Of a stretch of 64,000 nt of DNA, positions 1 through 64,000 are shown in pieces. The DNA comes from Cohnella candidum (GTDB lineage Bacteria; Bacillota; Bacilli; Paenibacillales; Paenibacillaceae), in contig NZ_CP033433.1 of the NCBI RefSeq assembly GCF_003713065.1, positions 1,647,001 through 1,711,000 of the forward strand. The letters are read 5' to 3'. A program made the position numbers and the translations under genes. The stretch's first letter is position 1. Each line of letters starts with the position of its first letter. Below the pieces are notes generated by a model. The model worked only from the letters and a program-made list of their open reading frames with translations. It was not told the DNA's origin and made no database searches.

Positions 1-93
1 TCGTTTGTAATTTATGAACTTACGAACAAACTCCGGATAGCCTTCCATCAAAGTTAAAACCACCGATAAATCGTTCTTTTCTTGAATCCTCAA
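1..93 (-). CDS. XerS-like tyrosine recombinase, N-terminal fragment (runs off window)
   Basis: An open minus-strand frame enters from the left edge. From a TTG at 93, preceded by GAGGTG, it reads ...LMEGYPEFVRKFINYKR. The FINYK segment matches the N-terminal SAM-like domain of the intact XerS at 48565-49638 (MPWYVEKFINYK), so this is probably the start of a XerS-family recombinase carried by the Tn7-like element. Only about 31 residues are visible; catalytic residues lie outside the window, so activity cannot be judged. It follows the XRE gene on the same strand. Confidence 0.5.
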   Translation of the reverse strand, partial: MRIQEKNDLSVVLTLMEGYPEFVRKFINYKR

Positions 94-137
94 CGCTCAA
101 CACCTCTAATACTTTTTACCCTCCAGTTTATCCATTC

Positions 138-398
138 TTATTCAGTTGAAGTCATTGTTTTGAGCGTTAATACGAAGGGCTCGTCTAAAATGCGAAGCAA
201 TTTATATAGCGCAAATGCTGATAAGTGGTGTCTTCCTAATTCGATATTTGAAAGTGATGAACGTGAAAGATGATACCTCGAACAAAGTTGAGACTGAGTC
301 CATTTTTTACTCATCCTTAAGCCCTTCAGATATTGACCTAGCCATATATAAAATTCCTCTTCGTTTATGATAATCTCCCCCTCGGCAAATCTATTCAT
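138..398 (-). CDS. XRE-family HTH regulator
   Basis: 86-residue protein with a Cro/CI-type helix-turn-helix at about residues 26-75 (core MSKKWTQSQLCSRYHLSRSSLSNIELG). It is divergent from tnsA with only 15 bp between the starts, so the two must share overlapping promoter/operator DNA. By inference it represses or times the transposition operon and its own operon with the downstream XerS-like gene. No ligand or protease domain is present. HTH fold sure; role inferred. Confidence 0.75.
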   Translation of the reverse strand: MNRFAEGEIIINEEEFYIWLGQYLKGLRMSKKWTQSQLCSRYHLSRSSLSNIELGRHHLSAFALYKLLRILDEPFVLTLKTMTSTE

Positions 399-413
399 TC
401 TATAACTCTAGTA

Positions 414-1196
414 TTGCCAATAAACGTGTTTCATATAGCTGTAGAAAGCCTGTATAAGGAACTGGAAAAATGTTTAGGTTATAAACATCGAGTGGAAGGG
501 GGAAACGGATTGTCTTCAACGTTTCAAACACCTGGATATTCCCCAATTGTGTTACCCAGAAACAAACGGTACGGGAATAACTGCTGGAACGCAGCTGGTC
601 GAAAAGTCGGTCTCAGGGATATTGTGCTTTACAGCGATTTAGAATTTGACCACTGGCTTAATGTGGAATCCGACTATCGAGTACTTACGTACTGCGAACA
701 GCCCTGTGAAATCGAATTTGTTCTTAAAGGAAAGAGACATACTTCGATCCTTGATATGTGGATCCTGTATGTAAATGGAAAGGTGCTTTTTATCGAGGTT
801 AAATACGAAAAGGAGCTTCATCCACGGCATCGCCAATATGAACGGACAATGAGACAAATTGAAGCTCAGGAAACTTGGTGTAATCAGGAAGGAATTGGTT
901 ACGAGGTTAGAACGGAAAAGCAAATACGTCGAAGTCGCTTTCTTATTCAGAACCAATTAAAAATAGTCTCGAGTGTCACCAATCATGAAAAACCTCACTG
1001 TGCAAATGAAGTGTTGAAGAATATAACGCAAAAGAAAAGGTTGGATGAAATTTATTCTGAAATGTATGAAAAAGTTGGGAAAGAAAATATTCATCTTGCT
1101 TGTCAATGGCTGATTTATGAGGGTCACATTCAAGCTGATTTAGATAATCAAATTTGGAGTAACCAATTGGAGGTATGGAGAAATGAGCAGGCTTAG
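414..1196 (+). CDS. tnsA: TnsA transposon end nuclease
   Basis: 260-residue TnsA. It cuts the 5' strands at the transposon ends so that, with TnsB, the element leaves its donor as a double-strand excision product. The restriction-endonuclease-like core is visible: E77 (SDLEF), D114 (TSILDMW) and E128-V-K130 (FIEVK), followed by a C-terminal helical domain that would contact TnsC. The predicted start is a TTG without a clear Shine-Dalgarno sequence, so the exact N terminus is uncertain. It overlaps tnsB by 14 bp, indicating translational coupling. Confidence 0.9.
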   Translation: MPINVFHIAVESLYKELEKCLGYKHRVEGGNGLSSTFQTPGYSPIVLPRNKRYGNNCWNAAGRKVGLRDIVLYSDLEFDHWLNVESDYRVLTYCEQPCEIEFVLKGKRHTSILDMWILYVNGKVLFIEVKYEKELHPRHRQYERTMRQIEAQETWCNQEGIGYEVRTEKQIRRSRFLIQNQLKIVSSVTNHEKPHCANEVLKNITQKKRLDEIYSEMYEKVGKENIHLACQWLIYEGHIQADLDNQIWSNQLEVWRNEQA

Positions 1197-3171
1197 AATT
1201 CATGAAAAGGAAGGGCTTCTTCCTGAGCAAGTGAACCCAGAGGTATGGCCAACTGTGGACGAACAATCTTTAAGTGAAACTTCAAGAGATATTTACAATC
1301 GTCGCCGAGAGGCAGTGATTATGTATTTCAAACGAGAGGCTGACCTTACCGAAATTAAAGAAAAAACAGGAGTAGACGAACAGAGCGTTCGGCGACTAAT
1401 TAAGCGATGCATGAGTTTAGACGGGCACGGAACAATTTGGGGGTTTCGAGCTTTAATCCCACAAAAGAAAGTCAAAAAGTATGAGCTTAATCCTTTGAAT
1501 ACAGCGAGAAACGAAACAAGAAAATCTGGTGAGTTTAATTTACTGCTTGCTAAGTATCCAGATATTAAGGATTTAATCGATGATCTTTACTTAGGCAGGA
1601 ATCGAAGGACATTGGAACCGGCTATGAAACCTAAGAGCATACATAAGAAGCTGATTGAAGAATGTCGTAAAAAAGAAATTCCATTGTCGGCCTATCCCTT
1701 TAATACAAAGCACATGGGATATAAAGCATTGCAACGTTATTTGAATCGCTTAGCTTACTTATACTTTGGCAAAGCAGTTTCCCGGTTCGGACATGATGCT
1801 GAACAAAAAGCCAGACATACGGGAGAAGGGGAGCAGAATCATCCGTCGACAATTCCGCCTTATCAGAAAATTCAATTTGATGCGCACCGCATCGATGGAT
1901 TTTTCGCAGTCAAGATCAAGACTCCAGAAGGTGACGAAGTCACCAAAGTCCTCGATCGCTTCTGGATACTAACCATAATTGACGTCGCAACGCGAAACAT
2001 TCTAGGGTACTCAATCAGCCTTAGCAAGGAGTACAGTGCTAGCGATGTCATGCACTGCATTCGTAATGCTATTCTACCGCATGAGAAATTACAATTGACC
2101 ATTCCAGGATTGACCTACCATGAGATTGGAGGCTTTCCGTCTGAAATATATTCAGCAACGCAGTGGGCGGTATGGGATGTCATATGCTTCGATAATGCGA
2201 AATCTCATGTTGCTAACCTCGTAAAAGATCGACTTAAAAATTTAATTGGTTGTTTTACCAACTTAGGACCAGTAGACCTTCCTATGAGAAGAGGGATCAT
2301 TGAACGTTTTTTTAAGATCCTGGAGGAAATGGGCTTTCACCGATTACCAAATACGACGGGAAGTAATCCTGATGATCCTCGTCGTAAGGACCCTGAGGAA
2401 AGTGCAATCAAGTTTGACATTTCATACGATCATCTTAAAGAGTTGATCGACGTAATGATATCAAATTACAATGGCTCACCACATGGGGGGATATATCATC
2501 AGACCCCCCTGGAGTTGCTTGGAAAGCGGCTTGACCAAGGTTTGCTCCCACGTCAATTAGAGGAAAGGATGCGTTCAGAAGTTTTGTTCATGCAGACAAC
2601 GATCAAAAGAACAGTTCGAGGGTCAATAGCATCAGGTAAGAAACCTTATGTCCATTACGAAGGCGTTGAATATCGCAACGAAAAGTTGACGAATTCTGCG
2701 CATCTGATTGGCCAAGATCTGATCCTACACGTAAATGTAGATGATCTGAGGACCATAAAGGCGTTTTTGGCAGACGGTAGCGAACTTGGTTATTTGACAG
2801 CAGTAGGTAAATGGTCAATCACCCCTCATTCGTTACAAACGCGAAAGGCAATCAATTCGCTAGTGCTGCGCAAATTGATTCACTATACGACTTGGGATGA
2901 TCCTGTGTTTGTATACACAGAGTACTTAATGAAAAATGCAAGTAAAGGAAAGCGAGGAGCGACCAATAAAGTAACTCATGTTCAAGAAACAGCTCAGAGC
3001 AAACGAAAAAGAGTAAATGTTCCAGAAGGCGAAACACAAGCATTGGAATCAGCTGCTAAACATAATGAATCATTGGAAAAAGCAAGAGAATTATCCAATA
3101 AGTCGCAAAATGAGGCTGAGCTTGATCGTTACGAAAAAATGATGAAACAATTTAAAACGCAATCGCTATAA
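1183..3171 (+). CDS. tnsB: TnsB DDE transposase
   Basis: 662-residue Mu/Tn7-type transposase that binds the repeats at the ends and performs strand transfer. It has N-terminal HTH domains at about residues 20-170, an RNase-H catalytic core with D233 (QFDAHR), D337 (CFDNAK) and E374 (IIERFF), i.e. a DD(36)E triad, then a beta-barrel and a basic C-terminal tail that would recruit TnsC. The ATG is preceded by GGAGG inside the end of tnsA. All catalytic residues are present. Confidence 0.93.
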   Translation: MSRLRIHEKEGLLPEQVNPEVWPTVDEQSLSETSRDIYNRRREAVIMYFKREADLTEIKEKTGVDEQSVRRLIKRCMSLDGHGTIWGFRALIPQKKVKKYELNPLNTARNETRKSGEFNLLLAKYPDIKDLIDDLYLGRNRRTLEPAMKPKSIHKKLIEECRKKEIPLSAYPFNTKHMGYKALQRYLNRLAYLYFGKAVSRFGHDAEQKARHTGEGEQNHPSTIPPYQKIQFDAHRIDGFFAVKIKTPEGDEVTKVLDRFWILTIIDVATRNILGYSISLSKEYSASDVMHCIRNAILPHEKLQLTIPGLTYHEIGGFPSEIYSATQWAVWDVICFDNAKSHVANLVKDRLKNLIGCFTNLGPVDLPMRRGIIERFFKILEEMGFHRLPNTTGSNPDDPRRKDPEESAIKFDISYDHLKELIDVMISNYNGSPHGGIYHQTPLELLGKRLDQGLLPRQLEERMRSEVLFMQTTIKRTVRGSIASGKKPYVHYEGVEYRNEKLTNSAHLIGQDLILHVNVDDLRTIKAFLADGSELGYLTAVGKWSITPHSLQTRKAINSLVLRKLIHYTTWDDPVFVYTEYLMKNASKGKRGATNKVTHVQETAQSKRKRVNVPEGETQALESAAKHNESLEKARELSNKSQNEAELDRYEKMMKQFKTQSL

Positions 3172-3187
3172 AAGGAGCTGCAACAAG

Positions 3188-4156
3188 ATGGATAAACCCA
3201 AAATTTCGATTGGAACTCACCCAATCGAACAAGGACACTATTTGATCCCCACCAAAGAAGTACTCCGGCTAATGGAAAGCCTGATCCGAATTGTAAACAA
3301 TCGACTGCCAGGGATGATCGTATACGGTCGGCCGCGGATCGGAAAAACATCTGCAGTAAAGTTTGCGATCGAGAATTTACCGACTCAAATTGGCGCCCCA
3401 CTTCCGATCCTAATCGCGAACAGCAATTCGTATCGTGTACCTAGTGAAGAAAAGTTCTTTCTTGACTTACTAAACGACTTTAAGTTCCCATTTCCTGCGC
3501 GGCGAAAGCCGGCCGAAATGAGAAGACAGATTGTAAATCTGATGATGGAGAAGGCAGAGAAATCCAAGCTTAGACGAATAATGCTCATCATGGATGAAGC
3601 TCATCGATTAACAGAGTTTCATTTTAACTGGCTCATGGACATCTACAATGAGCTGGATAGGGAAAAAATTAGCATGTCTGTACTTTCGGTCGGCCAAGAA
3701 GAACTGCTTGCTCGGAGAACCTTCTTTCTAGAGCAAAAGAAATCGCAGATTATAGGCCGATTTATGACACATGAACACCATTATTATGGTATTCGAACGC
3801 TCGATGAAATGAAGTTAATCATGAAATGTTATGACTCTCCAGAGATATCTGAATACCCGGAGAACAGTGGATGGAGTTACACACGTTACTTCTTCCCTGA
3901 GGGTTTTGCCAAAGGCTCTCGATTAGAGAAAGATGCGTCGATCATCCACCAACTATTTGTCGACATAAGGAAGGAATATGGATTAGCGAGCGACTTTGAG
4001 ATTCCAATGGAGTACTTCGCGTTTACGATTGAAAATGCTCTTAAAATATTCGGGGCACATGGGGACCAATGCGATTGGATATGCGAAGAACAATGGCGTC
4101 AGGCAATCAAACTGTCCGGGTATATTGAATCCGAAGTTTACATGGCACTTGCTTAA
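3188..4156 (+). CDS. tnsC: TnsC AAA+ ATPase
   Basis: 322-residue AAA+ regulator that assembles on target DNA and bridges target selectors (TniQ and others) to TnsAB. Walker A is GRPRIGKT (residues 47-54) and Walker B is IMLIMDEAH (D136, E137). AAGGAG lies 8 nt before the ATG. It sits between tnsB and tniQ in the usual Tn7 order with short gaps. Length fits Tn5053/Tn7-like TnsC proteins of Firmicutes. Confidence 0.93.
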   Translation: MDKPKISIGTHPIEQGHYLIPTKEVLRLMESLIRIVNNRLPGMIVYGRPRIGKTSAVKFAIENLPTQIGAPLPILIANSNSYRVPSEEKFFLDLLNDFKFPFPARRKPAEMRRQIVNLMMEKAEKSKLRRIMLIMDEAHRLTEFHFNWLMDIYNELDREKISMSVLSVGQEELLARRTFFLEQKKSQIIGRFMTHEHHYYGIRTLDEMKLIMKCYDSPEISEYPENSGWSYTRYFFPEGFAKGSRLEKDASIIHQLFVDIRKEYGLASDFEIPMEYFAFTIENALKIFGAHGDQCDWICEEQWRQAIKLSGYIESEVYMALA

Positions 4157-4168
4157 GGGAGGTCAATC

Positions 4169-5659
4169 ATGAACATTGCTTGGAGAAGAGAGTGGATCCA
4201 TCCTTATGAGACACCCTGGTCCGTATTTGAAAAGCTGATCTTAGCGAATCGAGTAGAACGCAACGAGTTGTTAAAAACATTTGGAAGTGAGGGTGTACAA
4301 GGTATAAAAAACCACATAATCGGCGATAGGTGGAGGGAGTTGAGAGAGTTACGCGGTTTTGACAGTGCTGCATTGAGGACGGCATTGGACTACGACCTGA
4401 CAGAGCATAATCACACTACAACCAGCAACATCGTATCTCCACTGCATTATTGCAAGGAGCGCTTAGATTCATGGTTCGCCCCTTACCTTAGGTGGTGTGA
4501 AAAATGCATGAATAATGGCTATCACAGTTGGCTACATCAATTCATTATGGTACGTAAGTGTCCAAACCATGAAGAATATTTGTTAGATGCATGCCCAGGT
4601 TGTAGGAACCAAATTCCGTTTTTAATAAGTAACAAGCAGCTAAGTGACCCGTTTACATGCAAATGCGGTTACCGCTTAGCAGACTTTACTGTTGAACGCT
4701 GGCAGACTTGGAATACGCCGATACAATCTAAAGATAATATGGTTGAATTGTGGCTCTCTGATATTTGGAAAAGCATGCATCATGAAGTTCGATGGCTGTT
4801 TATTCCGAATCACGTTGATCTACAACTACTGACAAAGCCATCACAAGTTAAGTCAACAGCTCATTGGCCAATCTTGTCAGACAAAAACGAACTAGAATAT
4901 CTACGAAATGAAAAGATGCGTGAACGCGCATTTTTCGAGAATCGAAATGTATTTATGTCGGTGGATCGTTATATAAGGAAAAAAATACTGAAGCAACATA
5001 AGAATTGCATTGAAAATATGCTTGAGTTAAAAAAGGGGGAAGGGGCGGAATTCCCGCCAATTTGCCCATATGCATACGCATATGTATTTTGGCGAAAATC
5101 AATACTTAAGATAGAACACTTCTACCGAACATCAAGAAGTGACGGTATAGCGCCCCCAAAGTTATTTTTATTTGAGTATGCCACAAAACTTATTCAAGAC
5201 GAACTGAAATACTACCGATCAAGATTTATGGAGTACTCCTCAATACCTATAGATAGAAAAGAAGCTGCAGTAAATTGGCTGTTAAACCGCATCACAGCTG
5301 AATTTTGCATTAACTTTTTCAATGAATGGTTGAGGATCGCACAGGAGGGAGCCGCAGAGATTAAAGTACCTAACTGGAACGAAATTCATATTATGAAAGC
5401 GAATTGCTTCCCAAGAATCGCTTTTAAATTTAACGGAAATGATCCGATAGGACAAATTGAATTTAGTCGATTGCAATATGAAAAAGATAAATCTCAGTGC
5501 ATATACCCATCCAACAACAATAAAGAACGTCGAATGCTCAACAAAATGAAATCGTTTCATCCTTTAAAGGTAGCCATGAAAATAATGGATAATCCAAGTA
5601 ATGAAAATAAAAAATTGAAAGAATATGTGGATCAGTATGTAAACCGCTTAGCATTTTGA
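4169..5659 (+). CDS. tniQ: TniQ/TnsD target-selection protein
   Basis: 496-residue TniQ-family protein that links target DNA to TnsC. The N-terminal region has the TniQ zinc-finger array (about residues 109-175: CEKC, CPNH, CPGC, CKCG), followed by a long C-terminal region with no recognisable motif that may read a target sequence, as in TnsD. A GGGAGG box precedes the ATG. The stop codon overlaps the possible TTG start of the next gene. It may work alone or with the recombinase-like protein downstream. Confidence 0.88.
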   Translation: MNIAWRREWIHPYETPWSVFEKLILANRVERNELLKTFGSEGVQGIKNHIIGDRWRELRELRGFDSAALRTALDYDLTEHNHTTTSNIVSPLHYCKERLDSWFAPYLRWCEKCMNNGYHSWLHQFIMVRKCPNHEEYLLDACPGCRNQIPFLISNKQLSDPFTCKCGYRLADFTVERWQTWNTPIQSKDNMVELWLSDIWKSMHHEVRWLFIPNHVDLQLLTKPSQVKSTAHWPILSDKNELEYLRNEKMRERAFFENRNVFMSVDRYIRKKILKQHKNCIENMLELKKGEGAEFPPICPYAYAYVFWRKSILKIEHFYRTSRSDGIAPPKLFLFEYATKLIQDELKYYRSRFMEYSSIPIDRKEAAVNWLLNRITAEFCINFFNEWLRIAQEGAAEIKVPNWNEIHIMKANCFPRIAFKFNGNDPIGQIEFSRLQYEKDKSQCIYPSNNNKERRMLNKMKSFHPLKVAMKIMDNPSNENKKLKEYVDQYVNRLAF

Positions 5660-6741
5660 TATTGAGTGGTTTGGCTTTGGCAATGTATCATCGACAAGGA
5701 AAATGGGTATCCTTTCTGGAAAAACAAAAGGGATTGTTACACATGGATGAAGACCAAATTGCTCTTGGCAAATTATTAAATTGCTCCCCGGAGTTTATCA
5801 AGAGATTCTGCTATGAAAAGCTCGAACTAGCACCTACATCGAAAATTTCATACATAAAAGACTTTGAATATTTTATCAATTGGCTATTTGAATTTCGAAA
5901 TAAGCCAAGAAAAGAGCTATCTTTAATCAGCATGTCATTTATAAATAATTTAAGTAAAGATGACATTGAGCAATATGTCCAATTTCTACGTGATAAAGGC
6001 ATGAAGTCAATGAAACGAAAAGTGTATTCCTTGAGATCTATTTTTTCATTTTTACTTTTCACTAAAGATGAAGCAGGGGATTACCTCTTAAAACATAATG
6101 AGTTCATTAAAGTGCTTAGAGTAGAACAAGAACGGAATCAGATTACTCGAAAACATGAGATAGATGAGACAAGAGAGGAGATTATGTGTTTTGTTGAGTT
6201 TGTATACCAAGGCTACATCCCGGTAAACTCCTATGATGAGATATTCTATAAATCTAATAGGTTAAGAGATGCCTCTATTGTTGCCTTGATTGCTGATACA
6301 GGGCTCCGACTATCTGAAATTAGATTTCTAAACTGTAAAGATTTAGATTTATCAAAGAACCACGTTTCATTCTTAAGAAGAAATTATAGAGGACCAGGCA
6401 AACACTTTGTACAGATTTCATTTGGTGAAAAAGCAAAGAGTATTTTACTTGAATACGTAAGAGTGGACTTCGATAATGATTTAGTTTCAAATTTACCATT
6501 ATTCTTCACAAGAGGTAGAAATTCAAAAGGCTCTAGATTAACTCGACGAGCATTAGCTTTAATAATTGAAAAATATGCAGATGCATTTGGTAAATCAGTA
6601 ATAACAGCAAATCGAATCAGACAAACGTTTATTCTTGATTACTTAGACTCAAATAACATTTCAACTGGTGAGATGCAATTGGGACTATCGATAACCGATA
6701 TGATCGGAGTGTATTCAAAATACAATGATTTCGGAATCTAA
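5656..6741 (+). CDS. TnsF-like inactivated tyrosine recombinase (putative target selector)
   Basis: 361 residues from a TTG overlapping the tniQ stop; ATG at 5683 is a possible alternative start. The fold matches XerS-type recombinases: SAM-like domain (about 40-150), then a catalytic domain. The first arginine is kept (TGLRLSEI), but box II reads NRIRQTF where active enzymes have HxLRH, and the downstream LGH motif is GLS. Tyr is still seen in VYSKY. Loss of two general acid/base residues argues against catalysis. Tn6022-like elements are known to use an inactive recombinase, TnsF, as a target selector; by analogy this protein would choose the insertion site. Specificity unknown. Confidence 0.7.
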   Translation: MILSGLALAMYHRQGKWVSFLEKQKGLLHMDEDQIALGKLLNCSPEFIKRFCYEKLELAPTSKISYIKDFEYFINWLFEFRNKPRKELSLISMSFINNLSKDDIEQYVQFLRDKGMKSMKRKVYSLRSIFSFLLFTKDEAGDYLLKHNEFIKVLRVEQERNQITRKHEIDETREEIMCFVEFVYQGYIPVNSYDEIFYKSNRLRDASIVALIADTGLRLSEIRFLNCKDLDLSKNHVSFLRRNYRGPGKHFVQISFGEKAKSILLEYVRVDFDNDLVSNLPLFFTRGRNSKGSRLTRRALALIIEKYADAFGKSVITANRIRQTFILDYLDSNNISTGEMQLGLSITDMIGVYSKYNDFGI

Positions 6742-6756
6742 AGAAAAGAATCAAAG

Positions 6757-6853
6757 CGATGCAAGTTCATGTTCAAGAACGCAGAAAAGTTAAGATCGAG
6801 TCAATCGATGCAAGTTCTTGTCCTTTAACGATGTATGTTCTTGTCCTTCGACA
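6757..6853 (+). repeat. Tn7-like right end with three TnsB-site-like repeats
   Basis: Three direct repeats begin CGATGCAAGTTC or CGATGTATGTTC at 6757, 6806 and 6829; the last two continue TTGTCCTT. The outermost runs into TTCGACA at 6847-6853, so the end read inwards starts TGTCGAAGGACAAG. This matches the TGT...ACA termini and multiple TnsB sites of Tn7 relatives. The next five bases (ccgga, 6854-6858) would be the target duplication if the other end carries the same. Confidence 0.8.
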
Positions 6854-7276
6854 CCGGATTTACGGGAAGGAACCACCGGAAAAAAAGCCATATAGACATA
6901 TGTACAAAATACGGGTTTTGTGAAAAAGACATCAAGTATTAAAGGCACTGGGCTTATTTAACTCGTCATAACCGTTTTTATATTGATTTCGGGCTTTCCT
7001 CATATAACATCTCTTTTCCTGATCTTTTGTTTTGTATCAATAACAGATTGTTGCCAGTGTTTTTTCAGTCGCCGGCAGCCGATCCGACGTCCGGCGAATT
7101 CGATGTTTGATTTTAGTGATGTTTGATTTTGATTTCAAATGAAGCTTTACCAAATGTTCATCGAACAGGTTTTTGAATAATCAAATTGCTTTCCGTCTTT
7201 GCAGAAACTTTGTATTAAGCATTCAGATTCATTTGGCTCCCAATCATCGTTCAAATCATCGCTGCTCATTAGTATT
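6854..7276. other. Intergenic gap beyond the Tn7-like end
   Basis: No convincing gene. A 40-codon minus-strand frame (7147-7269, MSSDDLNDDWEPNESE...) begins next to the dif-like site but has no ribosome binding site. The AT-rich remainder shows no recognisable target gene for the transposon. Confidence 0.5.
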
Positions 7277-7302
7277 ATTTACATAACAATAATTATGTAA
7301 AC
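7277..7302. other. dif-like palindrome 1
   Basis: Two 10-bp arms (ATTTACATAA and TTATGTAAAC) are separated by exactly 6 bp (CAATAA). The right arm equals the XerD-type half of Bacillus dif (TTATGTAAAC). The same layout recurs at 15444-15469 and 63243-63268. Confidence 0.5.
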
Positions 7303-7308
7303 TTCAAA

Positions 7309-7908
7309 TCATCCAAACCATCTCAAATGTTTCAACTTGATGATTAGACGATCCTTGAACTTAGCGACCGTACCACGCTGATCCGGCTTTAGGGAAACGT
7401 TCGTTCGGTTCGCAATATGTTCCACGATTTCCGAAATGGTCATATTGTCTGTCGGAATGTGTTCCTCGAACATCTCGTGGCTTAAACCCTCCATACAGCG
7501 ATCAAGCTTCTTGGCCGGCCAAGAATTCGCTCCGTCTCCCCTGCTCTTCAACCGTTTAAGCACGGTTTCTTTAGAAGCACTAAGCGTAAAATGTCGTACA
7601 TCAACGCCGTCATTCCTTAGTCTGCCCACAATTTCGATAAAATTAACGTGATTAACGATCGTCATGGGCACAATGAGAATCCCATCGTATTCTTTAACCA
7701 GGTGACTTAGCATCGAATAGTTGATTTCCCGCCATAAGCGGTAGTCTTGGAAATCGTCTTTGCGTAATTCACGCGGCACATTCCGTTGTAAATAGAAGCC
7801 GGCATTCTCGGGATCGAATACATAAGACTTTTCCAACCGCCTGTGGAGCTCGTATGCGGTTTGTGTTTTGCCGGCTCCAAACGTCCCATTGATCCAAATC
7901 AACATCAT
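7309..7908 (-). CDS. tmrB: TmrB-like ATP-binding tunicamycin resistance protein
   Basis: 199-residue P-loop protein with Walker A GTFGAGKT at about residues 8-15. It closely resembles Bacillus TmrB through its length ([34 protein letters not shown]). TmrB is a membrane-associated ATP-binding protein that confers tunicamycin resistance. It is the last gene of a 14-gene minus-strand run and starts 12 bp after the GNAT gene stops. Confidence 0.82.
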
Positions 7909-7920
7909 TTTGCGTCCTTT

Positions 7921-8319
7921 CTACTTGTTGCGTGCGATCACGAATGCTTTATCCGAACGTGTAAATCCGATTTTGGGGTAATAGTCTACCGCGGTTGGTG
8001 CGGATATCAGCACAAGTGAACACTGTTCTCCGATTTTGTCCTGAACCCGGCGAACGAGCTCTTTACCAATGCCATGCTGCTGAAACTCTCGGTCCACCGC
8101 CAGATCCGACAAATAACAGCAATAGGAATAGTCCGTCAGCGCTCTGGCGATCCCCACCATACGGTCATCCGCCCAAGCGGTGATGACAATGTCGGCGTGA
8201 TGGATCATTTGCTGCAATCGCTCCAAGTCTTGATAAGGTCTTTTGATTCCGGAATTCATGAAAACCCGGGACAAATCCTCCGGCAGAATCTCATGCGTAT
8301 CAAGATATGTAATTGTCAC
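7921..8319 (-). CDS. GNAT N-acetyltransferase
   Basis: 132 residues with the acetyl-CoA binding motif A near QQHGIGKEL (about 78-88) and the usual beta4-beta5 pattern (YLSDLAVD). Short single-domain GNAT of unknown acceptor. Its start overlaps the cupin stop (ATGA-type 4-bp overlap), so the two are translationally coupled. Confidence 0.8.
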   Translation of the reverse strand: MTITYLDTHEILPEDLSRVFMNSGIKRPYQDLERLQQMIHHADIVITAWADDRMVGIARALTDYSYCCYLSDLAVDREFQQHGIGKELVRRVQDKIGEQCSLVLISAPTAVDYYPKIGFTRSDKAFVIARNK

Positions 8320-8654
8320 TTCTCGTTCCCCCTCAAGGAATACTCTGATGGCGAGAAGAACACAAGCACCTTCAAATCCTTTTTAATCGAGTGAAAACGG
8401 TGCTCCAAGTGCGCTTCCACGAAAATAACGGATCCTTCACTCACTTCATAATTCTGATCACCGACCTGTATCTCCGCTTCGCCTTCCAGCACGTAGTAGA
8501 CTTCGTCTTCCGTATGAGGCTGCTGGCGATCGACGTCCCCCTGATTCAACTGATAGATGCCGGCGCTCATTGTCGGTACGCGCAAGAACTCTTTATAAGG
8601 ATTCTCGCGGCTTAACTTCTTGAATATCTCATACGTTGTGAAAGCACGTTGCAT
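8316..8654 (-). CDS. Cupin-domain protein
   Basis: 112-residue single cupin barrel. Motif 1 PHTEDEVYYVLEGEAEIQVG supplies His/Glu ligands, and motif 2 lies near VEAHLEHRFHSI. Probably binds a metal and a small molecule; substrate unknown. Coupled to the GNAT downstream and 16 bp from the zinc-ribbon gene. Confidence 0.8.
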   Translation of the reverse strand: MQRAFTTYEIFKKLSRENPYKEFLRVPTMSAGIYQLNQGDVDRQQPHTEDEVYYVLEGEAEIQVGDQNYEVSEGSVIFVEAHLEHRFHSIKKDLKVLVFFSPSEYSLRGNEK

Positions 8655-8670
8655 AACACCACTCCTATTC

Positions 8671-8991
8671 CTAATTTTCCGAATCCGAATGTAACGTCAA
8701 ACCGCAATCCGGACACGTTTTATCCGTGACTCTCACCCGGTTCCCGCATGCGGGACAGTCTTCATAAGCAGCCGTTTCGAGATCAGCAGGCGTATTTTCA
8801 TCATTTTGTTGGCTTGCAGCTTGAACTCTTGAAGACTTCATCTCTTGAAGAAGATCCTTAATCTCTTGGATATTGCCCGCCATGGTTGTATTATCGATCG
8901 CCGATTGAACGACCAAGTATAAGAAAAAGAAGAAAATGATCATCCCGATCAACCAAATGATGACCGCTGCCCCCATCAGAACACTCCCCAC
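8671..8991 (-). CDS. Membrane-anchored zinc-ribbon protein
   Basis: 106 residues: one N-terminal membrane helix (IIWLIGMIIFFFFLYLVV), a charged linker, and a C-terminal four-cysteine zinc ribbon (CPACGN...CPDCGL). No enzymatic motif. Sits 8 bp downstream of amj. Confidence 0.7.
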   Translation of the reverse strand: MGSVLMGAAVIIWLIGMIIFFFFLYLVVQSAIDNTTMAGNIQEIKDLLQEMKSSRVQAASQQNDENTPADLETAAYEDCPACGNRVRVTDKTCPDCGLTLHSDSEN

Positions 8992-8999
8992 TAATCAAC

Positions 9000-9791
9000 T
9001 CAAATCAATTTCACGATGATTCCGATAAAATAAGCGCCTGGAATCAATACGAACTGGGCGAGCATCGTGCCGAAAAATCGACTCGTCATCAATAAGACGT
9101 AAATTTTTCCCAATTGGTTTCGCTGCTCTTCATGATTCAGAGCCTTATCCGTGATCAAGCCGAGCTGCGGATCGATGAACACGGTAAGCAGGATCGTGGC
9201 AACCCCGTTAATGATGCCGGTTGCTTGGGAAGCCATTGTAGTGTATTGCGGAAGCCTATATGCCGCGTATAGCGAGGACAAAACTCCCACCGTATAAAAT
9301 GAGGTCACGACGACGTTCAAGAGGATAAACGTTTTGGAAATGCCGAGGTAACGGTACTGGCTAATGCGGAAGCGCGGGATTCTGAGGTAATGTCGCGTTC
9401 TCATGAGCTGACCGATCGAAACGCTGGAGATGAGTTTGGGAATGGATCCCGTTACCTCCAGCCTCGCGATGATCCTCCCAAAAAGGCTGACAAAGGAGGG
9501 AAACAGGGCGATGGCGATCAGCGTGCCGACGGAAGATGCGAGCAGGATCCATCTTAAATGTACCAACAAGTCGAATGATGCGTTACCCCTCGCAAAATCA
9601 ACGAATTTGGCGGTTAACGGAGCCTGCACCAAATTCGCTGTCCTCGACACCAGCACGATGATGCCGGTTAAGGATAATGCCACCGCGATTTTATTCAGTC
9701 GCACGCCGGCTAAGCGGATCGAGTAGGATAGCGTCTCGGCCGCATGGATAATCATGGTCAGTATGAATACGATGAGCAATAGACGTTCCAT
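9000..9791 (-). CDS. amj: Lipid II flippase Amj family
   Basis: 263 residues, 6-7 membrane helices. The N-terminal block HAAETLSYSIRLAGVRLNKIAVALSL and the later IINGVATILLTVFIDP resemble B. subtilis Amj (YdaH), which moves lipid II across the membrane as an alternative to MurJ. Its presence beside tmrB is notable because both concern cell-wall precursor metabolism. Possible alternative: an uncharacterised DUF2837 member, the family that contains Amj. Confidence 0.82.
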   Translation of the reverse strand: MERLLLIVFILTMIIHAAETLSYSIRLAGVRLNKIAVALSLTGIIVLVSRTANLVQAPLTAKFVDFARGNASFDLLVHLRWILLASSVGTLIAIALFPSFVSLFGRIIARLEVTGSIPKLISSVSIGQLMRTRHYLRIPRFRISQYRYLGISKTFILLNVVVTSFYTVGVLSSLYAAYRLPQYTTMASQATGIINGVATILLTVFIDPQLGLITDKALNHEEQRNQLGKIYVLLMTSRFFGTMLAQFVLIPGAYFIGIIVKLI

Positions 9792-9798
9792 CCAGAAA

Positions 9799-10471
9799 TC
9801 AGCTCCGTATTTTCAGTCCTTCGTGCACGATACCCAGCAATTCGTTGACGCGGTCAGGGTGACAGGCGATCAAATAAGGTTCATCCGTCATGGCGCGGAA
9901 AGCATTTCCTTCAAAATCCACGATGCTGCCACCTGCCTCTTGCACCATCAGTAATCCCGAGTACAGATCGTCTCCTTCAGAATTATAGAGGACGATCCCG
10001 TCTAGGTGACCTTTCGCGAGCAAGCACCATTGCAGAGTTGGCGCCCAGAGTCGCGTGCAAGTCGCTCCTGCACCCAAGCTGGAGACGAACAAACGATCCG
10101 TGATGGGCTCATAAACGACGCCTAATACCGGCTCTTTGCGGTACAAGAGCGTAATCGATGTCGTGAATATCGGCAGCCCGATGGCGTAATTATTCGTCCC
10201 GTCCAACGGATCGATCAGCCAGAGCCAATCGGATCGTTTCCCGTTACCTCCCGCTTCCTCGCTATGTATTTGGTGGTCTGGAAATGCCGAATAAATCCGT
10301 TCCAAAATAAGGGCTTCCGCCAAATAGTCGACCTCGGTCACGACATCTCCATAAGCATCTTTCGTTACCAAACGCTCATAGCGATCAAATCTATCAAGAG
10401 CCGATCCGTCCCGCATCCTTAATCACGGAGACAGCCAAATCATGCGCGGCTTGAATGATTTTCCGGTCCAT
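9799..10471 (-). pseudogene. Inositol monophosphatase family pseudogene
   Basis: Frame from ATG 10471 gives MDRKIIQAAHDLAVSVIKDAGRIGS then stops. The rest (ERLVTKDAYGDVVTEVDYLAE..., DPLDGTNNYAIG) continues in another frame, so a one-base shift lies near 10396-10402. The metal-binding EE and DPLDGT motifs are intact. Residues normally found between GAGAT and the LQWCLLAKG motif are missing, an internal deletion of roughly 50-60 codons. A shorter frame from ATG 10416 could still give a 205-residue protein lacking its first helix. Probably nonfunctional. Confidence 0.7.
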
Positions 10472-10474
10472 CGC

Positions 10475-10732
10475 TCACTTCTTGCCCCGAGTCGGTCTTT
10501 CCAGAGAGTATAGCTCGTCTTCAATTTGGCTCGTTTTCTCAAGGATCAAAGCTCTGGCGTCGATAATGGCTTTGTTGTAGAGGTACGGTCCCAGCTCGGT
10601 CACCATCATGTCGATGAGCTGTTCCGCTGCGATGGAGCCGATCGTCTCGCCCCGTTCCGTTTCGAAATAAGCTTGTACTTTATGTACGATTGCTTCCTTA
10701 TCTTCTTTAGGCAACTTTATGGGGATGATCAT
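10475..10732 (-). CDS. DUF2164 family protein
   Basis: Start chosen at ATG 10732, preceded by AAGGAG and overlapping the phosphotransferase stop as ATGA. The product MIIPIKLPKEDKEAIVHKVQAYF...GPYLYNKAIIDA matches the small DUF2164 family of Firmicutes, function unknown. Translationally coupled to the upstream gene. Confidence 0.75.
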   Translation of the reverse strand: MIIPIKLPKEDKEAIVHKVQAYFETERGETIGSIAAEQLIDMMVTELGPYLYNKAIIDARALILEKTSQIEDELYSLERPTRGKK

Positions 10733-11682
10733 TTGCATGCTCCTTTCAATTTGGAGATCTCTGTGTACCATTTCGGAATAATATCCTCGAAGTGACGATG
10801 GTCTTCTAAGACGCGAACAATTTTATCCATCATGACATCCAGTTCTTCAGGTTTGACCTTTAAAATCCATACGACCGACGAAACCAGACACATCGCCAAG
10901 TATAGAGAATAAAGTCTCCAAAAATCTTCATCAGGCTCATCGTTGCCATGATAGCCGTGAATCTGCCCGATGGAGAACGGTTCACTGACCTCCGAACTGA
11001 AAATGCCGACTTTCAGGAAATCGTGTATCGGATCTCCCCAGTCAATACGGTTAAAGTCAATCACGCCGGCCAACTGTTGGTCCTGCACGATCAAGTTTCC
11101 GACATGGAAATCGTCGTGCTGAAATCCATCCGGCCTTCCATTCATCAAGTGCAGATTGTCATCGATAAAAGACAAAAGACGCTCATCTCCGGGGATACGA
11201 ACGTTTAACGCCAGATACTCATCCAAGTATCTCCGGTGTTTCAGCGTTTTTCGTTCACACCACGATGAGGCAGCCTCTACCTCAGGTAAATATTCATGGA
11301 TTTTTCGCAGTTCTCTACCAGCCTGCACACCGATTTGATATTGATCCGCGACGGAATACCGAGGAAGCTCTTCGGCGGCGTCTTTTCCATCGATGTATGT
11401 TAGCAGCATATAGCCGAGACCGTGCTGTTCCCAAGAGCCAAATTCCAGTGGCCTGGAGCTCTTAACCTTGAAATGCTGCATTTTCTCCAATGCGCCGTAT
11501 TCTTGTACCTTCTGATCGAGCTGCGCCAAATCGAATGTCTTCAGAAGATAGTGTCGGCCCCGCAGATTGATGACGAATTTACCGTCGGTGGAATATCCTT
11601 TCAAAATCGGGCTTACATGAGCCTTTTCTCCGCCCCAAGGAGCAGCCGCAACGAGGTCTCGAACGACGTTAAACGAAACCAT
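10729..11682 (-). CDS. Aminoglycoside phosphotransferase-family kinase
   Basis: 317 residues with an APH/choline-kinase fold: catalytic loop FQHDDFHVGNLIV and metal motif VIDFNRIDWGDP at about 190-225. Members phosphorylate aminoglycosides, macrolides, homoserine or sugars; the N-terminal lobe gives no clear substrate clue. Sequence of ordinary length and no break. Whether it confers resistance cannot be told from sequence. Confidence 0.82.
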   Translation of the reverse strand: MVSFNVVRDLVAAAPWGGEKAHVSPILKGYSTDGKFVINLRGRHYLLKTFDLAQLDQKVQEYGALEKMQHFKVKSSRPLEFGSWEQHGLGYMLLTYIDGKDAAEELPRYSVADQYQIGVQAGRELRKIHEYLPEVEAASSWCERKTLKHRRYLDEYLALNVRIPGDERLLSFIDDNLHLMNGRPDGFQHDDFHVGNLIVQDQQLAGVIDFNRIDWGDPIHDFLKVGIFSSEVSEPFSIGQIHGYHGNDEPDEDFWRLYSLYLAMCLVSSVVWILKVKPEELDVMMDKIVRVLEDHRHFEDIIPKWYTEISKLKGACK

Positions 11683-11712
11683 CCCTACCTCCTGAAATTA
11701 ACTATTTAGGGC

Positions 11713-12642
11713 TCAAGCTTGCTCGGACAATTGTTTGATATGCTCCATAACGACTACATGGACGTTTCGGATGACACTCTGCGTCCAGACATCGAAATAT
11801 TGCGACGGCTTGATTTTGAGGTCATACCAGCTGTTTCCGATCAGCGTTGTCGTGCCGTCCCCGTTGTCTTCGAGAATGAATTGACCCTTCAACAAGTTCA
11901 AGTGTCCGATAATTTCGGGATCGTCGGGCTGCTTGGTGATTTCGAAGGTCAGTTTCTTGTTCGGCTCATATTCGACGATCCTTTCTTCGAATACGGCACC
12001 ATTGCTGAAGATACACTGCCGGCTTGCTCCCACGTAGTTGCCTTCCGCCACGGATTGCACTGGACTCGGAAGCCCGATTTTAAACAGCCAGTAAGTAGGC
12101 TCGGCATCGATCGCCGGGAAAGAAACGACGTTTTGCCAGACCTTCTCGGGACTGGCTTTGATAACAATTTTGTCCGTGGCCAGCCCATCCGACGGGGATG
12201 TCATAGCGAGATTGGCCACGAACACGCTCATAAAGACGGCTAGAATCCCGATGTTCAGCGTATTTTTATTGCGTTTGAACATGTAATGTCCGAACAGGAT
12301 TCCCAACATGAGAAACGTATAGATCAGCGGGGCAACGATGATGAGGCAGTTGACGCCCTCCCCCATGAAGAAGGCGCTGAGTACGAGACTGATGATGAGG
12401 TTCAGGAATCCATATCCGAAGGATGGACCCGCCGTAACGCCGTGTGATCTCCAGAAGTATGCGTTCACGATCCCCATAATCATGGGCAGGATCACGAATT
12501 CGGATAATATCAACATCCCCGGCTCGCCGGTACTCATTTTCAATAATGCCGTCGTTGCGCCCAAACAGACAAGCGCGAGCAAATTCGCCGCGATGATCCC
12601 TTTCCAAATGGCCGCTTTCTTGTTATTCATGAGCTGTCTCAC
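11713..12642 (-). CDS. Membrane protein with SRPBCC C-terminal domain
   Basis: 309 residues. About five membrane helices fill residues 10-150; the soluble C-terminal part (ASPEKVWQNVVSFPAIDAEPTYW...NGDGTTTLIGNSWYDL) resembles a START/SRPBCC ligand-binding domain. This fusion is uncommon but known in Bacillales. 9 bp downstream of a GNAT gene. Function unknown. Confidence 0.7.
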   Translation of the reverse strand: MRQLMNNKKAAIWKGIIAANLLALVCLGATTALLKMSTGEPGMLILSEFVILPMIMGIVNAYFWRSHGVTAGPSFGYGFLNLIISLVLSAFFMGEGVNCLIIVAPLIYTFLMLGILFGHYMFKRNKNTLNIGILAVFMSVFVANLAMTSPSDGLATDKIVIKASPEKVWQNVVSFPAIDAEPTYWLFKIGLPSPVQSVAEGNYVGASRQCIFSNGAVFEERIVEYEPNKKLTFEITKQPDDPEIIGHLNLLKGQFILEDNGDGTTTLIGNSWYDLKIKPSQYFDVWTQSVIRNVHVVVMEHIKQLSEQA

Positions 12643-12651
12643 TCCACTCTG

Positions 12652-13227
12652 TCACTTGGCGTCGAAGTACTCTTGACGAAGAATCGAATATAGCTTCTGG
12701 CTCTTATATTCGTTTTTCATTTTGATTTGATTTCTTAAGACACCTTCGAATTTCATTCCGATCTTTTGCATGACTTTTTCGGAACCCAGGTTTGCTACGT
12801 TGCAGCGAGCTTCAATCCTGTTCAGTCCCATTTCCTCAAATCCATACTCGATTAACGCTTTACTGGCTTCCGATGCGATGCCCCGGTTCCAAAATTCCCT
12901 GGATAAGGCGAAACCGATTTCCGCCATGTCGTTTTCCTCGTCGAAACCGAACAAGCACACTCTTCCGATCAGATTTCCTAATGGTTTATCAACGATTCCC
13001 CAGTTAAAAGACTGTCTCGCTTTGAATTTCTGTTCAATCGAGTTTAACAAGGCAAATGTGTCTTCTATGGAACGGTGGTAATCCCACCTAACGTGCTCGG
13101 TCATCAATGGGTCGCTTGCGAATGAATAGAACTGTTCGGCGTCGGAAGAGGCAAGTTTTCTTAAATAAAGCCTGTTCGTTTCAAATATAGGTTCAGTCGT
13201 GAACAGCTTCTCAACATTCAAGTCCAT
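12652..13227 (-). CDS. RimJ/RimL-type GNAT acetyltransferase
   Basis: 191 residues, typical of GNATs that acetylate N-terminal or small amine substrates: ETNRLYLRKLASSDAEQFY at the start, motif A SREFWNRGIASEASKALIEYGF, then NVANLGSEKVMQKIGMKFEGVLR. Overlaps the kinase gene upstream by 17 bp. Confidence 0.85.
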   Translation of the reverse strand: MDLNVEKLFTTEPIFETNRLYLRKLASSDAEQFYSFASDPLMTEHVRWDYHRSIEDTFALLNSIEQKFKARQSFNWGIVDKPLGNLIGRVCLFGFDEENDMAEIGFALSREFWNRGIASEASKALIEYGFEEMGLNRIEARCNVANLGSEKVMQKIGMKFEGVLRNQIKMKNEYKSQKLYSILRQEYFDAK

Positions 13228-13729
13228 CTCTCCCTCTTCGAAATTCTTTCACTTGTTTTCTCGAACTTAGGATGATTACCGTTCTAGAATCCTTAACGTT
13301 ATCCAGAATACGGAGAATGTTAGGGCGACTTCTCTTTCTGAAGTTCCAAACCCATACTAAAAACGGCCAATCGAGCTTCTCCGGGCAGTCTTCATTCAGA
13401 TCGGGCCTTGTTCTGCCGCGGTACTGCCATCTCCGCTTCAGAATACGGTACATACATAGATATCGCGGCATATCCAGAAAGATGATGGTATCGGCTCTTT
13501 TCGCTCGAAGCTCTAATGTTCGAGAATAATTGCCGTCCATAATCCATTGTTCTTGCAGTGAAACTTGCTCCACGAATACATCCCATTCAACGTTCGGCAT
13601 CGGCGTCCAATGGGGTTTCCAATAGTGCCGATCCAAATGAACGACGGGAAGGCCGGTCGCATGGCCGATTTCGCGAGATAATGTTGACTTTCCGGATCCG
13701 GCTGAACCGATAACAAGGATACGATCCAT
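13211..13729 (-). CDS. P-loop kinase-like protein (FlaR/adenylate-kinase related)
   Basis: 172 residues. Walker A GSAGSGKST at residues 8-16; the signature HLDRHYWKPHWTP and IMDGNYSRTLELR are typical of the adenylate-kinase-like topology-modulation (FlaR) family. Substrate unknown. Part of the co-directional run. Confidence 0.78.
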   Translation of the reverse strand: MDRILVIGSAGSGKSTLSREIGHATGLPVVHLDRHYWKPHWTPMPNVEWDVFVEQVSLQEQWIMDGNYSRTLELRAKRADTIIFLDMPRYLCMYRILKRRWQYRGRTRPDLNEDCPEKLDWPFLVWVWNFRKRSRPNILRILDNVKDSRTVIILSSRKQVKEFRRGRDGLEC

Positions 13730-13739
13730 CGGGTGCTCC

Positions 13740-14267
13740 TTAGACTTTCAGTTTCTTCCTGATCAATCTGATTTGGCCTCTGTGATTGATCTCATCTTCG
13801 AAGACGTGAAACCACATGAAATAATGGTTCCCCGGCTTCTGATGCCAGAACGCTTCTTCCTGATGAAGCCAATCATCGCCGACGGTTTTAAATAGTTCAA
13901 AGGTGCGTTCCCTGACTGCATTCAATTTGTCCACATAATAGGAGAGCTCGTGGCCGCGAATCTCCCGTCGTCCCGCTTCTCCGAGATCTAGAGCCGGTCC
14001 CCAGACCGCTTCTTCTTCCTTATTTAAATCTCTCTTTTCGAAAGTGAACACTTGATAGGCAAACTCTACGGCGGCGAAGTGTAATAATAACATGCCTATC
14101 GAGTTGCTATCTTCATCTAATAAGAAATCGAGTTGATTCGATGTTAAATTTTCAACTGCGCTCAGCGTTGTATAACGCGCGTAGTTCATCATCGAGAGCA
14201 ACCGGCTGACTTGAGGCGTATATCCCGGAATATCGGTGATGAGATAAATCTTTTCCATGTCTATCAA
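13740..14267 (-). CDS. DinB-family protein
   Basis: 175 residues, four-helix DinB/YfiT-like fold; metal-binding histidines are suggested by LLHFAAVEF and HVFEDEINHRGQI. It is a close paralog of the DinB in the cassette at 27154-27678 (shared SRLLSMMNYAR, FHVFEDE.NHRGQIRLI). The pair links this block, which has no attC sites, to the intact array. Thiol transferase or detoxification roles are known for relatives; substrate unknown. Confidence 0.82.
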   Translation of the reverse strand: MIDMEKIYLITDIPGYTPQVSRLLSMMNYARYTTLSAVENLTSNQLDFLLDEDSNSIGMLLLHFAAVEFAYQVFTFEKRDLNKEEEAVWGPALDLGEAGRREIRGHELSYYVDKLNAVRERTFELFKTVGDDWLHQEEAFWHQKPGNHYFMWFHVFEDEINHRGQIRLIRKKLKV

Positions 14268-14285
14268 TGTGGATCCCTCCGATTT

Positions 14286-14783
14286 CTATAGAACAAGAAC
14301 CATTAGATCCTCATCCGCATATTGCCCGTTATATTTTAAAGCGTCTTTTTCCACGCCATAGATGACAAACCCGATCGAGCGGTAAAGCTTCTTGGCAGCT
14401 TCATTCGTCGACACGACGGTCAAATTAATACGCTCCAAACCTGCACATTCTCGTGCGTGTCGTATCAATTCGAGCATTAGCGATTTACCTATGCCCTTCC
14501 CTTGCATCTCTTTCCGGACGTACATCCCGTAAACATTGGATTTATGCGAGGTTTTGATGGCTGTCTCCCTGACGAAAGAGACAATGCCGACCACTCGACC
14601 ATCTTCGAACGCACCTAAAACGAAGCGATCCTGGCTGGGTTTGATTCTCTCCATGAACGTCTCTAAGGTAAAGCCCGCTTCGCGCTCATAAGTGGATCCG
14701 AAAGCTTCTGCATTCGTGAGTAGCCCGTTCAACCGAATCTCTTGGTATGCTTGCGCATCCGTTTCCTGCAGAATTCGAATCAT
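14286..14783 (-). CDS. GNAT acetyltransferase
   Basis: 165 residues with motif A VRKEMQGKGIGKSLMLELI (about 92-110) and the NEAAKKLYRSIGF acceptor-side motif. Ordinary length and intact. Acceptor unknown. Confidence 0.85.
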   Translation of the reverse strand: MIRILQETDAQAYQEIRLNGLLTNAEAFGSTYEREAGFTLETFMERIKPSQDRFVLGAFEDGRVVGIVSFVRETAIKTSHKSNVYGMYVRKEMQGKGIGKSLMLELIRHARECAGLERINLTVVSTNEAAKKLYRSIGFVIYGVEKDALKYNGQYADEDLMVLVL

Positions 14784-14804
14784 GTCGCCCTCCGCTCTGA
14801 GACC

Positions 14805-15254
14805 CTATATGTCAAAGTTGATGATAAATCCGGTTTTCTTCCCTTTGATGAACCCGGCATTCTCGTAAAATTGATGGACTTCTTCTCTATGCGAGCCGGT
14901 CATTAGCATGAGTTTGTAACAATTTTGGGTCATCGCGATTTCTTTGGCCTTATTCAACACCATGCGTCCGAATCCGTTTCGTCTGTATCGCTCATGCGTA
15001 ACGACATTTTCGATCAATCCGTATGGTCGAGCGTTGCGGGTAAGATTCTTGATGATCACCAATACGCATGAGGCGACGATTTTCCCCTCGTGTTCGACAA
15101 CGATGATGTGCATGCCTTTGTCATTCAAGATGTCATTCCAATGAGCAGCCAGGTCATCGTCTCTTGCCAATTCAGGATCTAACGGTTGCAAATGCCTGTA
15201 AAGTTCGAGAAGGTCCTCCAATTCGTTCTCCTGGATCAACCTGCAGATTGCCAA
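14805..15254 (-). CDS. GNAT acetyltransferase
   Basis: 149 residues: [20 protein letters not shown] at the N terminus, motif [20 protein letters not shown] and HQFYENAGF. First gene of the 14-gene co-directional run; just upstream lies a type B site remnant, so the run may be the distal continuation of the cassette array. Acceptor unknown. Confidence 0.83.
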
Positions 15255-15320
15255 GTCATCACCTTCTCCCCATGACCCTGCTTTCAGTAGATTCTAGTTT
15301 TGTCGCTCCTAAAAAAAGAA

Positions 15321-15390
15321 GCCGGGCTTAGATAGCTCTATCTAAGTCCGGCCGGCATGTCGTCGGAGCTTTCTTCCATGATTATACATT
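15321..15390 (-). repeat. attC-like remnant, type B (site 34)
   Basis: Only the first arm (GCCGGGCTTAGATAG paired with CTATCTAAGTCCGGC) and part of the second (TTCCATGATTATAC) survive; both outer boxes are lost. Confidence 0.55.
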
Positions 15391-15443
15391 GAATGCTTAA
15401 GATGCGACTATACATTCGCACGATTTAAATCATTAGTCTAATA

Positions 15444-15469
15444 GTTAACATAACCATTATTATGTAAAC
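15444..15469. other. dif-like palindrome 2
   Basis: Arms GTTAACATAA and TTATGTAAAC around a 6-bp centre (CCATTA). Same orientation of the conserved right arm as palindrome 1, so sites 1 and 2 would flank the 8.2-kb gene block as direct repeats. Confidence 0.5.
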
Positions 15470-15472
15470 ATT

Positions 15473-15802
15473 CTATTCAGCGGCTGCCCACAGAATGCCA
15501 ATTATGACTGTAAGCACGAGATGAACTAACGGTATGATGGGGAGTAATTTTCTCTTACGTTTGATAATGAAAAAGAGGATTAAGCAAGCAAGGTACGTTA
15601 ACAAATATGTGGTGCTCAAGAATAGGAACAAATAGACGATTACAGATAGATAAACTCTATCGTCTGATGACTCGCCTGCCATTTGCATAATATTCGCTAT
15701 AACAACAAATGGATAAATGAGCAAAGGAATGCCGCCAAGAACAAAACAAATTGTGTTCACTAATCTCTTATTGTGCAAGTCGACTCTCCTTCTCGTATTC
15801 AT
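15473..15802 (-). CDS. Small membrane protein, unknown
   Basis: 109 residues with three hydrophobic helices (about 13-34, 45-73, 85-107). No known motif. The stop codon lies 4 bp from dif-like palindrome 2. First of six genes between two type B remnants. Confidence 0.6.
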   Translation of the reverse strand: MNTRRRVDLHNKRLVNTICFVLGGIPLLIYPFVVIANIMQMAGESSDDRVYLSVIVYLFLFLSTTYLLTYLACLILFFIIKRKRKLLPIIPLVHLVLTVIIGILWAAAE

Positions 15803-15808
15803 GACGAT

Positions 15809-16366
15809 TTAGTTATCAATTGACTCCAAAACACTCTTTATAAAATCAGTTTTTGCCTCCGTGTAAGCTTCCCTATCTTCTTTGTAATCCTCCGCTAACT
15901 TCTTTTTAAGTTCGCCATATTGCCAGGTCCAATCTGGATTTTCTCGAAGTAAATTTCGAAACAGGAGTTGTTTTTCCCATCGCTCCTCATTCTCTAACAT
16001 AAGATGAAGATGACACTCTCTTTTATCATTTTTAACTTTGACAAAGAATCTTCTCCACTCCTGCCCATCCAATTCAGGCGGCACATAATTCCAGTTAACA
16101 GCTTTAAGGCTTGCAGCAATCTTTTCTATCTCATCATAAGAGCTAATCTTAGCCATCAAGTCAATAATGGGCTTTGCCGGGAGATTCGGTATCGATGTAC
16201 TGCCAATATGTTCAACTTCGCTGACTCCATAAGGAGAAAGGTGCTCTCTTAATCTATTAACTTCATAACGCCCTTTCTCTAACCAAACAGGATCAGGTGT
16301 CTTAATTTCAACCGATTCCGTAGCCCATACCGGCCAGTTGCTGTTAAGGTGTCGTATCATAATCAT
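15809..16366 (-). CDS. GrpB/UPF0157 nucleotidyltransferase-like protein
   Basis: 185 residues. The GrpB core VEHIGSTSIPNLPAKPIIDLM carries the nucleotidyltransferase-type GS(T)S and downstream Asp; RFFVKVKNDKRECHLHLML follows. Family function is unsettled; some members are fused to dephospho-CoA kinase. Overlaps the next upstream gene by 23 bp. Confidence 0.82.
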   Translation of the reverse strand: MIMIRHLNSNWPVWATESVEIKTPDPVWLEKGRYEVNRLREHLSPYGVSEVEHIGSTSIPNLPAKPIIDLMAKISSYDEIEKIAASLKAVNWNYVPPELDGQEWRRFFVKVKNDKRECHLHLMLENEERWEKQLLFRNLLRENPDWTWQYGELKKKLAEDYKEDREAYTEAKTDFIKSVLESIDN

Positions 16367-16625
16367 CCCAGTTCTTTTTTATTTGCTTAAAAGTGTTCTC
16401 CAAATGATTACCAAATTCAGAAATCGCTAAATAAAGGACACCGATAATCAGTGAAATAATGCTGAACAGCAACAGTCCGCCGCCTAAATTATTCAGGGCT
16501 TCTTTAAAGTGCGGCCAGCCCCAACCGTTCGTACCTGAAACCCAAATTGCTGCACAGATATAACGGACGCTATAGAGAAAAGCAGCAATGCTTATAAAAG
16601 CTATTCCCATTGACCTTCTATTCAT
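16344..16625 (-). CDS. Small membrane protein, unknown
   Basis: 93 residues, two strong membrane helices (about 8-30 and 48-70) and a charged cytoplasmic tail ending QIKKNWDDYDTTP. No family recognised. Confidence 0.55.
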   Translation of the reverse strand: MNRRSMGIAFISIAAFLYSVRYICAAIWVSGTNGWGWPHFKEALNNLGGGLLLFSIISLIIGVLYLAISEFGNHLENTFKQIKKNWDDYDTTP

Positions 16626-16698
16626 TCGATTGCTTCACCTCACGAGACGGATCTAGAGTTGCTATCACTGAGTCTTATCCAATCGACAAGCTCTTTCA

Positions 16699-17097
16699 TT
16701 AATTCCTTAGATTCCCGTGTATTCTGTATTCCTGATCATGGCTTTTGATGATTCCCTGTTCACGGAAATCAACATCGTAATTATTAAGATGACCATTTTT
16801 ATCTCTATAAACGATTGTCATAAGAAGTACATCGCCTGTTCCACCTCGAAACGTATTTAATTTTCTTGTATATGTAACCGTGCTCAATAATTGAATTAGT
16901 TCATCAAGATTTCTGCCCTGTTCCTTGGTTAACAAGTACACAGTTGAATTGCCTTGGGATTGATAAACAACATGAATCTTCTCTATATTAGTCGTATGTT
17001 TTAATACACTTCGAGTATTAACTGGATAAATGAAATAAAGGATTGACCCAAGAATAATCAAAACAAACATAGTTATGATGATCCGGGATGGTTTCAA
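16699..17097 (-). CDS. Membrane-anchored protein, unknown
   Basis: Start taken as the TTG at 17097 because GGGAG lies 6 nt before it; a longer frame from 17145 would overlap the methyltransferase. One N-terminal membrane anchor (IIITMFVLIILGSILYFIY), then an extracytoplasmic domain of about 100 residues with no recognised family. Confidence 0.55.
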   Translation of the reverse strand: MKPSRIIITMFVLIILGSILYFIYPVNTRSVLKHTTNIEKIHVVYQSQGNSTVYLLTKEQGRNLDELIQLLSTVTYTRKLNTFRGGTGDVLLMTIVYRDKNGHLNNYDVDFREQGIIKSHDQEYRIHGNLRN

Positions 17098-17125
17098 AAT
17101 TCTCCCTCTCTCTTGTAGGGGAAAT

Positions 17126-17806
17126 TTAATACTGCACAATTCCAATCACGAATCCATCGTAACCTTTGCTTCCCACCGTTTGAATTGCCGTAGCCGTAAT
17201 TCTCTGTTCGTTTGCGATAAGTTCAAAGAACTCTCTTACACCTCGTACACGCGGATCTTCGCTATTCACGTTAATGACTTCGCCTTCACGGATTACATTG
17301 TCTCCAATAATGACAGTGCCTGGATGGGAAAGATCAAGTGCCCATTTTAAATAATTTGGGTTATTCGGTTTGTCAGCATCGATAAAAATAAAGTCGAAAG
17401 GCTCGATGCCGTCATCTTTCATCTGCGCCAATTGTTCCAAAGCATCACCTACGCGAACTTCTACTTTCTCATGAACTAAAGCAAGTACAAGATTTGCTTC
17501 AGCGACCCGTGTATGATGAGGATCAAGTTCCAGAGTAATCAACTTTCCATCCGATGGAAGTGCTTGCGCCAACCAAATCGTACTATATCCTCCGAGCGTA
17601 CCAATTTCTAAAATGCGTTTTGACCCATGCATTCTCACAAGTAAATTTAACAGCTTACCCTGTGCGGGGGAGACGTCATAAGACGGTAATCCTTCTTCTC
17701 GATTATTGGCTAACACATCATCGAGTATCGGATCGTGCCGAATCAGTTGCTCCGATATGTACTGATCCACGTTCTCCCAAATGATCGATTGCTCCACGAA
17801 CATCAC
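17126..17806 (-). CDS. SAM-dependent O-methyltransferase
   Basis: 226 residues, caffeoyl-CoA/catechol O-methyltransferase class. SAM motif I is ILEIGTLGGYSTIWLA (about 61-76); the metal/acid motif is FDFIFIDADKPNN (about 134-146). Relatives methylate catechols and other small phenolics. 7 bp from the GNAT downstream. Confidence 0.85.
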   Translation of the reverse strand: MMFVEQSIIWENVDQYISEQLIRHDPILDDVLANNREEGLPSYDVSPAQGKLLNLLVRMHGSKRILEIGTLGGYSTIWLAQALPSDGKLITLELDPHHTRVAEANLVLALVHEKVEVRVGDALEQLAQMKDDGIEPFDFIFIDADKPNNPNYLKWALDLSHPGTVIIGDNVIREGEVINVNSEDPRVRGVREFFELIANEQRITATAIQTVGSKGYDGFVIGIVQY

Positions 17807-17813
17807 CTCTGTT

Positions 17814-18302
17814 TTATTGATTGCTTTTCAAGCACTTCTTCATTACAAACCAGCCATCCGTCTTTTCCGGGTACTCGTGTTCTTCGAGAATTTCAAATCC
17901 AATGTTCTGATAATACGAAATGTTGTTTGGAAGTGACTTCCTCGCTCCAATTCGTGTTTCAAAAACATTCCTTTTCATAGCTACTTGTTCTAAGTTTTGC
18001 ATTATAGCCGTTCCGATTCCTCTTCCACGTGCCGATCGTACAACTGAAACACGACCGATATACATATAATCTCCTTGAAAATAATACTGAGCGGATCCAA
18101 TGGGCTCTTCGTGCTGCCATACTATAATAGCTCCGCCCCTGTCGGTTATCTTCTTTCGAATGTCTTCGACTTCTTCTCGTAATGCTCCCGACTGAGGGAA
18201 TAACCGGTCCTGATATTCTTCAAATGCTTCCCTCATCACTCGATGAACGATCGAAAGCTGAGAATCATCAGCTTGTTTGATTTCATAGGTCAAACAAATC
18301 AC
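17814..18302 (-). CDS. GNAT acetyltransferase
   Basis: 162 residues; motif A VVRSARGRGIGTAIMQNLEQVA, acceptor-side motif ISYYQNIGFEILEEHEYPE. Directly follows the type B remnant at 18311-18390 (on the coding strand), so it is the leading gene of a multi-gene interval. Confidence 0.83.
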   Translation of the reverse strand: MICLTYEIKQADDSQLSIVHRVMREAFEEYQDRLFPQSGALREEVEDIRKKITDRGGAIIVWQHEEPIGSAQYYFQGDYMYIGRVSVVRSARGRGIGTAIMQNLEQVAMKRNVFETRIGARKSLPNNISYYQNIGFEILEEHEYPEKTDGWFVMKKCLKSNQ

Positions 18303-18310
18303 CTTCCAGT

Positions 18311-18390
18311 ATCACGACGCGACCCGGCTCTAGATAGCTCCTATCTTAGGCCGGGTCGTGTGTTGTCTGAGATATCTTCCATGATTATAC
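18311..18390 (-). repeat. attC-like remnant, type B (site 33)
   Basis: First arm ACCCGGC..TAGATAG/CTATCTTAGGCCGGGT and second arm TTGTCTGAGATATCTTCC remain. Outer R''/R' boxes are absent. Confidence 0.55.
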
Positions 18391-18399
18391 AAAGCAAGA

Positions 18400-18732
18400 T
18401 CATACTTGGCTATCCTCCACTGATCTTCCATGGGCAGTTCCAATACCACTATCCGCATTACTTAAGTTATTTATTTTGATATGTAAAATTCTCACGAAAA
18501 CAACGCCGACAACGATATATATCAAAATCACCAATAAAGAAAACAAGCTAGGTTTTTCAGTAGCTGTAATCCAAAGCGGCGGTATATCACTTTGCCAAGA
18601 ATTCGTCATGTGAGGGTCAAAATGAGTCTCACGATATGCAATTGCCCATATTTCATAAATCTTCGATATTACATAACCTACAACTAAACCAATCAATGCC
18701 CCAAGATAATAGTGAGGGTGAATCTTTCCCAT
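18400..18732 (-). CDS. Membrane protein, unknown
   Basis: 110 residues with two or three hydrophobic helices (GALIGLVVGYVISKIYEIW; LFSLLVILIYIVVGVVFV). Not recognised. Last gene before the type B remnant to its left. Confidence 0.5.
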   Translation of the reverse strand: MGKIHPHYYLGALIGLVVGYVISKIYEIWAIAYRETHFDPHMTNSWQSDIPPLWITATEKPSLFSLLVILIYIVVGVVFVRILHIKINNLSNADSGIGTAHGRSVEDSQV

Positions 18733-18769
18733 ATAGCACCTCTCTCTTCTCCAAGGTGATAGATTACTG

Positions 18770-19402
18770 TTACATGTACCAGCGTTTATTTACTGGGAAT
18801 CTTAACACCGTTTTCAACTTCTCCGGTTCGATCTTCCGGGGATCAGACAGATAGATCTCCCGGTGAATTTTACTTGAACGGATAAATCCCTGTTCTGTAC
18901 AAAACGCTTCCATACGTGCAAAGCTTGCAGGCTCATCATCAAAACTTCCAAGATGCATCATTTGACAACTCAATCCATCTTCCGCGTGTTCGAACCGGAC
19001 TTTTTCCAGATAGGGATTGGCTTTTTTCCTCTTGGTCTGCTCCAAAAATCGCTCAAACACTTTCTCAGTCACAAAATCCGGTTGGCGTATCATAACCGTG
19101 TACTTAAAATTGCTTTTGTCAGTCGCGGGCTTTGACCGGTCAACCAAGTCCCAAACGCCCTCAAGCGGAAACACCGTGTATTCATAATAACCCGTGGGTA
19201 CGTCGTTACTTCTGTAAGACATTCTGACTGCGTAACTCAAACTGTACAAAGCTTCAATCACCTTGCCAAATTCCTCGCCGTTAGGGTCCCCTGAACCACT
19301 GATCGTAAAAAATGACATCGATGGCACTTCCACTATTTCCGGTAGCGTTTTTGGTATATAAAGCTGCTTATAGTCTTTTTTATAATCTATCTTTTTGCTC
19401 AA
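18770..19402 (-). CDS. GyrI-like small-molecule-binding protein
   Basis: 210 residues of the GyrI-like/SHS2 class: PKTLPEIVEVPSMSFFTISGSGDPNGEEFGKVIEALYSL at the start and RKIEPEKLKTVLRFPV at the end. Relatives bind or hydrolyse small toxic molecules. Two other GyrI-like proteins occur in this array (24083, 35192). Overlaps the gene upstream by 23 bp. Confidence 0.78.
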   Translation of the reverse strand: MSKKIDYKKDYKQLYIPKTLPEIVEVPSMSFFTISGSGDPNGEEFGKVIEALYSLSYAVRMSYRSNDVPTGYYEYTVFPLEGVWDLVDRSKPATDKSNFKYTVMIRQPDFVTEKVFERFLEQTKRKKANPYLEKVRFEHAEDGLSCQMMHLGSFDDEPASFARMEAFCTEQGFIRSSKIHREIYLSDPRKIEPEKLKTVLRFPVNKRWYM

Positions 19403-19694
19403 ACCGATCGCTCCTAAGACTTATTCGATTCCTAATAAGATCAATTAGCAATCCTACGAACAACCAAAATACGACTCCCAGAAGATAAGTAAGAAAATTG
19501 AAATTGTAATTTACAATATCATCAATCCCTAACCAATTCTTTATGTAAAACTCGATATTGGTTACGAGATTGGCTATTTCCTGATTACTGCCTTCACCAA
19601 GTCCATTGAGATGACTTTTATCAATAATGATTGCTGTTGCTCCTAAACAAATTTGAACAACGGTTAAGATTACGGTGAGTTTAAACCTCTTCAT
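19380..19694 (-). CDS. Small membrane protein, unknown
   Basis: 104 residues; N-terminal helix (TVILTVVQICLGATAIII) and a second helix (FLTYLLGVVFWLFVGLLIDLI). Overlaps neighbours by a few bases on both sides, so it is translated as part of a polycistron. Confidence 0.55.
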   Translation of the reverse strand: MKRFKLTVILTVVQICLGATAIIIDKSHLNGLGEGSNQEIANLVTNIEFYIKNWLGIDDIVNYNFNFLTYLLGVVFWLFVGLLIDLIRNRISLRSDRFEQKDRL

Positions 19695-19885
19695 TGTTTA
19701 TCATTCAACTTCCTATGCTTTATTAAATTCGCTATCCCGTTCACGAGAAACAACAAAGCTACGATAAACAAACCGTAACCTGCTTTATCATTATTTGATT
19801 TCGAAAGAAACCCGGCAATCGCAAAACAAACCGCGGCTAGAATATTCAATATGGAAACTGCACGATAATTGGCCTTTTTCATCAT
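19691..19885 (-). CDS. Small membrane protein, unknown
   Basis: 64 residues, two membrane helices (SILNILAAVCFAIAGFLS; GYGLFIVALLFLVNGIANL). Stop overlaps the next start by 4 bp. Resembles small two-helix inner-membrane proteins of Bacillales; function unknown. Confidence 0.55.
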   Translation of the reverse strand: MMKKANYRAVSILNILAAVCFAIAGFLSKSNNDKAGYGLFIVALLFLVNGIANLIKHRKLNDKQ

Positions 19886-19894
19886 AAACTCTCC

Positions 19895-20104
19895 TTATTC
19901 ACTATCTTTAAATGAAAGGCCTTTCGCTTCTAATGCGTCACGCAGTTGTTTTATTGCATTTGGTCCAATTCCATGTAATTGTTTAAGTTCTGCTTCTGTG
20001 ATTCGCGTCAGTTGCTGTAAATCTGAAATTCCTGAGTTCCTAAGGGCGCGAATTGCCGGCTGCGCCAGTCTTGGAAAATCATTTGTTTCGTGATTGCTTA
20101 GCAT
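19895..20104 (-). CDS. Helix-hairpin-helix (RNAP alpha-CTD-like) protein
   Basis: Start at ATG 20104, preceded by GAGAGG; a longer frame begins at 20161. The core PRLAQPAIRALRNSGISDLQQLTRITEAELKQLHGIGPNAIKQLRDALEAKGL is the alpha-CTD-type HhH fold, here as a stand-alone 69-residue protein. Such proteins are common in Bacillales and may bind DNA nonspecifically; role unknown. Confidence 0.75.
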   Translation of the reverse strand: MLSNHETNDFPRLAQPAIRALRNSGISDLQQLTRITEAELKQLHGIGPNAIKQLRDALEAKGLSFKDSE

Positions 20105-20163
20105 ATGTTTCCTCTCTTCCTCGTTATGATCACTGATATTGAATTTGAAAATGTTGTTCACCT

Positions 20164-20619
20164 CTATACCAAGTCAAAGGAATATTGCACAGCCATAGAC
20201 GGTCTTCCGCTCAAACTGTCATAGAACGCTAAAGCATGCTCGTCCGAAGAATCCGCTTGTACAAATAGTTCTCTAATCCCCGTTCGCCTACAATATGCCT
20301 GAAGCTCTCGAACAAGCCCACTACCAATCCCACGGCGCCTGGTCTTCTCAGCTACGGCCAAATCGTACAAATACATCGCTGATCCCGGACGATCATACAT
20401 CCTAAGTTCGTACGCGGTGATCCCGCCTACAATCTCGTCTCCGTCGAAAGCAGCAATGCAAACAAATTCTGGACGCCCCAGTAACAATTCGATGTTTTGA
20501 GCGTTAACGTACTCAGGATCCACCGATTCGAACTCCCGATTAAACAGCCGCACCAATCCAGCAAACGCAGTCTCGTCGTTAGTAACAAGCTTACGATAGA
20601 CTATGCTATCCTTTTCCAT
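20164..20619 (-). CDS. AAC(3)-I-like aminoglycoside N-acetyltransferase
   Basis: Start at ATG 20619. The body LVRLFNREFESVDPE...IAAFDGDEIVGGITAYELRMYDRPGSAMYLYDLAVAEKTRRRGIGSGLVRELQ...FVQADSSDEHALAFY tracks AAC(3)-I enzymes (family pattern IYDLAV, RRxGI, YVQAD). Those acetylate gentamicin-type drugs, and aacC genes are classic integron cassettes. Activity here is inferred only. Confidence 0.75.
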   Translation of the reverse strand: MEKDSIVYRKLVTNDETAFAGLVRLFNREFESVDPEYVNAQNIELLLGRPEFVCIAAFDGDEIVGGITAYELRMYDRPGSAMYLYDLAVAEKTRRRGIGSGLVRELQAYCRRTGIRELFVQADSSDEHALAFYDSLSGRPSMAVQYSFDLV

Positions 20620-20656
20620 TGCTCTCACGTTCCTATCATGATATGAGTTGTTCGGC

Positions 20657-21136
20657 TCATTCCGTAAATAAAGCAAGATTCTCCAGAGAGGCATTCATAC
20701 CCAAAAGGTGATCGTCCTGTCGGATTCCTTCGGGAACATTTTCACAGACAATCGTAACTTCGGTGCCTTCAGAAACTTCTGCAAAGATCCACGTCATTAT
20801 CATCGTCCCGGCGTATGCAGGGTCAGCGGACTCGAATTCTACTAACTGTACAATTCGCTCGTTTGGAACAAATTCAAGGTATCTCCCCTTAACAATATCC
20901 GTATTTTCCGAGGACTTACCGGGCATAGCATGTTTTGTGTCGGTATACGTTAAGGACATTCGATAGGCGCCACCATTCGTAGCATCGAACTCATAAATTT
21001 GTCCCTTCATTCCCTTAGGTGGAAGCCATGAAACCAAGGCTTCTGGATCAATGAATGACTTATAAATAGTTTGAGGTGAAGCTTTGATAACTCTAGAAAC
21101 AGAGTCAATTCGTTTGTTATTTGACGAAATTGACAT
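20657..21136 (-). CDS. SRPBCC (AHSA1-like) protein
   Basis: 159 residues: SRVIKASPQTIYKSFIDPEALVSWLPPKGMKGQIYEFD...GGAYRMSLTY is the Aha1/START-like ligand-binding fold. Usually binds hydrophobic ligands; function unknown. Leading gene of a co-directional group whose members overlap or nearly overlap. Confidence 0.8.
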   Translation of the reverse strand: MSISSNNKRIDSVSRVIKASPQTIYKSFIDPEALVSWLPPKGMKGQIYEFDATNGGAYRMSLTYTDTKHAMPGKSSENTDIVKGRYLEFVPNERIVQLVEFESADPAYAGTMIMTWIFAEVSEGTEVTIVCENVPEGIRQDDHLLGMNASLENLALFTE

Positions 21137-21245
21137 GAATCAGTCCTCCAGGTTACACAGATAATATTCTTATTTCCGCTTGACCTTGACACTAATGTGA
21201 GGGATTAAAATGAGATTATCTTGATCAGAAGGGAAAGAGGAAGCT

Positions 21246-21467
21246 ATGGATATTACACCACAGGAAGAAAACATGATTTTGGCTTTTCGGGAAAATGCTC
21301 TACCTCCTTTATTCGTACTCATTCGAATTAGAAATGATATCTTAAATGACACTGTAAATATTGAAGAAAGTCGAAGAAATGAAATCGTAAAGACACTTGA
21401 AAGTTATATCAGCTCACTTTGGGAAGACTATCATGAAGAGAAAGATTTGCACACAAAAAATGAATGA
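21246..21467 (+). CDS. Hypothetical protein on the opposite strand
   Basis: 73-residue acidic, helical protein (MDITPQEENMILAFRENALPPL...SLWEDYHEEKDLHTKNE). GGAAG sits 3-8 nt before the ATG. This is the only plus-strand gene in the array, inverted relative to its neighbours; a TTGACA hexamer at 21186-21191 may belong to its own promoter. No family recognised. Confidence 0.5.
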   Translation: MDITPQEENMILAFRENALPPLFVLIRIRNDILNDTVNIEESRRNEIVKTLESYISSLWEDYHEEKDLHTKNE

Positions 21468-21469
21468 TC

Positions 21470-21612
21470 ATAAAGTTCCCGTATTCACGGCGCGAGCCGG
21501 CCTTAGATAGCTCCTATCTTAGGCCGGCTCGTGTGTCGTCTGAACCATCTTCCATGATTATACATCTGTCGACCATGGGGCGTAAGCCCCCCGCTTTGTA
21601 ATGCAGTGGTAT
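21470..21612 (-). repeat. attC-like site, type B, degenerate (site 32)
   Basis: Complete internal arms (GAGCCGGCCTTAGATAG/CTATCTTAGGCCGGCTC; GTCGTCTG; GGGGCGTAAGCCCC) between GTATTCACGG and AATGCAGT. The R'' side reads ATAAA instead of ATAAC and the R' side GGTATCT instead of GTTATCT, so it is probably inactive. Confidence 0.65.
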
Positions 21613-22344
21613 CTAGCGTAACCGCATATATGAACCAACTACGATTCTGTTTGACTGTTTAAATTCATTTCTACAGGTCGAGTAATATCTACTAAAGCTA
21701 TAACCTCCAGCTTTAAATACGGATTTATGTTGTAACCATACGATGATCAATGTACCTTCGAGCAATGCTCTGTGAATCAATCTAGAACAGGTGATTGAGA
21801 TTTTGCTTCTGGCTTTTGCAAAGTACTGAAGTGTCACGGATTGAAATTCAACATGTTTTTCTTCATCTTTTAATATCTGATCACAGAGATCAATTAACAC
21901 CTTTGAATTAGTAGCGTTTTTAAGTGCATTTTAGTAGACCTTTGCTATAATTTCCGCTGTTAACAAGACGAGCACTGATATCTCTAAACTTGCCAATCTA
22001 CGAAGTCTTCTGAATACTTGATCAATCCAGTGGACTCGGATTAATGGGATATCTTGTTTCCTCATAAATCTAGCCAAATCCCTAGCGTGACGTTGCTCTT
22101 CTCCAATGAATTCTATAAGTGCATCGTAATAATTATGATCGTGAGTTCTTAACCTAGATTTACGCGCACTATTTATTAGGTATTTTCCTTCTGAGTTCTC
22201 ACCGAGTTGGAACTGTTGGATTGATTTTACGATAGTTTTACGCTCAGTATCGGTTAACTTATAGTTGTCGTTCCAGTTAATTAACTTTAGGTTTACTTTA
22301 TTCTCTAGAAAATAATCTTTCCATTTATAAAAGCTGCTCTCCAT
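21613..22344 (-). pseudogene. Ferritin-like di-iron protein split by a nonsense codon
   Basis: Two frames (22344-21931 and on to 21613) are the same frame, separated only by an in-frame TAA at 21931-21933. Joined, they give about 240 residues with two E-x-x-H pairs, EEQRHARD and DEEKHVEF, the hallmark of a four-helix ferritin-like domain, so the stop cuts the protein between its two metal-binding helices. Function lost unless the codon is read through. Confidence 0.72.
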
Positions 22345-22374
22345 GAATTACTCCATATCAATTTGGTCTAAGTC

Positions 22375-22460
22375 AGATAAACTCGCTCATATTCGCGAAC
22401 CCGATAACCTAAAGCCCCGACGGTGCGGCCAGGCAATGATGTGTGAATACGATGTTATGA
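22375..22460 (-). repeat. attC-like site, type A, shrunken (site 31)
   Basis: Only 86 bp: AGATAAA...ATTCGCGAACCCGATAACCT...CCCCGACGG...GTGTGAATACGATGTTATGA. The second and third arms are deleted and the R'' box lost its C. Confidence 0.6.
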
Positions 22461-22467
22461 CAACTTG

Positions 22468-22959
22468 TCATGAAGTCCACTTGCTGTCACATAAAACTAC
22501 AGAAGTCTCAATTTGTCTTTCAGGAACATCCCAATAAGTATGTAATAATTCTTTCTTCTCATCAGATGAAACAAGAGAAAAGCCATTCTTCAAATAAAAT
22601 CTTATTGCCCAATCAGCAGCGTCCCATGTTCCTATTAAGATCGGTTTAGTAGTTAATGCCGTCAAATGAGATAGTAGCTTTGTACCTATTCCACTTTTCC
22701 GCTGGTTTGTTCGTACATAAGCATGTCTGATTAAGGACACATCTCCCTTGTCTTGAATCCCCATAACTCCATTCAATAACTTGTTCTCTTCATAACCCCA
22801 AAACACTACGCCATTACTGATTTCATTGTTCAGTTCTTCCATTGACATATACGGTTCATGATACCTGTCGTCAGGTATCACTCCTTTATATGCCTTTGCT
22901 GCATCGTTGATTATCAAATAAATTTCTTCGACATCCGTATTATTACACATTCTAATCAT
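22468..22959 (-). CDS. GNAT acetyltransferase
   Basis: Start placed at ATG 22959 after GGGGG; the longer frame to 23040 adds an unrelated tail. MIRMCNNTDVEEIYLIINDAAKAYKGVIPDDRYHEPYM resembles L-2-amino-thiazoline/phosphinothricin-like GNATs; motif A is NQRKSGIGTKLLSHL. Acceptor unknown. Confidence 0.78.
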   Translation of the reverse strand: MIRMCNNTDVEEIYLIINDAAKAYKGVIPDDRYHEPYMSMEELNNEISNGVVFWGYEENKLLNGVMGIQDKGDVSLIRHAYVRTNQRKSGIGTKLLSHLTALTTKPILIGTWDAADWAIRFYLKNGFSLVSSDEKKELLHTYWDVPERQIETSVVLCDSKWTS

Positions 22960-23043
22960 ATTAAAAGTAGCCCCCTGTGAGTCTATAACGGTTTCAGGTG
23001 GTTGCGTGTGGTTATGATGTTTCGGAGTCAACGCTTTCATGAT

Positions 23044-23202
23044 TCACGATGAAGTCATTTTTTCATTATATTTCTGGACCTTTTTATGAATTTGATTAAG
23101 TTTGTTTATTGTCCAACCTGATAGGAAAGAGATTTGTAATGATAGTAGAATTCCTATATTCATAAGTGTCCGCCAATCAGTTGTTTTACTTATCTTATAC
23201 AT
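23044..23202 (-). CDS. Short membrane peptide, unknown
   Basis: 52 codons from ATG 23202 (MYKISKTTDWRTLMNIGILLSLQISFLSGWTINKLNQIHKK...). One hydrophobic helix. The longer frame to 23325 runs through the type B site and is not credible. Weak call. Confidence 0.35.
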   Translation of the reverse strand: MYKISKTTDWRTLMNIGILLSLQISFLSGWTINKLNQIHKKVQKYNEKMTSS

Positions 23203-23234
23203 TGAACGACTGCTAAAAAACGAAATGCACATCT

Positions 23235-23305
23235 GACGCGAGCCGACTCGTTTGTCGTCTGACGAACAAGGGACGTTAGCCCTCAGCGAGTATGCAGTGT
23301 TGTGT
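23235..23305 (-). repeat. attC-like site, type B, truncated (site 30)
   Basis: GACGCGAGCCGACTCG is what remains of the long first arm (its TTAGATAG hairpin deleted); GTCGTCTGACGAAC follows. R' reads GTTGTGT; the R'' side is gone. Confidence 0.6.
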
Positions 23306-23326
23306 GAAGTCTTCGACTTCTTCAAA

Positions 23327-23878
23327 TTAGCTTGAGAAATCTTGTTTGTCTAATGAGTAAAGCAATTCCCCATTACACTCAGCATGTTCTTCAGGTAGGT
23401 TATTCAATTCATATTCAAATTTAAAACCTAATTTCTCGATAATTCGCTTTGAAGCAAGATTTTCTGGTGCAACTTTGGCGACCACTCGGCTGAGACCCAA
23501 TGTATTAAAACTATAATTTACCACTTCTTGAGCTGCTTCATATGCAAAACCTTTGCCCCAATGATCTTGACCAACTAGATAATAGATTTCTTTTTCGTCT
23601 TGAAGAAAGTCAAGATTCCCCACGCCAACCCACCCAATTAACTGATTTGTTTCATTCAGTATTATTGCGAAAGAATACTTAAAGTCCATTCCCTTAGACT
23701 CATAGCTTTGAATCAGCCAATTGAACAGTCCTTGATATTCCACATAATTCATTACATCAAAATGCAGAAATCTATATAGGTCCTTATCCTGCATCAGCGA
23801 AAATGACTTGTCAAAATCATCCGTTCTGTATGGTCGGATGTAAAGTCTATCCGTCTTTGTATCTAATAAATGATTCAT
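23327..23878 (-). CDS. RimJ/RimL-type GNAT acetyltransferase
   Basis: 183 residues: TKTDRLYIRPYRTDDFDKSF, motif A GQDHWGKGFAYEAAQEVVNYSF, and APENLASKRIIEKLGFKFEYE. Ordinary full-length member. Acceptor unknown. Confidence 0.83.
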   Translation of the reverse strand: MNHLLDTKTDRLYIRPYRTDDFDKSFSLMQDKDLYRFLHFDVMNYVEYQGLFNWLIQSYESKGMDFKYSFAIILNETNQLIGWVGVGNLDFLQDEKEIYYLVGQDHWGKGFAYEAAQEVVNYSFNTLGLSRVVAKVAPENLASKRIIEKLGFKFEYELNNLPEEHAECNGELLYSLDKQDFSS

Positions 23879-23898
23879 ATGCCCTCCTGGGTTTCATA

Positions 23899-24048
23899 CA
23901 CGTATTCACGAAACCGAGAACCTTAAGGCTCCGGTGGAACCGGCCGCGACGCGGTTAGGTTCGTAGGGCTGTCGCCAGATTTCGCTTCGAATTGTCTCGG
24001 GCGGACCGTGCAGCCACCAGGCTGCGATGCGTGAATACAGTGTTAGCT
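23899..24048 (-). repeat. attC-like site, type A (site 29)
   Basis: CGTATTCACG...GTGAATACAGTGTTAGCT, with the loop stem GGCTCCGGTGGAACC and third arm GCAGCCACCAGGCTGC. The R'' box is lost (ATACA). Confidence 0.7.
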
Positions 24049-24082
24049 GAAGTAACTGCCCTCTTGAATAACTATCAAATGA

Positions 24083-24532
24083 TTAATCTTCGATTGGAAT
24101 AAATACATCAACCTTATCAGGCCATTGAGGATCTTCAAATTTATATTTTTCTATTGCTACTGCTCTCTTATTGTTTATCATTCCTTGTTGTTTCAAATAA
24201 TTATGAATTACCGAATATGGATCTTCATCTGATCTTGTTTTTCCGTATTTATGAGATGGGATTGAAAAGCCTAGCATTCCTTCCGGTACATCTATTAATT
24301 CCGTAACTTCCATGCAAATCAAATATGTAAATAGCGTCTCTGATACAAAGCCCAAACAAACATATTCAGATGGGTTTGCGATACTCTTTATTTCTTCAAT
24401 CCGATTTAAAAAATCTTGCTTTGCTTTTTCAATTCTTCTTTGATCATGATTTGCGAATACTGAAGTTACTGGTATTCCAACAAACTTCAATTCTGGCAAT
24501 TGAATGATTTCCACTTCTGAAGAAGTAGTCAT
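24083..24532 (-). CDS. GyrI-like (AraC effector-binding) protein
   Basis: Start ATG 24532 follows GGGAG by 8 nt. 149 residues: VEIIQLPELKFVGIPVTSVFANHD, CLGFVSETLFTYLICMEV, MLGFSIPSHKYGKTRS and a final DVFIPIED, the usual frame of stand-alone effector-binding domains. Probably binds small cationic or aromatic molecules; ligand unknown. Confidence 0.75.
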   Translation of the reverse strand: MTTSSEVEIIQLPELKFVGIPVTSVFANHDQRRIEKAKQDFLNRIEEIKSIANPSEYVCLGFVSETLFTYLICMEVTELIDVPEGMLGFSIPSHKYGKTRSDEDPYSVIHNYLKQQGMINNKRAVAIEKYKFEDPQWPDKVDVFIPIED

Positions 24533-24584
24533 TGACGTAACTCCCTTCAATTTGTCGGTTTGTTTGTATGAATGCAGTTATTTC

Positions 24585-24749
24585 ACCTAACGTCTTTGCA
24601 TTCACGAACCCGAGAACCTTAAGCCCTAACGGGGCGGCCGCGGTGCGGTTAGGTTCGCAGGGTTGTCGCCTGAATCCGTCCGCTACCTCGAAATGCCTTC
24701 GGTGGACCGAGCAGCCGCAAGGCTGCGATGCGTGAATGCGTTGTTAGGT
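24585..24749 (-). repeat. attC-like site, type A (site 28)
   Basis: Intact boxes ACCTAAC and GTTAGGT, which fit the classical RYYYAAC/GTTRRRY consensus. Arms: loop stem GCCCTAACGGGGC, GTCGCCTG/TTCGGTGGAC, GCAGCCGCAAGGCTGC. Confidence 0.8.
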
Positions 24750-24785
24750 GAAATTAATGCCCCTTGAATTGCTAGAGAGCTCTTA

Positions 24786-25274
24786 TCAGACTTTAAAATA
24801 TTGATACACTACTTCATGACCATCCTCGATTTCTTCTTTCTCATAAAATTCGACATCAATTGATTTGTAAATGTTCTTCCAAAACTGAACTGCTGGCACA
24901 TTATTTTTCAATTGACTTATTGCATACCTTCCAGGAAATTGCTTAAAGAATAATTTGCAAGCCTCTCTTCCCAGTCCCTGCCTTCGATATTTCTTTTGAA
25001 TGAAAAATGAGTTCAACACATAATCAGCAAATTCCTGATTTGTGTAAGGACCACTTTGAAGTAATATAAATCCGATGATTTTAGATTCATTGTAAATGAA
25101 GAATGGAGTCAAACCTTCCTTCTCGAAAAACCATTCAAATACATCAAACTCAAACAATCCATTCGATTGGTTTATTTCTAAATCATTATTGAATTCAGAT
25201 AAATCATGAAGAAATAATGTCATCAAATTCATTAGAATTCCTTTATCATTCAATTCAACCTTACTTATCCTCAT
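24786..25274 (-). CDS. GNAT acetyltransferase
   Basis: 162 residues: MRISKVELNDKGILMNLMTLFLHDLSEF, motif A KKYRRQGLGREACKLFFKQFPG, C-terminal GHEVVYQYFKV. Cassette ends TTAGGTGAAAT and ATTTCACCTAA match almost perfectly. Acceptor unknown. Confidence 0.8.
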   Translation of the reverse strand: MRISKVELNDKGILMNLMTLFLHDLSEFNNDLEINQSNGLFEFDVFEWFFEKEGLTPFFIYNESKIIGFILLQSGPYTNQEFADYVLNSFFIQKKYRRQGLGREACKLFFKQFPGRYAISQLKNNVPAVQFWKNIYKSIDVEFYEKEEIEDGHEVVYQYFKV

Positions 25275-25321
25275 CGTTAGCCTCTTCTCAAACTGGATGT
25301 TTAATGCTTTGCATTTATTTC

Positions 25322-25408
25322 ACCTAACGTCTATCGTAATAACGAACCCGAGAACCTTAAGCCCAACAGGCGGCCGCGACGCGATTAGGTTCGAGGGTTG
25401 TCCGCCTG
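25322..25408 (-). repeat. attC-like site, type A, half-deleted (site 27)
   Basis: Starts normally (ACCTAAC, first arm with loop GCCCAACAGGC) but breaks off after GTTGTCCGCCTG. The second half and R' are replaced directly by the end of the VOC gene. Confidence 0.7.
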
Positions 25409-25804
25409 TTATAGCCAACCTGACCAAACGTCAAATCGATTACCATTCAAATCATAAAATCTAAAGTTTTTTCGATTTCCATCGTACACTTTTACTTCAG
25501 ATACGTTCACTCCCCGTTCTTGTAGCTTTCTATGTGTCTCTTCAATATTCTTTGATCGAAAAGTTACCAATTGCATTTCATAATCTGTTCCTTCCCATTC
25601 ATCCGTCAAATATGAGAGCTTTACATCTTCCTTGTTTTTAACGGGGACTAAAAATATGACTGGGCCGGAACCGAGATTAAAACAATAACCATTCCAAGTT
25701 AAGCCCAGTTTTTCTTGGAACCATTGAATTGATTCCTGTCGATCTAATACAGGCAGATATATTGTATCGATGAATTCAACTAATTGATTATTTATGTCAG
25801 ACAT
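25409..25804 (-). CDS. VOC (glyoxalase-like) protein
   Basis: 131 residues, one VOC module: VEFIDTIYLPVLDRQESIQWFQEKLGLTWNGYCFNLG, then NGNRFDVWSGWL. Members are metal-dependent isomerases/dioxygenases or drug-binding proteins; substrate unknown. The AGGAGG box is a few bases before the ATG. Its 3' end abuts the deleted attC half, so it may have been fused there by deletion. Confidence 0.78.
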   Translation of the reverse strand: MSDINNQLVEFIDTIYLPVLDRQESIQWFQEKLGLTWNGYCFNLGSGPVIFLVPVKNKEDVKLSYLTDEWEGTDYEMQLVTFRSKNIEETHRKLQERGVNVSEVKVYDGNRKNFRFYDLNGNRFDVWSGWL

Positions 25805-25854
25805 TCTACTACCTCCTAGAGAATTAAGATATATTATTTACTTGCCTCGATTGC

Positions 25855-26019
25855 ACATAACGTCTCTCGTATTCACGAACCCGAGAACCTTATGGTCACG
25901 AAGTGACCGGCCGCGATGCGGTTAGGTTTGCAGGGTTGACCGCCTGAATCAGTTCCCTCAAAGTGCCTCTGGCGGACCGAGCAGCCGTAAGGCTGCAAAG
26001 CATGAATGCGATGTTAGAT
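25855..26019 (-). repeat. attC-like site, type A (site 26)
   Basis: ACATAAC...GTTAGAT, 165 bp; loop stem GGTCACGAAGTGACC; third arm GCAGCCGTAAGGCTGC. Confidence 0.82.
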
Positions 26020-26078
26020 GAAGTCAGGGGCTCCTTGAATTACAACCAAAAACCTTGTTTTTTATTCATCAGGAAGTT

Positions 26079-26435
26079 CTATACTCGAGACTTCAATATT
26101 TCTATTAACTCTTTATCCATAAATCGATAGTCATCGGGGATGTCCAAACATATTATCTGTTTTGAATGTAGTTGGTTTGAGAATTTTTCTTTGAGTCTTC
26201 GAACATGTTTCTTCTCCATAACAAAAATTAAATCAGACCATCCAATAAGACCTTGAGTAACTTTAATTCTTGCACCTTCTTCTGATCCGGCTGACCTTGC
26301 TTCATATCCGTTAAGTCCATCAAAGATCTTCTCCGCTGTTAAACTGCGCCACTTATTCCGGCTGCAGATGAAAAGTAATTTAATGAATTTCACCTGTCCC
26401 TTAATATGTTTTATACAATAATTCCCTGATTTCAT
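26079..26435 (-). CDS. Low-molecular-weight protein-tyrosine-phosphatase-like protein
   Basis: LLFICSRNKWRSLTAEKIF contains the C-x5-R phosphatase loop; DLIFVMEKKHVRRL follows. Normal family start would be the GTG at 26393 (VKFIKLLFICS); the longer frame from ATG 26435 has its start codon inside the cassette end TTAGATGAAAT. Family members dephosphorylate protein tyrosine/arginine; stand-alone small versions are also near CRISPR-like and stress loci. The C-terminal DP motif is DIPDDYRFM. Confidence 0.75.
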   Translation of the reverse strand: MKSGNYCIKHIKGQVKFIKLLFICSRNKWRSLTAEKIFDGLNGYEARSAGSEEGARIKVTQGLIGWSDLIFVMEKKHVRRLKEKFSNQLHSKQIICLDIPDDYRFMDKELIEILKSRV

Positions 26436-26572
26436 CTAACGTTCCCGCATTCACAACGCGAGCCGGCCTTAGATATCTCCTATCTTAGGCCGGCTCGTGT
26501 GTCGTCTGAGTTATCTTCCATGATTATACATCTGACGACCAAGGGACGTAATCCCCGCAGCGTGAATGTTGC
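26434..26572 (-). repeat. attC-like site, type B (site 25)
   Basis: ATCTAAC then CGCATTCACAACG; long first arm intact; third arm GGGACGTAATCCCC. The R' side is deleted (GTGAATG joined to TTGCTGGC), removing about 15 bp that the partner cassette end still shows. Confidence 0.75.
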
Positions 26573-26610
26573 TGGCTTCTTTGAATTAAAATCAAAGTCA
26601 TACTTATTAA

Positions 26611-26943
26611 CTAAAACCAAATAATTGATTCCAGATTTGAATGATTACATGAGGATTTGACTCCTGTGGGTATAGCACTACAGTTATGAATGTCGTTAGA
26701 AATATAACTGATATTCCATAAAGACACAGATTTCAGTTTATGTTTGAACTTCTTATAACTCGCTATAAGAATAATAAAAGTGTTTATTGTAATCACACTT
26801 GGTATATACGCGATCCTTCCAAGTCCAGTGTAAGGTAAATAATCTATTAATAGAAACATGACAAAGATCGTCGGTGAAATAGCCAATAAATAATTACTTA
26901 GTTTTCTTATAAATGAATCCAGTAAAACCTCTCCTATCTGCAT
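26611..26943 (-). CDS. Membrane protein, unknown
   Basis: 110 residues; two helices (YLLAISPTIFVMFLLIDYL; YIPSVITINTFIILIASY), then a hydrophilic tail. Not recognised. Confidence 0.5.
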   Translation of the reverse strand: MQIGEVLLDSFIRKLSNYLLAISPTIFVMFLLIDYLPYTGLGRIAYIPSVITINTFIILIASYKKFKHKLKSVSLWNISYISNDIHNCSAIPTGVKSSCNHSNLESIIWF

Positions 26944-26966
26944 TTAGTTTTAGTATCAGCAATTTC

Positions 26967-27136
26967 GCTTAACGTACTTGTATTCACGAACCCGAGAGGC
27001 TTAAGGCAACGAAGTCGCCGGGTGGCTCCGCCACTTAGCCTCGCAGGGTTGTCCGCCTGATCCAGCTTCCTCGAAATGCCTCGGGCGGACCAAGGGGCGA
27101 CGAATGTCGGCCCGCCGTGTGAATACGGTGTTAGGT
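26967..27136 (-). repeat. attC-like site, type A' (site 24)
   Basis: GCTTAAC...GTTAGGT, 170 bp. The first arm is rewritten as GAGGCTTAAGG...CACTTAGCCTC in place of GAACCTTAAG...TTAGGTTC, with both sides changed together; third arm GGGGCGACGAATGTCGGCCC. Confidence 0.8.
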
Positions 27137-27153
27137 GAAGTTCATTGAGATAC

Positions 27154-27678
27154 CTAAGCGTTCCTTAATTTCTTTATAATCAATCTTATTTGCCCTCTAT
27201 GATTCAATTCATCCTCAAAAACATGAAACCATCTAAAATAGTTGTTCGATGGTTTATTATTAAAAGGTTTTTCTATATCTAACCAGCTGTCTTCTTTATT
27301 GCTGAAATATTCCAAAGTTTTAGTTCGCACTTCATTTAGTAAACTTAAATAATAAGTAAGGTCATTATTCTTAATTCGTTCTCTACCTGAATCACCAAGC
27401 TTCATTCCAGGTTCCCAAAATTGCCTTTCGTCATAATTAAGATCTCTTTCCTCAAAAGTCCATGTTCTATATGCATATTCAACAGCAGCAATATGAAACA
27501 ACAAGGCACCAATTGAATTACTATCACTATCATGTAGGTAATCTAATTGACTTATTGTTAAATCCCTTACAGTCTCAAGCGTTGTACATCTAGCGTAGTT
27601 CATCATGGATAACAATCTTCCAATTTGAGGGGAATACCCTTCAACCTCAGAAATTAAATATAGCTTTTCTGCATCCAT
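27154..27678 (-). CDS. DinB-family protein
   Basis: 174 residues from ATG 27678 (GGGAGG 7 nt upstream). MDAEKLYLISEVEGYSPQIGRLLSMMNYAR...FRWFHVFEDELNHRGQIRLIIKKL is a paralog of the DinB at 13740-14267. Four-helix bundle with probable metal ligands at LLFHIAAVE and the two His of the C-terminal motif. Substrate unknown. Confidence 0.83.
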   Translation of the reverse strand: MDAEKLYLISEVEGYSPQIGRLLSMMNYARCTTLETVRDLTISQLDYLHDSDSNSIGALLFHIAAVEYAYRTWTFEERDLNYDERQFWEPGMKLGDSGRERIKNNDLTYYLSLLNEVRTKTLEYFSNKEDSWLDIEKPFNNKPSNNYFRWFHVFEDELNHRGQIRLIIKKLRNA

Positions 27679-27715
27679 GATAATCCTCCCTCTAAATAGC
27701 ATTGCATCGAATTTC

Positions 27716-27877
27716 ACCTAACGTCTCTCGTATTCACGAACCCGAGAACCTTAAGCCCCACCGGGGCGGCCGCAGCGCGGTTAGGTTCGCAGGGTTGTTC
27801 GCCTGATCAGCTTCCTCGAAATGCCTCTGGCGGACCGAGCTGCCATAAGGCTGCGATGCGTGAAAACGATGTTAGGT
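27716..27877 (-). repeat. attC-like site, type A (site 23)
   Basis: ACCTAAC...GTTAGGT; loop stem GCCCCACCGGGGC; third arm GCTGCCATAAGGCTGC. One arm base changed (TGAAAACG). Confidence 0.82.
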
Positions 27878-27909
27878 GAAGTATTTGCCCTCTCAGATAT
27901 ACTTTCAAA

Positions 27910-28374
27910 TCAGTGATGATCCCTATATACGAATCTTCTATAATCCTTAAATCCATTCTTCAGATAAAACTGCTCCGCAATCTTATTATCAGCCCAGAAA
28001 TCGAGCTCTATTTTATTGATTCCATTTTCTTTAGCAATTTGATCTATCTTATTTATTAGCAATGAACCAAGCCCTCTACTCTGATATCTTTTACTAATAC
28101 ATAATTGATGTACAAATATGGATTTGTATGCTCTCATGAAAACATTCTCTGTATATTCCCTTAGTTCAATCCAGGCATACCCCAAATATTGATCTTCATC
28201 TTTGATTATGTAAAAGAGGAATCTTGGATTAGTCATCGCATTCTTAAAAAACTCATTCACGGTCTCAAAGTGATATTCTTTAAAGTAAGCTGGATATAAA
28301 GATACATGCAAATCATGTACTTCCTTGTTGAGATGAGCAACTACTTCTGATTCTGAAGTTTGAATGATTTGCAT
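27910..28374 (-). CDS. GNAT acetyltransferase
   Basis: 154 residues from ATG 28374 (GGAGGG upstream). QLCISKRYQSRGLGSLLINKIDQIAKENGINKIELDFWADNKIAEQFYLKNGF covers motifs A and B. Cassette ends TTAGGTGAAGTATTTGC / TTAGGTGAAATATTCGC differ mainly at position 10. Confidence 0.83.
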   Translation of the reverse strand: MQIIQTSESEVVAHLNKEVHDLHVSLYPAYFKEYHFETVNEFFKNAMTNPRFLFYIIKDEDQYLGYAWIELREYTENVFMRAYKSIFVHQLCISKRYQSRGLGSLLINKIDQIAKENGINKIELDFWADNKIAEQFYLKNGFKDYRRFVYRDHH

Positions 28375-28420
28375 GATTATTCCCTCCAGGTCTAACCTAA
28401 TAACGATCTGCGAATATTTC

Positions 28421-28589
28421 ACCTAACGTCACTCGTATTCACGAACCCGAGAACCTTAAGGTCACGAAGTGACCGGCCGCGACGCGGTTAGGTTCGCAGG
28501 GTTGTCCGCCTGAATCCGCTTCTTTGAAATCCCTCAGGCGGACCGAGGGGCGGCGAATGCCGACCCGATGTGTGAATACGGTGTTATAA
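28421..28589 (-). repeat. attC-like site, type A (site 22)
   Basis: ACCTAAC...GTTATAA; loop GGTCACGAAGTGACC; third arm GGGGCGGCGAATGCCGACCC (covarying with the usual GCAGCC..GGCTGC). Confidence 0.82.
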
Positions 28590-28639
28590 GAAGGTCCAGC
28601 CTTCCTCGAAACACTACAAATATCCTTTATAAGGTTGTG

Positions 28640-29001
28640 CTATTCACCAAATCCTATCGTGTATCCCTGCGGATCTATAATCGCAAACTCTCTCATATTG
28701 TATTCATTGGTTTTTAATTCGTAATGAATCTGGGCACCTCTTGTCTTAAATTCCTCATATAATGCATCAATATTTTCAACCATTGAAAATACGTCCAACG
28801 CAATGTCACTATGATTAGGAAAGTTAGGAGTAATATGATTTTTGTTTATGGTTTCATGAAAAATAAGATTCAGACCCTCACGTTCAACAAATCCCATGTT
28901 GTAATCACAACTGAATCCAAGTAATCTAAAACTAACTTCCGATCTTCCACAAAGAAAATAGATGAAAAATGACGTATCTTGCCCACTTTTTTTGCTTCCA
29001 C
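28640..29001 (-). pseudogene. VOC (glyoxalase-like) gene with frameshift
   Basis: From GTG 29001, with AGGAGG 8 nt upstream, the frame reads ...SSIFFVEDRKLVLDYL. It then needs one extra G near 28916-28920 to continue as GFSCDYNMGFVEREGLNLIFHE...DPQGYTIGFGE, the remainder of a VOC module. An internal ATG (28897) gives an 85-residue remnant. Either a real frameshift or a sequencing error in a GG run. Confidence 0.68.
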
Positions 29002-29079
29002 GAATAATACCTCCTATTTTTTTAATTATTTCTTTGAAATCACCACTTGGGTTTTATATGAATTTTTGGCTGGACTTTC

Positions 29080-29244
29080 TTATTACGTCTCTCGTATTCA
29101 CGAACCCGAGAACCTTAAGGTCACTAAGTGACCGGCCGCGACGCGGTTAGGTTCGCAGGGTTGTCCGCCTGAAACCACTTCTTCGAAATCCCTCAGGCGG
29201 ACCGAGCAGCCAACAGGCTGCGATGCGTGAATACGATGTTATAT
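29080..29244 (-). repeat. attC-like site, type A (site 21)
   Basis: R'' mutated to TTATTAC; R' GTTATAT; loop GGTCACTAAGTGACC; third arm GCAGCCAACAGGCTGC. Confidence 0.8.
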
Positions 29245-29267
29245 GACGTAATTGCCTTCCTCGACAA

Positions 29268-29774
29268 TCATTCAAATATTGCTCTTTCAGAGTAGTCTTT
29301 AATATATATCTCTTTGGGATATGGGTTTTGAATTTCGGGTATATCGGTATCTTTGAAGTATTTCAATTCTTTTATCTCATCATTATTCGGTTTTAGCGTT
29401 CCTCCAACTACCCTGCATTCAAAAACAGTAGTAATGTATTCGACTTTATGTCCATTTCTATAAGTAAATCGATGTTTTTCTCCTCCGAAAATCCCGATGA
29501 TCTTTTCCGGAAGTACAACTAAACCTGTTTCCTCAAATACTTCTCTTATAACAGCCTCAGAGGGAGTTTCGCCAATTTCAATTGCTCCAGCAATTAATCC
29601 CCAAGTATCTTCTTCATGTTTACGACCAAATAAGATTTCATCATATTCATTACGAATTATGCCAACTACTGCTGGCATAAAGATCAATTCGGATCCAAAC
29701 TTATTTCGTAAGTATTTGTAATATTCAGACATACTCAAATGTATCGATCTCCTTGTCTTTAATCCGCTTTGCAA
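29268..29774 (-). CDS. Nudix hydrolase
   Basis: 168 residues (start uncertain: 29774, or ATG 29732 giving MSEYYKYLRNKFG). Full Nudix box GAIEIGETPSEAVIREVFEETGL at about residues 81-103 (GX5EX7REUXEEXGU). Hydrolyses nucleoside diphosphate derivatives; substrate unknown. Cassette-end complementarity extends 15 of 17 bases. Confidence 0.87.
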   Translation of the reverse strand: MQSGLKTRRSIHLSMSEYYKYLRNKFGSELIFMPAVVGIIRNEYDEILFGRKHEEDTWGLIAGAIEIGETPSEAVIREVFEETGLVVLPEKIIGIFGGEKHRFTYRNGHKVEYITTVFECRVVGGTLKPNNDEIKELKYFKDTDIPEIQNPYPKEIYIKDYSERAIFE

Positions 29775-29781
29775 TTATGTC

Positions 29782-29946
29782 AGATAACGCCCCTCGTATT
29801 CACGAACCCGAGAACCTTAAAGTCACGAAGTGACCGGCCGCGACGCGGTTAGGTTCGCAGGGTTGTCCGCCTGGATTGACATCTTCGAAATGCCTCAGGC
29901 GGACCGAGCAGCCGTAAGGCTGCGATGCGTGAATACGATGTTATCT
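29782..29946 (-). repeat. attC-like site, type A (site 20)
   Basis: AGATAAC...GTTATCT, 165 bp; loop GTCACGAAGTGAC; third arm GCAGCCGTAAGGCTGC. Belongs to the DUF262 cassette. Confidence 0.82.
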
Positions 29947-29973
29947 GAAGCCAATGCCTTCTCGAATTCACTA

Positions 29974-30013
29974 AAAAACAAGCCTACTTCGATATATGAA
30001 GTTAGGCTTGTTT
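29974..30013 (-). terminator. Intrinsic terminator of the DUF262 gene
   Basis: On the minus strand AACAAGCCTAACTTC pairs with GAAGTAGGCTTGTT and is followed by TTTTT. It lies just after the gene's stop and before the site, so this cassette carries its own termination. Confidence 0.8.
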
Positions 30014-30018
30014 GCAAA

Positions 30019-31806
30019 CTATTTTTGAAATTTATTATAGACTTTGTAGTAATTTTCTTCCTTTACAGGCTCACTGTGCGATCCATTTCTTTCAAACAAT
30101 CTACCATCGTACCAAACAGGCTCGTTAAACTCAGTTTTCAAGATTAATATTTCCTTACCATGATACTGCCGTGATTTAATATTATTTAAAATGGATTGTA
30201 GATAAGACTCAGGTTTAACTGGCGCTTTTTTGATCGATTCAATTATCTTATGGAGAAACTTATCCACATTACCTGTTTTTGTTCTTGCTTCATCTTTTAC
30301 TCCTGTTATATAAAAATCTTGAACTTGTACAAAAGGGCTATGATATTTTGCTTTATGTTTTTCTGCGCTTTTCAAATCATCTGTCAGACCTATTAAGACA
30401 TACCCCACCCTATTAGGGCCTAGATTGTTTATCGCTGTGAGGGTTTTAATAATGTCCCATACTAAAGGTTCATTATATTTACCAGTATTAAAATCATGAA
30501 CTCCAATTTTAAAATCATATTGATTTTGTTCCGTAATCGACTGCATAAGAATTTTTGTAATATTGCGAGTCCAATCATCGAATGCTGGGTCATCTACAAC
30601 TCTTTCTACGAAATAACTTTGTATTCTACCAACAATAGATTTAACTGTTCTGTCATTAAATTGCCAATCCCACAATCTTTCAGACACACGATTGTCTATT
30701 AACTCATCACCAATACCATTGAGTGATGAAAGTAAACCATCTTCGTCATATACTTTCTTCGATTGACGAACCATTAAATCAAAAAATGCCATAAATATTA
30801 CGTGAAATGAACGCCAATTTTCTTTTCTATCCGACTTCTTATAAATAAGATTAGCAAACTTAAGAGTTTTCTTTGTTAAGATTTCTTCAATTGCTGAGAA
30901 CACAGTGTCGAATTGTTTTTTTATGACTTCTTCTGAGATTCTATCAATTGCAGTTTCAATCTTAGTTTTTCCGAGTGGGGTTTCCCCGAGTGGGTTTGAA
31001 TTATATCCATAATATGAATCCAACGCCTCTGCATTATAATTTTCTTTATTATCTAGAATCATATCTGAAATGATATGCGCGATTAGTTCCTCGTCTTTAG
31101 ATTCACGAATATTTCGGTATGACATTATATCGTTCTTAACCCAAAATATTTCATAAATATTTATCCCATAGTACTCTAGTCGTCTGTTCGTTATACTAAT
31201 CTTTGACATATCATTCAAAAGGACGCTGTCACGAGAAATATCACCTCGTATTTCTGCAGCGAGGCCACTGACTAAGTCAGGAAATTTGCCAATGGCGCCA
31301 GCTTGTCTTAATTCCTGATATGACAGATGACGACCACTTGAATTTATTCTTCTGAATGTTTCTTCGATTTCTTCCTCTACCATAGAAAGAGATTTGGAAA
31401 CCGGTAGCAAATAATTAGCGATTTCCTTGCATATTTTTGAATCTAATACAGGTTCCCTTTGTTGAATAGTTTTGGATTTCATTTTTTCGAGAGTATCAGC
31501 CATGACTGATAAATCAAAATATCCATCTTTTAGCATATACTTTTGTTCAACAAATGAAAAAATAGCATCGAGTCTTTGCATTCCATCAATAATCTCAAGC
31601 TTTATGTCATTGTCATTTTTCACTTCCGCCAATAAAAATAACGGAACTGGAAGCCCTCGAATAATTGTGTCAATGAAATTCCTTTTTTCTTCAATGGTCC
31701 ACGCCAATTTCCGCTGATATTTTCTGTTTACGATAAATTTCTTTGATGCATACTGCGAATATAATGTTTGAACATGGATCCCTTGAATCGTTAAGTTTTC
31801 TGGCAT
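30019..31806 (-). CDS. DUF262 (GmrSD-type) protein with Schlafen/AlbA-like C-terminal region
   Basis: 595 residues from ATG 31806 (GGAGG 5 nt upstream). The N-terminal DUF262/ParB-like domain has VNRKYQRKLAW and the DGMQRL motif (about 78-83, the DGQQR nuclease/NTPase signature of GmrS and many anti-phage proteins). The C-terminal part (FKIGVHDFNTGKYNEPLVWDIIKTLTAINNLG...VGYVLIGLTDD) resembles an AlbA_2/Schlafen-like domain. By far the largest cassette, with its own terminator. A phage-defence role is inferred from the family, not shown. Confidence 0.75.
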   Translation of the reverse strand: MPENLTIQGIHVQTLYSQYASKKFIVNRKYQRKLAWTIEEKRNFIDTIIRGLPVPLFLLAEVKNDNDIKLEIIDGMQRLDAIFSFVEQKYMLKDGYFDLSVMADTLEKMKSKTIQQREPVLDSKICKEIANYLLPVSKSLSMVEEEIEETFRRINSSGRHLSYQELRQAGAIGKFPDLVSGLAAEIRGDISRDSVLLNDMSKISITNRRLEYYGINIYEIFWVKNDIMSYRNIRESKDEELIAHIISDMILDNKENYNAEALDSYYGYNSNPLGETPLGKTKIETAIDRISEEVIKKQFDTVFSAIEEILTKKTLKFANLIYKKSDRKENWRSFHVIFMAFFDLMVRQSKKVYDEDGLLSSLNGIGDELIDNRVSERLWDWQFNDRTVKSIVGRIQSYFVERVVDDPAFDDWTRNITKILMQSITEQNQYDFKIGVHDFNTGKYNEPLVWDIIKTLTAINNLGPNRVGYVLIGLTDDLKSAEKHKAKYHSPFVQVQDFYITGVKDEARTKTGNVDKFLHKIIESIKKAPVKPESYLQSILNNIKSRQYHGKEILILKTEFNEPVWYDGRLFERNGSHSEPVKEENYYKVYNKFQK

Positions 31807-31884
31807 ACTTACCTCCAAAATATAGGTGTTGAAGGAATTATTCTACATTTAGTTACAAATTCCTCTATAGTCTGCATTGGTTTC

Positions 31885-32049
31885 AGATAACGTCTCTTGT
31901 ATTCGCGAACCCGAGAACCTTAAGGCTCCGAAGGAGCCGGCCGCGACGCGGTTAGGTTCGCAGGGTTGTCCGCCTGATCCGGCTCCCTTGAAATGCCTCG
32001 GGCGGACCGAGCAGCCGCCAGGCTGCGAAGCGTGAATACGATGTTATAT
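31885..32049 (-). repeat. attC-like site, type A (site 19)
   Basis: AGATAAC...GTTATAT; loop GGCTCCGAAGGAGCC; third arm GCAGCCGCCAGGCTGC. Confidence 0.82.
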
Positions 32050-32074
32050 GAAGGGGCTGACATCATTGAAACAG

Positions 32075-32467
32075 CTAAGCATCTCTACAGTGTTTGTGAT
32101 AGAATCTTTTCAGAATTTGATCCATCCATAAGGTGTAAACTATCAAAAAACAATACAGAGATAATACACCAGCTATATTTTCATGCCTTTTATAATAAAT
32201 TGCAAAGCCGGCAAAAAGTGAATTTACAACAATTAAATAGTACTTATATCTACTCGAATACTGAAATCGATAATTTCCCATAAGCTCAAAAATAAATCCG
32301 ATAATTATGCCAACTAATGAGCCTATAAATATATTGATTGGAAAACCTAAGCCAACCACTTTTGAACCAATAGATAATATTACTAAGTATAAAATGTTTA
32401 AAATTACCTGAAGTATTTCATACTTGTTTTCTTGAACGATTTTTCTTATTTTCTTCAGCCCTTTCAT
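32075..32467 (-). CDS. Membrane protein, unknown
   Basis: 130 residues from ATG 32467, four helices (ILQVILNILYLVILSIG; FIGSLVGIIIGFIFELM; YLIVVNSLFAGFAIYY; VLSLYCFLIVYTLW). The start codon is inside the recombination box (TTATATG), so insertion next to another attC sets its leader. Ends TTATATGAAGGGGCTG / TTATATGAAAGGGCTG differ at one base. Confidence 0.6.
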   Translation of the reverse strand: MKGLKKIRKIVQENKYEILQVILNILYLVILSIGSKVVGLGFPINIFIGSLVGIIIGFIFELMGNYRFQYSSRYKYYLIVVNSLFAGFAIYYKRHENIAGVLSLYCFLIVYTLWMDQILKRFYHKHCRDA

Positions 32468-32612
32468 ATAACGTTCCCGCATTCACGACGCGAGCCGGCC
32501 TTAGATAGCTCCTATCTTAGGCCGGCTCGTGTGTCGTCTGAACCATCTTCCATGATTATACATCTGGACGACCAAGAGGCGTAAGCCCCGCAGCGTGAAT
32601 GCAGTGTTATAC
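32466..32612 (-). repeat. attC-like site, type B, intact (site 18)
   Basis: Best-preserved type B: ATATAAC, GCATTCACG/CGTGAATGC outer stem, GAGCCGGCCTTAGATAG/CTATCTTAGGCCGGCTC, GTCGTCTG../GGACGAC, GGCGTAAGCC, then GTTATAC. Confidence 0.82.
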
Positions 32613-32788
32613 GCAGTTACTGGCTTCTTCGATCCACCCACAAATCTTATCTTTAAAATCCCGCGGGTCGTGCATCTTCGAAATGACATCGAAGTACGGT
32701 TTTATTGCGCCGCATGCATCCTCGAGTACTCATCGTGCCCTTCAACCCGCCCGGATCATTTCCCTTAAAAACCAATCCCAGTAATTGC
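32613..32788 (-). other. Cassette with decayed coding content
   Basis: Cassette ends match (TTATACGCAGTTACTGG / TTATACGCAATTACTGG) but all frames are broken. Fragments such as NYWDWFLREMIRA and, in another frame, IKPYFDVISKMHDPRDFKDKICGWIEEASN look like one former acidic protein with frameshifts. Confidence 0.6.
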
Positions 32789-32952
32789 GTATAACGTCTC
32801 TCGTATTCACGAACCCGAGAAACTTAAGCCCCAACGGGGCGGCCGCGGCGCGGTTAGGTTCGCAGGGTTGTCCGCCAGAAACCTCTCCCTCGAAAATGCA
32901 CCTGGCGGACCGAGCAGCCATAAGGCTGCAATGCGTGAATACGGTGTTATAC
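32789..32952 (-). repeat. attC-like site, type A (site 17)
   Basis: GTATAAC...GTTATAC; loop GCCCCAACGGGGC; second arm GTCCGCCAGAAAC../CACCTGGCGGAC; third arm GCAGCCATAAGGCTGC. Confidence 0.82.
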
Positions 32953-33261
32953 GAAGTTACTGCCTTCAATGTATGCACATTCAAGCTCTCTTAAATCATT
33001 AATATCTCTCTTTATTTCATTAATCAAATCTATTATTTTTTCGAATTTAATGGTTTTAAATCTGAATGAATTTTCTGATTCTATATGAGAAATAAAAAAA
33101 TCATATGTAAAATCAACAAGTACTTCTATTGAACCCATGAATCTTACTGTACTTAGAACTATTGATGCTTTCTTATTCTCAATTACTAAATAATCTTCAA
33201 TTTTAATTATGTCACCTAAGTCTTTCTTTATTTCTCTAAAAATTACTTCGAAATCATTCAT
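32947..33261 (-). CDS. Hypothetical protein
   Basis: 104 residues, Lys/Ile/Asp-rich alpha/beta protein (MNDFEVIFREIKKDLGDIIKIEDYLVIENKK...). Its stop TAA is the TAA of the recombination box GTATAAC, so the coding region ends exactly at the site. No family recognised. Confidence 0.6.
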   Translation of the reverse strand: MNDFEVIFREIKKDLGDIIKIEDYLVIENKKASIVLSTVRFMGSIEVLVDFTYDFFISHIESENSFRFKTIKFEKIIDLINEIKRDINDLRELECAYIEGSNFV

Positions 33262-33302
33262 GGCTTTTCCGCCTTTATATATGTTCCATTAGCAGTGATT
33301 TC

Positions 33303-33466
33303 GTATAACGTCCTTCGTATTCACGAACCCGAGAACCTTAAGCCCCAACGGGGCGGCCGCCGCGCGGTTAGGTTCGCAGGGTTGTCCGCTTGGATCCGCT
33401 CCATCGAAAATGCCTCTGGCGGACCAAGGAGCCAAAAGGCTCCGCAGCGTGAATACGATGTTATCT
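33303..33466 (-). repeat. attC-like site, type A (site 16)
   Basis: GTATAAC...GTTATCT; loop GCCCCAACGGGGC; third arm GGAGCCAAAAGGCTCC (covaries with GCAGCC/GGCTGC). Confidence 0.82.
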
Positions 33467-33501
33467 GCAGTTGCTCCTTCACTGATATACTATCGCAAGT
33501 T

Positions 33502-33915
33502 TTATACCTCTTCGGCAGTATATACTGTGATCTTTTCTATAGGTGCGGTAGTATTGTTCCACTCTTCTTCAGAATCCTCTACATCCTTAAGTTCGAAGCA
33601 AACTCCCGGTAAATCAGGAATTATATAAACATAATCATCTTGAACGTACTTCCCAATAAGTTCGTCTACGTCTTGCATTGTATTCCCAATGCCAATCTTG
33701 CCATGTAGTTTACCTGGATATTGGCCAGATACCAGTATTTGAGTTACAGTCTCTGAAATCTGATGGATCCAGAACTTATAGTATTTAAATTTCAATATTA
33801 TGTAGTCGGCTAGCTCACTTTTTTCGTATTCTTCATCGATAAGTCTCAACAATTCTTCAATCGATATCCCTAAAGTGAATTGGTCTACCCCAATTCCTGG
33901 TTTAATCATCTTCAT
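33502..33915 (-). CDS. Hypothetical protein
   Basis: 137 residues, acidic (MKMIKPGIGVDQFTLGISIEELLRLIDEEYEK...ending DSEEEWNNTTAPIEKITVYTAEEV). The pattern resembles polymorphic-toxin immunity proteins, but no family is certain. Confidence 0.6.
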   Translation of the reverse strand: MKMIKPGIGVDQFTLGISIEELLRLIDEEYEKSELADYIILKFKYYKFWIHQISETVTQILVSGQYPGKLHGKIGIGNTMQDVDELIGKYVQDDYVYIIPDLPGVCFELKDVEDSEEEWNNTTAPIEKITVYTAEEV

Positions 33916-33946
33916 ACTTCTCTACCCCCAAATCAAGAGCAATTGC

Positions 33947-34111
33947 AGATAACGTCTCTCGTATTCACGAACCCGAGAACCTTAAGGCTCCGGAGGAGCC
34001 GACCGCGACGCGGTTAGGTTCGCAGGGTTGTCCGCCTGGATTAGCTCCCTCGAAATGCCTCGGGCGGACCGAGCAGCCATCAGGCTGCGATGCATGAATA
34101 CGGTGTTATCG
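33947..34111 (-). repeat. attC-like site, type A (site 15)
   Basis: AGATAAC...GTTATCG; loop GGCTCCGGAGGAGCC; TGCATGAATAC variant of the outer arm. The same site accompanies the two later copies of this cassette (40677, 41099). Confidence 0.83.
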
Positions 34112-34368
34112 GATCGATCCGCCATCTTCGAAATACTTTCAAGGTTCTCTAATTGTTCTTGATCTTCATCTGTTCTTGATCTTCATCTGTTCTTGATCTT
34201 CAAAATCTCTTCTTCGAAATGCCTACTTTCCATATTCCATGTCCGTCAAGAATTTCCTTTCTCTTCCTTCACGATGAGGGTCGTTAAATAGAAAAAAGGT
34301 CACGGCAACCGTGACCTAAGTAATCAAATCTCTAATTTATCTATTGGTTTTTAATCAGCGGATCTTTC
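34112..34368 (-). other. ORF-less terminator cassette, copy A1
   Basis: No frame longer than a few codons. On the minus strand: cassette start TTATCGG, hairpin terminator (34298-34316), a conserved GGAAATTCTTGACGG stretch, then three 17-bp repeats of ATGAAGATCAAGAACAG type. Apparently identical to A2 and A3. Confidence 0.8.
34292..34316 (-). terminator. Terminator in ORF-less cassette A1
   Basis: GGTCACGG-TTG-CCGTGACC followed by six T on the minus strand; would stop transcripts entering from the integrase side. Same structure at 41022-41046, 41444-41468, 36105-36129 and 40601-40625. Confidence 0.85.
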
Positions 34369-34530
34369 CGATAACGTCATTGTATTCACGAACCCGAGAA
34401 CCTTAAGCCCCAACGGGGCGGCCGCGACGCGGTTAGGTTCGCAGGGTTGTCCGCCCGATTCAGCTTCCCCGAAATACCCCTGGCGGACCGAGCAGCCACC
34501 AGGCTGCGATGCGTGAATACGGTGTTATGC
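34369..34530 (-). repeat. attC-like site, type A (site 14)
   Basis: CGATAAC...GTTATGC; loop GCCCCAACGGGGC; third arm GCAGCCACCAGGCTGC. Confidence 0.82.
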
Positions 34531-34544
34531 GAAGTTATCGACTC

Positions 34545-34976
34545 CTAAGAATTCACCTGTAAAGCTTTGAAATCAAAACCTTCTGCTATGCATTCAAATG
34601 TCTCATCTCTAAAGTAAAATAGATAATGATTTAGCTTGCTTATTTCATCTACTGATGCAATCATTACTTTGTCACTTGGAAAATCACTTTCCCATCCCGA
34701 TTCCTCAAGCTTATAAAACTCTCCCCAGCTAATTCCGCTTCTAGAAAATCGGCAATCACCTTTATAAAATCCTTCATCATTTGTCGGCCCTAATCTGAAT
34801 AAATAACAGTTATGAAATTCAAGAACTCCTCTGTCCTCTTCTTCGACATTCTCATACATGAAGGCATTTAAATAAAAATGCAAAGTCAACGTTCTTGAGT
34901 TGTAATTTATCTCTATCTCAGGATCTGGTGAATTGGGTTCAGCTCCCCAATCCTTGTTGAGTTGTTCGTATTTCAT
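34545..34976 (-). CDS. Hypothetical protein
   Basis: 143 residues, acidic beta-rich (MKYEQLNKDWGAEPNSPDPEIEINYNSRTLTLHFYLNAF...). Not recognised; possibly an immunity-type fold. Cassette ends match at 16 of 17 bases. Confidence 0.6.
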   Translation of the reverse strand: MKYEQLNKDWGAEPNSPDPEIEINYNSRTLTLHFYLNAFMYENVEEEDRGVLEFHNCYLFRLGPTNDEGFYKGDCRFSRSGISWGEFYKLEESGWESDFPSDKVMIASVDEISKLNHYLFYFRDETFECIAEGFDFKALQVNS

Positions 34977-35004
34977 TGCACTTTTACCTACTTTCGATAA
35001 TTTC

Positions 35005-35168
35005 GCATAACGTCCCTCGTATTCACGAACCCGAGAACCTTAGGGCTCCGGAGGAGCCGGCCGCGACGCGGTTAGGTTCGCAGGGTTGTCCGCCTGGATC
35101 ATCTCCACGAAATGCTTCGGGCGGACCGAGCAGCCGAATGGCTGCGATGCGTGAATACGGTGTTATGT
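35005..35168 (-). repeat. attC-like site, type A (site 13)
   Basis: GCATAAC...GTTATGT; loop GGCTCCGGAGGAGCC; third arm GCAGCCGAATGGCTGC. Confidence 0.82.
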
Positions 35169-35191
35169 GAAGTCCTATGACATGCACAGCA

Positions 35192-35689
35192 TTACACACA
35201 TGCTTCTTTCTTCTTAATTGGAAAGTAAATATCTGTTACTGATTCTTCAGAAAATGGACCTTTGAATCTTTCATCATATACTTCGATGTTATATAAACCT
35301 GATAATTGATATTCATTCTTTCGGAGCCATTCAGTATATAGGTAATTATGAACTCTCCCTGCATTCTCGGCAGGTCCCTCAAATGCAAATACAACGTACT
35401 CGTTACTTGGAATTTCTTTACATACCATATCCTTTGGTATTTCTGTTAACGAATTAACTTCCACTCCGATAAAAAATTCAAACTGATCGGTATCCGGATT
35501 GTAATCCTCAGGGTCTGTCGAAACCCCGAATACTTCTCTGGTATTAATGACATTCTTAATTTCTGATCTTCTAGACATAAACTGTTCTGCAAGGTTAATG
35601 GTCACTCTGTCTTGCACTTCTGCTAGCGTCACGTCACAGGCTAGACCGATAAGTAACTTTCGTTCTTTATTGATTATCTTGAATTCCAT
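35192..35689 (-). CDS. GyrI-like (AraC effector-binding) protein
   Basis: 165 residues: MEFKIINKERKLLIGLACDV, FEFFIGVEVNSLTEIPKDMVCKEIPSNEYVVFAFEG, EVYDERFKGPFSEESVTDIYFPIKK. Typical integron-distribution stand-alone effector-binding domain. Ligand unknown. GGAG precedes the ATG. Confidence 0.78.
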   Translation of the reverse strand: MEFKIINKERKLLIGLACDVTLAEVQDRVTINLAEQFMSRRSEIKNVINTREVFGVSTDPEDYNPDTDQFEFFIGVEVNSLTEIPKDMVCKEIPSNEYVVFAFEGPAENAGRVHNYLYTEWLRKNEYQLSGLYNIEVYDERFKGPFSEESVTDIYFPIKKKEACV

Positions 35690-35727
35690 GATATTTCTCC
35701 TTTGTTTTGGTTTTTATAAAGGATTTC

Positions 35728-35889
35728 ACATAACGTCGTTGTATTCACGAACCCGAGAACCTTATGCCCCAACGGGGCGGCCGCGACGCGGTTAGGTTCG
35801 CAGGGTTGTCCGCTGAATCCACTCCATTGAAAATGCCTCACGCGGACCGAGCAGCCATCAGGCTGCGATGCGTGAATACGGTGTTATCG
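35728..35889 (-). repeat. attC-like site, type A (site 12)
   Basis: ACATAAC...GTTATCG; loop GCCCCAACGGGGC; second arm GTCCGCTGAATCC../CTCACGCGGAC. Confidence 0.82.
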
Positions 35890-36180
35890 GATGGATCCGC
35901 CCTCTTCGATAAAACTGTCAAAGTTCTTCTGATTGCTCTTGATCTTCATCTGCTCTTGAACTTCATCTGCTCTTGAACTTCATCTGCTCTTGGTCTTCTG
36001 CTCTTAGTCTTCGTCTGATCACTTCTCGAAATGCCTACTTTTCTTATTCCATGTCCGCCAAGTATTTCCTTTCTCTTCCTTCGTGTTCTATGTCGTTAAA
36101 TAGCAAAAAAGGTCACGGCGACCGCGACCCAAGTAATCAATCTCTAATGTTTCTTATCGTTTTTAATCAGCGGATCTTTC
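35890..36180 (-). other. ORF-less terminator cassette, variant B1
   Basis: Diverged relative of A1. The terminator at 36105-36129 (GGTCGCGG-TCG-CCGTGACC plus poly-T) keeps its pairing through a G-U change. The repeat tract is rearranged. No gene. Confidence 0.75.
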
Positions 36181-36343
36181 CGATAACGTCTCTCGTATTC
36201 ACGAAACCGAGAACCTTAAGCCCCAATGGGGCGGCCGCGACGCGGTTAGGTTCGCAGGGTTGTCCGCCAGGATCCAGCTTCTTGAAATGCTTCGGGCGGA
36301 CCAAGCAGCCGAATGGCTGCGATGCGTGAATACGGTGTTATAC
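36181..36343 (-). repeat. attC-like site, type A (site 11)
   Basis: CGATAAC...GTTATAC; loop GCCCCAATGGGGC; AACCGAG has one A for C relative to consensus. Confidence 0.82.
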
Positions 36344-36456
36344 GATGTTAATGCCTTCTTCGAGTCTGCTATGAAATTCTGTTATCTTGCCGTAAATTCT
36401 TTAACAGATCTGATTCTAGAGATTTCAATTCTTCCCGTTACTGCCTGAAGATCTTC

Positions 36457-36897
36457 TTAACCTTCCCAGTACTCATTTTTCTTAAGTTCTTTGTAATCAA
36501 ATATCCTTGTCCAACTTTCTTCTTTTGTCATGGGTAGTTTGCCAGCTTCGAACAAATCATCTTCCGCTTCTGTCAAAGCAAGAAAATCATTGCATAATAC
36601 GATATGCCAAGCCATAAAATCAGATATCAATACTTCATCTTTATTTAATTCCACTTCTAATAAAACACCTCGTTCTTTCTTATTCAAATGGCCGCTTTTT
36701 CTTAAATCAGGTTTTTTAAGCCACAGCCAAATCGGAAAATTCCCTTGATAATTTACGAGACGTTTAGTCATCTGTTCCATCATCCACCTATAACTATCTA
36801 AAAATTCCTCAAATATATAGTCGGGATTTCCTTCTAAATATCCCTTCTCTTTTGCAATGTTCCAGGAATCAATATGCTGGACGGTCCAGAATTTCAT
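36457..36897 (-). CDS. DUF3841-like protein
   Basis: 146 residues starting MKFWTVQHIDSWNIAKEKGYLEGNPDYI; the WTVQ.I..W and WLWLKKPDLR motifs fit the DUF3841 family, function unknown. About 110 bp of untranslated DNA with no visible feature separates its stop from site 11. Confidence 0.7.
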   Translation of the reverse strand: MKFWTVQHIDSWNIAKEKGYLEGNPDYIFEEFLDSYRWMMEQMTKRLVNYQGNFPIWLWLKKPDLRKSGHLNKKERGVLLEVELNKDEVLISDFMAWHIVLCNDFLALTEAEDDLFEAGKLPMTKEESWTRIFDYKELKKNEYWEG

Positions 36898-36924
36898 GTT
36901 TCACCCTAACTTTGCATTAATATC

Positions 36925-37088
36925 GTATAATGTCTCTTGTATTCACGAACCCGAGAACCTTAAGGCTCCGAAGGAGCCGGCCGCGATGCGGTTAGGTTCG
37001 CAGGGTTGTCCGCCTGATCCGCTTCCTCGGAATGCCTCTGGCGGACCAAGGAGCCGTCAGGCTCCGCAGTGTGAATACGATGTTAGCT
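36925..37088 (-). repeat. attC-like site, type A (site 10)
   Basis: R'' reads GTATAAT (C lost), R' GTTAGCT; loop GGCTCCGAAGGAGCC; third arm GGAGCCGTCAGGCTCC. Confidence 0.8.
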
Positions 37089-37123
37089 GACGTTCGACCT
37101 TCTTGAACTGCTAACTAAAGATC

Positions 37124-37609
37124 TTATTCTTTAATTATGTATTTGTCCCAACCAATTTCTTTTATCTCATCTAATGTTGGATACAACGAAATTCCATACG
37201 AATCAATACTAAAATCTTTATCACTTAATATATATTCCGGTGAATCTAGCTGACTACAGCACTCAGTGCATTCTACATAAAATTTGTTGTTCACTATGTC
37301 TTTCCATATTACAAACCAGCCTTGGCAGCCATCATGCCAAGCAACTTTGAAAGGATAATATGGATAAGCAAAAGACCATATTTTGTTGGCTAATTCAACA
37401 GAGTTTTGTAAATCAATATTCTTCTTATGATCTTCAAATATTCGTTTAATCTCTAGGGCAAGTCGATGAGTGCCCGGAAAACTTTCCAAAGCTTTGATAA
37501 TCTCATTATGACTTGGAGTTGTATTCCATTTATTCTTGGTGGGGAAAATATACGGGTTAAATTTATTAAGAAGTAACTTAATGGTTTCCAAATCTGATTC
37601 ATTTAGCAC
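37124..37609 (-). CDS. Hypothetical protein
   Basis: 161 residues. A possible metal-binding cluster (VECTECCSQL) sits near residue 115, after WHDGCQGWFVIWKDIVNNKFYVE. No family recognised; intact, with a matched cassette end (TTAGCTGACGTTCGACC). Confidence 0.6.
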   Translation of the reverse strand: MLNESDLETIKLLLNKFNPYIFPTKNKWNTTPSHNEIIKALESFPGTHRLALEIKRIFEDHKKNIDLQNSVELANKIWSFAYPYYPFKVAWHDGCQGWFVIWKDIVNNKFYVECTECCSQLDSPEYILSDKDFSIDSYGISLYPTLDEIKEIGWDKYIIKE

Positions 37610-37642
37610 TTGGTTACCATCCTTTATTATTAGTCGAATGTC

Positions 37643-37802
37643 AGCTAACGTCTCTTGTATTCACGAACCCGAGAACCTTAAGCCCCAACGGGGCGGCCGC
37701 GATGCGGTTAGGTTCGCAGGGTTGTCCGCCTGATCCACTTCCTGAAATGCATCGGCGGACCGAGCAGCCATCAGGCTGCGATGCGTGAATACGATGTTAT
37801 CA
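37643..37802 (-). repeat. attC-like site, type A (site 9)
   Basis: AGCTAAC...GTTATCA, 160 bp; loop GCCCCAACGGGGC; shortened second-arm loop (CTTCCTGAAATGCATCGGCGGAC). Confidence 0.82.
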
Positions 37803-37822
37803 GAAGTAAGTGCCTACCTTGA

Positions 37823-38334
37823 TTAAGCAAACGAAAAATCTACTTTTCTGATTAATAATTCTATGCCTTTTAATTCATACCGAGCTTTTATGTTTATATT
37901 GTCCCAATTCTCAGGCATTGTAGAACGAGACAAAAGCCTATGTTCTGCTTTAGTTATAGTAGCTGTCCATAAATATTTATGTAGTAATTCTCTAACAAAA
38001 TCTTCGGAGAGCATTTTTTGCCTTGCTCTAGTCTCGCAAATATCTTGAATATACCTCTTTTTGGAATTAGATGATCATATTCTATATCTGAATATGATCC
38101 CAAGCTTATTTCCTGTAATGCATTCTCAGTAATAAAATCGGTTGTATAATGTTTGTCTTTGGGATGTCTAGAAACAGTTTTAGTTTTGAGGTAAATATGT
38201 AGATTTGCTAGGAATTTATTTTTCCCTTCATTAATTCCTTTCATATATAATTCGTCTTCATATGGTAGGGATATTAAAAAATCATAGTATTTCTTCGCCA
38301 GTATTTCTAAAACTTGATCTCTGTGAATGAACAA
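37823..38334 (-). pseudogene. Hypothetical gene with frameshift in an A-run
   Basis: Frame 38334-37954 runs to ...FARLEQGKK. A six-A run (about 38010-38016) then needs one more A to continue as MLSEDFVRELLHKYLWTATITKAEHRLLSRSTMPENWD...FSFA in the second frame (to 37823). Joined it is about 170 residues; YDHLIPKRGIFKIFARLEQGKK might be part of a nuclease-like core, but no family is certain. A slip-prone run means a sequencing error or translational/transcriptional slippage is possible. Confidence 0.6.
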
Positions 38335-38377
38335 AACAATTCCTCAATTCTCTTCTGATTTATATAGCACTTATTTC

Positions 38378-38541
38378 TGATAACGTCTCTCGTATTCACG
38401 AACCCGAGAACCTTAAGCCCCAACGGGGCGGCCGCGACGCGGTTAGGTTCGCAGGGTTGTCCGCCTGATTCAGCTCCCTTGAAAATTCTTCGGGCGGACC
38501 GAGCAGCCGCCAGGCTGCGATGCGTGAATACGATGTTATAT
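38378..38541 (-). repeat. attC-like site, type A (site 8)
   Basis: TGATAAC...GTTATAT; loop GCCCCAACGGGGC; third arm GCAGCCGCCAGGCTGC. Confidence 0.82.
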
Positions 38542-38584
38542 GCAGTCGTGGACTTCTTGAAATACTTACAAATCAAGGTCTTCT

Positions 38585-38818
38585 TTAATTTCTTTTTTGG
38601 TTTATTCTTAGTGCACTTATTGATCCCAAAACCCATATAAACGCTAACAAATATAAAATTCTTATCTGTAACTCCTCATGAAGTGCCATCACACCAAATA
38701 TTAATAGAAAACCAACAAAGAACTGTATGTATTCTAGATTGTTTCTCAACCAAATCGGCAGAAAAAAACATAGGATGCATCCTAGAAAGATAAATGGTTC
38801 TATTGCTAAGCTACCCAT
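38585..38818 (-). CDS. Small membrane protein, unknown
   Basis: 77 residues, two to three helices (FIFLGCILCFFLPIW; YIQFFVGFLLIFGVMALH; ILYLLAFIWVLGSISAL). A single short cassette with a matched end (TTATATGCAGTCGTGG). No family recognised. Confidence 0.55.
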   Translation of the reverse strand: MGSLAIEPFIFLGCILCFFLPIWLRNNLEYIQFFVGFLLIFGVMALHEELQIRILYLLAFIWVLGSISALRINQKRN

Positions 38819-38874
38819 TTAAGCTCTTCTCCTTATTTAGATCTTTAAATTACGAACTTAATCCCCACGATTGC

Positions 38875-39038
38875 ATATAACGTCTTACGTATTCACGAAC
38901 CCGAGAACCTTAAGCCCCAACGGGGCGGCCGCGATGCGGTTAGGTTCGCAGGGTTGTCCGCCTGAATTCGCCTCTTCGAAATGCCTCGGGCGGACCGAGC
39001 AGCCAACAGGGCTGCGATGCGTGAATACGGTGTTAGCT
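38875..39038 (-). repeat. attC-like site, type A (site 7)
   Basis: ATATAAC...GTTAGCT; loop GCCCCAACGGGGC; third arm has an extra G (AGCCAACAGGGCTGC). Confidence 0.82.
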
Positions 39039-39062
39039 GATGTTGCCTCTTCATAGAAATAC

Positions 39063-39470
39063 TCACAATTTTTCTTTGTTTGTATGTAGTCCTATAATCT
39101 CTATTACTTCCACTTCACCGACTCTCCTGGAGCCTTCCATGAAATAACCTTTAGTCCCTACTTTAATTCTATTTCTATGTACTTTCTCCCTCATTTCTTG
39201 AAAAAGGATCCACATTCGAGCTGTTCCACTTGCCCTTACCGGTTTGTCATCTACTAAAATAATATTTCCTAATTCATCTTCAAATTCAGGATGGATCGCA
39301 TATATTGACTTGTCTTCCACGTAATATTCTTCATATGCAAAATCACATCTGTATCCTTGATAAGGTATTTTCTTTCTTCCGCCTTCTTGTGGTAAATAGA
39401 AATGGTACTTTACATTAAAATCTTGCGGATGATTTCTGATTTTTTCATATGGGACCCACAAACTTACCAC
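39063..39470 (-). CDS. Hypothetical protein
   Basis: Frame from GTG 39470; GGAG favours TTG 39461 (product LWVPYEKIRN...). 132-135 residues with YHFYLPQEGGRKKIPYQGYRCDFAYEE and VGTKGYFMEGSRRVGEVEVIEII, the latter like the beta-barrel domain of EF-Tu-like small proteins. Similar small barrel proteins occur in Gram-negative cassettes. Weak family call. Confidence 0.6.
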   Translation of the reverse strand: MVSLWVPYEKIRNHPQDFNVKYHFYLPQEGGRKKIPYQGYRCDFAYEEYYVEDKSIYAIHPEFEDELGNIILVDDKPVRASGTARMWILFQEMREKVHRNRIKVGTKGYFMEGSRRVGEVEVIEIIGLHTNKEKL

Positions 39471-39491
39471 TCCATCTTTTTAGGCAATGTC

Positions 39492-39655
39492 AGCTAACGT
39501 CTCTCGTATTCACGAACCCGAGAACCTTAAGCCCAACGGGCGGCCGCGACGACGCGGTTAGGTTCGCAGGGTTGTCCGCCTGTTCCTGCTCCCTGGGAAT
39601 TCCTCGGGCGGACCGAGCAGCCACCAGGCTGCGATGCGTGAATACGGTGTTATGC
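39492..39655 (-). repeat. attC-like site, type A (site 6)
   Basis: AGCTAAC...GTTATGC; loop GCCCAACGGGC; an extra GAC in GCGACGACGCGG. Confidence 0.82.
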
Positions 39656-39681
39656 GATGCCAGTGCCACCCTGAATAATCT

Positions 39682-40176
39682 TCAAACTGTGTTGTAGTTT
39701 TTATGATCCCATAAGGATTCTATAAAGTACTTGATCGGTTCCATGTAATCTATTGGTTTATGTATCATTCTATTCAGCCATTTCAAGCGTTCAATATTAT
39801 CGTAAAAATCATCTTCAACAAACCATGTAACTTCTTTCATTGTTCCTAGGACACTTCTGTTGTTTGTCTTCGAAATAACTACTTCTGCGCAGTACTCTAA
39901 ATATCTATTGATCAATGTTTCGTTAACTCCCTCTCGGAGTAAGTATTCCCTAAAAGTTAGCAAGAATTTATCTTTCAATCGCTCTAATTGCCCTGTTCTT
40001 ATTCCATCAATGATAATAGCTAATCTAGTTAAATCGTTCACAAAGACAATGTGTTTTCGTTTGTTCAAGATATATATATTTACATGCCAGCTTAAAAACG
40101 GAGCTACATTGGCGTCTTCAACTGGAGTTGTTTTCATGTCTTTCAAAAGGTCTTTAGTAAGTCTTAAAGTAAGCAT
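39682..40176 (-). CDS. Hypothetical protein (DUF6933-like)
   Basis: 164 residues from ATG 40176 (GAAAGG upstream). MLTLRLTKDLLKDM...LSWHVNIYILNKRKHIVFVNDLTRLAIII resembles the DUF6933 family (small proteins with a HxN(I/L)... FVND motif). Function unknown. Family name tentative. Confidence 0.6.
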   Translation of the reverse strand: MLTLRLTKDLLKDMKTTPVEDANVAPFLSWHVNIYILNKRKHIVFVNDLTRLAIIIDGIRTGQLERLKDKFLLTFREYLLREGVNETLINRYLEYCAEVVISKTNNRSVLGTMKEVTWFVEDDFYDNIERLKWLNRMIHKPIDYMEPIKYFIESLWDHKNYNTV

Positions 40177-40204
40177 CCTGTTGTTCCTTTCTCGCACTGG
40201 TTTC

Positions 40205-40367
40205 GCATAACGTCTCTCGTATTCACGAACCCGAGAACCTTAAGCCCCAGCGGGGCGGCCGCAGCGCGGTTAGGTTCGTAGGGTTGTCCGCCTGGATCTG
40301 CATCCTCGAAATGCCTCTGGCGGACCGAGCAGCCGCTAGGCTGTGATGCGTGAATACGGTGTTATCG
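40205..40367 (-). repeat. attC-like site, type A (site 5)
   Basis: GCATAAC...GTTATCG; loop GCCCCAGCGGGGC; third arm GCAGCCGCTAGGCTGT. Confidence 0.82.
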
Positions 40368-40676
40368 GATGGATCCGCCCTCTTCGAAAATACTGCCAAG
40401 GTTCTTCTTATTGCTCTTGATCTTCATCTGCTCTTGATCTTCATCTGCTCTTGATCTTCATCTGCTCTTGATATTAATCCGCTCTTGTTCTTCTGCACTT
40501 AGTCTTCGACTGATCACTTCTTCGAAATGCCTACTTTCCTTATTCCATGTCCGTCAAGAATTTCCTTTCTCTTCCTTAATGCTTTATGTCGTTATATAGC
40601 AAAAAAGGTCACGGCGACCGCGACCCAAGTAATCAATCTCTAATGTCTCTTATCGTCTTTAATCAGCGGATCTTTC
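40368..40676 (-). other. ORF-less terminator cassette, variant B2
   Basis: Like B1, with terminator at 40601-40625 and four 17-bp-type repeats (ATGAAGATCAAGAGCAG). No gene. Confidence 0.78.
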
Positions 40677-40841
40677 CGATAACGTCTCTCGTATTCACGA
40701 ACCCGAGAACCTTAAGGCTCCGGAGGAGCCGACCGCGACGCGGTTAGGTTCGCAGGGTTGTCCGCCTGGATTAGCTCCCTCGAAATGCCTCGGGCGGACC
40801 GAGCAGCCATCAGGCTGCGATGCATGAATACGGTGTTATCG
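40677..40841 (-). repeat. attC-like site, type A (site 4)
   Basis: Same sequence as site 15 (33947), including GGCTCCGGAGGAGCC and TGCATGAATAC; CGATAAC at its left. Confidence 0.83.
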
Positions 40842-41098
40842 GATCGATCCGCCATCTTCGAAATACTTTCAAGGTTCTCTAATTGTTCTTGATCTTCATC
40901 TGTTCTTGATCTTCATCTGTTCTTGATCTTCAAAATCTCTTCTTCGAAATGCCTACTTTCCATATTCCATGTCCGTCAAGAATTTCCTTTCTCTTCCTTC
41001 ACGATGAGGGTCGTTAAATAGAAAAAAGGTCACGGCAACCGTGACCTAAGTAATCAAATCTCTAATTTATCTATTGGTTTTTAATCAGCGGATCTTTC
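40842..41098 (-). other. ORF-less terminator cassette, copy A2
   Basis: Apparently identical to A1. With site 4 it forms a 422-bp unit, directly repeated as 41099-41520. Terminator at 41022-41046. Confidence 0.83.
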
Positions 41099-41263
41099 CG
41101 ATAACGTCTCTCGTATTCACGAACCCGAGAACCTTAAGGCTCCGGAGGAGCCGACCGCGACGCGGTTAGGTTCGCAGGGTTGTCCGCCTGGATTAGCTCC
41201 CTCGAAATGCCTCGGGCGGACCGAGCAGCCATCAGGCTGCGATGCATGAATACGGTGTTATCG
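41099..41263 (-). repeat. attC-like site, type A (site 3)
   Basis: Copy of sites 4 and 15; CGATAAC...GTTATCG. Confidence 0.83.
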
Positions 41264-41520
41264 GATCGATCCGCCATCTTCGAAATACTTTCAAGGTTCT
41301 CTAATTGTTCTTGATCTTCATCTGTTCTTGATCTTCATCTGTTCTTGATCTTCAAAATCTCTTCTTCGAAATGCCTACTTTCCATATTCCATGTCCGTCA
41401 AGAATTTCCTTTCTCTTCCTTCACGATGAGGGTCGTTAAATAGAAAAAAGGTCACGGCAACCGTGACCTAAGTAATCAAATCTCTAATTTATCTATTGGT
41501 TTTTAATCAGCGGATCTTTC
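41264..41520 (-). other. ORF-less terminator cassette, copy A3
   Basis: Tandem duplicate of A2. Terminator at 41444-41468. No gene. Confidence 0.83.
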
Positions 41521-41685
41521 CGATAACGTCTCTGGTATTCACGAACCCGAGAACCTTAAGGTCACGAAGTGACCGGCCGCGATGCGGTTAGGTTCGCAGG
41601 GTTGTCCGCCTGAGTTACTTCCATTTAAATGCCTCGGGCGGACCAAGGAGCCGTCAGGCTCCGCAGCGTGAATGTGATGTTACAC
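41521..41685 (-). repeat. attC-like site, type A (site 2)
   Basis: CGATAAC...GTTACAC; loop GGTCACGAAGTGACC; third arm GGAGCCGTCAGGCTCC. Differs from the left-hand sites of A2/A3. Confidence 0.82.
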
Positions 41686-41689
41686 GATG

Positions 41690-42052
41690 TCATTGCCCTC
41701 GTTGATTACGCTGCAAATATCTCTTCAATCTTGTAAATAAACCATCATTTCTTGTTTTGGGCCTACTTGAATATTGATCGACAATCACTATAAGTTCCAG
41801 ATATCTATCTTGCCATCCATTTGAAATTGATAATTCTTGAAATGTCCCAGTTGGAGCAAACAAAAATACAACTCTATCTATGGCAGATCTATCCTTATTA
41901 CTTAAAGTTAGGAGAAGATAATCCAATTCACTGTTCAATTCATTAATGTTGTTGTAGCCGCTCCATGTCATATCAGTGTTAATATCAATTTTTTTTTTAA
42001 TTTCTTTAAGAATTAAAGTAAATTCTTCGAATTCACTCTGTATGGTTCTCAC
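41690..42052 (-). CDS. Hypothetical protein
   Basis: 120 residues (MRTIQSEFEEFTLILKEIKKKIDINTDMTWSGYNNINELNSELDYLLLTL...). Helical N terminus, basic C terminus RLKRYLQRNQRGQ. Not recognised. The stop lies 5 bp from site 2. Confidence 0.6.
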   Translation of the reverse strand: MRTIQSEFEEFTLILKEIKKKIDINTDMTWSGYNNINELNSELDYLLLTLSNKDRSAIDRVVFLFAPTGTFQELSISNGWQDRYLELIVIVDQYSSRPKTRNDGLFTRLKRYLQRNQRGQ

Positions 42053-42080
42053 CTACTCTTTTCAAAAACGCAATGATTTC

Positions 42081-42247
42081 GTGTAACGTTCCCGCATTCA
42101 CGAACCCGAGAGGCTTAAGGCGACGAAGTCGCCGGGTGGCTTCGCCACTTAGCCTCGCAGGGTTGTCCGCCTGTATCCTCTTCTTCGAAAATGCATCTGG
42201 CGGACCGAGCGGCCGTAAGGCTGCGACGCGTGAATGCAGTGTTATCT
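42081..42247 (-). repeat. attC-like site, type A' (site 1, nearest the integrase)
   Basis: GTGTAAC...GTTATCT; first arm of the GAGGCTTAAGG/CTTAGCCTC kind with loop GGCGACGAAGTCGCC. Marks the end of cassette 1. Confidence 0.82.
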
Positions 42248-42281
42248 GAAGGAACCAGCTTCATCGAGAAACTTAACATTC

Positions 42282-42665
42282 TTATTTACCGTTAGGTGTA
42301 TTAAATAATCCTTCAAGTTCTTTTGGTACTACCATGATGTTCTGTATTTTATATGTCTTTGTGTCTTGATCTTTAATAATTTCGAGTAATAAACTCTTTC
42401 CATTAATTCTTATGTAACTATATGTTCTGAATTCAGCTCCATTTGATTTTATTTCTTTAAGATTAGCAAAATACTCACTATTTATTGTCTCTTTCCTCGT
42501 TTCTGTAAAATATGACTTTAATGTTTCATAGTCTTGATTATTTATCGCTAAGGATGCAAGAAGTGATAGGTTCTCGGGTGTATCTGGTCTTACTTTTTTA
42601 TCATTTGTACAACTCATTATGAAAAGAACAGATATTAATGAAATTAGTTTTATCCATTTTTTCAT
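42282..42665 (-). CDS. Lipoprotein, unknown (first cassette)
   Basis: 127 residues; signal peptide with lipobox LFIMSC (cleavage before Cys19). A small extracytoplasmic domain follows (ENLSLLASLAINNQDYETLKSYFTETRKETI...). Cassette closest to the integrase, therefore the most recently inserted if insertion is at attI. AGGAG box before the ATG. Confidence 0.65.
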   Translation of the reverse strand: MKKWIKLISLISVLFIMSCTNDKKVRPDTPENLSLLASLAINNQDYETLKSYFTETRKETINSEYFANLKEIKSNGAEFRTYSYIRINGKSLLLEIIKDQDTKTYKIQNIMVVPKELEGLFNTPNGK

Positions 42666-42688
42666 ATGATTCTCCTTTCGGTTCTTTC

Positions 42689-42719
42689 AGATAACTCCCA
42701 TTCCACGAACTCGCATAAC
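42689..42719 (-). other. attI-like primary recombination site
   Basis: On the minus strand GTTATGCGAGTT (box at 42713-42719) is followed, 24 bp on, by GGGAG then TTATCTGAAAG at 42689-42695, where the first cassette begins. It lacks the cloverleaf arms but resembles the right end of an attC (GTGGAATGGGAG versus GTGAATACGAGAGACG). Located between integrase and array, as an attI should be. Crossover point inferred. Confidence 0.6.
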
Positions 42720-42786
42720 ACTCTTCCACCGTCTGATATACGAATTCGCTATAAATCCACATTTTTCCTCTTTCGCGAACATCTCC

Positions 42787-43914
42787 CTACTCCTCATCCC
42801 CGGACTCCATCATCCGATCTAAAGGACTCTTGATTCTCCGGATGTCTTTGATGCTGACGTGGGTGTAGATCTCCGTCGTCTTGGAGCTGGCGTGACCGAG
42901 CAACTCTTGGATGTAGCGCAGGTCTGTCCCCTCCTCAAGCAAATGCGTAGCAAAGGAGTGACGCAGAGTATGAACGGTCGCGGGCTTCAGAATGCCGGCG
43001 GCTCTCCTGGCGCGGTAGAATACGAGTTGGATCGTGCGCACGTTGATGGGCTTACCCAGATCGTCACCGCTCGGGAAGAGATAGTCTTCAACTCGGACCA
43101 TTTTCAAGTACTTCTCCAACAATCGATAAGCTTGAGCGGACAATACAGTATAACGATCCTTCCGTCCCTTGCCCTGGCGGATATGGATCGTCTTCCTCGC
43201 CGGATCGATATCCTGACGTTTCAGCTTCACGACTTCACCGATTCGCAGACCTACCGAATAGACGAGAGTCAGAATGGTGCGGTGTTTCACATTCTGGATG
43301 GCACCGAGCAGTCGCGTAACCTCTTGCATGGACAGCACGCTGGGCAGCTTTTTCTCGCGTTTCGGCATGATCCATGCCTTGGAGAAGCCGATCCGGTTCT
43401 CCACCTCGCACAGCCAGAATTTTAAAGCGCTGAGCGCCTGGCTGACATAGATGTGCGACCGGTCTTCCGCCATCAGCTTTTTCACATACTGGTGGACATG
43501 TTCCGGCATTGTTTCCGAAAAGGGGGCGGCCAGTTGCTCCAAAAAACGCCGAGCATGTCCGGTATAAGCTTTCTGCGTGCTGGCACTGTATCCTTTTCTC
43601 TTCATCCGATCGGCCAAGCGATCCAACGAGCGCCAATCGGAACCGCTTCTCAGCTTGGCAAACTCTGGATACGATTCCAACAGCGAAGGCGACATCACCT
43701 CAACGGGATCCTCCCGAAAATAGTGACACAACCATCTCACAGACTCCACGTTATCCGGCACGCGCCACCTTTTCATTTCGGCATCCCATTTTCGCCCGGG
43801 GATCTTCCGTAACCGATCCACCCATTCGGCCACGTATGGCATCGTCACCGCCAACCAACCGTCCGGCAATCTCTCCAAAATGATACCATTCTGCTCATCC
43901 CTCATTCCCTGCAT
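42787..43914 (-). CDS. Tyrosine recombinase, candidate cassette integrase
   Basis: 375 residues. N-terminal HARP-like segment (about 20-66: VDRLRKIPGRKWDAEMKRWRVP), then a SAM-like core-binding domain (about 95-180) and a catalytic domain with R224, K249, H315-x-x-R318, H341 and nucleophile Y350, all present. The C terminus ...IKSPLDRM resembles IntI, but the roughly 20-residue IntI-specific insert (DPRSG..RRHH region) between LFPSG and the HTLRHSF box is absent. Encoded on the same strand as the cassettes, 68 bp before the attI-like site. GC-rich, like the host genes. Confidence 0.8.
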   Translation of the reverse strand: MQGMRDEQNGIILERLPDGWLAVTMPYVAEWVDRLRKIPGRKWDAEMKRWRVPDNVESVRWLCHYFREDPVEVMSPSLLESYPEFAKLRSGSDWRSLDRLADRMKRKGYSASTQKAYTGHARRFLEQLAAPFSETMPEHVHQYVKKLMAEDRSHIYVSQALSALKFWLCEVENRIGFSKAWIMPKREKKLPSVLSMQEVTRLLGAIQNVKHRTILTLVYSVGLRIGEVVKLKRQDIDPARKTIHIRQGKGRKDRYTVLSAQAYRLLEKYLKMVRVEDYLFPSGDDLGKPINVRTIQLVFYRARRAAGILKPATVHTLRHSFATHLLEEGTDLRYIQELLGHASSKTTEIYTHVSIKDIRRIKSPLDRMMESGDEE

Positions 43915-43937
43915 CCCCCCACTTCCTCCCCATATGA

Positions 43938-43977
43938 AAAATAAAAAGGAGACAAACTGCCTAAGCAGCTGTCTCCG
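43938..43977 (-). terminator. Intrinsic terminator downstream of the 44005 gene
   Basis: Minus-strand GGAGACAGCTGC...GTTTGTCTCC followed by TTTTTATTTTT. It insulates the integrase gene from upstream transcription, so the integrase needs its own promoter. Confidence 0.8.
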
Positions 43978-44004
43978 ATTCTTTCGGATCCTATTACGTT
44001 TAGT

Positions 44005-44298
44005 TCAGCGGCGGGAACGCTTCTTCCCGGTGCCGATCAGCCATATAATTGAGGCAATAAGATAGACAGGAATCACCACGACGATCAGGGTCGCGATATC
44101 GGCGAGATCTTCCCAACCGTCTCTGTGCTGAAGGACGGAGTAAAGAAAGATCAGGCAGCCGGCGGCATAGACGGCGCTGACAAGCCATCGTTTCTTCCAT
44201 GCCGAGTAGATCGGCAAGATAATCAGCACAATCCATAAAAGGACATACCCGATTCCGACCATGCGAACCGCCCCCCCAATTTTCCCTCTTCCCACCAT
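44005..44298 (-). CDS. Small membrane protein, unknown
   Basis: Up to 97 residues; ATG 44262 would give MVGIGYVLLWIVLIILPIYSAWKKRW. Three hydrophobic helices, basic C terminus (GTGKKRSRR). Common unnamed type in Bacillales. Confidence 0.55.
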   Translation of the reverse strand: MVGRGKIGGAVRMVGIGYVLLWIVLIILPIYSAWKKRWLVSAVYAAGCLIFLYSVLQHRDGWEDLADIATLIVVVIPVYLIASIIWLIGTGKKRSRR

Positions 44299-44328
44299 TA
44301 CCCCAAGCCGCCAAACAACAAGCCGCGA

Positions 44329-45801
44329 TTACGATCGCCTATCCGTCCGGAAAGGAAATGCCGGCAACCCTCCGGAACCCATCAAATTAGCTTCGGAGTA
44401 GTTCGCCCAGCCGTACCGAACGCCGATCGGCTCCCTCACGCGATCACTGTGCACGATCACCATATCCCCGCGGATCTCTGCCTCAGCAGCCACATATGCA
44501 CGGTCCGGACCGCAAATCTCGAAGCCTTGCAACTCTCCGCTGCCGCGAACGCGTAATCCTGCAGCACCAGCATGATCAAAACGGAGCACCACAGCATCTC
44601 CCTCAACCCGCATATCCACCCACACCGGCCCGGAGCTTTCGATGCCATCAAATCCATACACGTGCTCCAGCGCGAGCAGGGCGAGCCTTTCTCCAACCGG
44701 CTGCTTGTGGCGAGGGTGGATGTCGGTTTTCTCACCGTGTTCCCACACGGCGGCTAGCCATGCACCAAGCACGCGGCGCGCGGTCTGCCACTGGGCTTCA
44801 CGAAGCAGCGGCCATTGGTCCCCATCCGGATTTCCGTCGTTGTCGAACACAGGCAGCTGGACGAACAAGAATGGCAGCTGCGAATCCTCCCAATCCGAAC
44901 GCCACAACTCTATCAAAGCGGCCATCAATCGATCGTACAAATGCGCTTTGTCCGCGTCGGACTCTCCTTGGTAGAAAAGGAATCCTTTCAGCGCATACGG
45001 AGCGGCTTTCCGCAGCATTGCATGATACAGGCCGTTCGGCCGCATGAAGCTGCGAGGGCTGAACGGCGGCGGCCAAGGGAAATCCCCCAACTCAGACGCT
45101 GGCACGCCTTGCGCGGCACGCTCATTGTACGCATCGACCCTACCCTTATACTCCGTCTCCTCTTGCTCAAAAGCCTCCCAAGAGAAATCGCGCAGCTTCT
45201 CCTGATACTCCTCCAAGTAAACATGCAGCGCCGGATCCTTCTCCAGCACCTCCTCGTTTACCCAGCACGAGGCTGAGGTGCCGCCCCAATTGCAGCCGAC
45301 GATGCCGATCGGGACCGACGTTTCCGCCATCACCCGTTTGGCGAAGAAATACGCAACGGCCGAGAACGCCTTCGCGTTTTCCGGCGTACAGACAACCCAG
45401 GAAGTTTCATGCTCAAGTCCGTCTTCATAAGCGATTTTCGGCACTTGATAATAGCGCAACTGCTCGAAAGCCGCCTGAGGGAGCTCGGTCGGCCCTTCGG
45501 CCGCATCGACCAGGCTCCATTCCATGTTGGACTGCCCTCCGGCCAGCCACACGTCCCCGAATAAGACATCGCGCAACACAATGACCTGCTCTTCCGACGT
45601 CACCGTGAGCTCAAACGATCCACCGGCACTCATCGGAGGCAGCTCCACTCTCCAACTTCCATCCCGAACAACCGTATCAACCCGCTGTCCTCGGCATTCG
45701 ACGGCCACGCGCTCGCCATCGCTCCCCGTTCCCCACACGGGTACGGCTTTCTCTCTCTGCAGGACCATATGGTCCGTAAACATCGCATGCAGCCGAATCA
45801 A
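44329..45801 (-). CDS. Sialate O-acetylesterase family protein
   Basis: 490 residues. SGNH-type serine esterase: nucleophile in GGQSNMEWSL (about 93-102), FLFYQGESDA later, catalytic DxxH near KTDIHPRHKQPVGERLA. N-terminal beta domain with FTDHMVLQREKAVPVWGTG. No signal peptide, so cytoplasmic. Removes acetyl groups from sialic acid or related sugars. Overlaps the thiamine-binding gene by 4 bp. Confidence 0.87.
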   Translation of the reverse strand: MIRLHAMFTDHMVLQREKAVPVWGTGSDGERVAVECRGQRVDTVVRDGSWRVELPPMSAGGSFELTVTSEEQVIVLRDVLFGDVWLAGGQSNMEWSLVDAAEGPTELPQAAFEQLRYYQVPKIAYEDGLEHETSWVVCTPENAKAFSAVAYFFAKRVMAETSVPIGIVGCNWGGTSASCWVNEEVLEKDPALHVYLEEYQEKLRDFSWEAFEQEETEYKGRVDAYNERAAQGVPASELGDFPWPPPFSPRSFMRPNGLYHAMLRKAAPYALKGFLFYQGESDADKAHLYDRLMAALIELWRSDWEDSQLPFLFVQLPVFDNDGNPDGDQWPLLREAQWQTARRVLGAWLAAVWEHGEKTDIHPRHKQPVGERLALLALEHVYGFDGIESSGPVWVDMRVEGDAVVLRFDHAGAAGLRVRGSGELQGFEICGPDRAYVAAEAEIRGDMVIVHSDRVREPIGVRYGWANYSEANLMGSGGLPAFPFRTDRRS

Positions 45802-46118
45802 GCTTCCGTCCCCCCGCCAAGCTTCCGTTCCACGGATTCCAGCTTCTGCTGCATCGAACCCTTTTTATCTCTCCGGTCATCAATCGTAATCGAAGTGGAC
45901 ACACGCAGCGCACCCTGCAGGAACGGAGCTTCATGCATATGGCGGATCACCCGCAAAATGTCGTCCAGCTCCCCCTCGATGATCGTGCTCATCGGCGTCA
46001 ATTCGTACCGCAGCCCGGCAGCCTCTTGCTCCAAGACGCGGAACAGATCGGCGACGTAATCGCTCAGACTCGTGGAACCGGTCCCGATCGGAACGATCGT
46101 TACTTGGGCGATAGCCAT
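45798..46118 (-). CDS. MTH1187/YqgV family thiamine-binding protein
   Basis: 106 residues. MAIAQVTIVPIGTGSTSLSDYVADLF...YELTPMSTIIEGELDDILRVIRHMHE is the family signature of small ferredoxin-like-fold thiamine-binding proteins. Divergent from fumC across a 96-bp gap. Confidence 0.85.
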   Translation of the reverse strand: MAIAQVTIVPIGTGSTSLSDYVADLFRVLEQEAAGLRYELTPMSTIIEGELDDILRVIRHMHEAPFLQGALRVSTSITIDDRRDKKGSMQQKLESVERKLGGGTEA

Positions 46119-46214
46119 CTCGTCACTTCCTCATTTGGTGTCATGGCGAATCAGAGTTATTCTATATAGGTAATAAACCATATTCGAACGCTCTCGCACA
46201 AGGAGGAATGGACG

Positions 46215-47585
46215 ATGGATTTTCGGATGGAGAAGGATACGATCGGGGAAATCGCGGTGCCTGCCGACCGGATGTGGGGGGCTCAAACCCAGCGAAGTTC
46301 GGAAAATTTCCGCATTGGGACGGAACGTATGCCCATCGAGGTGATCCGCTCCCTTGCCCTGCTGAAGAAAAGTGCCGCTGCCGTCAATCGCGATCTCGGC
46401 AAATTGGCCGCCGATAAAGCCGATGCGATCATCCGGGCGGCGGACGAAATTTTAGCCGGCCAATGGGATGACCACTTCCCGCTCGTCGTATGGCAGACGG
46501 GCAGCGGCACCCAGTCCAATATGAACGTGAACGAAGTCATCGCGCACCTCGCGTCCGGGAACGGCGTCAAAATCCACCCGAACGACGACGTCAACATGTC
46601 GCAAAGCTCGAACGACACGTTCCCGACCGCCATGCACATGGCTGCATTGTCCGCCATCGAAGACAAGGTGCTTCCCGCGGTCACCGTCCTGAAAGAAACC
46701 CTCCACAAGAAAAGCGAGCAATTCCAAGACGTGATCAAAATCGGCCGCACGCACCTGCAGGACGCTACGCCGATTACGCTCGGCCAGGAAATCAGCGGCT
46801 GGGTCCGCATGCTGGAAAAGAGCGAATCGATGATCCGCAGCGCAGCCGAAAACCTGCGCGAGCTGGCGATCGGCGGCACCGCCGTCGGCACAGGCATTAA
46901 CGCCCATCCCGAGTTCGGCGACCGGGTCGCGGCTGAAATCAGCAAGCAAACCGGCAAAAGGTTCGTCTCTGCCGCCAACAAATTCCACGCCCTGACGAGC
47001 CACGACGAGCTCGTGTTCGTGCACGGCGCTCTGAAAGCATTGGCCGCCGATCTGATGAAGATCGCCAACGATGTTCGTTGGCTCGCCAGCGGACCCCGGA
47101 GCGGGATCGGCGAAATCACGATTCCCGCGAACGAGCCGGGCAGCTCCATCATGCCGGGCAAAGTGAACCCGACCCAATCGGAAGCGATGACGATGGTCGT
47201 CTGCCAGGTGATGGGCAACGACGCGGCGATCGGCTTCGCGGCCAGCCAAGGGAACTTCGAACTGAACGTGTTCAAACCCGTCATCGCCTACGCGTTTCTC
47301 CAATCGGCCAGGCTGCTGTCCGACGCGCTCCATTCCTTCAACGACAACTGCGCCGTCGGCATCGAGCCGAACCTGCCGGCGATCGCCGGTCATCTGGAGC
47401 GCTCGCTCATGCTCGTAACAGCGCTGAACCCGCTGATCGGCTATGAAAATGCCGCTTCGATCGCCAAGACGGCGCACAAAGAAGGCTTGACGCTGAAAGA
47501 AGCTGCCTTGCGCAGCGGCCTCTTGACGGAAGAGCAGTTTAACGAGATCGTCCGGCCGGAACGCATGGTTCGGCAACAAAGTTAA
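46215..47585 (+). CDS. fumC: Fumarate hydratase class II
   Basis: 456 residues, full length. Signature [13 protein letters not shown] at about 310-322; tetramer active-site motifs [25 protein letters not shown] and [10 protein letters not shown] are intact. Interconverts fumarate and malate in the TCA cycle. AGGAGG lies 8 nt before the ATG. Convergent with the lipoprotein gene downstream. Confidence 0.96.
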
Positions 47586-47597
47586 CGCCGTTAATCA

Positions 47598-48431
47598 TCA
47601 GGGGGTGAGCACCACCTGCGAGATCATTTGTTCATCCGGGTTGACGGAATAACCGGCGAACCAGACCGCGACACGGTCACCCTCCTTCAAATCCTCGAAC
47701 TTCGCTTCCCGATCTCCGTTGCGAAATACGGCCGTTGGCAGCACGAGATACGGTTTTCCGTCGACTTGCAGCTCTCGTTGCGTCGTATCCTCAATGCCGA
47801 TGCCGATTTTCGTGACGGTCCCTTGCAAATCGCCGCCGCCTTCAACGGCTTCCATGACCTCCAGCCGCAATAAGCCGGACTGTTCAGGATAACTCGTCGC
47901 TACGAGCGGTTCGCTCCATGCTTTCACTTTGTAACCGATTTTCAGTTGATCCCACGCCATCGGTTCCCCCGTCTTCCCATTTACGATGACGGTGTCCTCG
48001 CCCACACCCAGCCACATGGCACGGGGTCCAGCCCCATCCTTTGCTGCCGGTCCCGTGACAAGCAGCCTCTTGCCATCCATCCCCGTAATTTTGCCGTCCA
48101 CCGATGGGGTCTCCGGCATCGTCCATATCTCGATCACGAGCGGGAATTCCCGGTCATATTCCTCATAGATCGCTTCCTTAATCGACTTGATTTCCGATTC
48201 CGAAACCGGCTTCATCGGATCATGTCGTTTTCGGACTTCCAGATGCACGCCGTCCGTCTGCACACCGGAACCGATATGTGCCAAATCATACTTTTTAAAT
48301 ACCGAGTCCATCTGGGCCAGCCCCTGCGCGTAATAAGTCATATCCTGCTCCGCCGGCGGCCGTTCACCGCATCCCGACAAGGCCAGCACCCCCAGCAGCA
48401 ATAAGCTTCGAACCCCCGCGCTCACGCCCAT
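47598..48431 (-). CDS. Lipoprotein, DUF3221-like domains
   Basis: 277 residues from ATG 48431; the frame extends further but the lipobox LLGVLALSGC fixes the start. After the lipid anchor is a YAQGLAQMDSVFKKYDLAHIGSGV domain, then two beta-barrel modules (DGKITGMDGKRLLVTG; LQGTVTKIGIGIEDTTQ) like OB-type DUF3221. Divergent from xerS. Confidence 0.65.
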   Translation of the reverse strand: MGVSAGVRSLLLLGVLALSGCGERPPAEQDMTYYAQGLAQMDSVFKKYDLAHIGSGVQTDGVHLEVRKRHDPMKPVSESEIKSIKEAIYEEYDREFPLVIEIWTMPETPSVDGKITGMDGKRLLVTGPAAKDGAGPRAMWLGVGEDTVIVNGKTGEPMAWDQLKIGYKVKAWSEPLVATSYPEQSGLLRLEVMEAVEGGGDLQGTVTKIGIGIEDTTQRELQVDGKPYLVLPTAVFRNGDREAKFEDLKEGDRVAVWFAGYSVNPDEQMISQVVLTP

Positions 48432-48564
48432 TCCCGTCGACCCCCTCGCGATTTTACTCTTTCTTCCATAGACGCGATGTCGGCGCCATAGGTTGCGGGA
48501 CCCTTGCCAGCGCGGACGGAGCCCGGTAAAGTGGAAGTAACTACCGCCCGGGAGGCGAAACGCG

Positions 48565-49638
48565 TTGAACCTGCAGAAAAAGAAAGACCGCGAAGAGCTC
48601 GAGAAGCACATTCCCGGCATGCCCTGGTACGTCGAGAAGTTCATTAACTATAAACTGCCCGATCTGTCCCCCTCGTCCTTGCTGGAATACGTGCGGGATT
48701 ACGAAACGTTCCTTTCTTGGCTGCAAGCGGAAGGCTTGACGAGCGCCGCCACGATGAGTGCGATTCCGATCGAGGATCTCGAACGGCTCCATATGGACAG
48801 CGTGGACAACTTCCGCATGTTCCTCGCCACACGCAAAGAGCATGCCAACGGTAAAACGACCATTTCACGCAAGCTCTCCTCCCTCCGTTCCCTGTTCCAC
48901 TATCTCAGCCAAATCGCGGAGGACGAGAACTTCTATCCCTTGCTCAAGCGCAACGTGATGGCCAAAGTGTCGGTCAAACGCACGCACAAACCGAAGGACA
49001 CGGCCGCAAAACTCGAAGGCAAACTGCTGCAGGAGCAGGAAATCATCGAGTTCATCAACTATATCCGCAACGACTACGCGCACGACGTAGCCGCCAACAA
49101 GCAAGCAACCTACGCACATGAGCTCAACCGGATCCGCGACTGCTGCATCGTCAGCCTGATCCTCAACTCCGGTCTTCGCGTGTCGGAGCTTGTCCACCTC
49201 GATATGGACGATCTCGACATGAAGCGCAAGCTCGTCTACGTCTACCGCAAAGGGAAGAACGACGACACCTTCAAGACGCCGGTCTACTTCCGCCAGGACG
49301 CCGTCGAAGACCTGGAGCAATACCTCGCCCAGCGCGAAACCCGATACAAAGCGCCGAAGCGGGAAAAGGCGCTGTTTCTCGCGATCGCGAACGGCCGCCA
49401 AGAAGGCTCGCGCATGACGAAGCGGGCGATTCAGGAGATGGTCGTCAAATACGCCAAAAGGTTCGGAAAACCGTTCCTGTCCGTCCACAAGCTGAGGCAC
49501 TCTTTCGCGACCGACTATTACTTGCGGAACGATTTGTACAAAACCCAGGAGCAGCTCGGCCACGCCTCTCCGGAGACGACGCAAATCTATGCCCACCTGA
49601 CCGACAAAACGATGGAAGAAGCGATCGACCGCCGTTAA
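48565..49638 (+). CDS. xerS: Tyrosine recombinase XerS
   Basis: 357 residues from a TTG with GGAGG 9 nt upstream. SAM-like domain (FINYKLPDLSPSSLLEYVRDYETFLSWL), then an active catalytic domain: GLRVSEL, RKGKN, HKLRHSF, LGHASPETTQIYAHL. XerS resolves chromosome dimers at its dif site in many Firmicutes. Its stop overlaps that of the convergent thioredoxin gene by 4 bp. It serves as the intact reference for the degenerate copies at 1-93 and 5656-6741. Confidence 0.9.
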   Translation: MNLQKKKDREELEKHIPGMPWYVEKFINYKLPDLSPSSLLEYVRDYETFLSWLQAEGLTSAATMSAIPIEDLERLHMDSVDNFRMFLATRKEHANGKTTISRKLSSLRSLFHYLSQIAEDENFYPLLKRNVMAKVSVKRTHKPKDTAAKLEGKLLQEQEIIEFINYIRNDYAHDVAANKQATYAHELNRIRDCCIVSLILNSGLRVSELVHLDMDDLDMKRKLVYVYRKGKNDDTFKTPVYFRQDAVEDLEQYLAQRETRYKAPKREKALFLAIANGRQEGSRMTKRAIQEMVVKYAKRFGKPFLSVHKLRHSFATDYYLRNDLYKTQEQLGHASPETTQIYAHLTDKTMEEAIDRR

Positions 49639-50204
49639 ACGCCGAAGGACGCGATCAGCTGCCGGACCTCCGTCACCACGGCCGACACGTAATCGGTACT
49701 GCGGTAAATGCTTTCGATCTCCCTCCTGACGCGGGACACCTTTTCTTGGTAATCCGGATCCGTGCGGTCCGGATTTTTGCGTCTGAATTCATTCATGACT
49801 TCTTGAATGTAAGCCGGTCTTGCTCCCCATTTGCCCAGCACCGTTCCTTCCCCGTCCAAGAAAAGCACGATCGGTTGGTTACGCCCTCCGTCGGTCAGAA
49901 ACAGGTCCATCGTCTCCAAATGCTCCTCCATAGGCAGCACCTCGACAGGCACGCCGGCATCCTCCAGCATTCGGAACAACAGCGGTACGTTCCAGATCAC
50001 GTCTGGACACCAATCGGTACATAGGATCAGCACCTGCAGGTTTTTCGCGTTGGCGAACCCTCGAAAATATCGCTCATCCTCCCTATTCGGCCATTCGAAA
50101 GCTCGATAGATGTCCTCAAAACGCTCCCGGTTCTTCTGCATCCCCTCCATGAACTGCTTCGGCGTGATGCCGGTCCCGACTTTATGCGGCAATCGAATCG
50201 TCAT
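49635..50204 (-). CDS. Thioredoxin-family protein
   Basis: 189 residues. The thioredoxin-like core VLILCTDWCPDVIWNVPLL has a CxxxC (CTDWC) in place of CxxC, as in a known Bacillales subfamily. PIVLFLDGEGTVLGKWGARP follows. Reduction of an unknown partner, cytoplasmic. Overlaps the MFS gene start region by 23 bp. Confidence 0.78.
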   Translation of the reverse strand: MTIRLPHKVGTGITPKQFMEGMQKNRERFEDIYRAFEWPNREDERYFRGFANAKNLQVLILCTDWCPDVIWNVPLLFRMLEDAGVPVEVLPMEEHLETMDLFLTDGGRNQPIVLFLDGEGTVLGKWGARPAYIQEVMNEFRRKNPDRTDPDYQEKVSRVRREIESIYRSTDYVSAVVTEVRQLIASFGV

Positions 50205-51378
50205 GTTTCATTCCTCCATTTTTCGTGATATACAGTTTCGTTTTCGTGGCGGCCAATGCGAGCAACGCGGCTCCCGCGCTGATCCAGGCGATCTCGATGC
50301 CCGACCCGCCGGATGCGTATACCAGACCTCCGAGTCCGGCGCCGATCGCTTGCCCGAAATAGACAACGGAGCTGTTGAAGGCCAAAATGGTACCGGCTTC
50401 CGTTGGACGCGGCGAGACGAGTTGATGCTGCTGCGACGGATAAAAACCCCAATGTCCGATCCCCCACAGCAGGACGACGGCCGTGAATCCGATCGCAGAG
50501 TGAACCGCAAACGGCATGATCAAGAACGATGCCGCCATCAGCAGCAAGGCGTATCGGATCGTCGACACCGGCTTCCAACGATCCGCGAACAGACCCCCGA
50601 GCACGATTCCGACGACCGAGGCGATCCCGTTCATCAGCAGGACGAGACTCGTCCTCTCCGCGTCCATCTTCAGGAGCGAGGATAAAATCTGCGGCAGATA
50701 CGTTTGCAGCTCATAGGTCGCGATAATCCACCCCAAGGATACGGCCCATCCTCCCCGGTAAGCGGGAGTCACTGCGAATGACAGCTTTCGGCGGACCAAC
50801 GCGGTTTCCGCCCGCGGCAGCTGCGGCAGCGTGAGCCACAGGCTTACAGCCGCTGTAATCGTCAGAGCGAACACGAGCAGAAAGCTCCACCGCCAGCCGA
50901 AAACCTGGCCGATCCATGTGCCGAGCGGCGCACCCGCCACCAGAGCGGCAGGCAATCCGCCGTTGACGATGGCCAGCGCCGCTCCCCGACGCTCGGCCGG
51001 GGCCAATTGCGCCGCCGTTGCCGGCAGCGACGGCGAGAATGTGGCTGCGCATAATGCCGCCAACACCCTCATGCCTAGCAGCATGGCGAAATTCACGGCG
51101 AATGCGGAACCGAGATTGGCCAAGGCGAATCCCGTTATCGCACCGATCATGACCGGTTTACGGGGATACTTGCCCGCCATTGCCGATAAAAACGGCGCAG
51201 TAACCGCATAAGTGACCGCGAATACCGTAACCAATTGTCCGGCTGCGGCGGCCGAAACCGACAAACCTTGGGCCAGCTTCGGCAACACGCCGCCGATCAC
51301 GAACAGGTCCGTCCCCAAGCTGAACATCGCCAGAGCGAGAAATACCATTTTCCGAACCATCCGGATCCTCCCCCTCAT
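50182..51378 (-). CDS. MFS transporter
   Basis: 398 residues, 12 predicted helices; MFS motif around FAVTYAVTAPFLSAMAGKYPRKPVMIGA. Similar to arabinose-efflux/drug-export permeases. ATG at 51360 (MVRKMVFLALAMFSLGTDLFVIGG) is the likely start. Divergent from the MocR-type gene (114 bp), which may control it. Confidence 0.85.
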   Translation of the reverse strand: MRGRIRMVRKMVFLALAMFSLGTDLFVIGGVLPKLAQGLSVSAAAAGQLVTVFAVTYAVTAPFLSAMAGKYPRKPVMIGAITGFALANLGSAFAVNFAMLLGMRVLAALCAATFSPSLPATAAQLAPAERRGAALAIVNGGLPAALVAGAPLGTWIGQVFGWRWSFLLVFALTITAAVSLWLTLPQLPRAETALVRRKLSFAVTPAYRGGWAVSLGWIIATYELQTYLPQILSSLLKMDAERTSLVLLMNGIASVVGIVLGGLFADRWKPVSTIRYALLLMAASFLIMPFAVHSAIGFTAVVLLWGIGHWGFYPSQQHQLVSPRPTEAGTILAFNSSVVYFGQAIGAGLGGLVYASGGSGIEIAWISAGAALLALAATKTKLYITKNGGMKHDDSIAA

Positions 51379-51492
51379 TCCTCTTCATTTCGGTTGGCAA
51401 TTTCATCCTATCATGCTAAATTAGTTTTATTTAGGACCACTTTTGCGCAATTTTGAGCATACCAATTTTCCGATAAAGGGGCGCAAACGAGC

Positions 51493-52896
51493 ATGACCGG
51501 AGACATGGCATCCGCAGGAACGAAAACCGAACAGATCTACGCTCTGCTAAGGGATCGGATATTGCAGGGGCAATTAAGAATCGGCCGGCGGCTGCCGTCT
51601 ACGAGGGATCTCTCCGGCGAGCTCGGCGCGTCAAGGTCCGTGATCGTGGAGGTTTATGAACAGTTGATCGCGGAGGGTTACGTGGAAGGTCGCGTGGGTT
51701 CGGGTACCTTTGTCGCGGACTGGAAAAGCGGCGGATTCGTTGAAGGTCCGCTCTCGGGAGATGCGGCGTCTTCCATGCCGATCACGTTCGAGCGGACGAA
51801 GCGCAACCCTTACATCGATTTCATGCCCAGCTTCCCGTCCTTGCAAGACGTTCCGCTTGCCAGGTGGACCGCCGCCTATCGAGAATGCGCGGCAATCGCC
51901 GATCCTGCGGTTTTGGGTTATGGCGACCCGGCCGGGGGGCCGGAGCTTCGCCTGCAGATCGCCCGCCTGCTGCTGCAAACCAAGGGCTTCCGCTGTTCGC
52001 CCGCCCAAGTCATCGTGACGGCAGGCGCGACGCAAGCGTTATCGCTGCTATCGAAGCTGCTGCTGGCTCCAGGCAAAACGATCGTGACGGAGGATCCGAC
52101 CGCGAATTTCATACTCGATATCTTCGTTTCCTCAGGCGCAAACGTGGAACCCGTACCGGTCGACCGGCATGGTTTATGTGTAACGGAGCTGAAGGATGCG
52201 ATTCGGCCGGCAGCGGTGTTCGTCACGCCGTCGCACCAATTTCCGTTCGGGGGCATCCTCCCGATTCAGCGGCGGCTGCAGCTGCTCGAATATGCCCGCC
52301 GTACCGGCTGTTACATCATCGAAGACGACTACGACAGCGAGTTCCGTTATTCGGGCATGCCGGTACGCGCTATGCGGGAATGGGACGCGGAGCGGGTCAT
52401 CTATGTCGGGACATTCAGCAAGAAATTGTTCCCGGCCTTGCGGATCGGTTACATGGTCGTGCCGGAAGCGCTGGTAGAGCCCCTTGTCCACATCAAGAAA
52501 ACGGCGGATTTCCATGTCCCGGCGCTGCCCCAGCTCGCGCTGGCCCGATTCATGGCGGAGGGCCAATTGGATCGCCATGTGGCCCGGATGAAGCGGGTAT
52601 ATGCCCGAAGACGAGCCCGTCTGCTCGCTTCTTTACGCCAATGGTTCGGTTCCGATGTGGAAACGGATGGAGACGCCGCCGGTTTGCATTTGGTGGCCGA
52701 TTTCTCAGGTGTCCGGTTTGACGACGCGCTTACGGAGGCGATTAAAGAACGCGGCGTGCTTGTCTACCCCGCGGAATCGTTCGCCATCCGCAAAGGCCGT
52801 TACGAAAGCAAACTCATTTTGGGTTTCGGTAATGTCACGGAGCGGCAAATCGAGGACGGGGTCCGAACGCTCGCGGACGTGCTCAAGAACCGATGA
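51493..52896 (+). CDS. pdxR: MocR/PdxR-family regulator (GntR-HTH plus aminotransferase domain)
   Basis: 467 residues. GntR winged helix at about 14-75 (LQGQLRIGRRLPSTRDLSGELGASRSVIVEVYEQL), then a fold-type I aminotransferase domain with the PLP lysine in GTFSKKLFPALRIGY (about 316-330). MocR proteins regulate genes in response to PLP; it sits divergent to an MFS gene, its likely target. The symbol is by family; true PdxR regulates pdxST, not seen here. Confidence 0.8.
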   Translation: MTGDMASAGTKTEQIYALLRDRILQGQLRIGRRLPSTRDLSGELGASRSVIVEVYEQLIAEGYVEGRVGSGTFVADWKSGGFVEGPLSGDAASSMPITFERTKRNPYIDFMPSFPSLQDVPLARWTAAYRECAAIADPAVLGYGDPAGGPELRLQIARLLLQTKGFRCSPAQVIVTAGATQALSLLSKLLLAPGKTIVTEDPTANFILDIFVSSGANVEPVPVDRHGLCVTELKDAIRPAAVFVTPSHQFPFGGILPIQRRLQLLEYARRTGCYIIEDDYDSEFRYSGMPVRAMREWDAERVIYVGTFSKKLFPALRIGYMVVPEALVEPLVHIKKTADFHVPALPQLALARFMAEGQLDRHVARMKRVYARRRARLLASLRQWFGSDVETDGDAAGLHLVADFSGVRFDDALTEAIKERGVLVYPAESFAIRKGRYESKLILGFGNVTERQIEDGVRTLADVLKNR

Positions 52897-52904
52897 TAGA
52901 CAAA

Positions 52905-52930
52905 TAAGAGGACCCGCGAGGGCCCTCTTA
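52905..52930. terminator. Bidirectional terminator
   Basis: AAGAGGACCC-gcgag-GGCCCTCTT with A/T tracts on both sides, between convergent pdxR-type and small membrane gene. Confidence 0.75.
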
Positions 52931-53089
52931 TTTATTGCTTTTCTTCGCGGCCAGCCAGAATACCAGGATAATGACCGGAATCAGGATGAACCATGGAATG
53001 TGGATCGTGCTGCCGGTCAAGAACGCGAACACGGTAATCGCGATGAATCCGACGATCAGGTACAGGCAGCCCCTGCCGAAAGTCTCCAT
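52928..53089 (-). CDS. Small membrane protein, unknown
   Basis: 53 residues (METFGRGCLYLIVGFIAITVFAFLTGSTIHIPWFILIPVIILVFWLAAKKSNK). Two membrane helices and a basic end. GGGAG precedes the ATG. Unnamed small-protein type. Confidence 0.6.
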   Translation of the reverse strand: METFGRGCLYLIVGFIAITVFAFLTGSTIHIPWFILIPVIILVFWLAAKKSNK

Positions 53090-53155
53090 CCCACTCACTC
53101 TCCCGTTTACCCATTGTATACGGGATCGTTGCGAATGATCACCAATACCGTCGCA

Positions 53156-53545
53156 TCATTGCTGATGATAGGCTTGGACAAGCTTTTTCGGCGCCGCTCG
53201 AAGATAGGCTTCGATGATCAGCTCCCGGAACTCGTCCCAGTCGCGGATCTCTTTGTTTGCCACCTGAACCCACCCATGCTGGCCGATATAAGGCGCGCGG
53301 ATGTAGGGACCTTTTTGGATCAACACCTGCTGCGTTTCCTTATCGCTTTTGATGTTGCAATTGCCGCCCCAGCCCTTCTCGCCTTCGCCCATCATGACGA
53401 AGGACTTGTCCCTCACGCGAAACGTCGTATGACCGAAGCCGTCGATTTTCTCCTCCGCCTCCGGCAGTCCGGCGCAAATCTCGCGAATCCGGTCGCGAAC
53501 GGCGAACGCGGTCTCCGAGACGAGCACGTGCTCGCTTTCGAAAGC
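53156..53545 (-). CDS. MmcQ/YjbR family DNA-binding-like protein
   Basis: 129 residues from ATG 53545. ICAGLPEAEEKIDGFGHTTFRVRDKSFVMMGE...YIGQHGWVQVANKEIRDWDEFRELIIEAYLRAAPKKLV is the YjbR/MmcQ (double-wing) family. Function unsettled. Confidence 0.82.
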   Translation of the reverse strand, partial: AFESEHVLVSETAFAVRDRIREICAGLPEAEEKIDGFGHTTFRVRDKSFVMMGEGEKGWGGNCNIKSDKETQQVLIQKGPYIRAPYIGQHGWVQVANKEIRDWDEFRELIIEAYLRAAPKKLVQAYHQQ

Positions 53546-53681
53546 CATTATATCCGATCCCCTTCCTGATTCCGATAGAGACGAGTATAGCGAAACGTAT
53601 TGACGCCCGACGCGCAAAATGGTTAGCTAAAACAAGTCGGACATCCGGTCCCAAGCCCTCATGGACGTTAGGAGAATTCAT

Positions 53682-54698
53682 ATGGAAATGATCGAACTTC
53701 CCCTGCACTTGATCGACGAAGATACCGATCAGCCCCGTTACCAGTTCGATGACGAGGCGATCCAAGAGCTGATGAACAGCATCTCGGAACTCGGCCTGCT
53801 GTCTCCCATCAAGGTGAGAACGCTCGACAACGGCCGCTACAAAATCATTTACGGCAACCGCCGCTACAAAGCCTCCAAAAACCTGGGCCGCGCGACGATT
53901 CCCTGCATCGTGTCGAACGTGACGGACGAATTGGAGATCTACCTCGAGCAGATCGCGGAGAATTTAACCCGTGAAGGCTTCTCTCCGATCGAGGAAGCGG
54001 AAGCGTTCCACAAGCTGATGAACGATCCGAAATTCACGAGCTCCGTCAAATATCTCTCCAGCAAGCTCGGCAAACCCGAAGCCTATATCAAAAACAAGCT
54101 GGAGTTGCTGAAATTCGACGCGAAAGTCAAAAAGCTGATCGTCGGCGGCACCGAAATCCGCAAGGACAAGCTGACCGAAGACCAGCTCCTGCCGCTGAAA
54201 GACTTGCCGCTCGAGCATCGCGACTCTCTCGCGCTCATCGTTGCCCGGGACGAGCTGCCGGTCAGCGACGTCAAGAAAATCGCGAAGCTGTTCAAGGACA
54301 AAGAGATTTCCGCGGGCACGAAGGACAAGCTGCTGTACAAATCCGGCCGCGAACTGCTCGAAACCTGGTCGACGTTCGAAATGAACCGCGCCGAACGAGC
54401 CAAAAGAGCGGCTGAACCGAAGGAACCGCCCGCGCAGAAAGCGAAACCGGCTGCAGAGCCGGAAGCCGTAGAGGCGGAGCCGGCCGTCAAAGCCAGCCCG
54501 ATCGAGACCCAGCTCAAGAAGCTGCTGGGCTCCCTCCCCGCGGAGGCGGAACTACCATTCGCATGGCTGCCCTCCTATTCGCAGATCCCTTCGGAAAGCC
54601 GGGAGCCGTTCATTAACGACGTTAACCACTGGATCGAGACGCTGGAGAAGCATCTCGACGAATGGCGGAAAGTGAAAGATGCGCTGATTAACGGTTAA
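53682..54698 (+). CDS. ParB/RepB/Spo0J family protein
   Basis: 338 residues from ATG 53682 (AGGAG 6 nt upstream). N-terminal ParB nuclease-like domain (LPLHLIDEDTDQPRYQFDDEAIQELMNSISELGLLSPIKV; YGNRRYKASKNLG), middle HTH (SSVKYLSSKLGKPEAYIKNKLELL), Ala/Pro/Glu linker, C-terminal domain. No parA neighbour, so probably a regulator or accessory segregation protein rather than the core ParB. Confidence 0.8.
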   Translation: MEMIELPLHLIDEDTDQPRYQFDDEAIQELMNSISELGLLSPIKVRTLDNGRYKIIYGNRRYKASKNLGRATIPCIVSNVTDELEIYLEQIAENLTREGFSPIEEAEAFHKLMNDPKFTSSVKYLSSKLGKPEAYIKNKLELLKFDAKVKKLIVGGTEIRKDKLTEDQLLPLKDLPLEHRDSLALIVARDELPVSDVKKIAKLFKDKEISAGTKDKLLYKSGRELLETWSTFEMNRAERAKRAAEPKEPPAQKAKPAAEPEAVEAEPAVKASPIETQLKKLLGSLPAEAELPFAWLPSYSQIPSESREPFINDVNHWIETLEKHLDEWRKVKDALING

Positions 54699-54724
54699 TG
54701 ACGTTAATATTCGACGATATTTGA

Positions 54725-54753
54725 CGCGTTCCCTGTCCGGGGACGCGTTTTTT
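54725..54753 (+). terminator. Terminator of the ParB-like gene
   Basis: CGCGTTCCC-tgtcc-GGGGACGCG followed by TTTTTT. Confidence 0.85.
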
Positions 54754-54773
54754 CGTCGAAACCGGTCACCGTC

Positions 54774-56204
54774 TTACCGGAATTCCCGCGGAATCCGGCG
54801 GGCAACGCCGGATCGTATGGCCGCTTCCACCACCCGGTCGCGGATCGTCTTGACGATCTCTTGGTTGAACACGCTGGGGATGATATAGAGCTTGTTCCGC
54901 TCCTCGTCCCGGATGACCGATGCGATCGCTTCCGCGGCCGCCAGCTTCATCTCTTCATTGATCTCGGTCGCCCTGCAGTCGAGCGCCCCGCGGAAAATAC
55001 CCGGGAAGCAAAGCACGTTGTTGATCTGGTTCGGATAGTCCGACCGGCCCGTCGCGATGACGCCGACGATATCCTCGGCCTCTTCCGGCGTGATTTCCGG
55101 CGTCGGGTTCGCCATCGCGAACACGATCGGATCCCGTGCCATTCGCTGCACGTTATGCCGTTTCAAAAGCCCGCCGGCCGACAAACCGATGAATACATCG
55201 GCACCCTCCACGGCTTCTTCCAATCCCCCGCTGATCCTGCGTGGATTGGAATTTTCCGCATACCACCGCCACATCGGCTGCGCGTACTCCTTGTCGGCCG
55301 TCAAGATGCCTTCTCGGTCGACGCCGATGATTTCCCCGACGCCTGCCGCCATCAGAATCTTGCTGCAGGCCACGCCTGCCGCTCCGACGCCGCACACGAC
55401 CACCTTCACGCTGCCGAGCTCCTTGCCGACCACCTTAAGCGCGTTGATCAAACCTGCATACAATACGACGGCCGTACCGTGCTGGTCGTCATGGAAAACC
55501 GGGATGTCGAGCTCCTCACGGAGCCTCTTCTCGATCTCGAAGCAGCGCGGCGAAGCGATGTCCTCTAAATTAATGCCGCCGAACGCCGGCGCGATCGCCT
55601 TCACGTGGCGGATGATTTCTTCCGTATCCTGCGTATCCAGGCAAATCGGGAACGCGTCGACGCCGGCGAACTGTTTGAACAGCATCGCTTTGCCTTCCAT
55701 GACCGGCATGGCCGCGTACGGGCCGATGTTGCCGAGACCGAGCACGGCCGTCCCGTCCGAGACGACGGCGACCGTATTGCGCTTGATCGTCAACGTGAAC
55801 GCTTTGCCGGGATCCTCGCGGATCGCCATGCAGACCCGGGCGACGTCAGGCGTATAGACCCTGGACAGGTCGTCGCGGTTTTGGATCGGCGTTTTCGGAG
55901 CGATTTCGATTTTGCCTCCCAAGTGCAGAAGGAACGTCCGGTCCGATACGTTCACGACCCGGATGCCTTCCAAGCTTTTCAAAGCCTCAAGCACCCGGTC
56001 CAAATGCTCGTTGTCAACCACCATAACGGTCAAATCGCGGATCGTCGAGTCCCGTCCCGTGTGGATGACGTCGATGGCGACGATGTCCCCTCCGGTGACG
56101 GCGACGGCGCTTGCCACCTGGCCGAAATGAATGCGATCCGTCCTGATCTCCAGGCGGATGATGACGCTTTTGCCTCCTGACATGCCGGTACCCATAGGAC
56201 TCAT
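54774..56204 (-). CDS. NAD-dependent malic enzyme with N-terminal ACT domain
   Basis: About 476 residues from ATG 56204 (ATG 56183 also possible). ACT-like domain at about 12-90 (VIIRLEIRTDRIHFGQVASAVAVTGGDIVAIDVI), then malic enzyme N domain (VYTPDVARVC, HDDQHGTAV) and NAD domain (VVCGVGAAGVACSKIL). Decarboxylates malate to pyruvate; pairs with fumarase at 46215. The ACT domain suggests allosteric control by an amino acid. Confidence 0.9.
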   Translation of the reverse strand: MSPMGTGMSGGKSVIIRLEIRTDRIHFGQVASAVAVTGGDIVAIDVIHTGRDSTIRDLTVMVVDNEHLDRVLEALKSLEGIRVVNVSDRTFLLHLGGKIEIAPKTPIQNRDDLSRVYTPDVARVCMAIREDPGKAFTLTIKRNTVAVVSDGTAVLGLGNIGPYAAMPVMEGKAMLFKQFAGVDAFPICLDTQDTEEIIRHVKAIAPAFGGINLEDIASPRCFEIEKRLREELDIPVFHDDQHGTAVVLYAGLINALKVVGKELGSVKVVVCGVGAAGVACSKILMAAGVGEIIGVDREGILTADKEYAQPMWRWYAENSNPRRISGGLEEAVEGADVFIGLSAGGLLKRHNVQRMARDPIVFAMANPTPEITPEEAEDIVGVIATGRSDYPNQINNVLCFPGIFRGALDCRATEINEEMKLAAAEAIASVIRDEERNKLYIIPSVFNQEIVKTIRDRVVEAAIRSGVARRIPREFR

Positions 56205-56296
56205 TGGATTCGAGAACCTCCCGCTGTCGGATATGGAGGCCGTCCGTGGAATCGGACCGGCCCCTCTTCCGTTACTATAACAGATTCCGGCATACG

Positions 56297-56337
56297 CAAA
56301 AAAGCACGGGCCCGCGAGCGGATCCGTGCTTGATCTC
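56297..56337. terminator. Terminator between malic enzyme and oxidase genes
   Basis: AAAAAAGCACGG...CCGTGCTT stem with a flanking A-run; reads as a terminator for the oxidase operon on the minus strand. Confidence 0.65.
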
Positions 56338-56358
56338 AATATGGCCTTAACATAAGGG

Positions 56359-57993
56359 TTACCACGTCACGTATCCCGGCGACGTCACCGTGTTCCGCAG
56401 CATATCGATGAGCGGAATCGTATACGCGAACAGGATGAGCGCGACGGCGATGCCAAGCCACAGGCCCCAGCGTTCCAGGAAACGCGGCGTCGCTTCTGCG
56501 TTCTCCGACACTTCGCCGATCGGATACTGGGTTTCTCCTTTCGGAGCGCGGAGCAAGGCGATCACGTTGCCGATGATCAGCAGCACGCCGACGAAGAGGA
56601 TGATGCCGCCGACCGCCATGGCGACGTGGTAAGGCATCCACAGGATCGCGTCCGGATTGTCGTCGTAAGTCGTGTAGGCCGTCCGTCTCGGCGAACCGAG
56701 CAAACCGACGGTATGCATCGAACCCGACATGATGAACATCCCGACGCACCATACGATCGTCTGGATGATGCCTGCTCGGTTGATTCTCGGCGTCAGGATG
56801 CGCCCCGTCACGGTTGGGATGAGCCAGTATACGATGCCGAAGAACGTGAGTGCCACGCTGGTCGCCACCGTCAAATGGAAGTGGCCCGTGACCCACAGCG
56901 TATTATGCACGACCGCGTTCATCTGGTTACTGGCGTTGATGATGCCGCCAGCACCGGCGGGAATGAAGATCAGCATGCCCATGAACGGCGCGAAGAAACG
57001 GACGTCTTTCCACGGCAGCACCTTCATCCAGCCGAAGAGGCCTTTCGCTCCTTTCGCGCGTCCGTTCAGCTCGAACGTCGCGAACAGCGAGAACGCCGTC
57101 ATGAGCGACGGAACGATGACCATGAAGGTGAGCACGACCTGGAGGTATTTCCAGAAGGTCGAGATACCCGGTTCCATCAACTGATGGTGGAAACCGACCG
57201 GAATCGAGAACAGCAGGAACAGCATGAACGACAGCCGCGCGAGAGAATCGCTGAAAATGCGTCCTCCGATGATTTTCGGAATGACGACGTACCAGCAAAT
57301 GTAAGCCGGCAGCAGCCAGAAGTAAACGAGCGGATGGCCGAAGTACCAGAACAGCGTGCGGCTCAGCACCACGTTGACCGTATCCACCCAGCCGAACGAC
57401 CACGGGATCAGCTGCACGACGACTTCGATGGCCACGCCGATCGTGGCGACTTGCCACAGCAGCATCGTAACGACGGACATGTAGGCGAACAGTGGAGACA
57501 GCTTGTTGGGGTTCGTCCGCTTCCAGCGGCGGTATTGCAGGAAGATGCCGAAGCCGCTCAGCCAGCTGCCGATGACCACGAGAGCCAGCGCGATATAGAA
57601 CCACGGCGACGCCTTCATCGGCGCGTAGAACGTATACAGCACGGTCGCTTTGCCGAGCAGAATGACGACGACCCCGATCACCGTGCCTACGGACATGGTC
57701 CAGTAACCGGCCCACCCCAGCTTTTTCGAAGCCGGCAGCAGCTTGCCGCCCAGCGTGTGCGATACGCCGGAGTAGAGGAACCCGATGATGAAGTACGTCG
57801 TGAAAATAAGTGCCATGAGGACGCCGTGCGCGGTCAGCAGCTCGTAATAGCCGATGTTCGCGGGAAGCGTGATCGTACCGCCTCGGACCATCCCCTGCAA
57901 CATCCCCGCGATGCCGCCGACGAGCAGCGCCGCGAACGCGAACAGAATATGCGCGATAACCAGCTTGCCGTCGCTTCGATCGAAATTTTTCAT
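56359..57993 (-). CDS. cbaA: b(o/a)3-type cytochrome c oxidase subunit I
   Basis: 544 residues, about 13 helices. Haem/CuB ligands visible in LLTAHGVLMALIF, FWYFGHPLVYFWLLPAY and GHFHLTVA. Lacks the D-channel residues of A-type oxidases, fitting the B-type (ba3-like). Terminal oxidase reducing O2 to water. 12 bp after subunit II in one operon. Confidence 0.88.
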   Translation of the reverse strand: MKNFDRSDGKLVIAHILFAFAALLVGGIAGMLQGMVRGGTITLPANIGYYELLTAHGVLMALIFTTYFIIGFLYSGVSHTLGGKLLPASKKLGWAGYWTMSVGTVIGVVVILLGKATVLYTFYAPMKASPWFYIALALVVIGSWLSGFGIFLQYRRWKRTNPNKLSPLFAYMSVVTMLLWQVATIGVAIEVVVQLIPWSFGWVDTVNVVLSRTLFWYFGHPLVYFWLLPAYICWYVVIPKIIGGRIFSDSLARLSFMLFLLFSIPVGFHHQLMEPGISTFWKYLQVVLTFMVIVPSLMTAFSLFATFELNGRAKGAKGLFGWMKVLPWKDVRFFAPFMGMLIFIPAGAGGIINASNQMNAVVHNTLWVTGHFHLTVATSVALTFFGIVYWLIPTVTGRILTPRINRAGIIQTIVWCVGMFIMSGSMHTVGLLGSPRRTAYTTYDDNPDAILWMPYHVAMAVGGIILFVGVLLIIGNVIALLRAPKGETQYPIGEVSENAEATPRFLERWGLWLGIAVALILFAYTIPLIDMLRNTVTSPGYVTW

Positions 57994-58005
57994 CCTATTC
58001 TCCCC

Positions 58006-58485
58006 TTACTTGACGACAATGGTGGTCTTCATGTATTCGTGGCCGGTGCCGCAATACTCGTTACAGATGATCAGATACTCGCCCGGTTCATCGAACGTGT
58101 GGCTGATATGGCTGATTTCGCCGGGCTCGATCATCATGTTGACGTTCGTTCCGACGATCGAGAAGCCGTGTACGACGTCCGAAGTCGTGACCATGAAATC
58201 CACGGTGGAGCCGGCCGGTACTTCGAGCTTCTGCGGCTCATAGCCGAATGCATAGGCGACGATGACCGCTTCATATTGTTTGTTGCCGGTTTGGGTGATG
58301 CCCGGCTTGTCGAACGGAGCCGTTTGGTTCACCTTCGTAGGATCGATCGTGTGGTGATCCATGCTGGGGGGCGCCATCCCCATGGTGAAGGCCATCGTGC
58401 CGAGCACGATCAGAAAGATCGCGAGCATCCCGATGCCGATGCTGAGCCAAATTTTCTCTAGACGGTGAAGATGCATGAAGTCCAC
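58006..58485 (-). CDS. cbaB: b(o/a)3-type cytochrome oxidase subunit II (CuA)
   Basis: 159 residues. One N-terminal membrane anchor (LSIGIGMLAIFLIVLGTMAF) and a cupredoxin domain with the full CuA motif C-NEY-CGTGHEYM. Accepts electrons from cytochrome c. Starts 6 bp after the small subunit gene. Confidence 0.9.
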   Translation of the reverse strand: MDFMHLHRLEKIWLSIGIGMLAIFLIVLGTMAFTMGMAPPSMDHHTIDPTKVNQTAPFDKPGITQTGNKQYEAVIVAYAFGYEPQKLEVPAGSTVDFMVTTSDVVHGFSIVGTNVNMMIEPGEISHISHTFDEPGEYLIICNEYCGTGHEYMKTTIVVK

Positions 58486-58491
58486 TCCTTT

Positions 58492-58608
58492 TTAGTTACG
58501 GGCCATATAAAGCGCGAAAACGCCGATCCACGCGACCAGGATGAAAGCGCCCAGCAGCATGACGGAGACGAACGTCCCCTTGAGAGAAGGCTTATCTTTT
58601 TTCTTCAT
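58492..58608 (-). CDS. Cytochrome oxidase subunit IIa (small)
   Basis: 38 residues: MKKKDKPSLKGTFVSVMLLGAFILVAWIGVFALYMARN. One membrane helix with basic N terminus, as in ba3 subunit IIa, and it leads the operon immediately before subunit II. Too short for routine gene calling. Confidence 0.82.
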   Translation of the reverse strand: MKKKDKPSLKGTFVSVMLLGAFILVAWIGVFALYMARN

Positions 58609-58673
58609 CTCGAAATGACCTCCCGTCTGTCGATGTCTTGCCTTCATTGTAGGGAGTGAGCCGGGTTTTCCTC

Positions 58674-58689
58674 TGTGACAAATATCACA
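58674..58689 (-). promoter_or_regulatory. FNR/CRP-type box upstream of the oxidase operon
   Basis: Perfect TGTGA-N6-TCACA palindrome 66 bp upstream of subunit IIa. Matches the Fnr/CRP consensus. Suggests oxygen- or cAMP-type control. Confidence 0.65.
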
Positions 58690-58727
58690 TCCGGCGTGAA
58701 CGCTTTGTGACAGGTTGCGACAAATAC

Positions 58728-58754
58728 AAAAAAACGCCTCCCTTACGGGAAGCG
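58728..58754 (-). terminator. Terminator of the cupredoxin gene
   Basis: Minus-strand CGCTTCCC-GTAA-GGGAGGCG followed by TTTTTTT. Confidence 0.85.
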
Positions 58755-58768
58755 CTTGTTCATCTCGG

Positions 58769-59158
58769 TTATTCGACGATCAAGGTGCCGGTCATCTTGG
58801 CATGCCCTTGTCCGCACATGATGGAGCAGGCGAAGTTGAACGAGCCGGCCTTATCGGCAGTGAAGGTTACCGAACCGTTGCCTTTGATCTCTTTGTCGTA
58901 GCCTTCGATTTTGAGGCCATGATTGCCTTGGCTGTTGGCCAGCGTGATCGTGACCGTGTCGCCCTTTTTCACCTTGATTTCTTTCTGGTCGAACTCGAAG
59001 TTTTTCGCGTTGATCGTAATCTCTTTAGCGGCACCGGCGGCGGTGCTTGCCGCTGCGCTCGCGGCCGGTGCGGCTTTGTCCTCGGATTTGCTTCCGCAGG
59101 CGGAGAGAATCAGCGTTGCCGCCAGCACGAATCCGAGCGTGAATAACCATTTCTTCAT
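58769..59158 (-). CDS. Cupredoxin lipoprotein (CuA-like)
   Basis: 129 residues; lipobox LILSAC (Cys21), Ala/Ser linker, cupredoxin domain with CSIMCGQGHAKMTG, i.e. CxxxCxxxHxxM. Possibly an electron carrier or copper donor to the nearby oxidase. Preceded by a FNR/CRP-like box. Confidence 0.82.
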   Translation of the reverse strand: MKKWLFTLGFVLAATLILSACGSKSEDKAAPAASAAASTAAGAAKEITINAKNFEFDQKEIKVKKGDTVTITLANSQGNHGLKIEGYDKEIKGNGSVTFTADKAGSFNFACSIMCGQGHAKMTGTLIVE

Positions 59159-59218
59159 GGGGTGTCCTCCTTCAATATCGGGCTGGGTTTATCATAAACC
59201 CGTGCCGGAGGCCCCCAC

Positions 59219-59234
59219 TGTGAGAAAAATCACT
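59219..59234 (-). promoter_or_regulatory. FNR/CRP-like box upstream of the cupredoxin gene
   Basis: TGTGA-GAAAAA-TCACT, one mismatch from the palindrome, 61 bp before the start. Second such box in the locus. Confidence 0.55.
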
Positions 59235-59284
59235 TTTTGCCGGAAACCACAAAATGGACACAATTGGAAAGCGTGCAGTTGGCG

Positions 59285-60580
59285 TTAGTTCGAAACCGTG
59301 GTCAGTTTGACGACGGAACGGTTGATCGTATCCGTCATCTCCTGCCCATAGTACGAATAAAGTCCGATCCGCCAAAATGCCGCGCCTTTGAGCGCGTAAC
59401 GTTTCGCAAGACCCAGCTTGTCGTCAATCGTCTGCGGCGTTTCGCTCCAGAGGTCGATGCCCAAAATGAGCTTCTCCTTCGGTACGCCGGCTTTGAGCAG
59501 TCCCGTAATCGCGGCTTCGACTTTCGCATTGGGCTGCGGCGTATGGTTGGGCGTTCCGGCCGGATGATAGGCGTATGCCATCACGACGAGATCGTCCGCA
59601 AGGCCCGCCAGCGTCGCGTAGTCGTAACCTTTGTACGCGCCGTTCGGAGGCGGTACGGCCAGCGACAGCTTCAGGCCTTCGGGCTTAAGCTTGCTTGCGA
59701 GCAGGCTCACGTAATCGTTGAACAGTTTCCGTTGTTCGGGAGCGTTGTCCCGTAGTCCGAGACCTTCGAAGTCCAGCTGTACGCCGCCGAACCCTTTCTC
59801 TTTCGCAAGCTTCAAAATGCCGTCGATCGAACGGTCACGAAGCGCAGGATCGCTCAACATTTTCGTCAACTCATCGCTGCCGTCCACCGCGAAAACCATC
59901 AGATAAGGCGCAATCCCTTCGGCGGAAGCGCCGCTCACGATGGATTCCGGCGATGCGTCAGTCGCTGCGGGCGGCCAGTAGAAGTCTTTGCCGCTTGTCG
60001 TCAGTTCGCCGTTGGCGTCCAACCGTGCCCAACCGAAAGCGACGGAGTTCATCTCATCGATATGGGCGCGCTCGGCGAACGAGCTGATAGCGTAAAATCC
60101 ACGGAGGTACATTTCCCTTAGCGGAGAAACGATCGAAACGGTACGGGTCGTGCCGTCCCAGCCGACCTTGGCGCCGAATTGCGTGCTGAAAAAGTTCAGC
60201 GGAATGAGCGTCCGGTCGTTCATCGTGTAAGGCGCGGCGATAAGCTTAACCGATTTTCCGTTGACGGTGGCGGTGATTTTGCCCACATCGAGCACGACCG
60301 TCGTCGCCTGGCCGTTCACTTGGCCCGTTGCGGTAATTCTCCTCAGCTTCGCATTCCATTGAATGTCGATGCCCATCGCTTCCGCGATGGAACGGAACGG
60401 GACGAACGTAATGTTGCTTTTGATTTGGGCCTGAATGCCGTCGAAAGACATCGCCACGTCATCAAGCAGGACGGTAACCGGCTTTACGGAGGTGGCTGCA
60501 GTTGCGGCTTGTCCGCCTGACGCCGTCAAAGCGGTAGCTGAGATCAGCGCGGCGGCGAGCGTTTTTCCCCATTTGTTCAT
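59285..60580 (-). CDS. Secreted GH18-like protein with copper-amine-oxidase-N (stalk) domain
   Basis: 431 residues from ATG 60580. Signal peptide (KTLAAALISATALTASGGQAATA), stalk domain (VPFRSIAEAMGIDIQWNAKLRRITAT; MNDRTLIPLNFFSTQFGAKVGWDGTTRTVSI), then a TIM-barrel with GFGGVQLDFEGLG, a GH18-type catalytic motif ending DxE. Similar to spore cortex or cell-wall hydrolases of the YaaH/chitinase family. Extracellular. Confidence 0.82.
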   Translation of the reverse strand: MNKWGKTLAAALISATALTASGGQAATAATSVKPVTVLLDDVAMSFDGIQAQIKSNITFVPFRSIAEAMGIDIQWNAKLRRITATGQVNGQATTVVLDVGKITATVNGKSVKLIAAPYTMNDRTLIPLNFFSTQFGAKVGWDGTTRTVSIVSPLREMYLRGFYAISSFAERAHIDEMNSVAFGWARLDANGELTTSGKDFYWPPAATDASPESIVSGASAEGIAPYLMVFAVDGSDELTKMLSDPALRDRSIDGILKLAKEKGFGGVQLDFEGLGLRDNAPEQRKLFNDYVSLLASKLKPEGLKLSLAVPPPNGAYKGYDYATLAGLADDLVVMAYAYHPAGTPNHTPQPNAKVEAAITGLLKAGVPKEKLILGIDLWSETPQTIDDKLGLAKRYALKGAAFWRIGLYSYYGQEMTDTINRSVVKLTTVSN

Positions 60581-60722
60581 TCTATGAATCTCCCATGATA
60601 TCGTTATGACGTTATTCATAGAATTATAGCATGATCCTCTCTCACTAGTGAAATAGAGGAAAATAACCAGTTAAGTGGAAATTTGTATAGATTCAGAATT
60701 CGAAGGAAGACGGTGAGGGGAA

Positions 60723-61496
60723 ATGAATCTCGTTTATTACAGCCAAGAAGATCTGCGGTGGAAGAATCAGATGTATTCCAATATCCGAGATTCCAATCAA
60801 ACGATCGGGCTAACCGGTTGCGGCCCGACTTCCTTCGCGATGGTGTACAGCTCTTTTACCGGAAAGAGCCTGCTTCCTCCCGAGGCGGCAAAATACTCCG
60901 TCGATCACGGTTTCCGGACAAGCGAGAACGGGACTTCCTGGGCGCTCTTCCCGAGCATCGCGAAGAGTTACGGACTGAGCTGCGCGGCGACCGGCAGCCT
61001 AAACGCGGTGAAAAAAGCTTTGTCTGATGGTGCGCTTGTGATCGCATCGATGAGCGCAGGCGGCCATTTCACGCGCGGCGGCCACTTCATTGTCCTGACG
61101 GGCGCACATGACGGATTGATCGACGTCATGGACCCGAACCCGGACAACGACAATTACAAGCACGACGGCATGATCGCAGAAGGCGTGAAAAACGACGGCA
61201 GAGTGAGTGGCAAGGAATCGGTGTTCCAGAGCGAGGCAAGGCAGTATTGGATTTTCACTTATCGTAACGAGGAGGACGAGCCCATGAATGACGCGGAAAG
61301 AAAAGCTTTCGAAGAACTGGGCAAAAGGGTCGCTCAGCTGGAGGCGGACAAGAAAACGCCGGCCCCCGATTGGTTCTTGAATGAGTTCGGCAGCGCCGAT
61401 CTCGGAGGAATCATTGAGGACCCGCATGGCACGACGGATTTCTGGCGTGGACTGGCAGTCGTGATTCGTGCGGCTAGACAAGGAAAGCTCCGATAA
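60723..61496 (+). CDS. C39-type cysteine peptidase-like protein
   Basis: 257 residues. Papain-like triad: C33 (LTGCGPTSFAMV), H121 (GGHFIVLTG), D137 or N139 (VMDPNPDN). The C-terminal part is coiled (NDAERKAFEELGKRVAQLEADK) and ends in a phage-endolysin-like tail (FLNEFGSADLGGIIEDPHG). Perhaps a prophage-derived or spore-associated hydrolase. GGGG box before the ATG. Confidence 0.72.
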   Translation: MNLVYYSQEDLRWKNQMYSNIRDSNQTIGLTGCGPTSFAMVYSSFTGKSLLPPEAAKYSVDHGFRTSENGTSWALFPSIAKSYGLSCAATGSLNAVKKALSDGALVIASMSAGGHFTRGGHFIVLTGAHDGLIDVMDPNPDNDNYKHDGMIAEGVKNDGRVSGKESVFQSEARQYWIFTYRNEEDEPMNDAERKAFEELGKRVAQLEADKKTPAPDWFLNEFGSADLGGIIEDPHGTTDFWRGLAVVIRAARQGKLR

Positions 61497-61499
61497 AAA

Positions 61500-61545
61500 G
61501 ACGAAGCCCCGCTGGCCGTGATGGCTGGCGGGGCTTTTTGCGTTT
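61500..61545. terminator. Terminator after the C39 gene
   Basis: AAGCCCCGCtGGCC..GGCtGGCGGGGCTTTTT; A-run on the other side, so bidirectional. Confidence 0.85.
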
Positions 61546-61547
61546 GT

Positions 61548-62777
61548 TTAGCCATCAGCTTCGGATTGCCGTTTCAAAAACTCGCGAACGGCCGGATCCG
61601 AACAGAGTCCGATGGCTCGGCTGTATGCGGAGCGCGCCTCTTCGATTCGTCGCAGTCGGCGAAGGAGATGGGCGATCAGCGCCCAATAGGGTTGATAGTC
61701 TTTGACTGATTCGTCCGGCAGCTCGCGAAGAGAGGCCAATCCCTGCTCGGCTCCTCTCGCTTCGGCTATTGCGGCAGCACGCCCGACCCAGGCGCCGATG
61801 GTCGGCGCGATGCGGACGAGACCTTCGTACAGAAGCGCAATTTCTTCCCACGCGGTATGACCGGTTAACGCACGATGGGCATGCACCGACTGGATGGCCG
61901 CTTCAAGCTGAAAACGCCCCATTTTACCGGCTTTGGACGCGGTATGGAGATACTGTTCGGCCTCTTCGATCAACGTCCCGGACCAGAGAGAAACATCCTG
62001 TTCGGAGAGCGGTACGTAATGGCCGGATGCGAGTCTCCTCGCTTCGCGCCGCGCTTCGCAGTGCAGCATAAGCGCCAGGAGTCCGAGAACTTCCGGCTCT
62101 TCCGGCATAAACCGCAGAAGCAATTTTCCCAAGTAGATCGCTTCTTCCGCCATTCCCTGTTTCCGCTGATCGAATCCGTCCGCATCGTTCCAACCGCTGC
62201 CGTAAGCGGCGTAGATCGCCTCGAGCACGGCACCGAGCCGTTCCGGCCATTCGTCGGGACCGGGAAGTTCGAATCGGATGCCGGATTCTCTCATCTTCGC
62301 TTTCGCCCGGGTCAGCCGCTGACCCATGGTAGAAGGCTTCACGATAAACGCCGCAGCGATGCGAGCCGCTTCGATCCCGAGAACCATTTGGAGCATAAGC
62401 GGCGTGCGAATCGAAGGATCGATTTCCGGATGGGCGCAGATGAACAGCATTTGGAGCCTCTCGTCCGGGAAATTCGTGACGGAAGAAGCCCATTTCTGGG
62501 CTTCATCTGCCATTTTTAAGAGCATCGGTGCGGCTTGGGATTGCACGCGATCCCGACGCGCTCCGTCAATTAAACGTCGGCGCGCGGCCGTATACAGCCA
62601 GGCTTCCGGCTTGTCCGGTACGCCTGACTGCAGCCATTTTTCCAACGCTGCGACGAAGGCATCCGCCAGTGCATCCTCGGCGGCCGCCACGTTCCGCCAT
62701 CGAACGGCCAAGAAGGCAAGCAGCCGGCCGTAGGCTTCGCGCGCCGCCTTCTCTATCGCGGTTCGTGCGTCCGTCAC
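61548..62777 (-). CDS. ECF sigma factor of the DUF6596 type
   Basis: 409 residues. Sigma-2 (AREAYGRLLAFLAVRWRNVAAAEDALADAFVAALEKW) and sigma-4-like (IAAAFIVKPSTMGQRLTRAKAKMR) domains, then a long TPR-like C-terminal extension (GLASLRELPDESVKDYQPYWALIAHLLRRLRR). ECF41/42-like group lacking an anti-sigma, usually beside a YciI/DGPF gene as here. Confidence 0.87.
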   Translation of the reverse strand: MTDARTAIEKAAREAYGRLLAFLAVRWRNVAAAEDALADAFVAALEKWLQSGVPDKPEAWLYTAARRRLIDGARRDRVQSQAAPMLLKMADEAQKWASSVTNFPDERLQMLFICAHPEIDPSIRTPLMLQMVLGIEAARIAAAFIVKPSTMGQRLTRAKAKMRESGIRFELPGPDEWPERLGAVLEAIYAAYGSGWNDADGFDQRKQGMAEEAIYLGKLLLRFMPEEPEVLGLLALMLHCEARREARRLASGHYVPLSEQDVSLWSGTLIEEAEQYLHTASKAGKMGRFQLEAAIQSVHAHRALTGHTAWEEIALLYEGLVRIAPTIGAWVGRAAAIAEARGAEQGLASLRELPDESVKDYQPYWALIAHLLRRLRRIEEARSAYSRAIGLCSDPAVREFLKRQSEADG

Positions 62778-63121
62778 TTAAGAGACGGCAGGTTCTGGCG
62801 CACTTCGACCGCCCGGACGGGACTGCGCGACGCCCACTCCAGCGCGGTTTCTTGATCCGGCACGTCGATGACGAAGATTCCACCCAGCTGTTCCTTCGCC
62901 TCGGAGAAGGGGCCGTCCTGCACGCGCACCTCCCCGCCTTGGCGCAGAAGCGTAGCGGCCGTTTCGGGCGGGAACAGCCCGGCGCCGCTGACCACAATCC
63001 CCGAGCTGCGAAGCGCATTCACATAGTGCGACCAGCCGGCCAAGTATTCCTGCTGTTTTTCCGGGTCGGAACGACTGGCGAAGTCTTCCTGGCTTTCATA
63101 GAACAGTAACGAAAAATGCAT
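62774..63121 (-). CDS. YciI/DGPF-domain protein
   Basis: 115 residues. VQDGPFSEAKEQLGGIFVIDVPDQETALEWASRSP is the DGPF motif. Overlaps the ECF sigma gene by 4 bp, so it belongs to the same operon and is a presumptive partner of the sigma factor. Confidence 0.87.
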   Translation of the reverse strand: MHFSLLFYESQEDFASRSDPEKQQEYLAGWSHYVNALRSSGIVVSGAGLFPPETAATLLRQGGEVRVQDGPFSEAKEQLGGIFVIDVPDQETALEWASRSPVRAVEVRQNLPSLK

Positions 63122-63242
63122 CTCGTATATCCCCTTTGCATGTTGTTGAGCGCTTCATTCGCGCTTCGATAACATGACGGATGGAAAAGCACGATTTCTA
63201 CATTGGCGGAAAATATTTTTTCTTTGATGTGTGAAATCTCAA

Positions 63243-63268
63243 GTTTACATAATTATTACTATGTAAAC
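63243..63268. other. dif-like palindrome 3
   Basis: Arms GTTTACATAA and CTATGTAAAC around TTATTA. Same geometry as sites 1 and 2. Lies outside the array, in the host region. Confidence 0.45.
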
Positions 63269-63305
63269 ACATTGATGAGTTGTGTCACACTCTATTAATT
63301 GTAAC

Positions 63306-63690
63306 GGTAAAAAGTAACGTTGGAGCAGATCAGTTACTCTCTCCCGTCTCTGCAGCGGTAAAAGCAACGTTGGAGCAGTTCAGTTACTCTCTTCCGTCTC
63401 TGCAACGGTAGAAGGTAACGTTGGAACATCTGAGTTACTCTCTTCCTCCTCTGCAACGCTAGAAAGTAACGTTGGAGCAGTTGAGTTACTCTCTTCCTCC
63501 TCTGCAACGTTAGAAAGTAACGTTGGAGCAGTTGAGTTACTCTCTTTCGAACCTGCAACGGGAAAAAGTCCCGCTAGAGCGTCTGAGTTACTCTCTTTCG
63601 AACCTGCAACGGGAAAAAGTCCCGTTAGAGCGCATGAGTTACTCTCTTTCGAACGGGAAAAAGTCCCGCTAGAGCGCATGAGTTACCACG
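63306..63690. repeat. 51-bp tandem repeat
   Basis: About 7.5 head-to-tail units of 51 bp built around GTAACGTTGGAGCAGTTGAG and TTACTCTCTT; one unit has an internal deletion. Frames through it (ESNSTAPTLLSNVAEEE repeats) are a by-product of the period being a multiple of three. Confidence 0.85.
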
Positions 63691-63746
63691 AACTCAAATT
63701 CTTAACGCCATTAAATATGTTCGTCGGTGAACACGATGACTGCGCC

Positions 63747-64000
63747 TCAACCGCCCGTCTCCAACGCATCCAGCCACTCCGAGCGCAGCAGTCCCATGAC
63801 GATCACGTCCACGTAACGGCCGTTTTTGAACTGCTTCTCCCGCAGCCGGCCTTCCTCGCGGAAGCCGCATGACCGGTAACTCCGGCATGCGCGCTCGTTG
63901 AAGTCGTAGACCTCCAACTCCAGGCGGTTCAGATTCAGTTCGAGGAACGCGAAACGAACGAGCATCTGCAAAGCTTCCGTGCCGTACCCTTTGCCCAAGT
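63747..64000 (-). CDS. GNAT acetyltransferase, C-terminal part (runs off window)
   Basis: MGKGYGTEALQMLVRFAFLELNLNRLELEVYDFNERACRSYRSCGFREEGRLREKQF is the acetyl-CoA binding half of a RimJ-type GNAT. The start lies beyond 64000. Confidence 0.82.
   Translation of the reverse strand, partial: LGKGYGTEALQMLVRFAFLELNLNRLELEVYDFNERACRSYRSCGFREEGRLREKQFKNGRYVDVIVMGLLRSEWLDALETGG

What the first reader, a model, noticed from the sequence alone, without database searches (positions are those of the whole stretch)
15319..43914. Integron-like cassette array with its own integrase and attI in a Firmicutes genome
Seen: 34 related sites delimit mostly single-gene, co-directional units with the function spectrum known from integron cassettes (GNAT, VOC, Nudix, DinB, unknowns, ORF-less). 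Each site has AAC/GTT boxes, an attI-like site lies at the end, and a tyrosine recombinase is adjacent. Known: integrons are a Proteobacteria/Spirochaete/Planctomycete-type system with IntI, not established in Firmicutes chromosomes. Inference: this is a cassette-capture system, either a divergent integron or convergent. This is the best candidate for a new system in the window.
Basis: partly seen in the sequence, partly recalled or inferred. Interest (0 to 1): 0.97.

Follow-up and report, generated by a model that had tools for sequence, protein, structure and literature searches.

The report
Integron-like gene-cassette system with new integrase
A Gram-positive bacterium carries a long row of swappable single-gene cassettes that behaves like an integron, but its recombinase lacks the part thought essential in integrons and seems to carry a different extra domain, and similar systems turn up in other bacterial groups.

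Summary
On the minus strand 31 related, hairpin-forming sites plus decayed remnants divide 42.7-15.3 kb into short, mostly single-gene units behind a tyrosine recombinase gene (42787-43914) and an attI-like site. The units are cassettes: each unit's first ~14 nt pair with its own far end, not with the site it abuts. Three 422-nt units are identical from crossover to crossover; one cassette is 98.6% identical in two species whose integrases are 47% identical. The integrase is not IntI: the ~40-residue IntI insert is absent and it has a HARP-like N-terminus. The layout recurs in 19 of 20 fetched Paenibacillaceae loci. A cassette signature follows 38 of 54 integrase loci in named genomes, mainly Bacteroidota and Bacillota; matched control 83 hits downstream, 1 upstream. 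Best reading: an integron-like cassette-capture platform driven by an integrase unlike IntI, probably on a folded bottom strand. Activity is inferred, not shown. Ten searches of an open-licence library, seen as listings (some capped), showed no paper on it.

The parts
42787..43914 (-). Integrase gene (P0001, 375 aa): HARP-like N-terminal domain (about residues 10-75), SAM-like core-binding domain, tyrosine recombinase catalytic domain
   Evidence: R224, K249, H315, R318, H341, Y350 invariant in the 60 rows (that these are the catalytic residues is recalled)
42695..42786 (-). attI-like site: imperfect palindrome (by eye and fold); crossover G at 42695
   Evidence: sequence and fold; position
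42084..42244 (-). attC-like site 1
41524..41682 (-). attC-like site 2
41102..41260 (-). attC-like site 3
40680..40838 (-). attC-like site 4
   Evidence: identical copy of site 3
40208..40364 (-). attC-like site 5
39495..39652 (-). attC-like site 6
38878..39035 (-). attC-like site 7
38381..38538 (-). attC-like site 8
37646..37799 (-). attC-like site 9
36928..37085 (-). attC-like site 10
36184..36340 (-). attC-like site 11
35731..35886 (-). attC-like site 12
35008..35165 (-). attC-like site 13
34372..34527 (-). attC-like site 14
33950..34108 (-). attC-like site 15
   Evidence: identical copy of site 3
33306..33463 (-). attC-like site 16
32792..32949 (-). attC-like site 17
32469..32609 (-). attC-like site 18 (shorter type)
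31888..32046 (-). attC-like site 19
29785..29943 (-). attC-like site 20
29083..29241 (-). attC-like site 21
28424..28586 (-). attC-like site 22
27719..27874 (-). attC-like site 23
26970..27133 (-). attC-like site 24
26437..26574 (-). attC-like site 25 (shorter type)
   Evidence: not in training set
25858..26016 (-). attC-like site 26
25325..25450 (-). attC-like site 27 (left arm partly lost)
   Evidence: not in training set
24588..24746 (-). attC-like site 28
23892..24045 (-). attC-like site 29 (right R box degenerate)
   Evidence: not in training set
22378..22457 (-). attC-like site 30 (short, degenerate)
   Evidence: E=1.7e-4 (not in training set)
21471..21611 (-). attC-like site 31 (shorter type)
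   Evidence: not in training set
18298..18417 (-). decayed site remnant
   Evidence: family D18
15338..15389 (-). decayed site remnant (distal end of the array)
   Evidence: family D20
42088..42695 (-). cassette 1 (ORF 42282-42665, unknown, lipoprotein-like start by eye)
41528..42087 (-). cassette 2 (ORF 41690-42052, unknown)
41106..41527 (-). cassette 3, ORF-less, 422 nt, identical copy A
40684..41105 (-). cassette 4, ORF-less, 422 nt, identical copy B
40212..40683 (-). cassette 5, ORF-less
39499..40211 (-). cassette 6, DUF6933
38882..39498 (-). cassette 7, unknown
38385..38881 (-). cassette 8, 77-aa unknown
37650..38384 (-). cassette 9, weak SmaI-like match below cut-off
36932..37649 (-). 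cassette 10, unknown
36188..36931 (-). cassette 11, DUF3841
35735..36187 (-). cassette 12, only a 70-aa ORF on the opposite strand
35012..35734 (-). cassette 13, GyrI-like / Cass2 (Pfam: integron-associated effector-binding protein)
34376..35011 (-). cassette 14, unknown
33954..34375 (-). cassette 15, ORF-less, 422 nt, identical copy C
33310..33953 (-). cassette 16, unknown
32796..33309 (-). cassette 17, 104-aa unknown
32473..32795 (-). cassette 18, ORF-less
31892..32472 (-). cassette 19, unknown
29789..31891 (-). cassette 20, GmrSD_N / NsnA-like, candidate defence
29087..29788 (-). cassette 21, NUDIX
28428..29086 (-). cassette 22, glyoxalase/VOC
27723..28427 (-). cassette 23, GNAT
26974..27722 (-). 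cassette 24, MST/DinB
26441..26973 (-). cassette 25, unknown
25862..26440 (-). cassette 26, LMW phosphatase-like
25329..25861 (-). cassette 27, glyoxalase/VOC
24592..25328 (-). cassette 28, GNAT
24083..24550 (-). cassette 29 gene, Cass2/GyrI-like
15473..23878 (-). distal, decayed part of the array: GNAT, AHSA1, GyrI-like, O-methyltransferase, GrpB and unknown genes on the cassette strand

Best explanation
It is an integron-like gene-cassette platform. The adjacent tyrosine recombinase (P0001) recombines the attC-like site of circular cassettes with an attI-like site whose crossover lies 92 nt behind its stop codon, so new cassettes enter at that end, and it excises or shuffles cassettes by site x site recombination. 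Shown from sequence: a cassette runs from one GTT crossover to the next, its two ends form one coherent ~190-nt palindrome when joined, and cassettes have moved within and between genomes as whole units. Inferred: P0001 is the enzyme, and the site is recognised as a folded single strand, most likely the bottom strand. That reaction would have to manage without the I2 helix of classical integrases. I propose that the HARP-like N-terminal domain, with the longer outer arm (about 14 nt) and a one-sided 4-5-nt bulge before GTT, does the job of I2. My confidence is about 0.85 for cassette capture and shuffling by this integrase, 0.6 for the folded bottom strand and 0.35 for that role of the HARP-like domain.
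For: (1) Boundaries: for 26 of 28 cassettes (2 dropped, no left arm found) the first 8 nt after GTTA match the own end 6.65/8, other ends 4.0/8, the abutting end 4.26/8; 0 of 20,000 permutations. (2) Mobility within the genome: three 422-nt units 100% identical, flanks diverging at the crossover, two in tandem and one about 6.7 kb away. (3) Between genomes: one cassette 98.6% identical over 704 nt in G086 and G055, ends 3 and 17 nt from the crossovers, integrases 46.8% identical. G120 and G086 share 2,247 nt at 95.7% that end 127 nt behind the integrase match, and beyond that only one shared cassette at >=75% over >=220 nt. (4) Association: 19 of 20 fetched relatives (20 of the 43 other matches, from 19 genomes) have R1 sites downstream; 42 of 43 integrase-positive genomes carry sites against 62 of 105 others, p=3e-7, not corrected for relatedness. 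(5) Beyond the family: 38 of 54 loci positive (4 of the 54 are named Paenibacillus); 83 hits downstream against 1 upstream over 238,928 bases each in 46 loci; the first cassette starts 82-204 nt behind the integrase match in 26 of the 38. In 42 chained sites the abutting match is only 5.2/12. (6) In 80 sites of loci not named Paenibacillus, AC precedes GTT in 60 (background 212 of 3,325) and A follows AAC in 70. (7) Covariation: 46 cells against 8.7 in shuffles. The bottom strand of the joined site folds more stably in 25 of 26 window sites and 67 of 68 sites of 16 other loci. (8) The best solved relative by sequence profile and by fold is the integron integrase IntI4, 2a3v.
Against: No recombination was observed. 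Archaeal XerA-type structures score almost as well as IntI4 (sequence 6.8e-58 against 2.1e-58; fold 6.2e-14 against 2.0e-14, TM-score 0.46 for the best). 62 of 105 genomes without a strong integrase hit still carry sites. 16 of 54 loci with at least 1 kb downstream gave no signature, and in 12 of the 38 positive loci the first detected cassette starts 281-6083 nt away. Many positive loci rest on a single hit; the two archaeal MAGs have one hit each, one of them 6083 nt away. Site L059 lacks the AC|GTT motif. Strand-stability counts come from homologous sites and are not independent. The HARP match of P0001 is below Pfam's cut-off (16.7 against 25 bits); only 17 of 60 homologues match at E<=0.01. 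Own-end pairing in the second array is weaker (8, 8, 11, 9 of 12). At class level the integrase is uncommon: 18 of 299 genomes, 6 of them outside the family (E<=1e-80).
Confidence: 0.85

Rival explanations
1. The platform is real but works on double-stranded sites, like Xer/dif; the hairpin capacity is a by-product of inverted core sites.
For: The integrase lacks the I2 insert that gave IntI its single-strand activity (PMC7790495 abstract and passages). A simple arm alignment shows no extra-helical base in the L helix of 26 of 26 window sites.
Against: About 160 nt of interior structure with compensatory changes, a one-sided bulge, and more stable bottom strands (25 of 26; 67 of 68) are not needed for a double-stranded core site.
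Confidence: 0.25
2. The array is recombined by another enzyme of the genome (XerS-like or another of the five tyrosine recombinases), or is a fossil; P0001 is only a neighbour.
For: Five Phage_integrase matches in the genome. 62 of 105 genomes have sites without a strong hit to this integrase. The distal part of the array is decayed.
Against: Cassettes begin just behind this integrase type in loci of several phyla (26 of 38 within 82-204 nt). The residues I take as catalytic are invariant in 60 rows. Three identical 422-nt units argue for recent activity.
Confidence: 0.08
3. It is a classical integron whose IntI secondarily lost the insert and gained an N-terminal domain.
For: IntI4 is the best structural and sequence relative; TIGR02249 scores 202 bits; the cassette logic is the same.
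Against: HARP-type integrases form one side of a branch (SH-aLRT 94) apart from IntI (100) and Xer (97), and their KxR-HxLR gap (58-62 residues in 38 of 44 rows) resembles that of XerC and XerD (62, 66), not of IntI (100). The root is not fixed, the program warns of long branches, and rows were dropped for that tree.
Confidence: 0.12
4. Static structured repeats (REP-, BIME- or MITE-like) scattered between genes.
For: Sites are similar, palindromic and numerous.
Against: Own-end complementarity, exact unit copies, one whole unit shared between distant hosts. A search with one site finds matches in two arrays of the genome only, apart from two 19-29-nt matches at E=0.02.
Confidence: 0.02

Closest known systems
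Classical integrons (IntI, attI, attC; class 1 and sedentary chromosomal integrons such as that of Vibrio cholerae)
   Same: Cassette from G|TT to G|TT, AAC and GTT as the strict bases, a circular cassette completing one palindrome, attI beside the integrase, mostly single-gene co-directional cassettes, ORF-less cassettes, an integrase-less array (CALIN-like), GNAT/VOC/NUDIX/Cass2 genes
   Different: No IntI-specific insert; HARP-like N-terminal domain; integrase on the same strand as the cassettes; outer pairing about 14 nt instead of the 9-11 given in PMC2727003; site with several apical hairpins; no extra-helical base seen in the L helix of the window sites; attI looks palindromic
Archaeal integrons (PMC9668308, passages only)
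   Same: Cassette arrays, attC sites, attI just behind the integrase
   Different: Those were defined by the IntI-specific domain, which is absent here
Xer recombinases (XerA, XerC/D, XerS)
   Same: Length of the catalytic core; NF040815 (XerA) is the best-scoring NCBIfam model (210.4 bits, under its cut-off of 220)
   Different: No cassette arrays and no HARP-like domain (recalled); different site
Reverse-oriented integrons of spirochaetes (orientation mentioned in a passage of PMC9668308; Treponema recalled)
   Same: Integrase pointing the same way as the cassettes (recalled)
   Different: Their integrase is IntI (recalled)

Membership tests
Integron (IntI type) | Tyrosine recombinase with the IntI-specific insert (patch III / I2 helix) | tested here: not met
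   TIGR02249 202.3 bits, below cut-off 265, profile positions 182-236 unmatched; KxR-HxLR gap 60 against 100; alignment
Integron (IntI type) | attC sites: AAC/GTT ends, folded palindrome, R''-L'' and L'-R' arms | tested here: met
Integron (IntI type) | Extra-helical bases in the L arm of attC | tested here: inconclusive
   0 of 26 window sites by a simple alignment of the first ~18 nt of the arms; but Fusibacter sites (L078, sequences) seem by eye to have one extra base in the left arm
Integron (IntI type) | attI next to the integrase, at which cassettes enter | tested here: met
   Position and cassette boundary; homology between G120 and G086 ends 127 nt behind the integrase match. Insertion itself not observed
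Integron (IntI type) | Mobile cassettes, one gene each, mostly in one direction | tested here: met
   22 of 28 same strand, 5 ORF-less, 1 opposite; mobility
Integron (IntI type) | Integrase-catalysed recombination at G|TT of the bottom strand | not testable with these tools
   Needs a bench assay; indirect strand data
Integron (IntI type) | Match to the IntegronFinder attC covariance model | not testable with these tools
   That model is not held; an Rfam gathering search of the window gave 0 matches
Xer recombinase | Passes a Xer/XerA equivalog cut-off | tested here: not met
   XerA 210.4 < 220, XerC 179.7 < 335.15, XerD 176.9 < 329.6
HARP (PF07443) domain protein | Passes Pfam's gathering score | tested here: not met
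   P0001 16.7 < 25. Scores of the homologues against the cut-off were not printed: 17 of 60 match at E<=0.01, best 6.6e-6. HARP-like, not proven HARP

The most novel reading that the evidence does not exclude
There is a second, previously unrecognised class of integrons spread over many bacterial phyla and perhaps some archaea. Its integrases lack the I2 helix held to be the key innovation of IntI and carry instead an N-terminal HARP-like fork- or hairpin-binding domain, so recombination of folded single-stranded cassette sites has two different protein solutions.
Probability: 0.5. Interest if true: 0.97.

Novelty: new variant of a known kind. Interest (0 to 1): 0.92.

Why it matters
Integrons are described as extremely rare in Firmicutes (PMC9024848, passages), and one study states that its finder identifies integrases by the IntI-specific domain (PMC9668308, passages), so I infer that this set would be missed or seen as lone CALINs. 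In Paenibacillaceae the sites occur in 104 of 148 genomes searched, which makes it a common gene-capture route there. It bears on an open question: how a tyrosine recombinase became able to use folded single strands. The present account rests on acquisition of the I2 helix (PMC7790495, abstract and passages); an I2-less integrase with a cassette array makes that directly testable. The cassettes also hold candidate defence genes.

Tried and rejected
Rejected: static repeats, a canonical IntI integron, a plain palindrome without cassettes (low abutting-end match). Rfam gave no match. In that scan the reverse strand of the downstream DNA also scores (72 hits against 92) because the signature is near-symmetric, so only the upstream stretch served as control. 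The scan kept the best 80 loci of 561; 54 of these 80 have at least 1 kb downstream. One search used 16 loci picked for having cassettes. A first tree contained one wrongly stranded row (own_L001) and long branches; HARP-type needed 2 changes there. The second tree (quick method, SH-aLRT only, with long-branch warnings) dropped own_L001, L084, P0074, B_L142, B_L163, B_L164 and L126 and added the correctly read own Xer and the window XerS; it is provisional. Before both trees, rows without an ORF of over 200 aa at the place read were lost (L068 and L091 among the named loci, and several minus-strand Bacillota hits). The loose pattern gave implausible gaps (125-314) in 6 of 44 HARP-type rows and 213 in 1 of 14 IntI rows; for one of them (P0102) the alignment shows no insert, the others were not resolved. 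Its N-terminal motif was found in 39 of 44 HARP-type rows but also once in an IntI row (B_L142), so it is loose. The N-terminal domain folded alone gave a poor model (pLDDT 64) and was not searched. Only three segment pairs passed the filter, and two of them belong to one cassette split by an insert of about 1.2 kb, so the end statistic there (4 of 6 ends within 40 nt of a crossover, random 0.077) is small; other shared segments (for example L040-L048, 93.8% over 845 nt) did not pass it and their ends were not tested. No strain-level comparison of the window's own species was possible.

Full report
What is there. The window lies at 1,647,001-1,711,000 of a 5.29-Mb, one-contig genome. Two genomes of the same genus group have contigs whose lengths equal those given for proteins named Cohnella sp. 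CFH 77786 and Cohnella caldifontis (P0028 and P0060; contig lengths), so the host is probably a Cohnella-like member of Paenibacillaceae (inference). On the minus strand a tyrosine recombinase gene (42787-43914) is followed 92 nt later by a crossover point (G at 42695) and then by 28 units delimited by related sites down to 24592; sites continue to 21471 and decayed remnants reach 15338. Model R1 finds 31 window sites; 24 of them trained it.

The units are cassettes. In a classical integron the palindromic attC is complete only in the circular cassette, so in the linear array the first bases of a cassette pair with its own far end, one unit away, and not with the site they touch. That is the case here: over the first 8 nt after GTTA, own end 6.65 of 8, abutting end 4.26, any other end 4.0, and no permutation of 20,000 reaches the observed mean (26 of 28 cassettes, 2 dropped for want of a left arm; 22 distinct ones give 6.7 against 4.1). 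Pairing extends to about 14 nt with an A opposite C at position 7 in 22 of 26, which on the bottom strand is a G-T pair. The interior of the site (about 160 nt) varies with compensation: 15 of 36 pairs and 46 cells changed on both sides, against 5.7 and 8.7 in shuffles; slid controls give 2 to 10 cells.

They move. Three ORF-less 422-nt units are identical from crossover to crossover while their flanks differ. Between species, G120 and G086 share 2,247 nt at 95.7% around the integrase (integrases 96.1% identical), ending 127 nt behind the integrase match, where the attI should lie. Beyond that, at the cut-offs (220 nt, 75%), they share one cassette only (99.7-99.8%), which in G086 is interrupted by about 1.2 kb. 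G086 and G055 share one cassette at 98.6% over 704 nt with ends 3 and 17 nt from the crossovers, although their integrases are 46.8% identical.

The integrase. P0001 has the Phage_integrase and SAM_4 domains and a weak N-terminal HARP match (16.7 bits, cut-off 25; 17 of 60 homologues match HARP at E<=0.01, best 6.6e-6). The six positions I take as catalytic are invariant in 60 rows. NCBIfam's integron integrase model scores 202 bits, below its cut-off of 265, in two stretches that leave out profile positions 182-236. The distance from KxR to HxLR is 58-62 residues in 38 of 44 HARP-type rows and 100 in 13 of 14 IntI rows; the other rows gave implausible values from the loose pattern and, save one, were not resolved. 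An alignment of nine proteins shows two inserts of IntI missing in the five HARP-type ones. Only 1 of 299 Bacillota genomes has a hit over the IntI cut-off. In a provisional tree HARP-type, IntI and Xer each form one side of a branch (94, 100, 97). By sequence profile (E=2e-58) and by fold (Foldseek E=2e-14, TM-score 0.46; model pLDDT 87) the nearest solved structure is the V. cholerae integron integrase, 2a3v, with archaeal XerA-type structures close behind (6.8e-58 and 6e-14).

How far it reaches. In Paenibacillaceae, P0001 homologues at E<=1e-70 occur in 43 of 148 genomes and R1 sites at E<=1e-5 in 104 of 148, 17 of 19 genera; sites are in 42 of 43 integrase-positive and 62 of 105 other genomes (p=3e-7, relatedness not corrected). 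I fetched 20 of the 43 other integrase matches (19 genomes); 19 have sites downstream of the integrase, and the exception (L055) has under 500 nt there. In the class, 18 of 299 genomes have the integrase at E<=1e-80, 6 of them outside the family. From a named-genome scan that kept the best 80 loci, the integrase's 3' end lies within 5 kb of the contig end in 22 of 48 long contigs and its 5' end in 2, as expected if a repeat array follows. A boundary scan that assumes GTT, AAC, complementary ends and a short inner stem finds 91 cassettes in 38 of 54 loci with at least 1 kb downstream; with matched lengths in 46 loci, 83 hits downstream against 1 upstream; 40 of the 91 close on the start of the next detected cassette; the first begins 82-204 nt behind the integrase in 26 of the 38. 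Loci with two or more hits include isolates (Flavobacterium luteum, F. terrisoli, F. frigidarium, Arundinibacter roseus, Pelobium manganitolerans, Fusibacter sp. 3D3, Paenibacillus solani and P. assamensis); Alkaliphilus pronyensis and MAGs of Nitrospirota, Aminicenantes, Altarchaeum and Micrarchaeota have one hit each, a Nitrospinae MAG two. MAG binning may be wrong, and single hits are weak evidence. In 80 sites of loci not named Paenibacillus, AC precedes GTT in 60 (background 212 of 3,325) and A follows AAC in 70, the same pattern as the window's TAACA...GAGACGTTA.

Mechanism. Shown: unit boundaries, unit mobility, site structure, and the integrase and attI arrangement. Inferred: the integrase performs the reaction, and the bottom strand is the folded partner (more stable in 25 of 26 and in 67 of 68 joined sites; homologous sites, not independent). 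Classical attC recognition uses extra-helical bases (PMC2727003, abstract and passages) read by the I2 helix (PMC7790495, abstract and passages). Here the integrase has no I2 and a simple test shows no such base in the L helix of 26 window sites, though Fusibacter sites seem by eye to have one. Another recognition rule seems needed. The bulge before GTT, the long outer arm and the HARP-like domain are candidates (inference; that HARP domains bind forked DNA is recalled).

Literature. Ten searches showed no paper on this system; I saw titles and starts of abstracts, and four of the listings were capped (20 of 92, 15 of 34, 15 of 90, 8 of 26). The library holds open-licence PubMed Central papers only, no preprints, so prior description elsewhere cannot be excluded. 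Passages read: PMC9024848, PMC8618304, PMC8138268, PMC9668308, PMC7790495, PMC2727003. PMC8138268 says that the catalytic-domain insert is 'not fully conserved' in its integron-like subgroup but essential for integron function; that subgroup may already hold HARP-type proteins. PMC8618304 lists Firmicutes and Bacteroidota among phyla with integrons.

Verdict. It works like an integron; it is not a member of the IntI family by the tested defining feature. I file it as a new variant of a known kind, with high interest.

Noticed in passing
L014 (G000:C1:1195000-1212000), 7049-11080: A second, integrase-less array of the same sites whose units encode a ThsB-like TIR protein, a DUF1883-TIR protein and a protein with a weak HEPN match (below cut-off): candidate defence cassettes.
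   Followed up: partly
window 42695-42786 and the region behind the integrase in 16 other loci: Several attI-like sites look by eye like imperfect palindromes themselves (for example Flavobacterium luteum, L109), unlike classical attI as I recall it.
   Followed up: partly
window 43955-43990: A terminator-like hairpin lies between the upstream gene and the integrase start codon and could isolate or attenuate integrase expression; the scan finds such sites no more often than in shuffles (2 against 2.1).
   Followed up: partly
window 7300-15254: Small genes on the cassette strand (GNAT, DinB, others) continue beyond the array without recognised sites; the DinB gene at 13740-14267 is 58% identical to the cassette gene at 27154-27717, perhaps very old cassettes.
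   Followed up: no
window 34137-34234, 35934-36031, 40412-40509, 40867-40964, 41289-41386: Several ORF-less cassettes carry tandem 17-nt repeats (family D13).
   Followed up: no
L140 (Chryseobacterium sp. SNU WT5 plasmid, integrase at 13929-14972): A HARP-type integrase with a cassette signature (2 hits) sits on a plasmid, so the system can be on a mobile replicon.
   Followed up: partly
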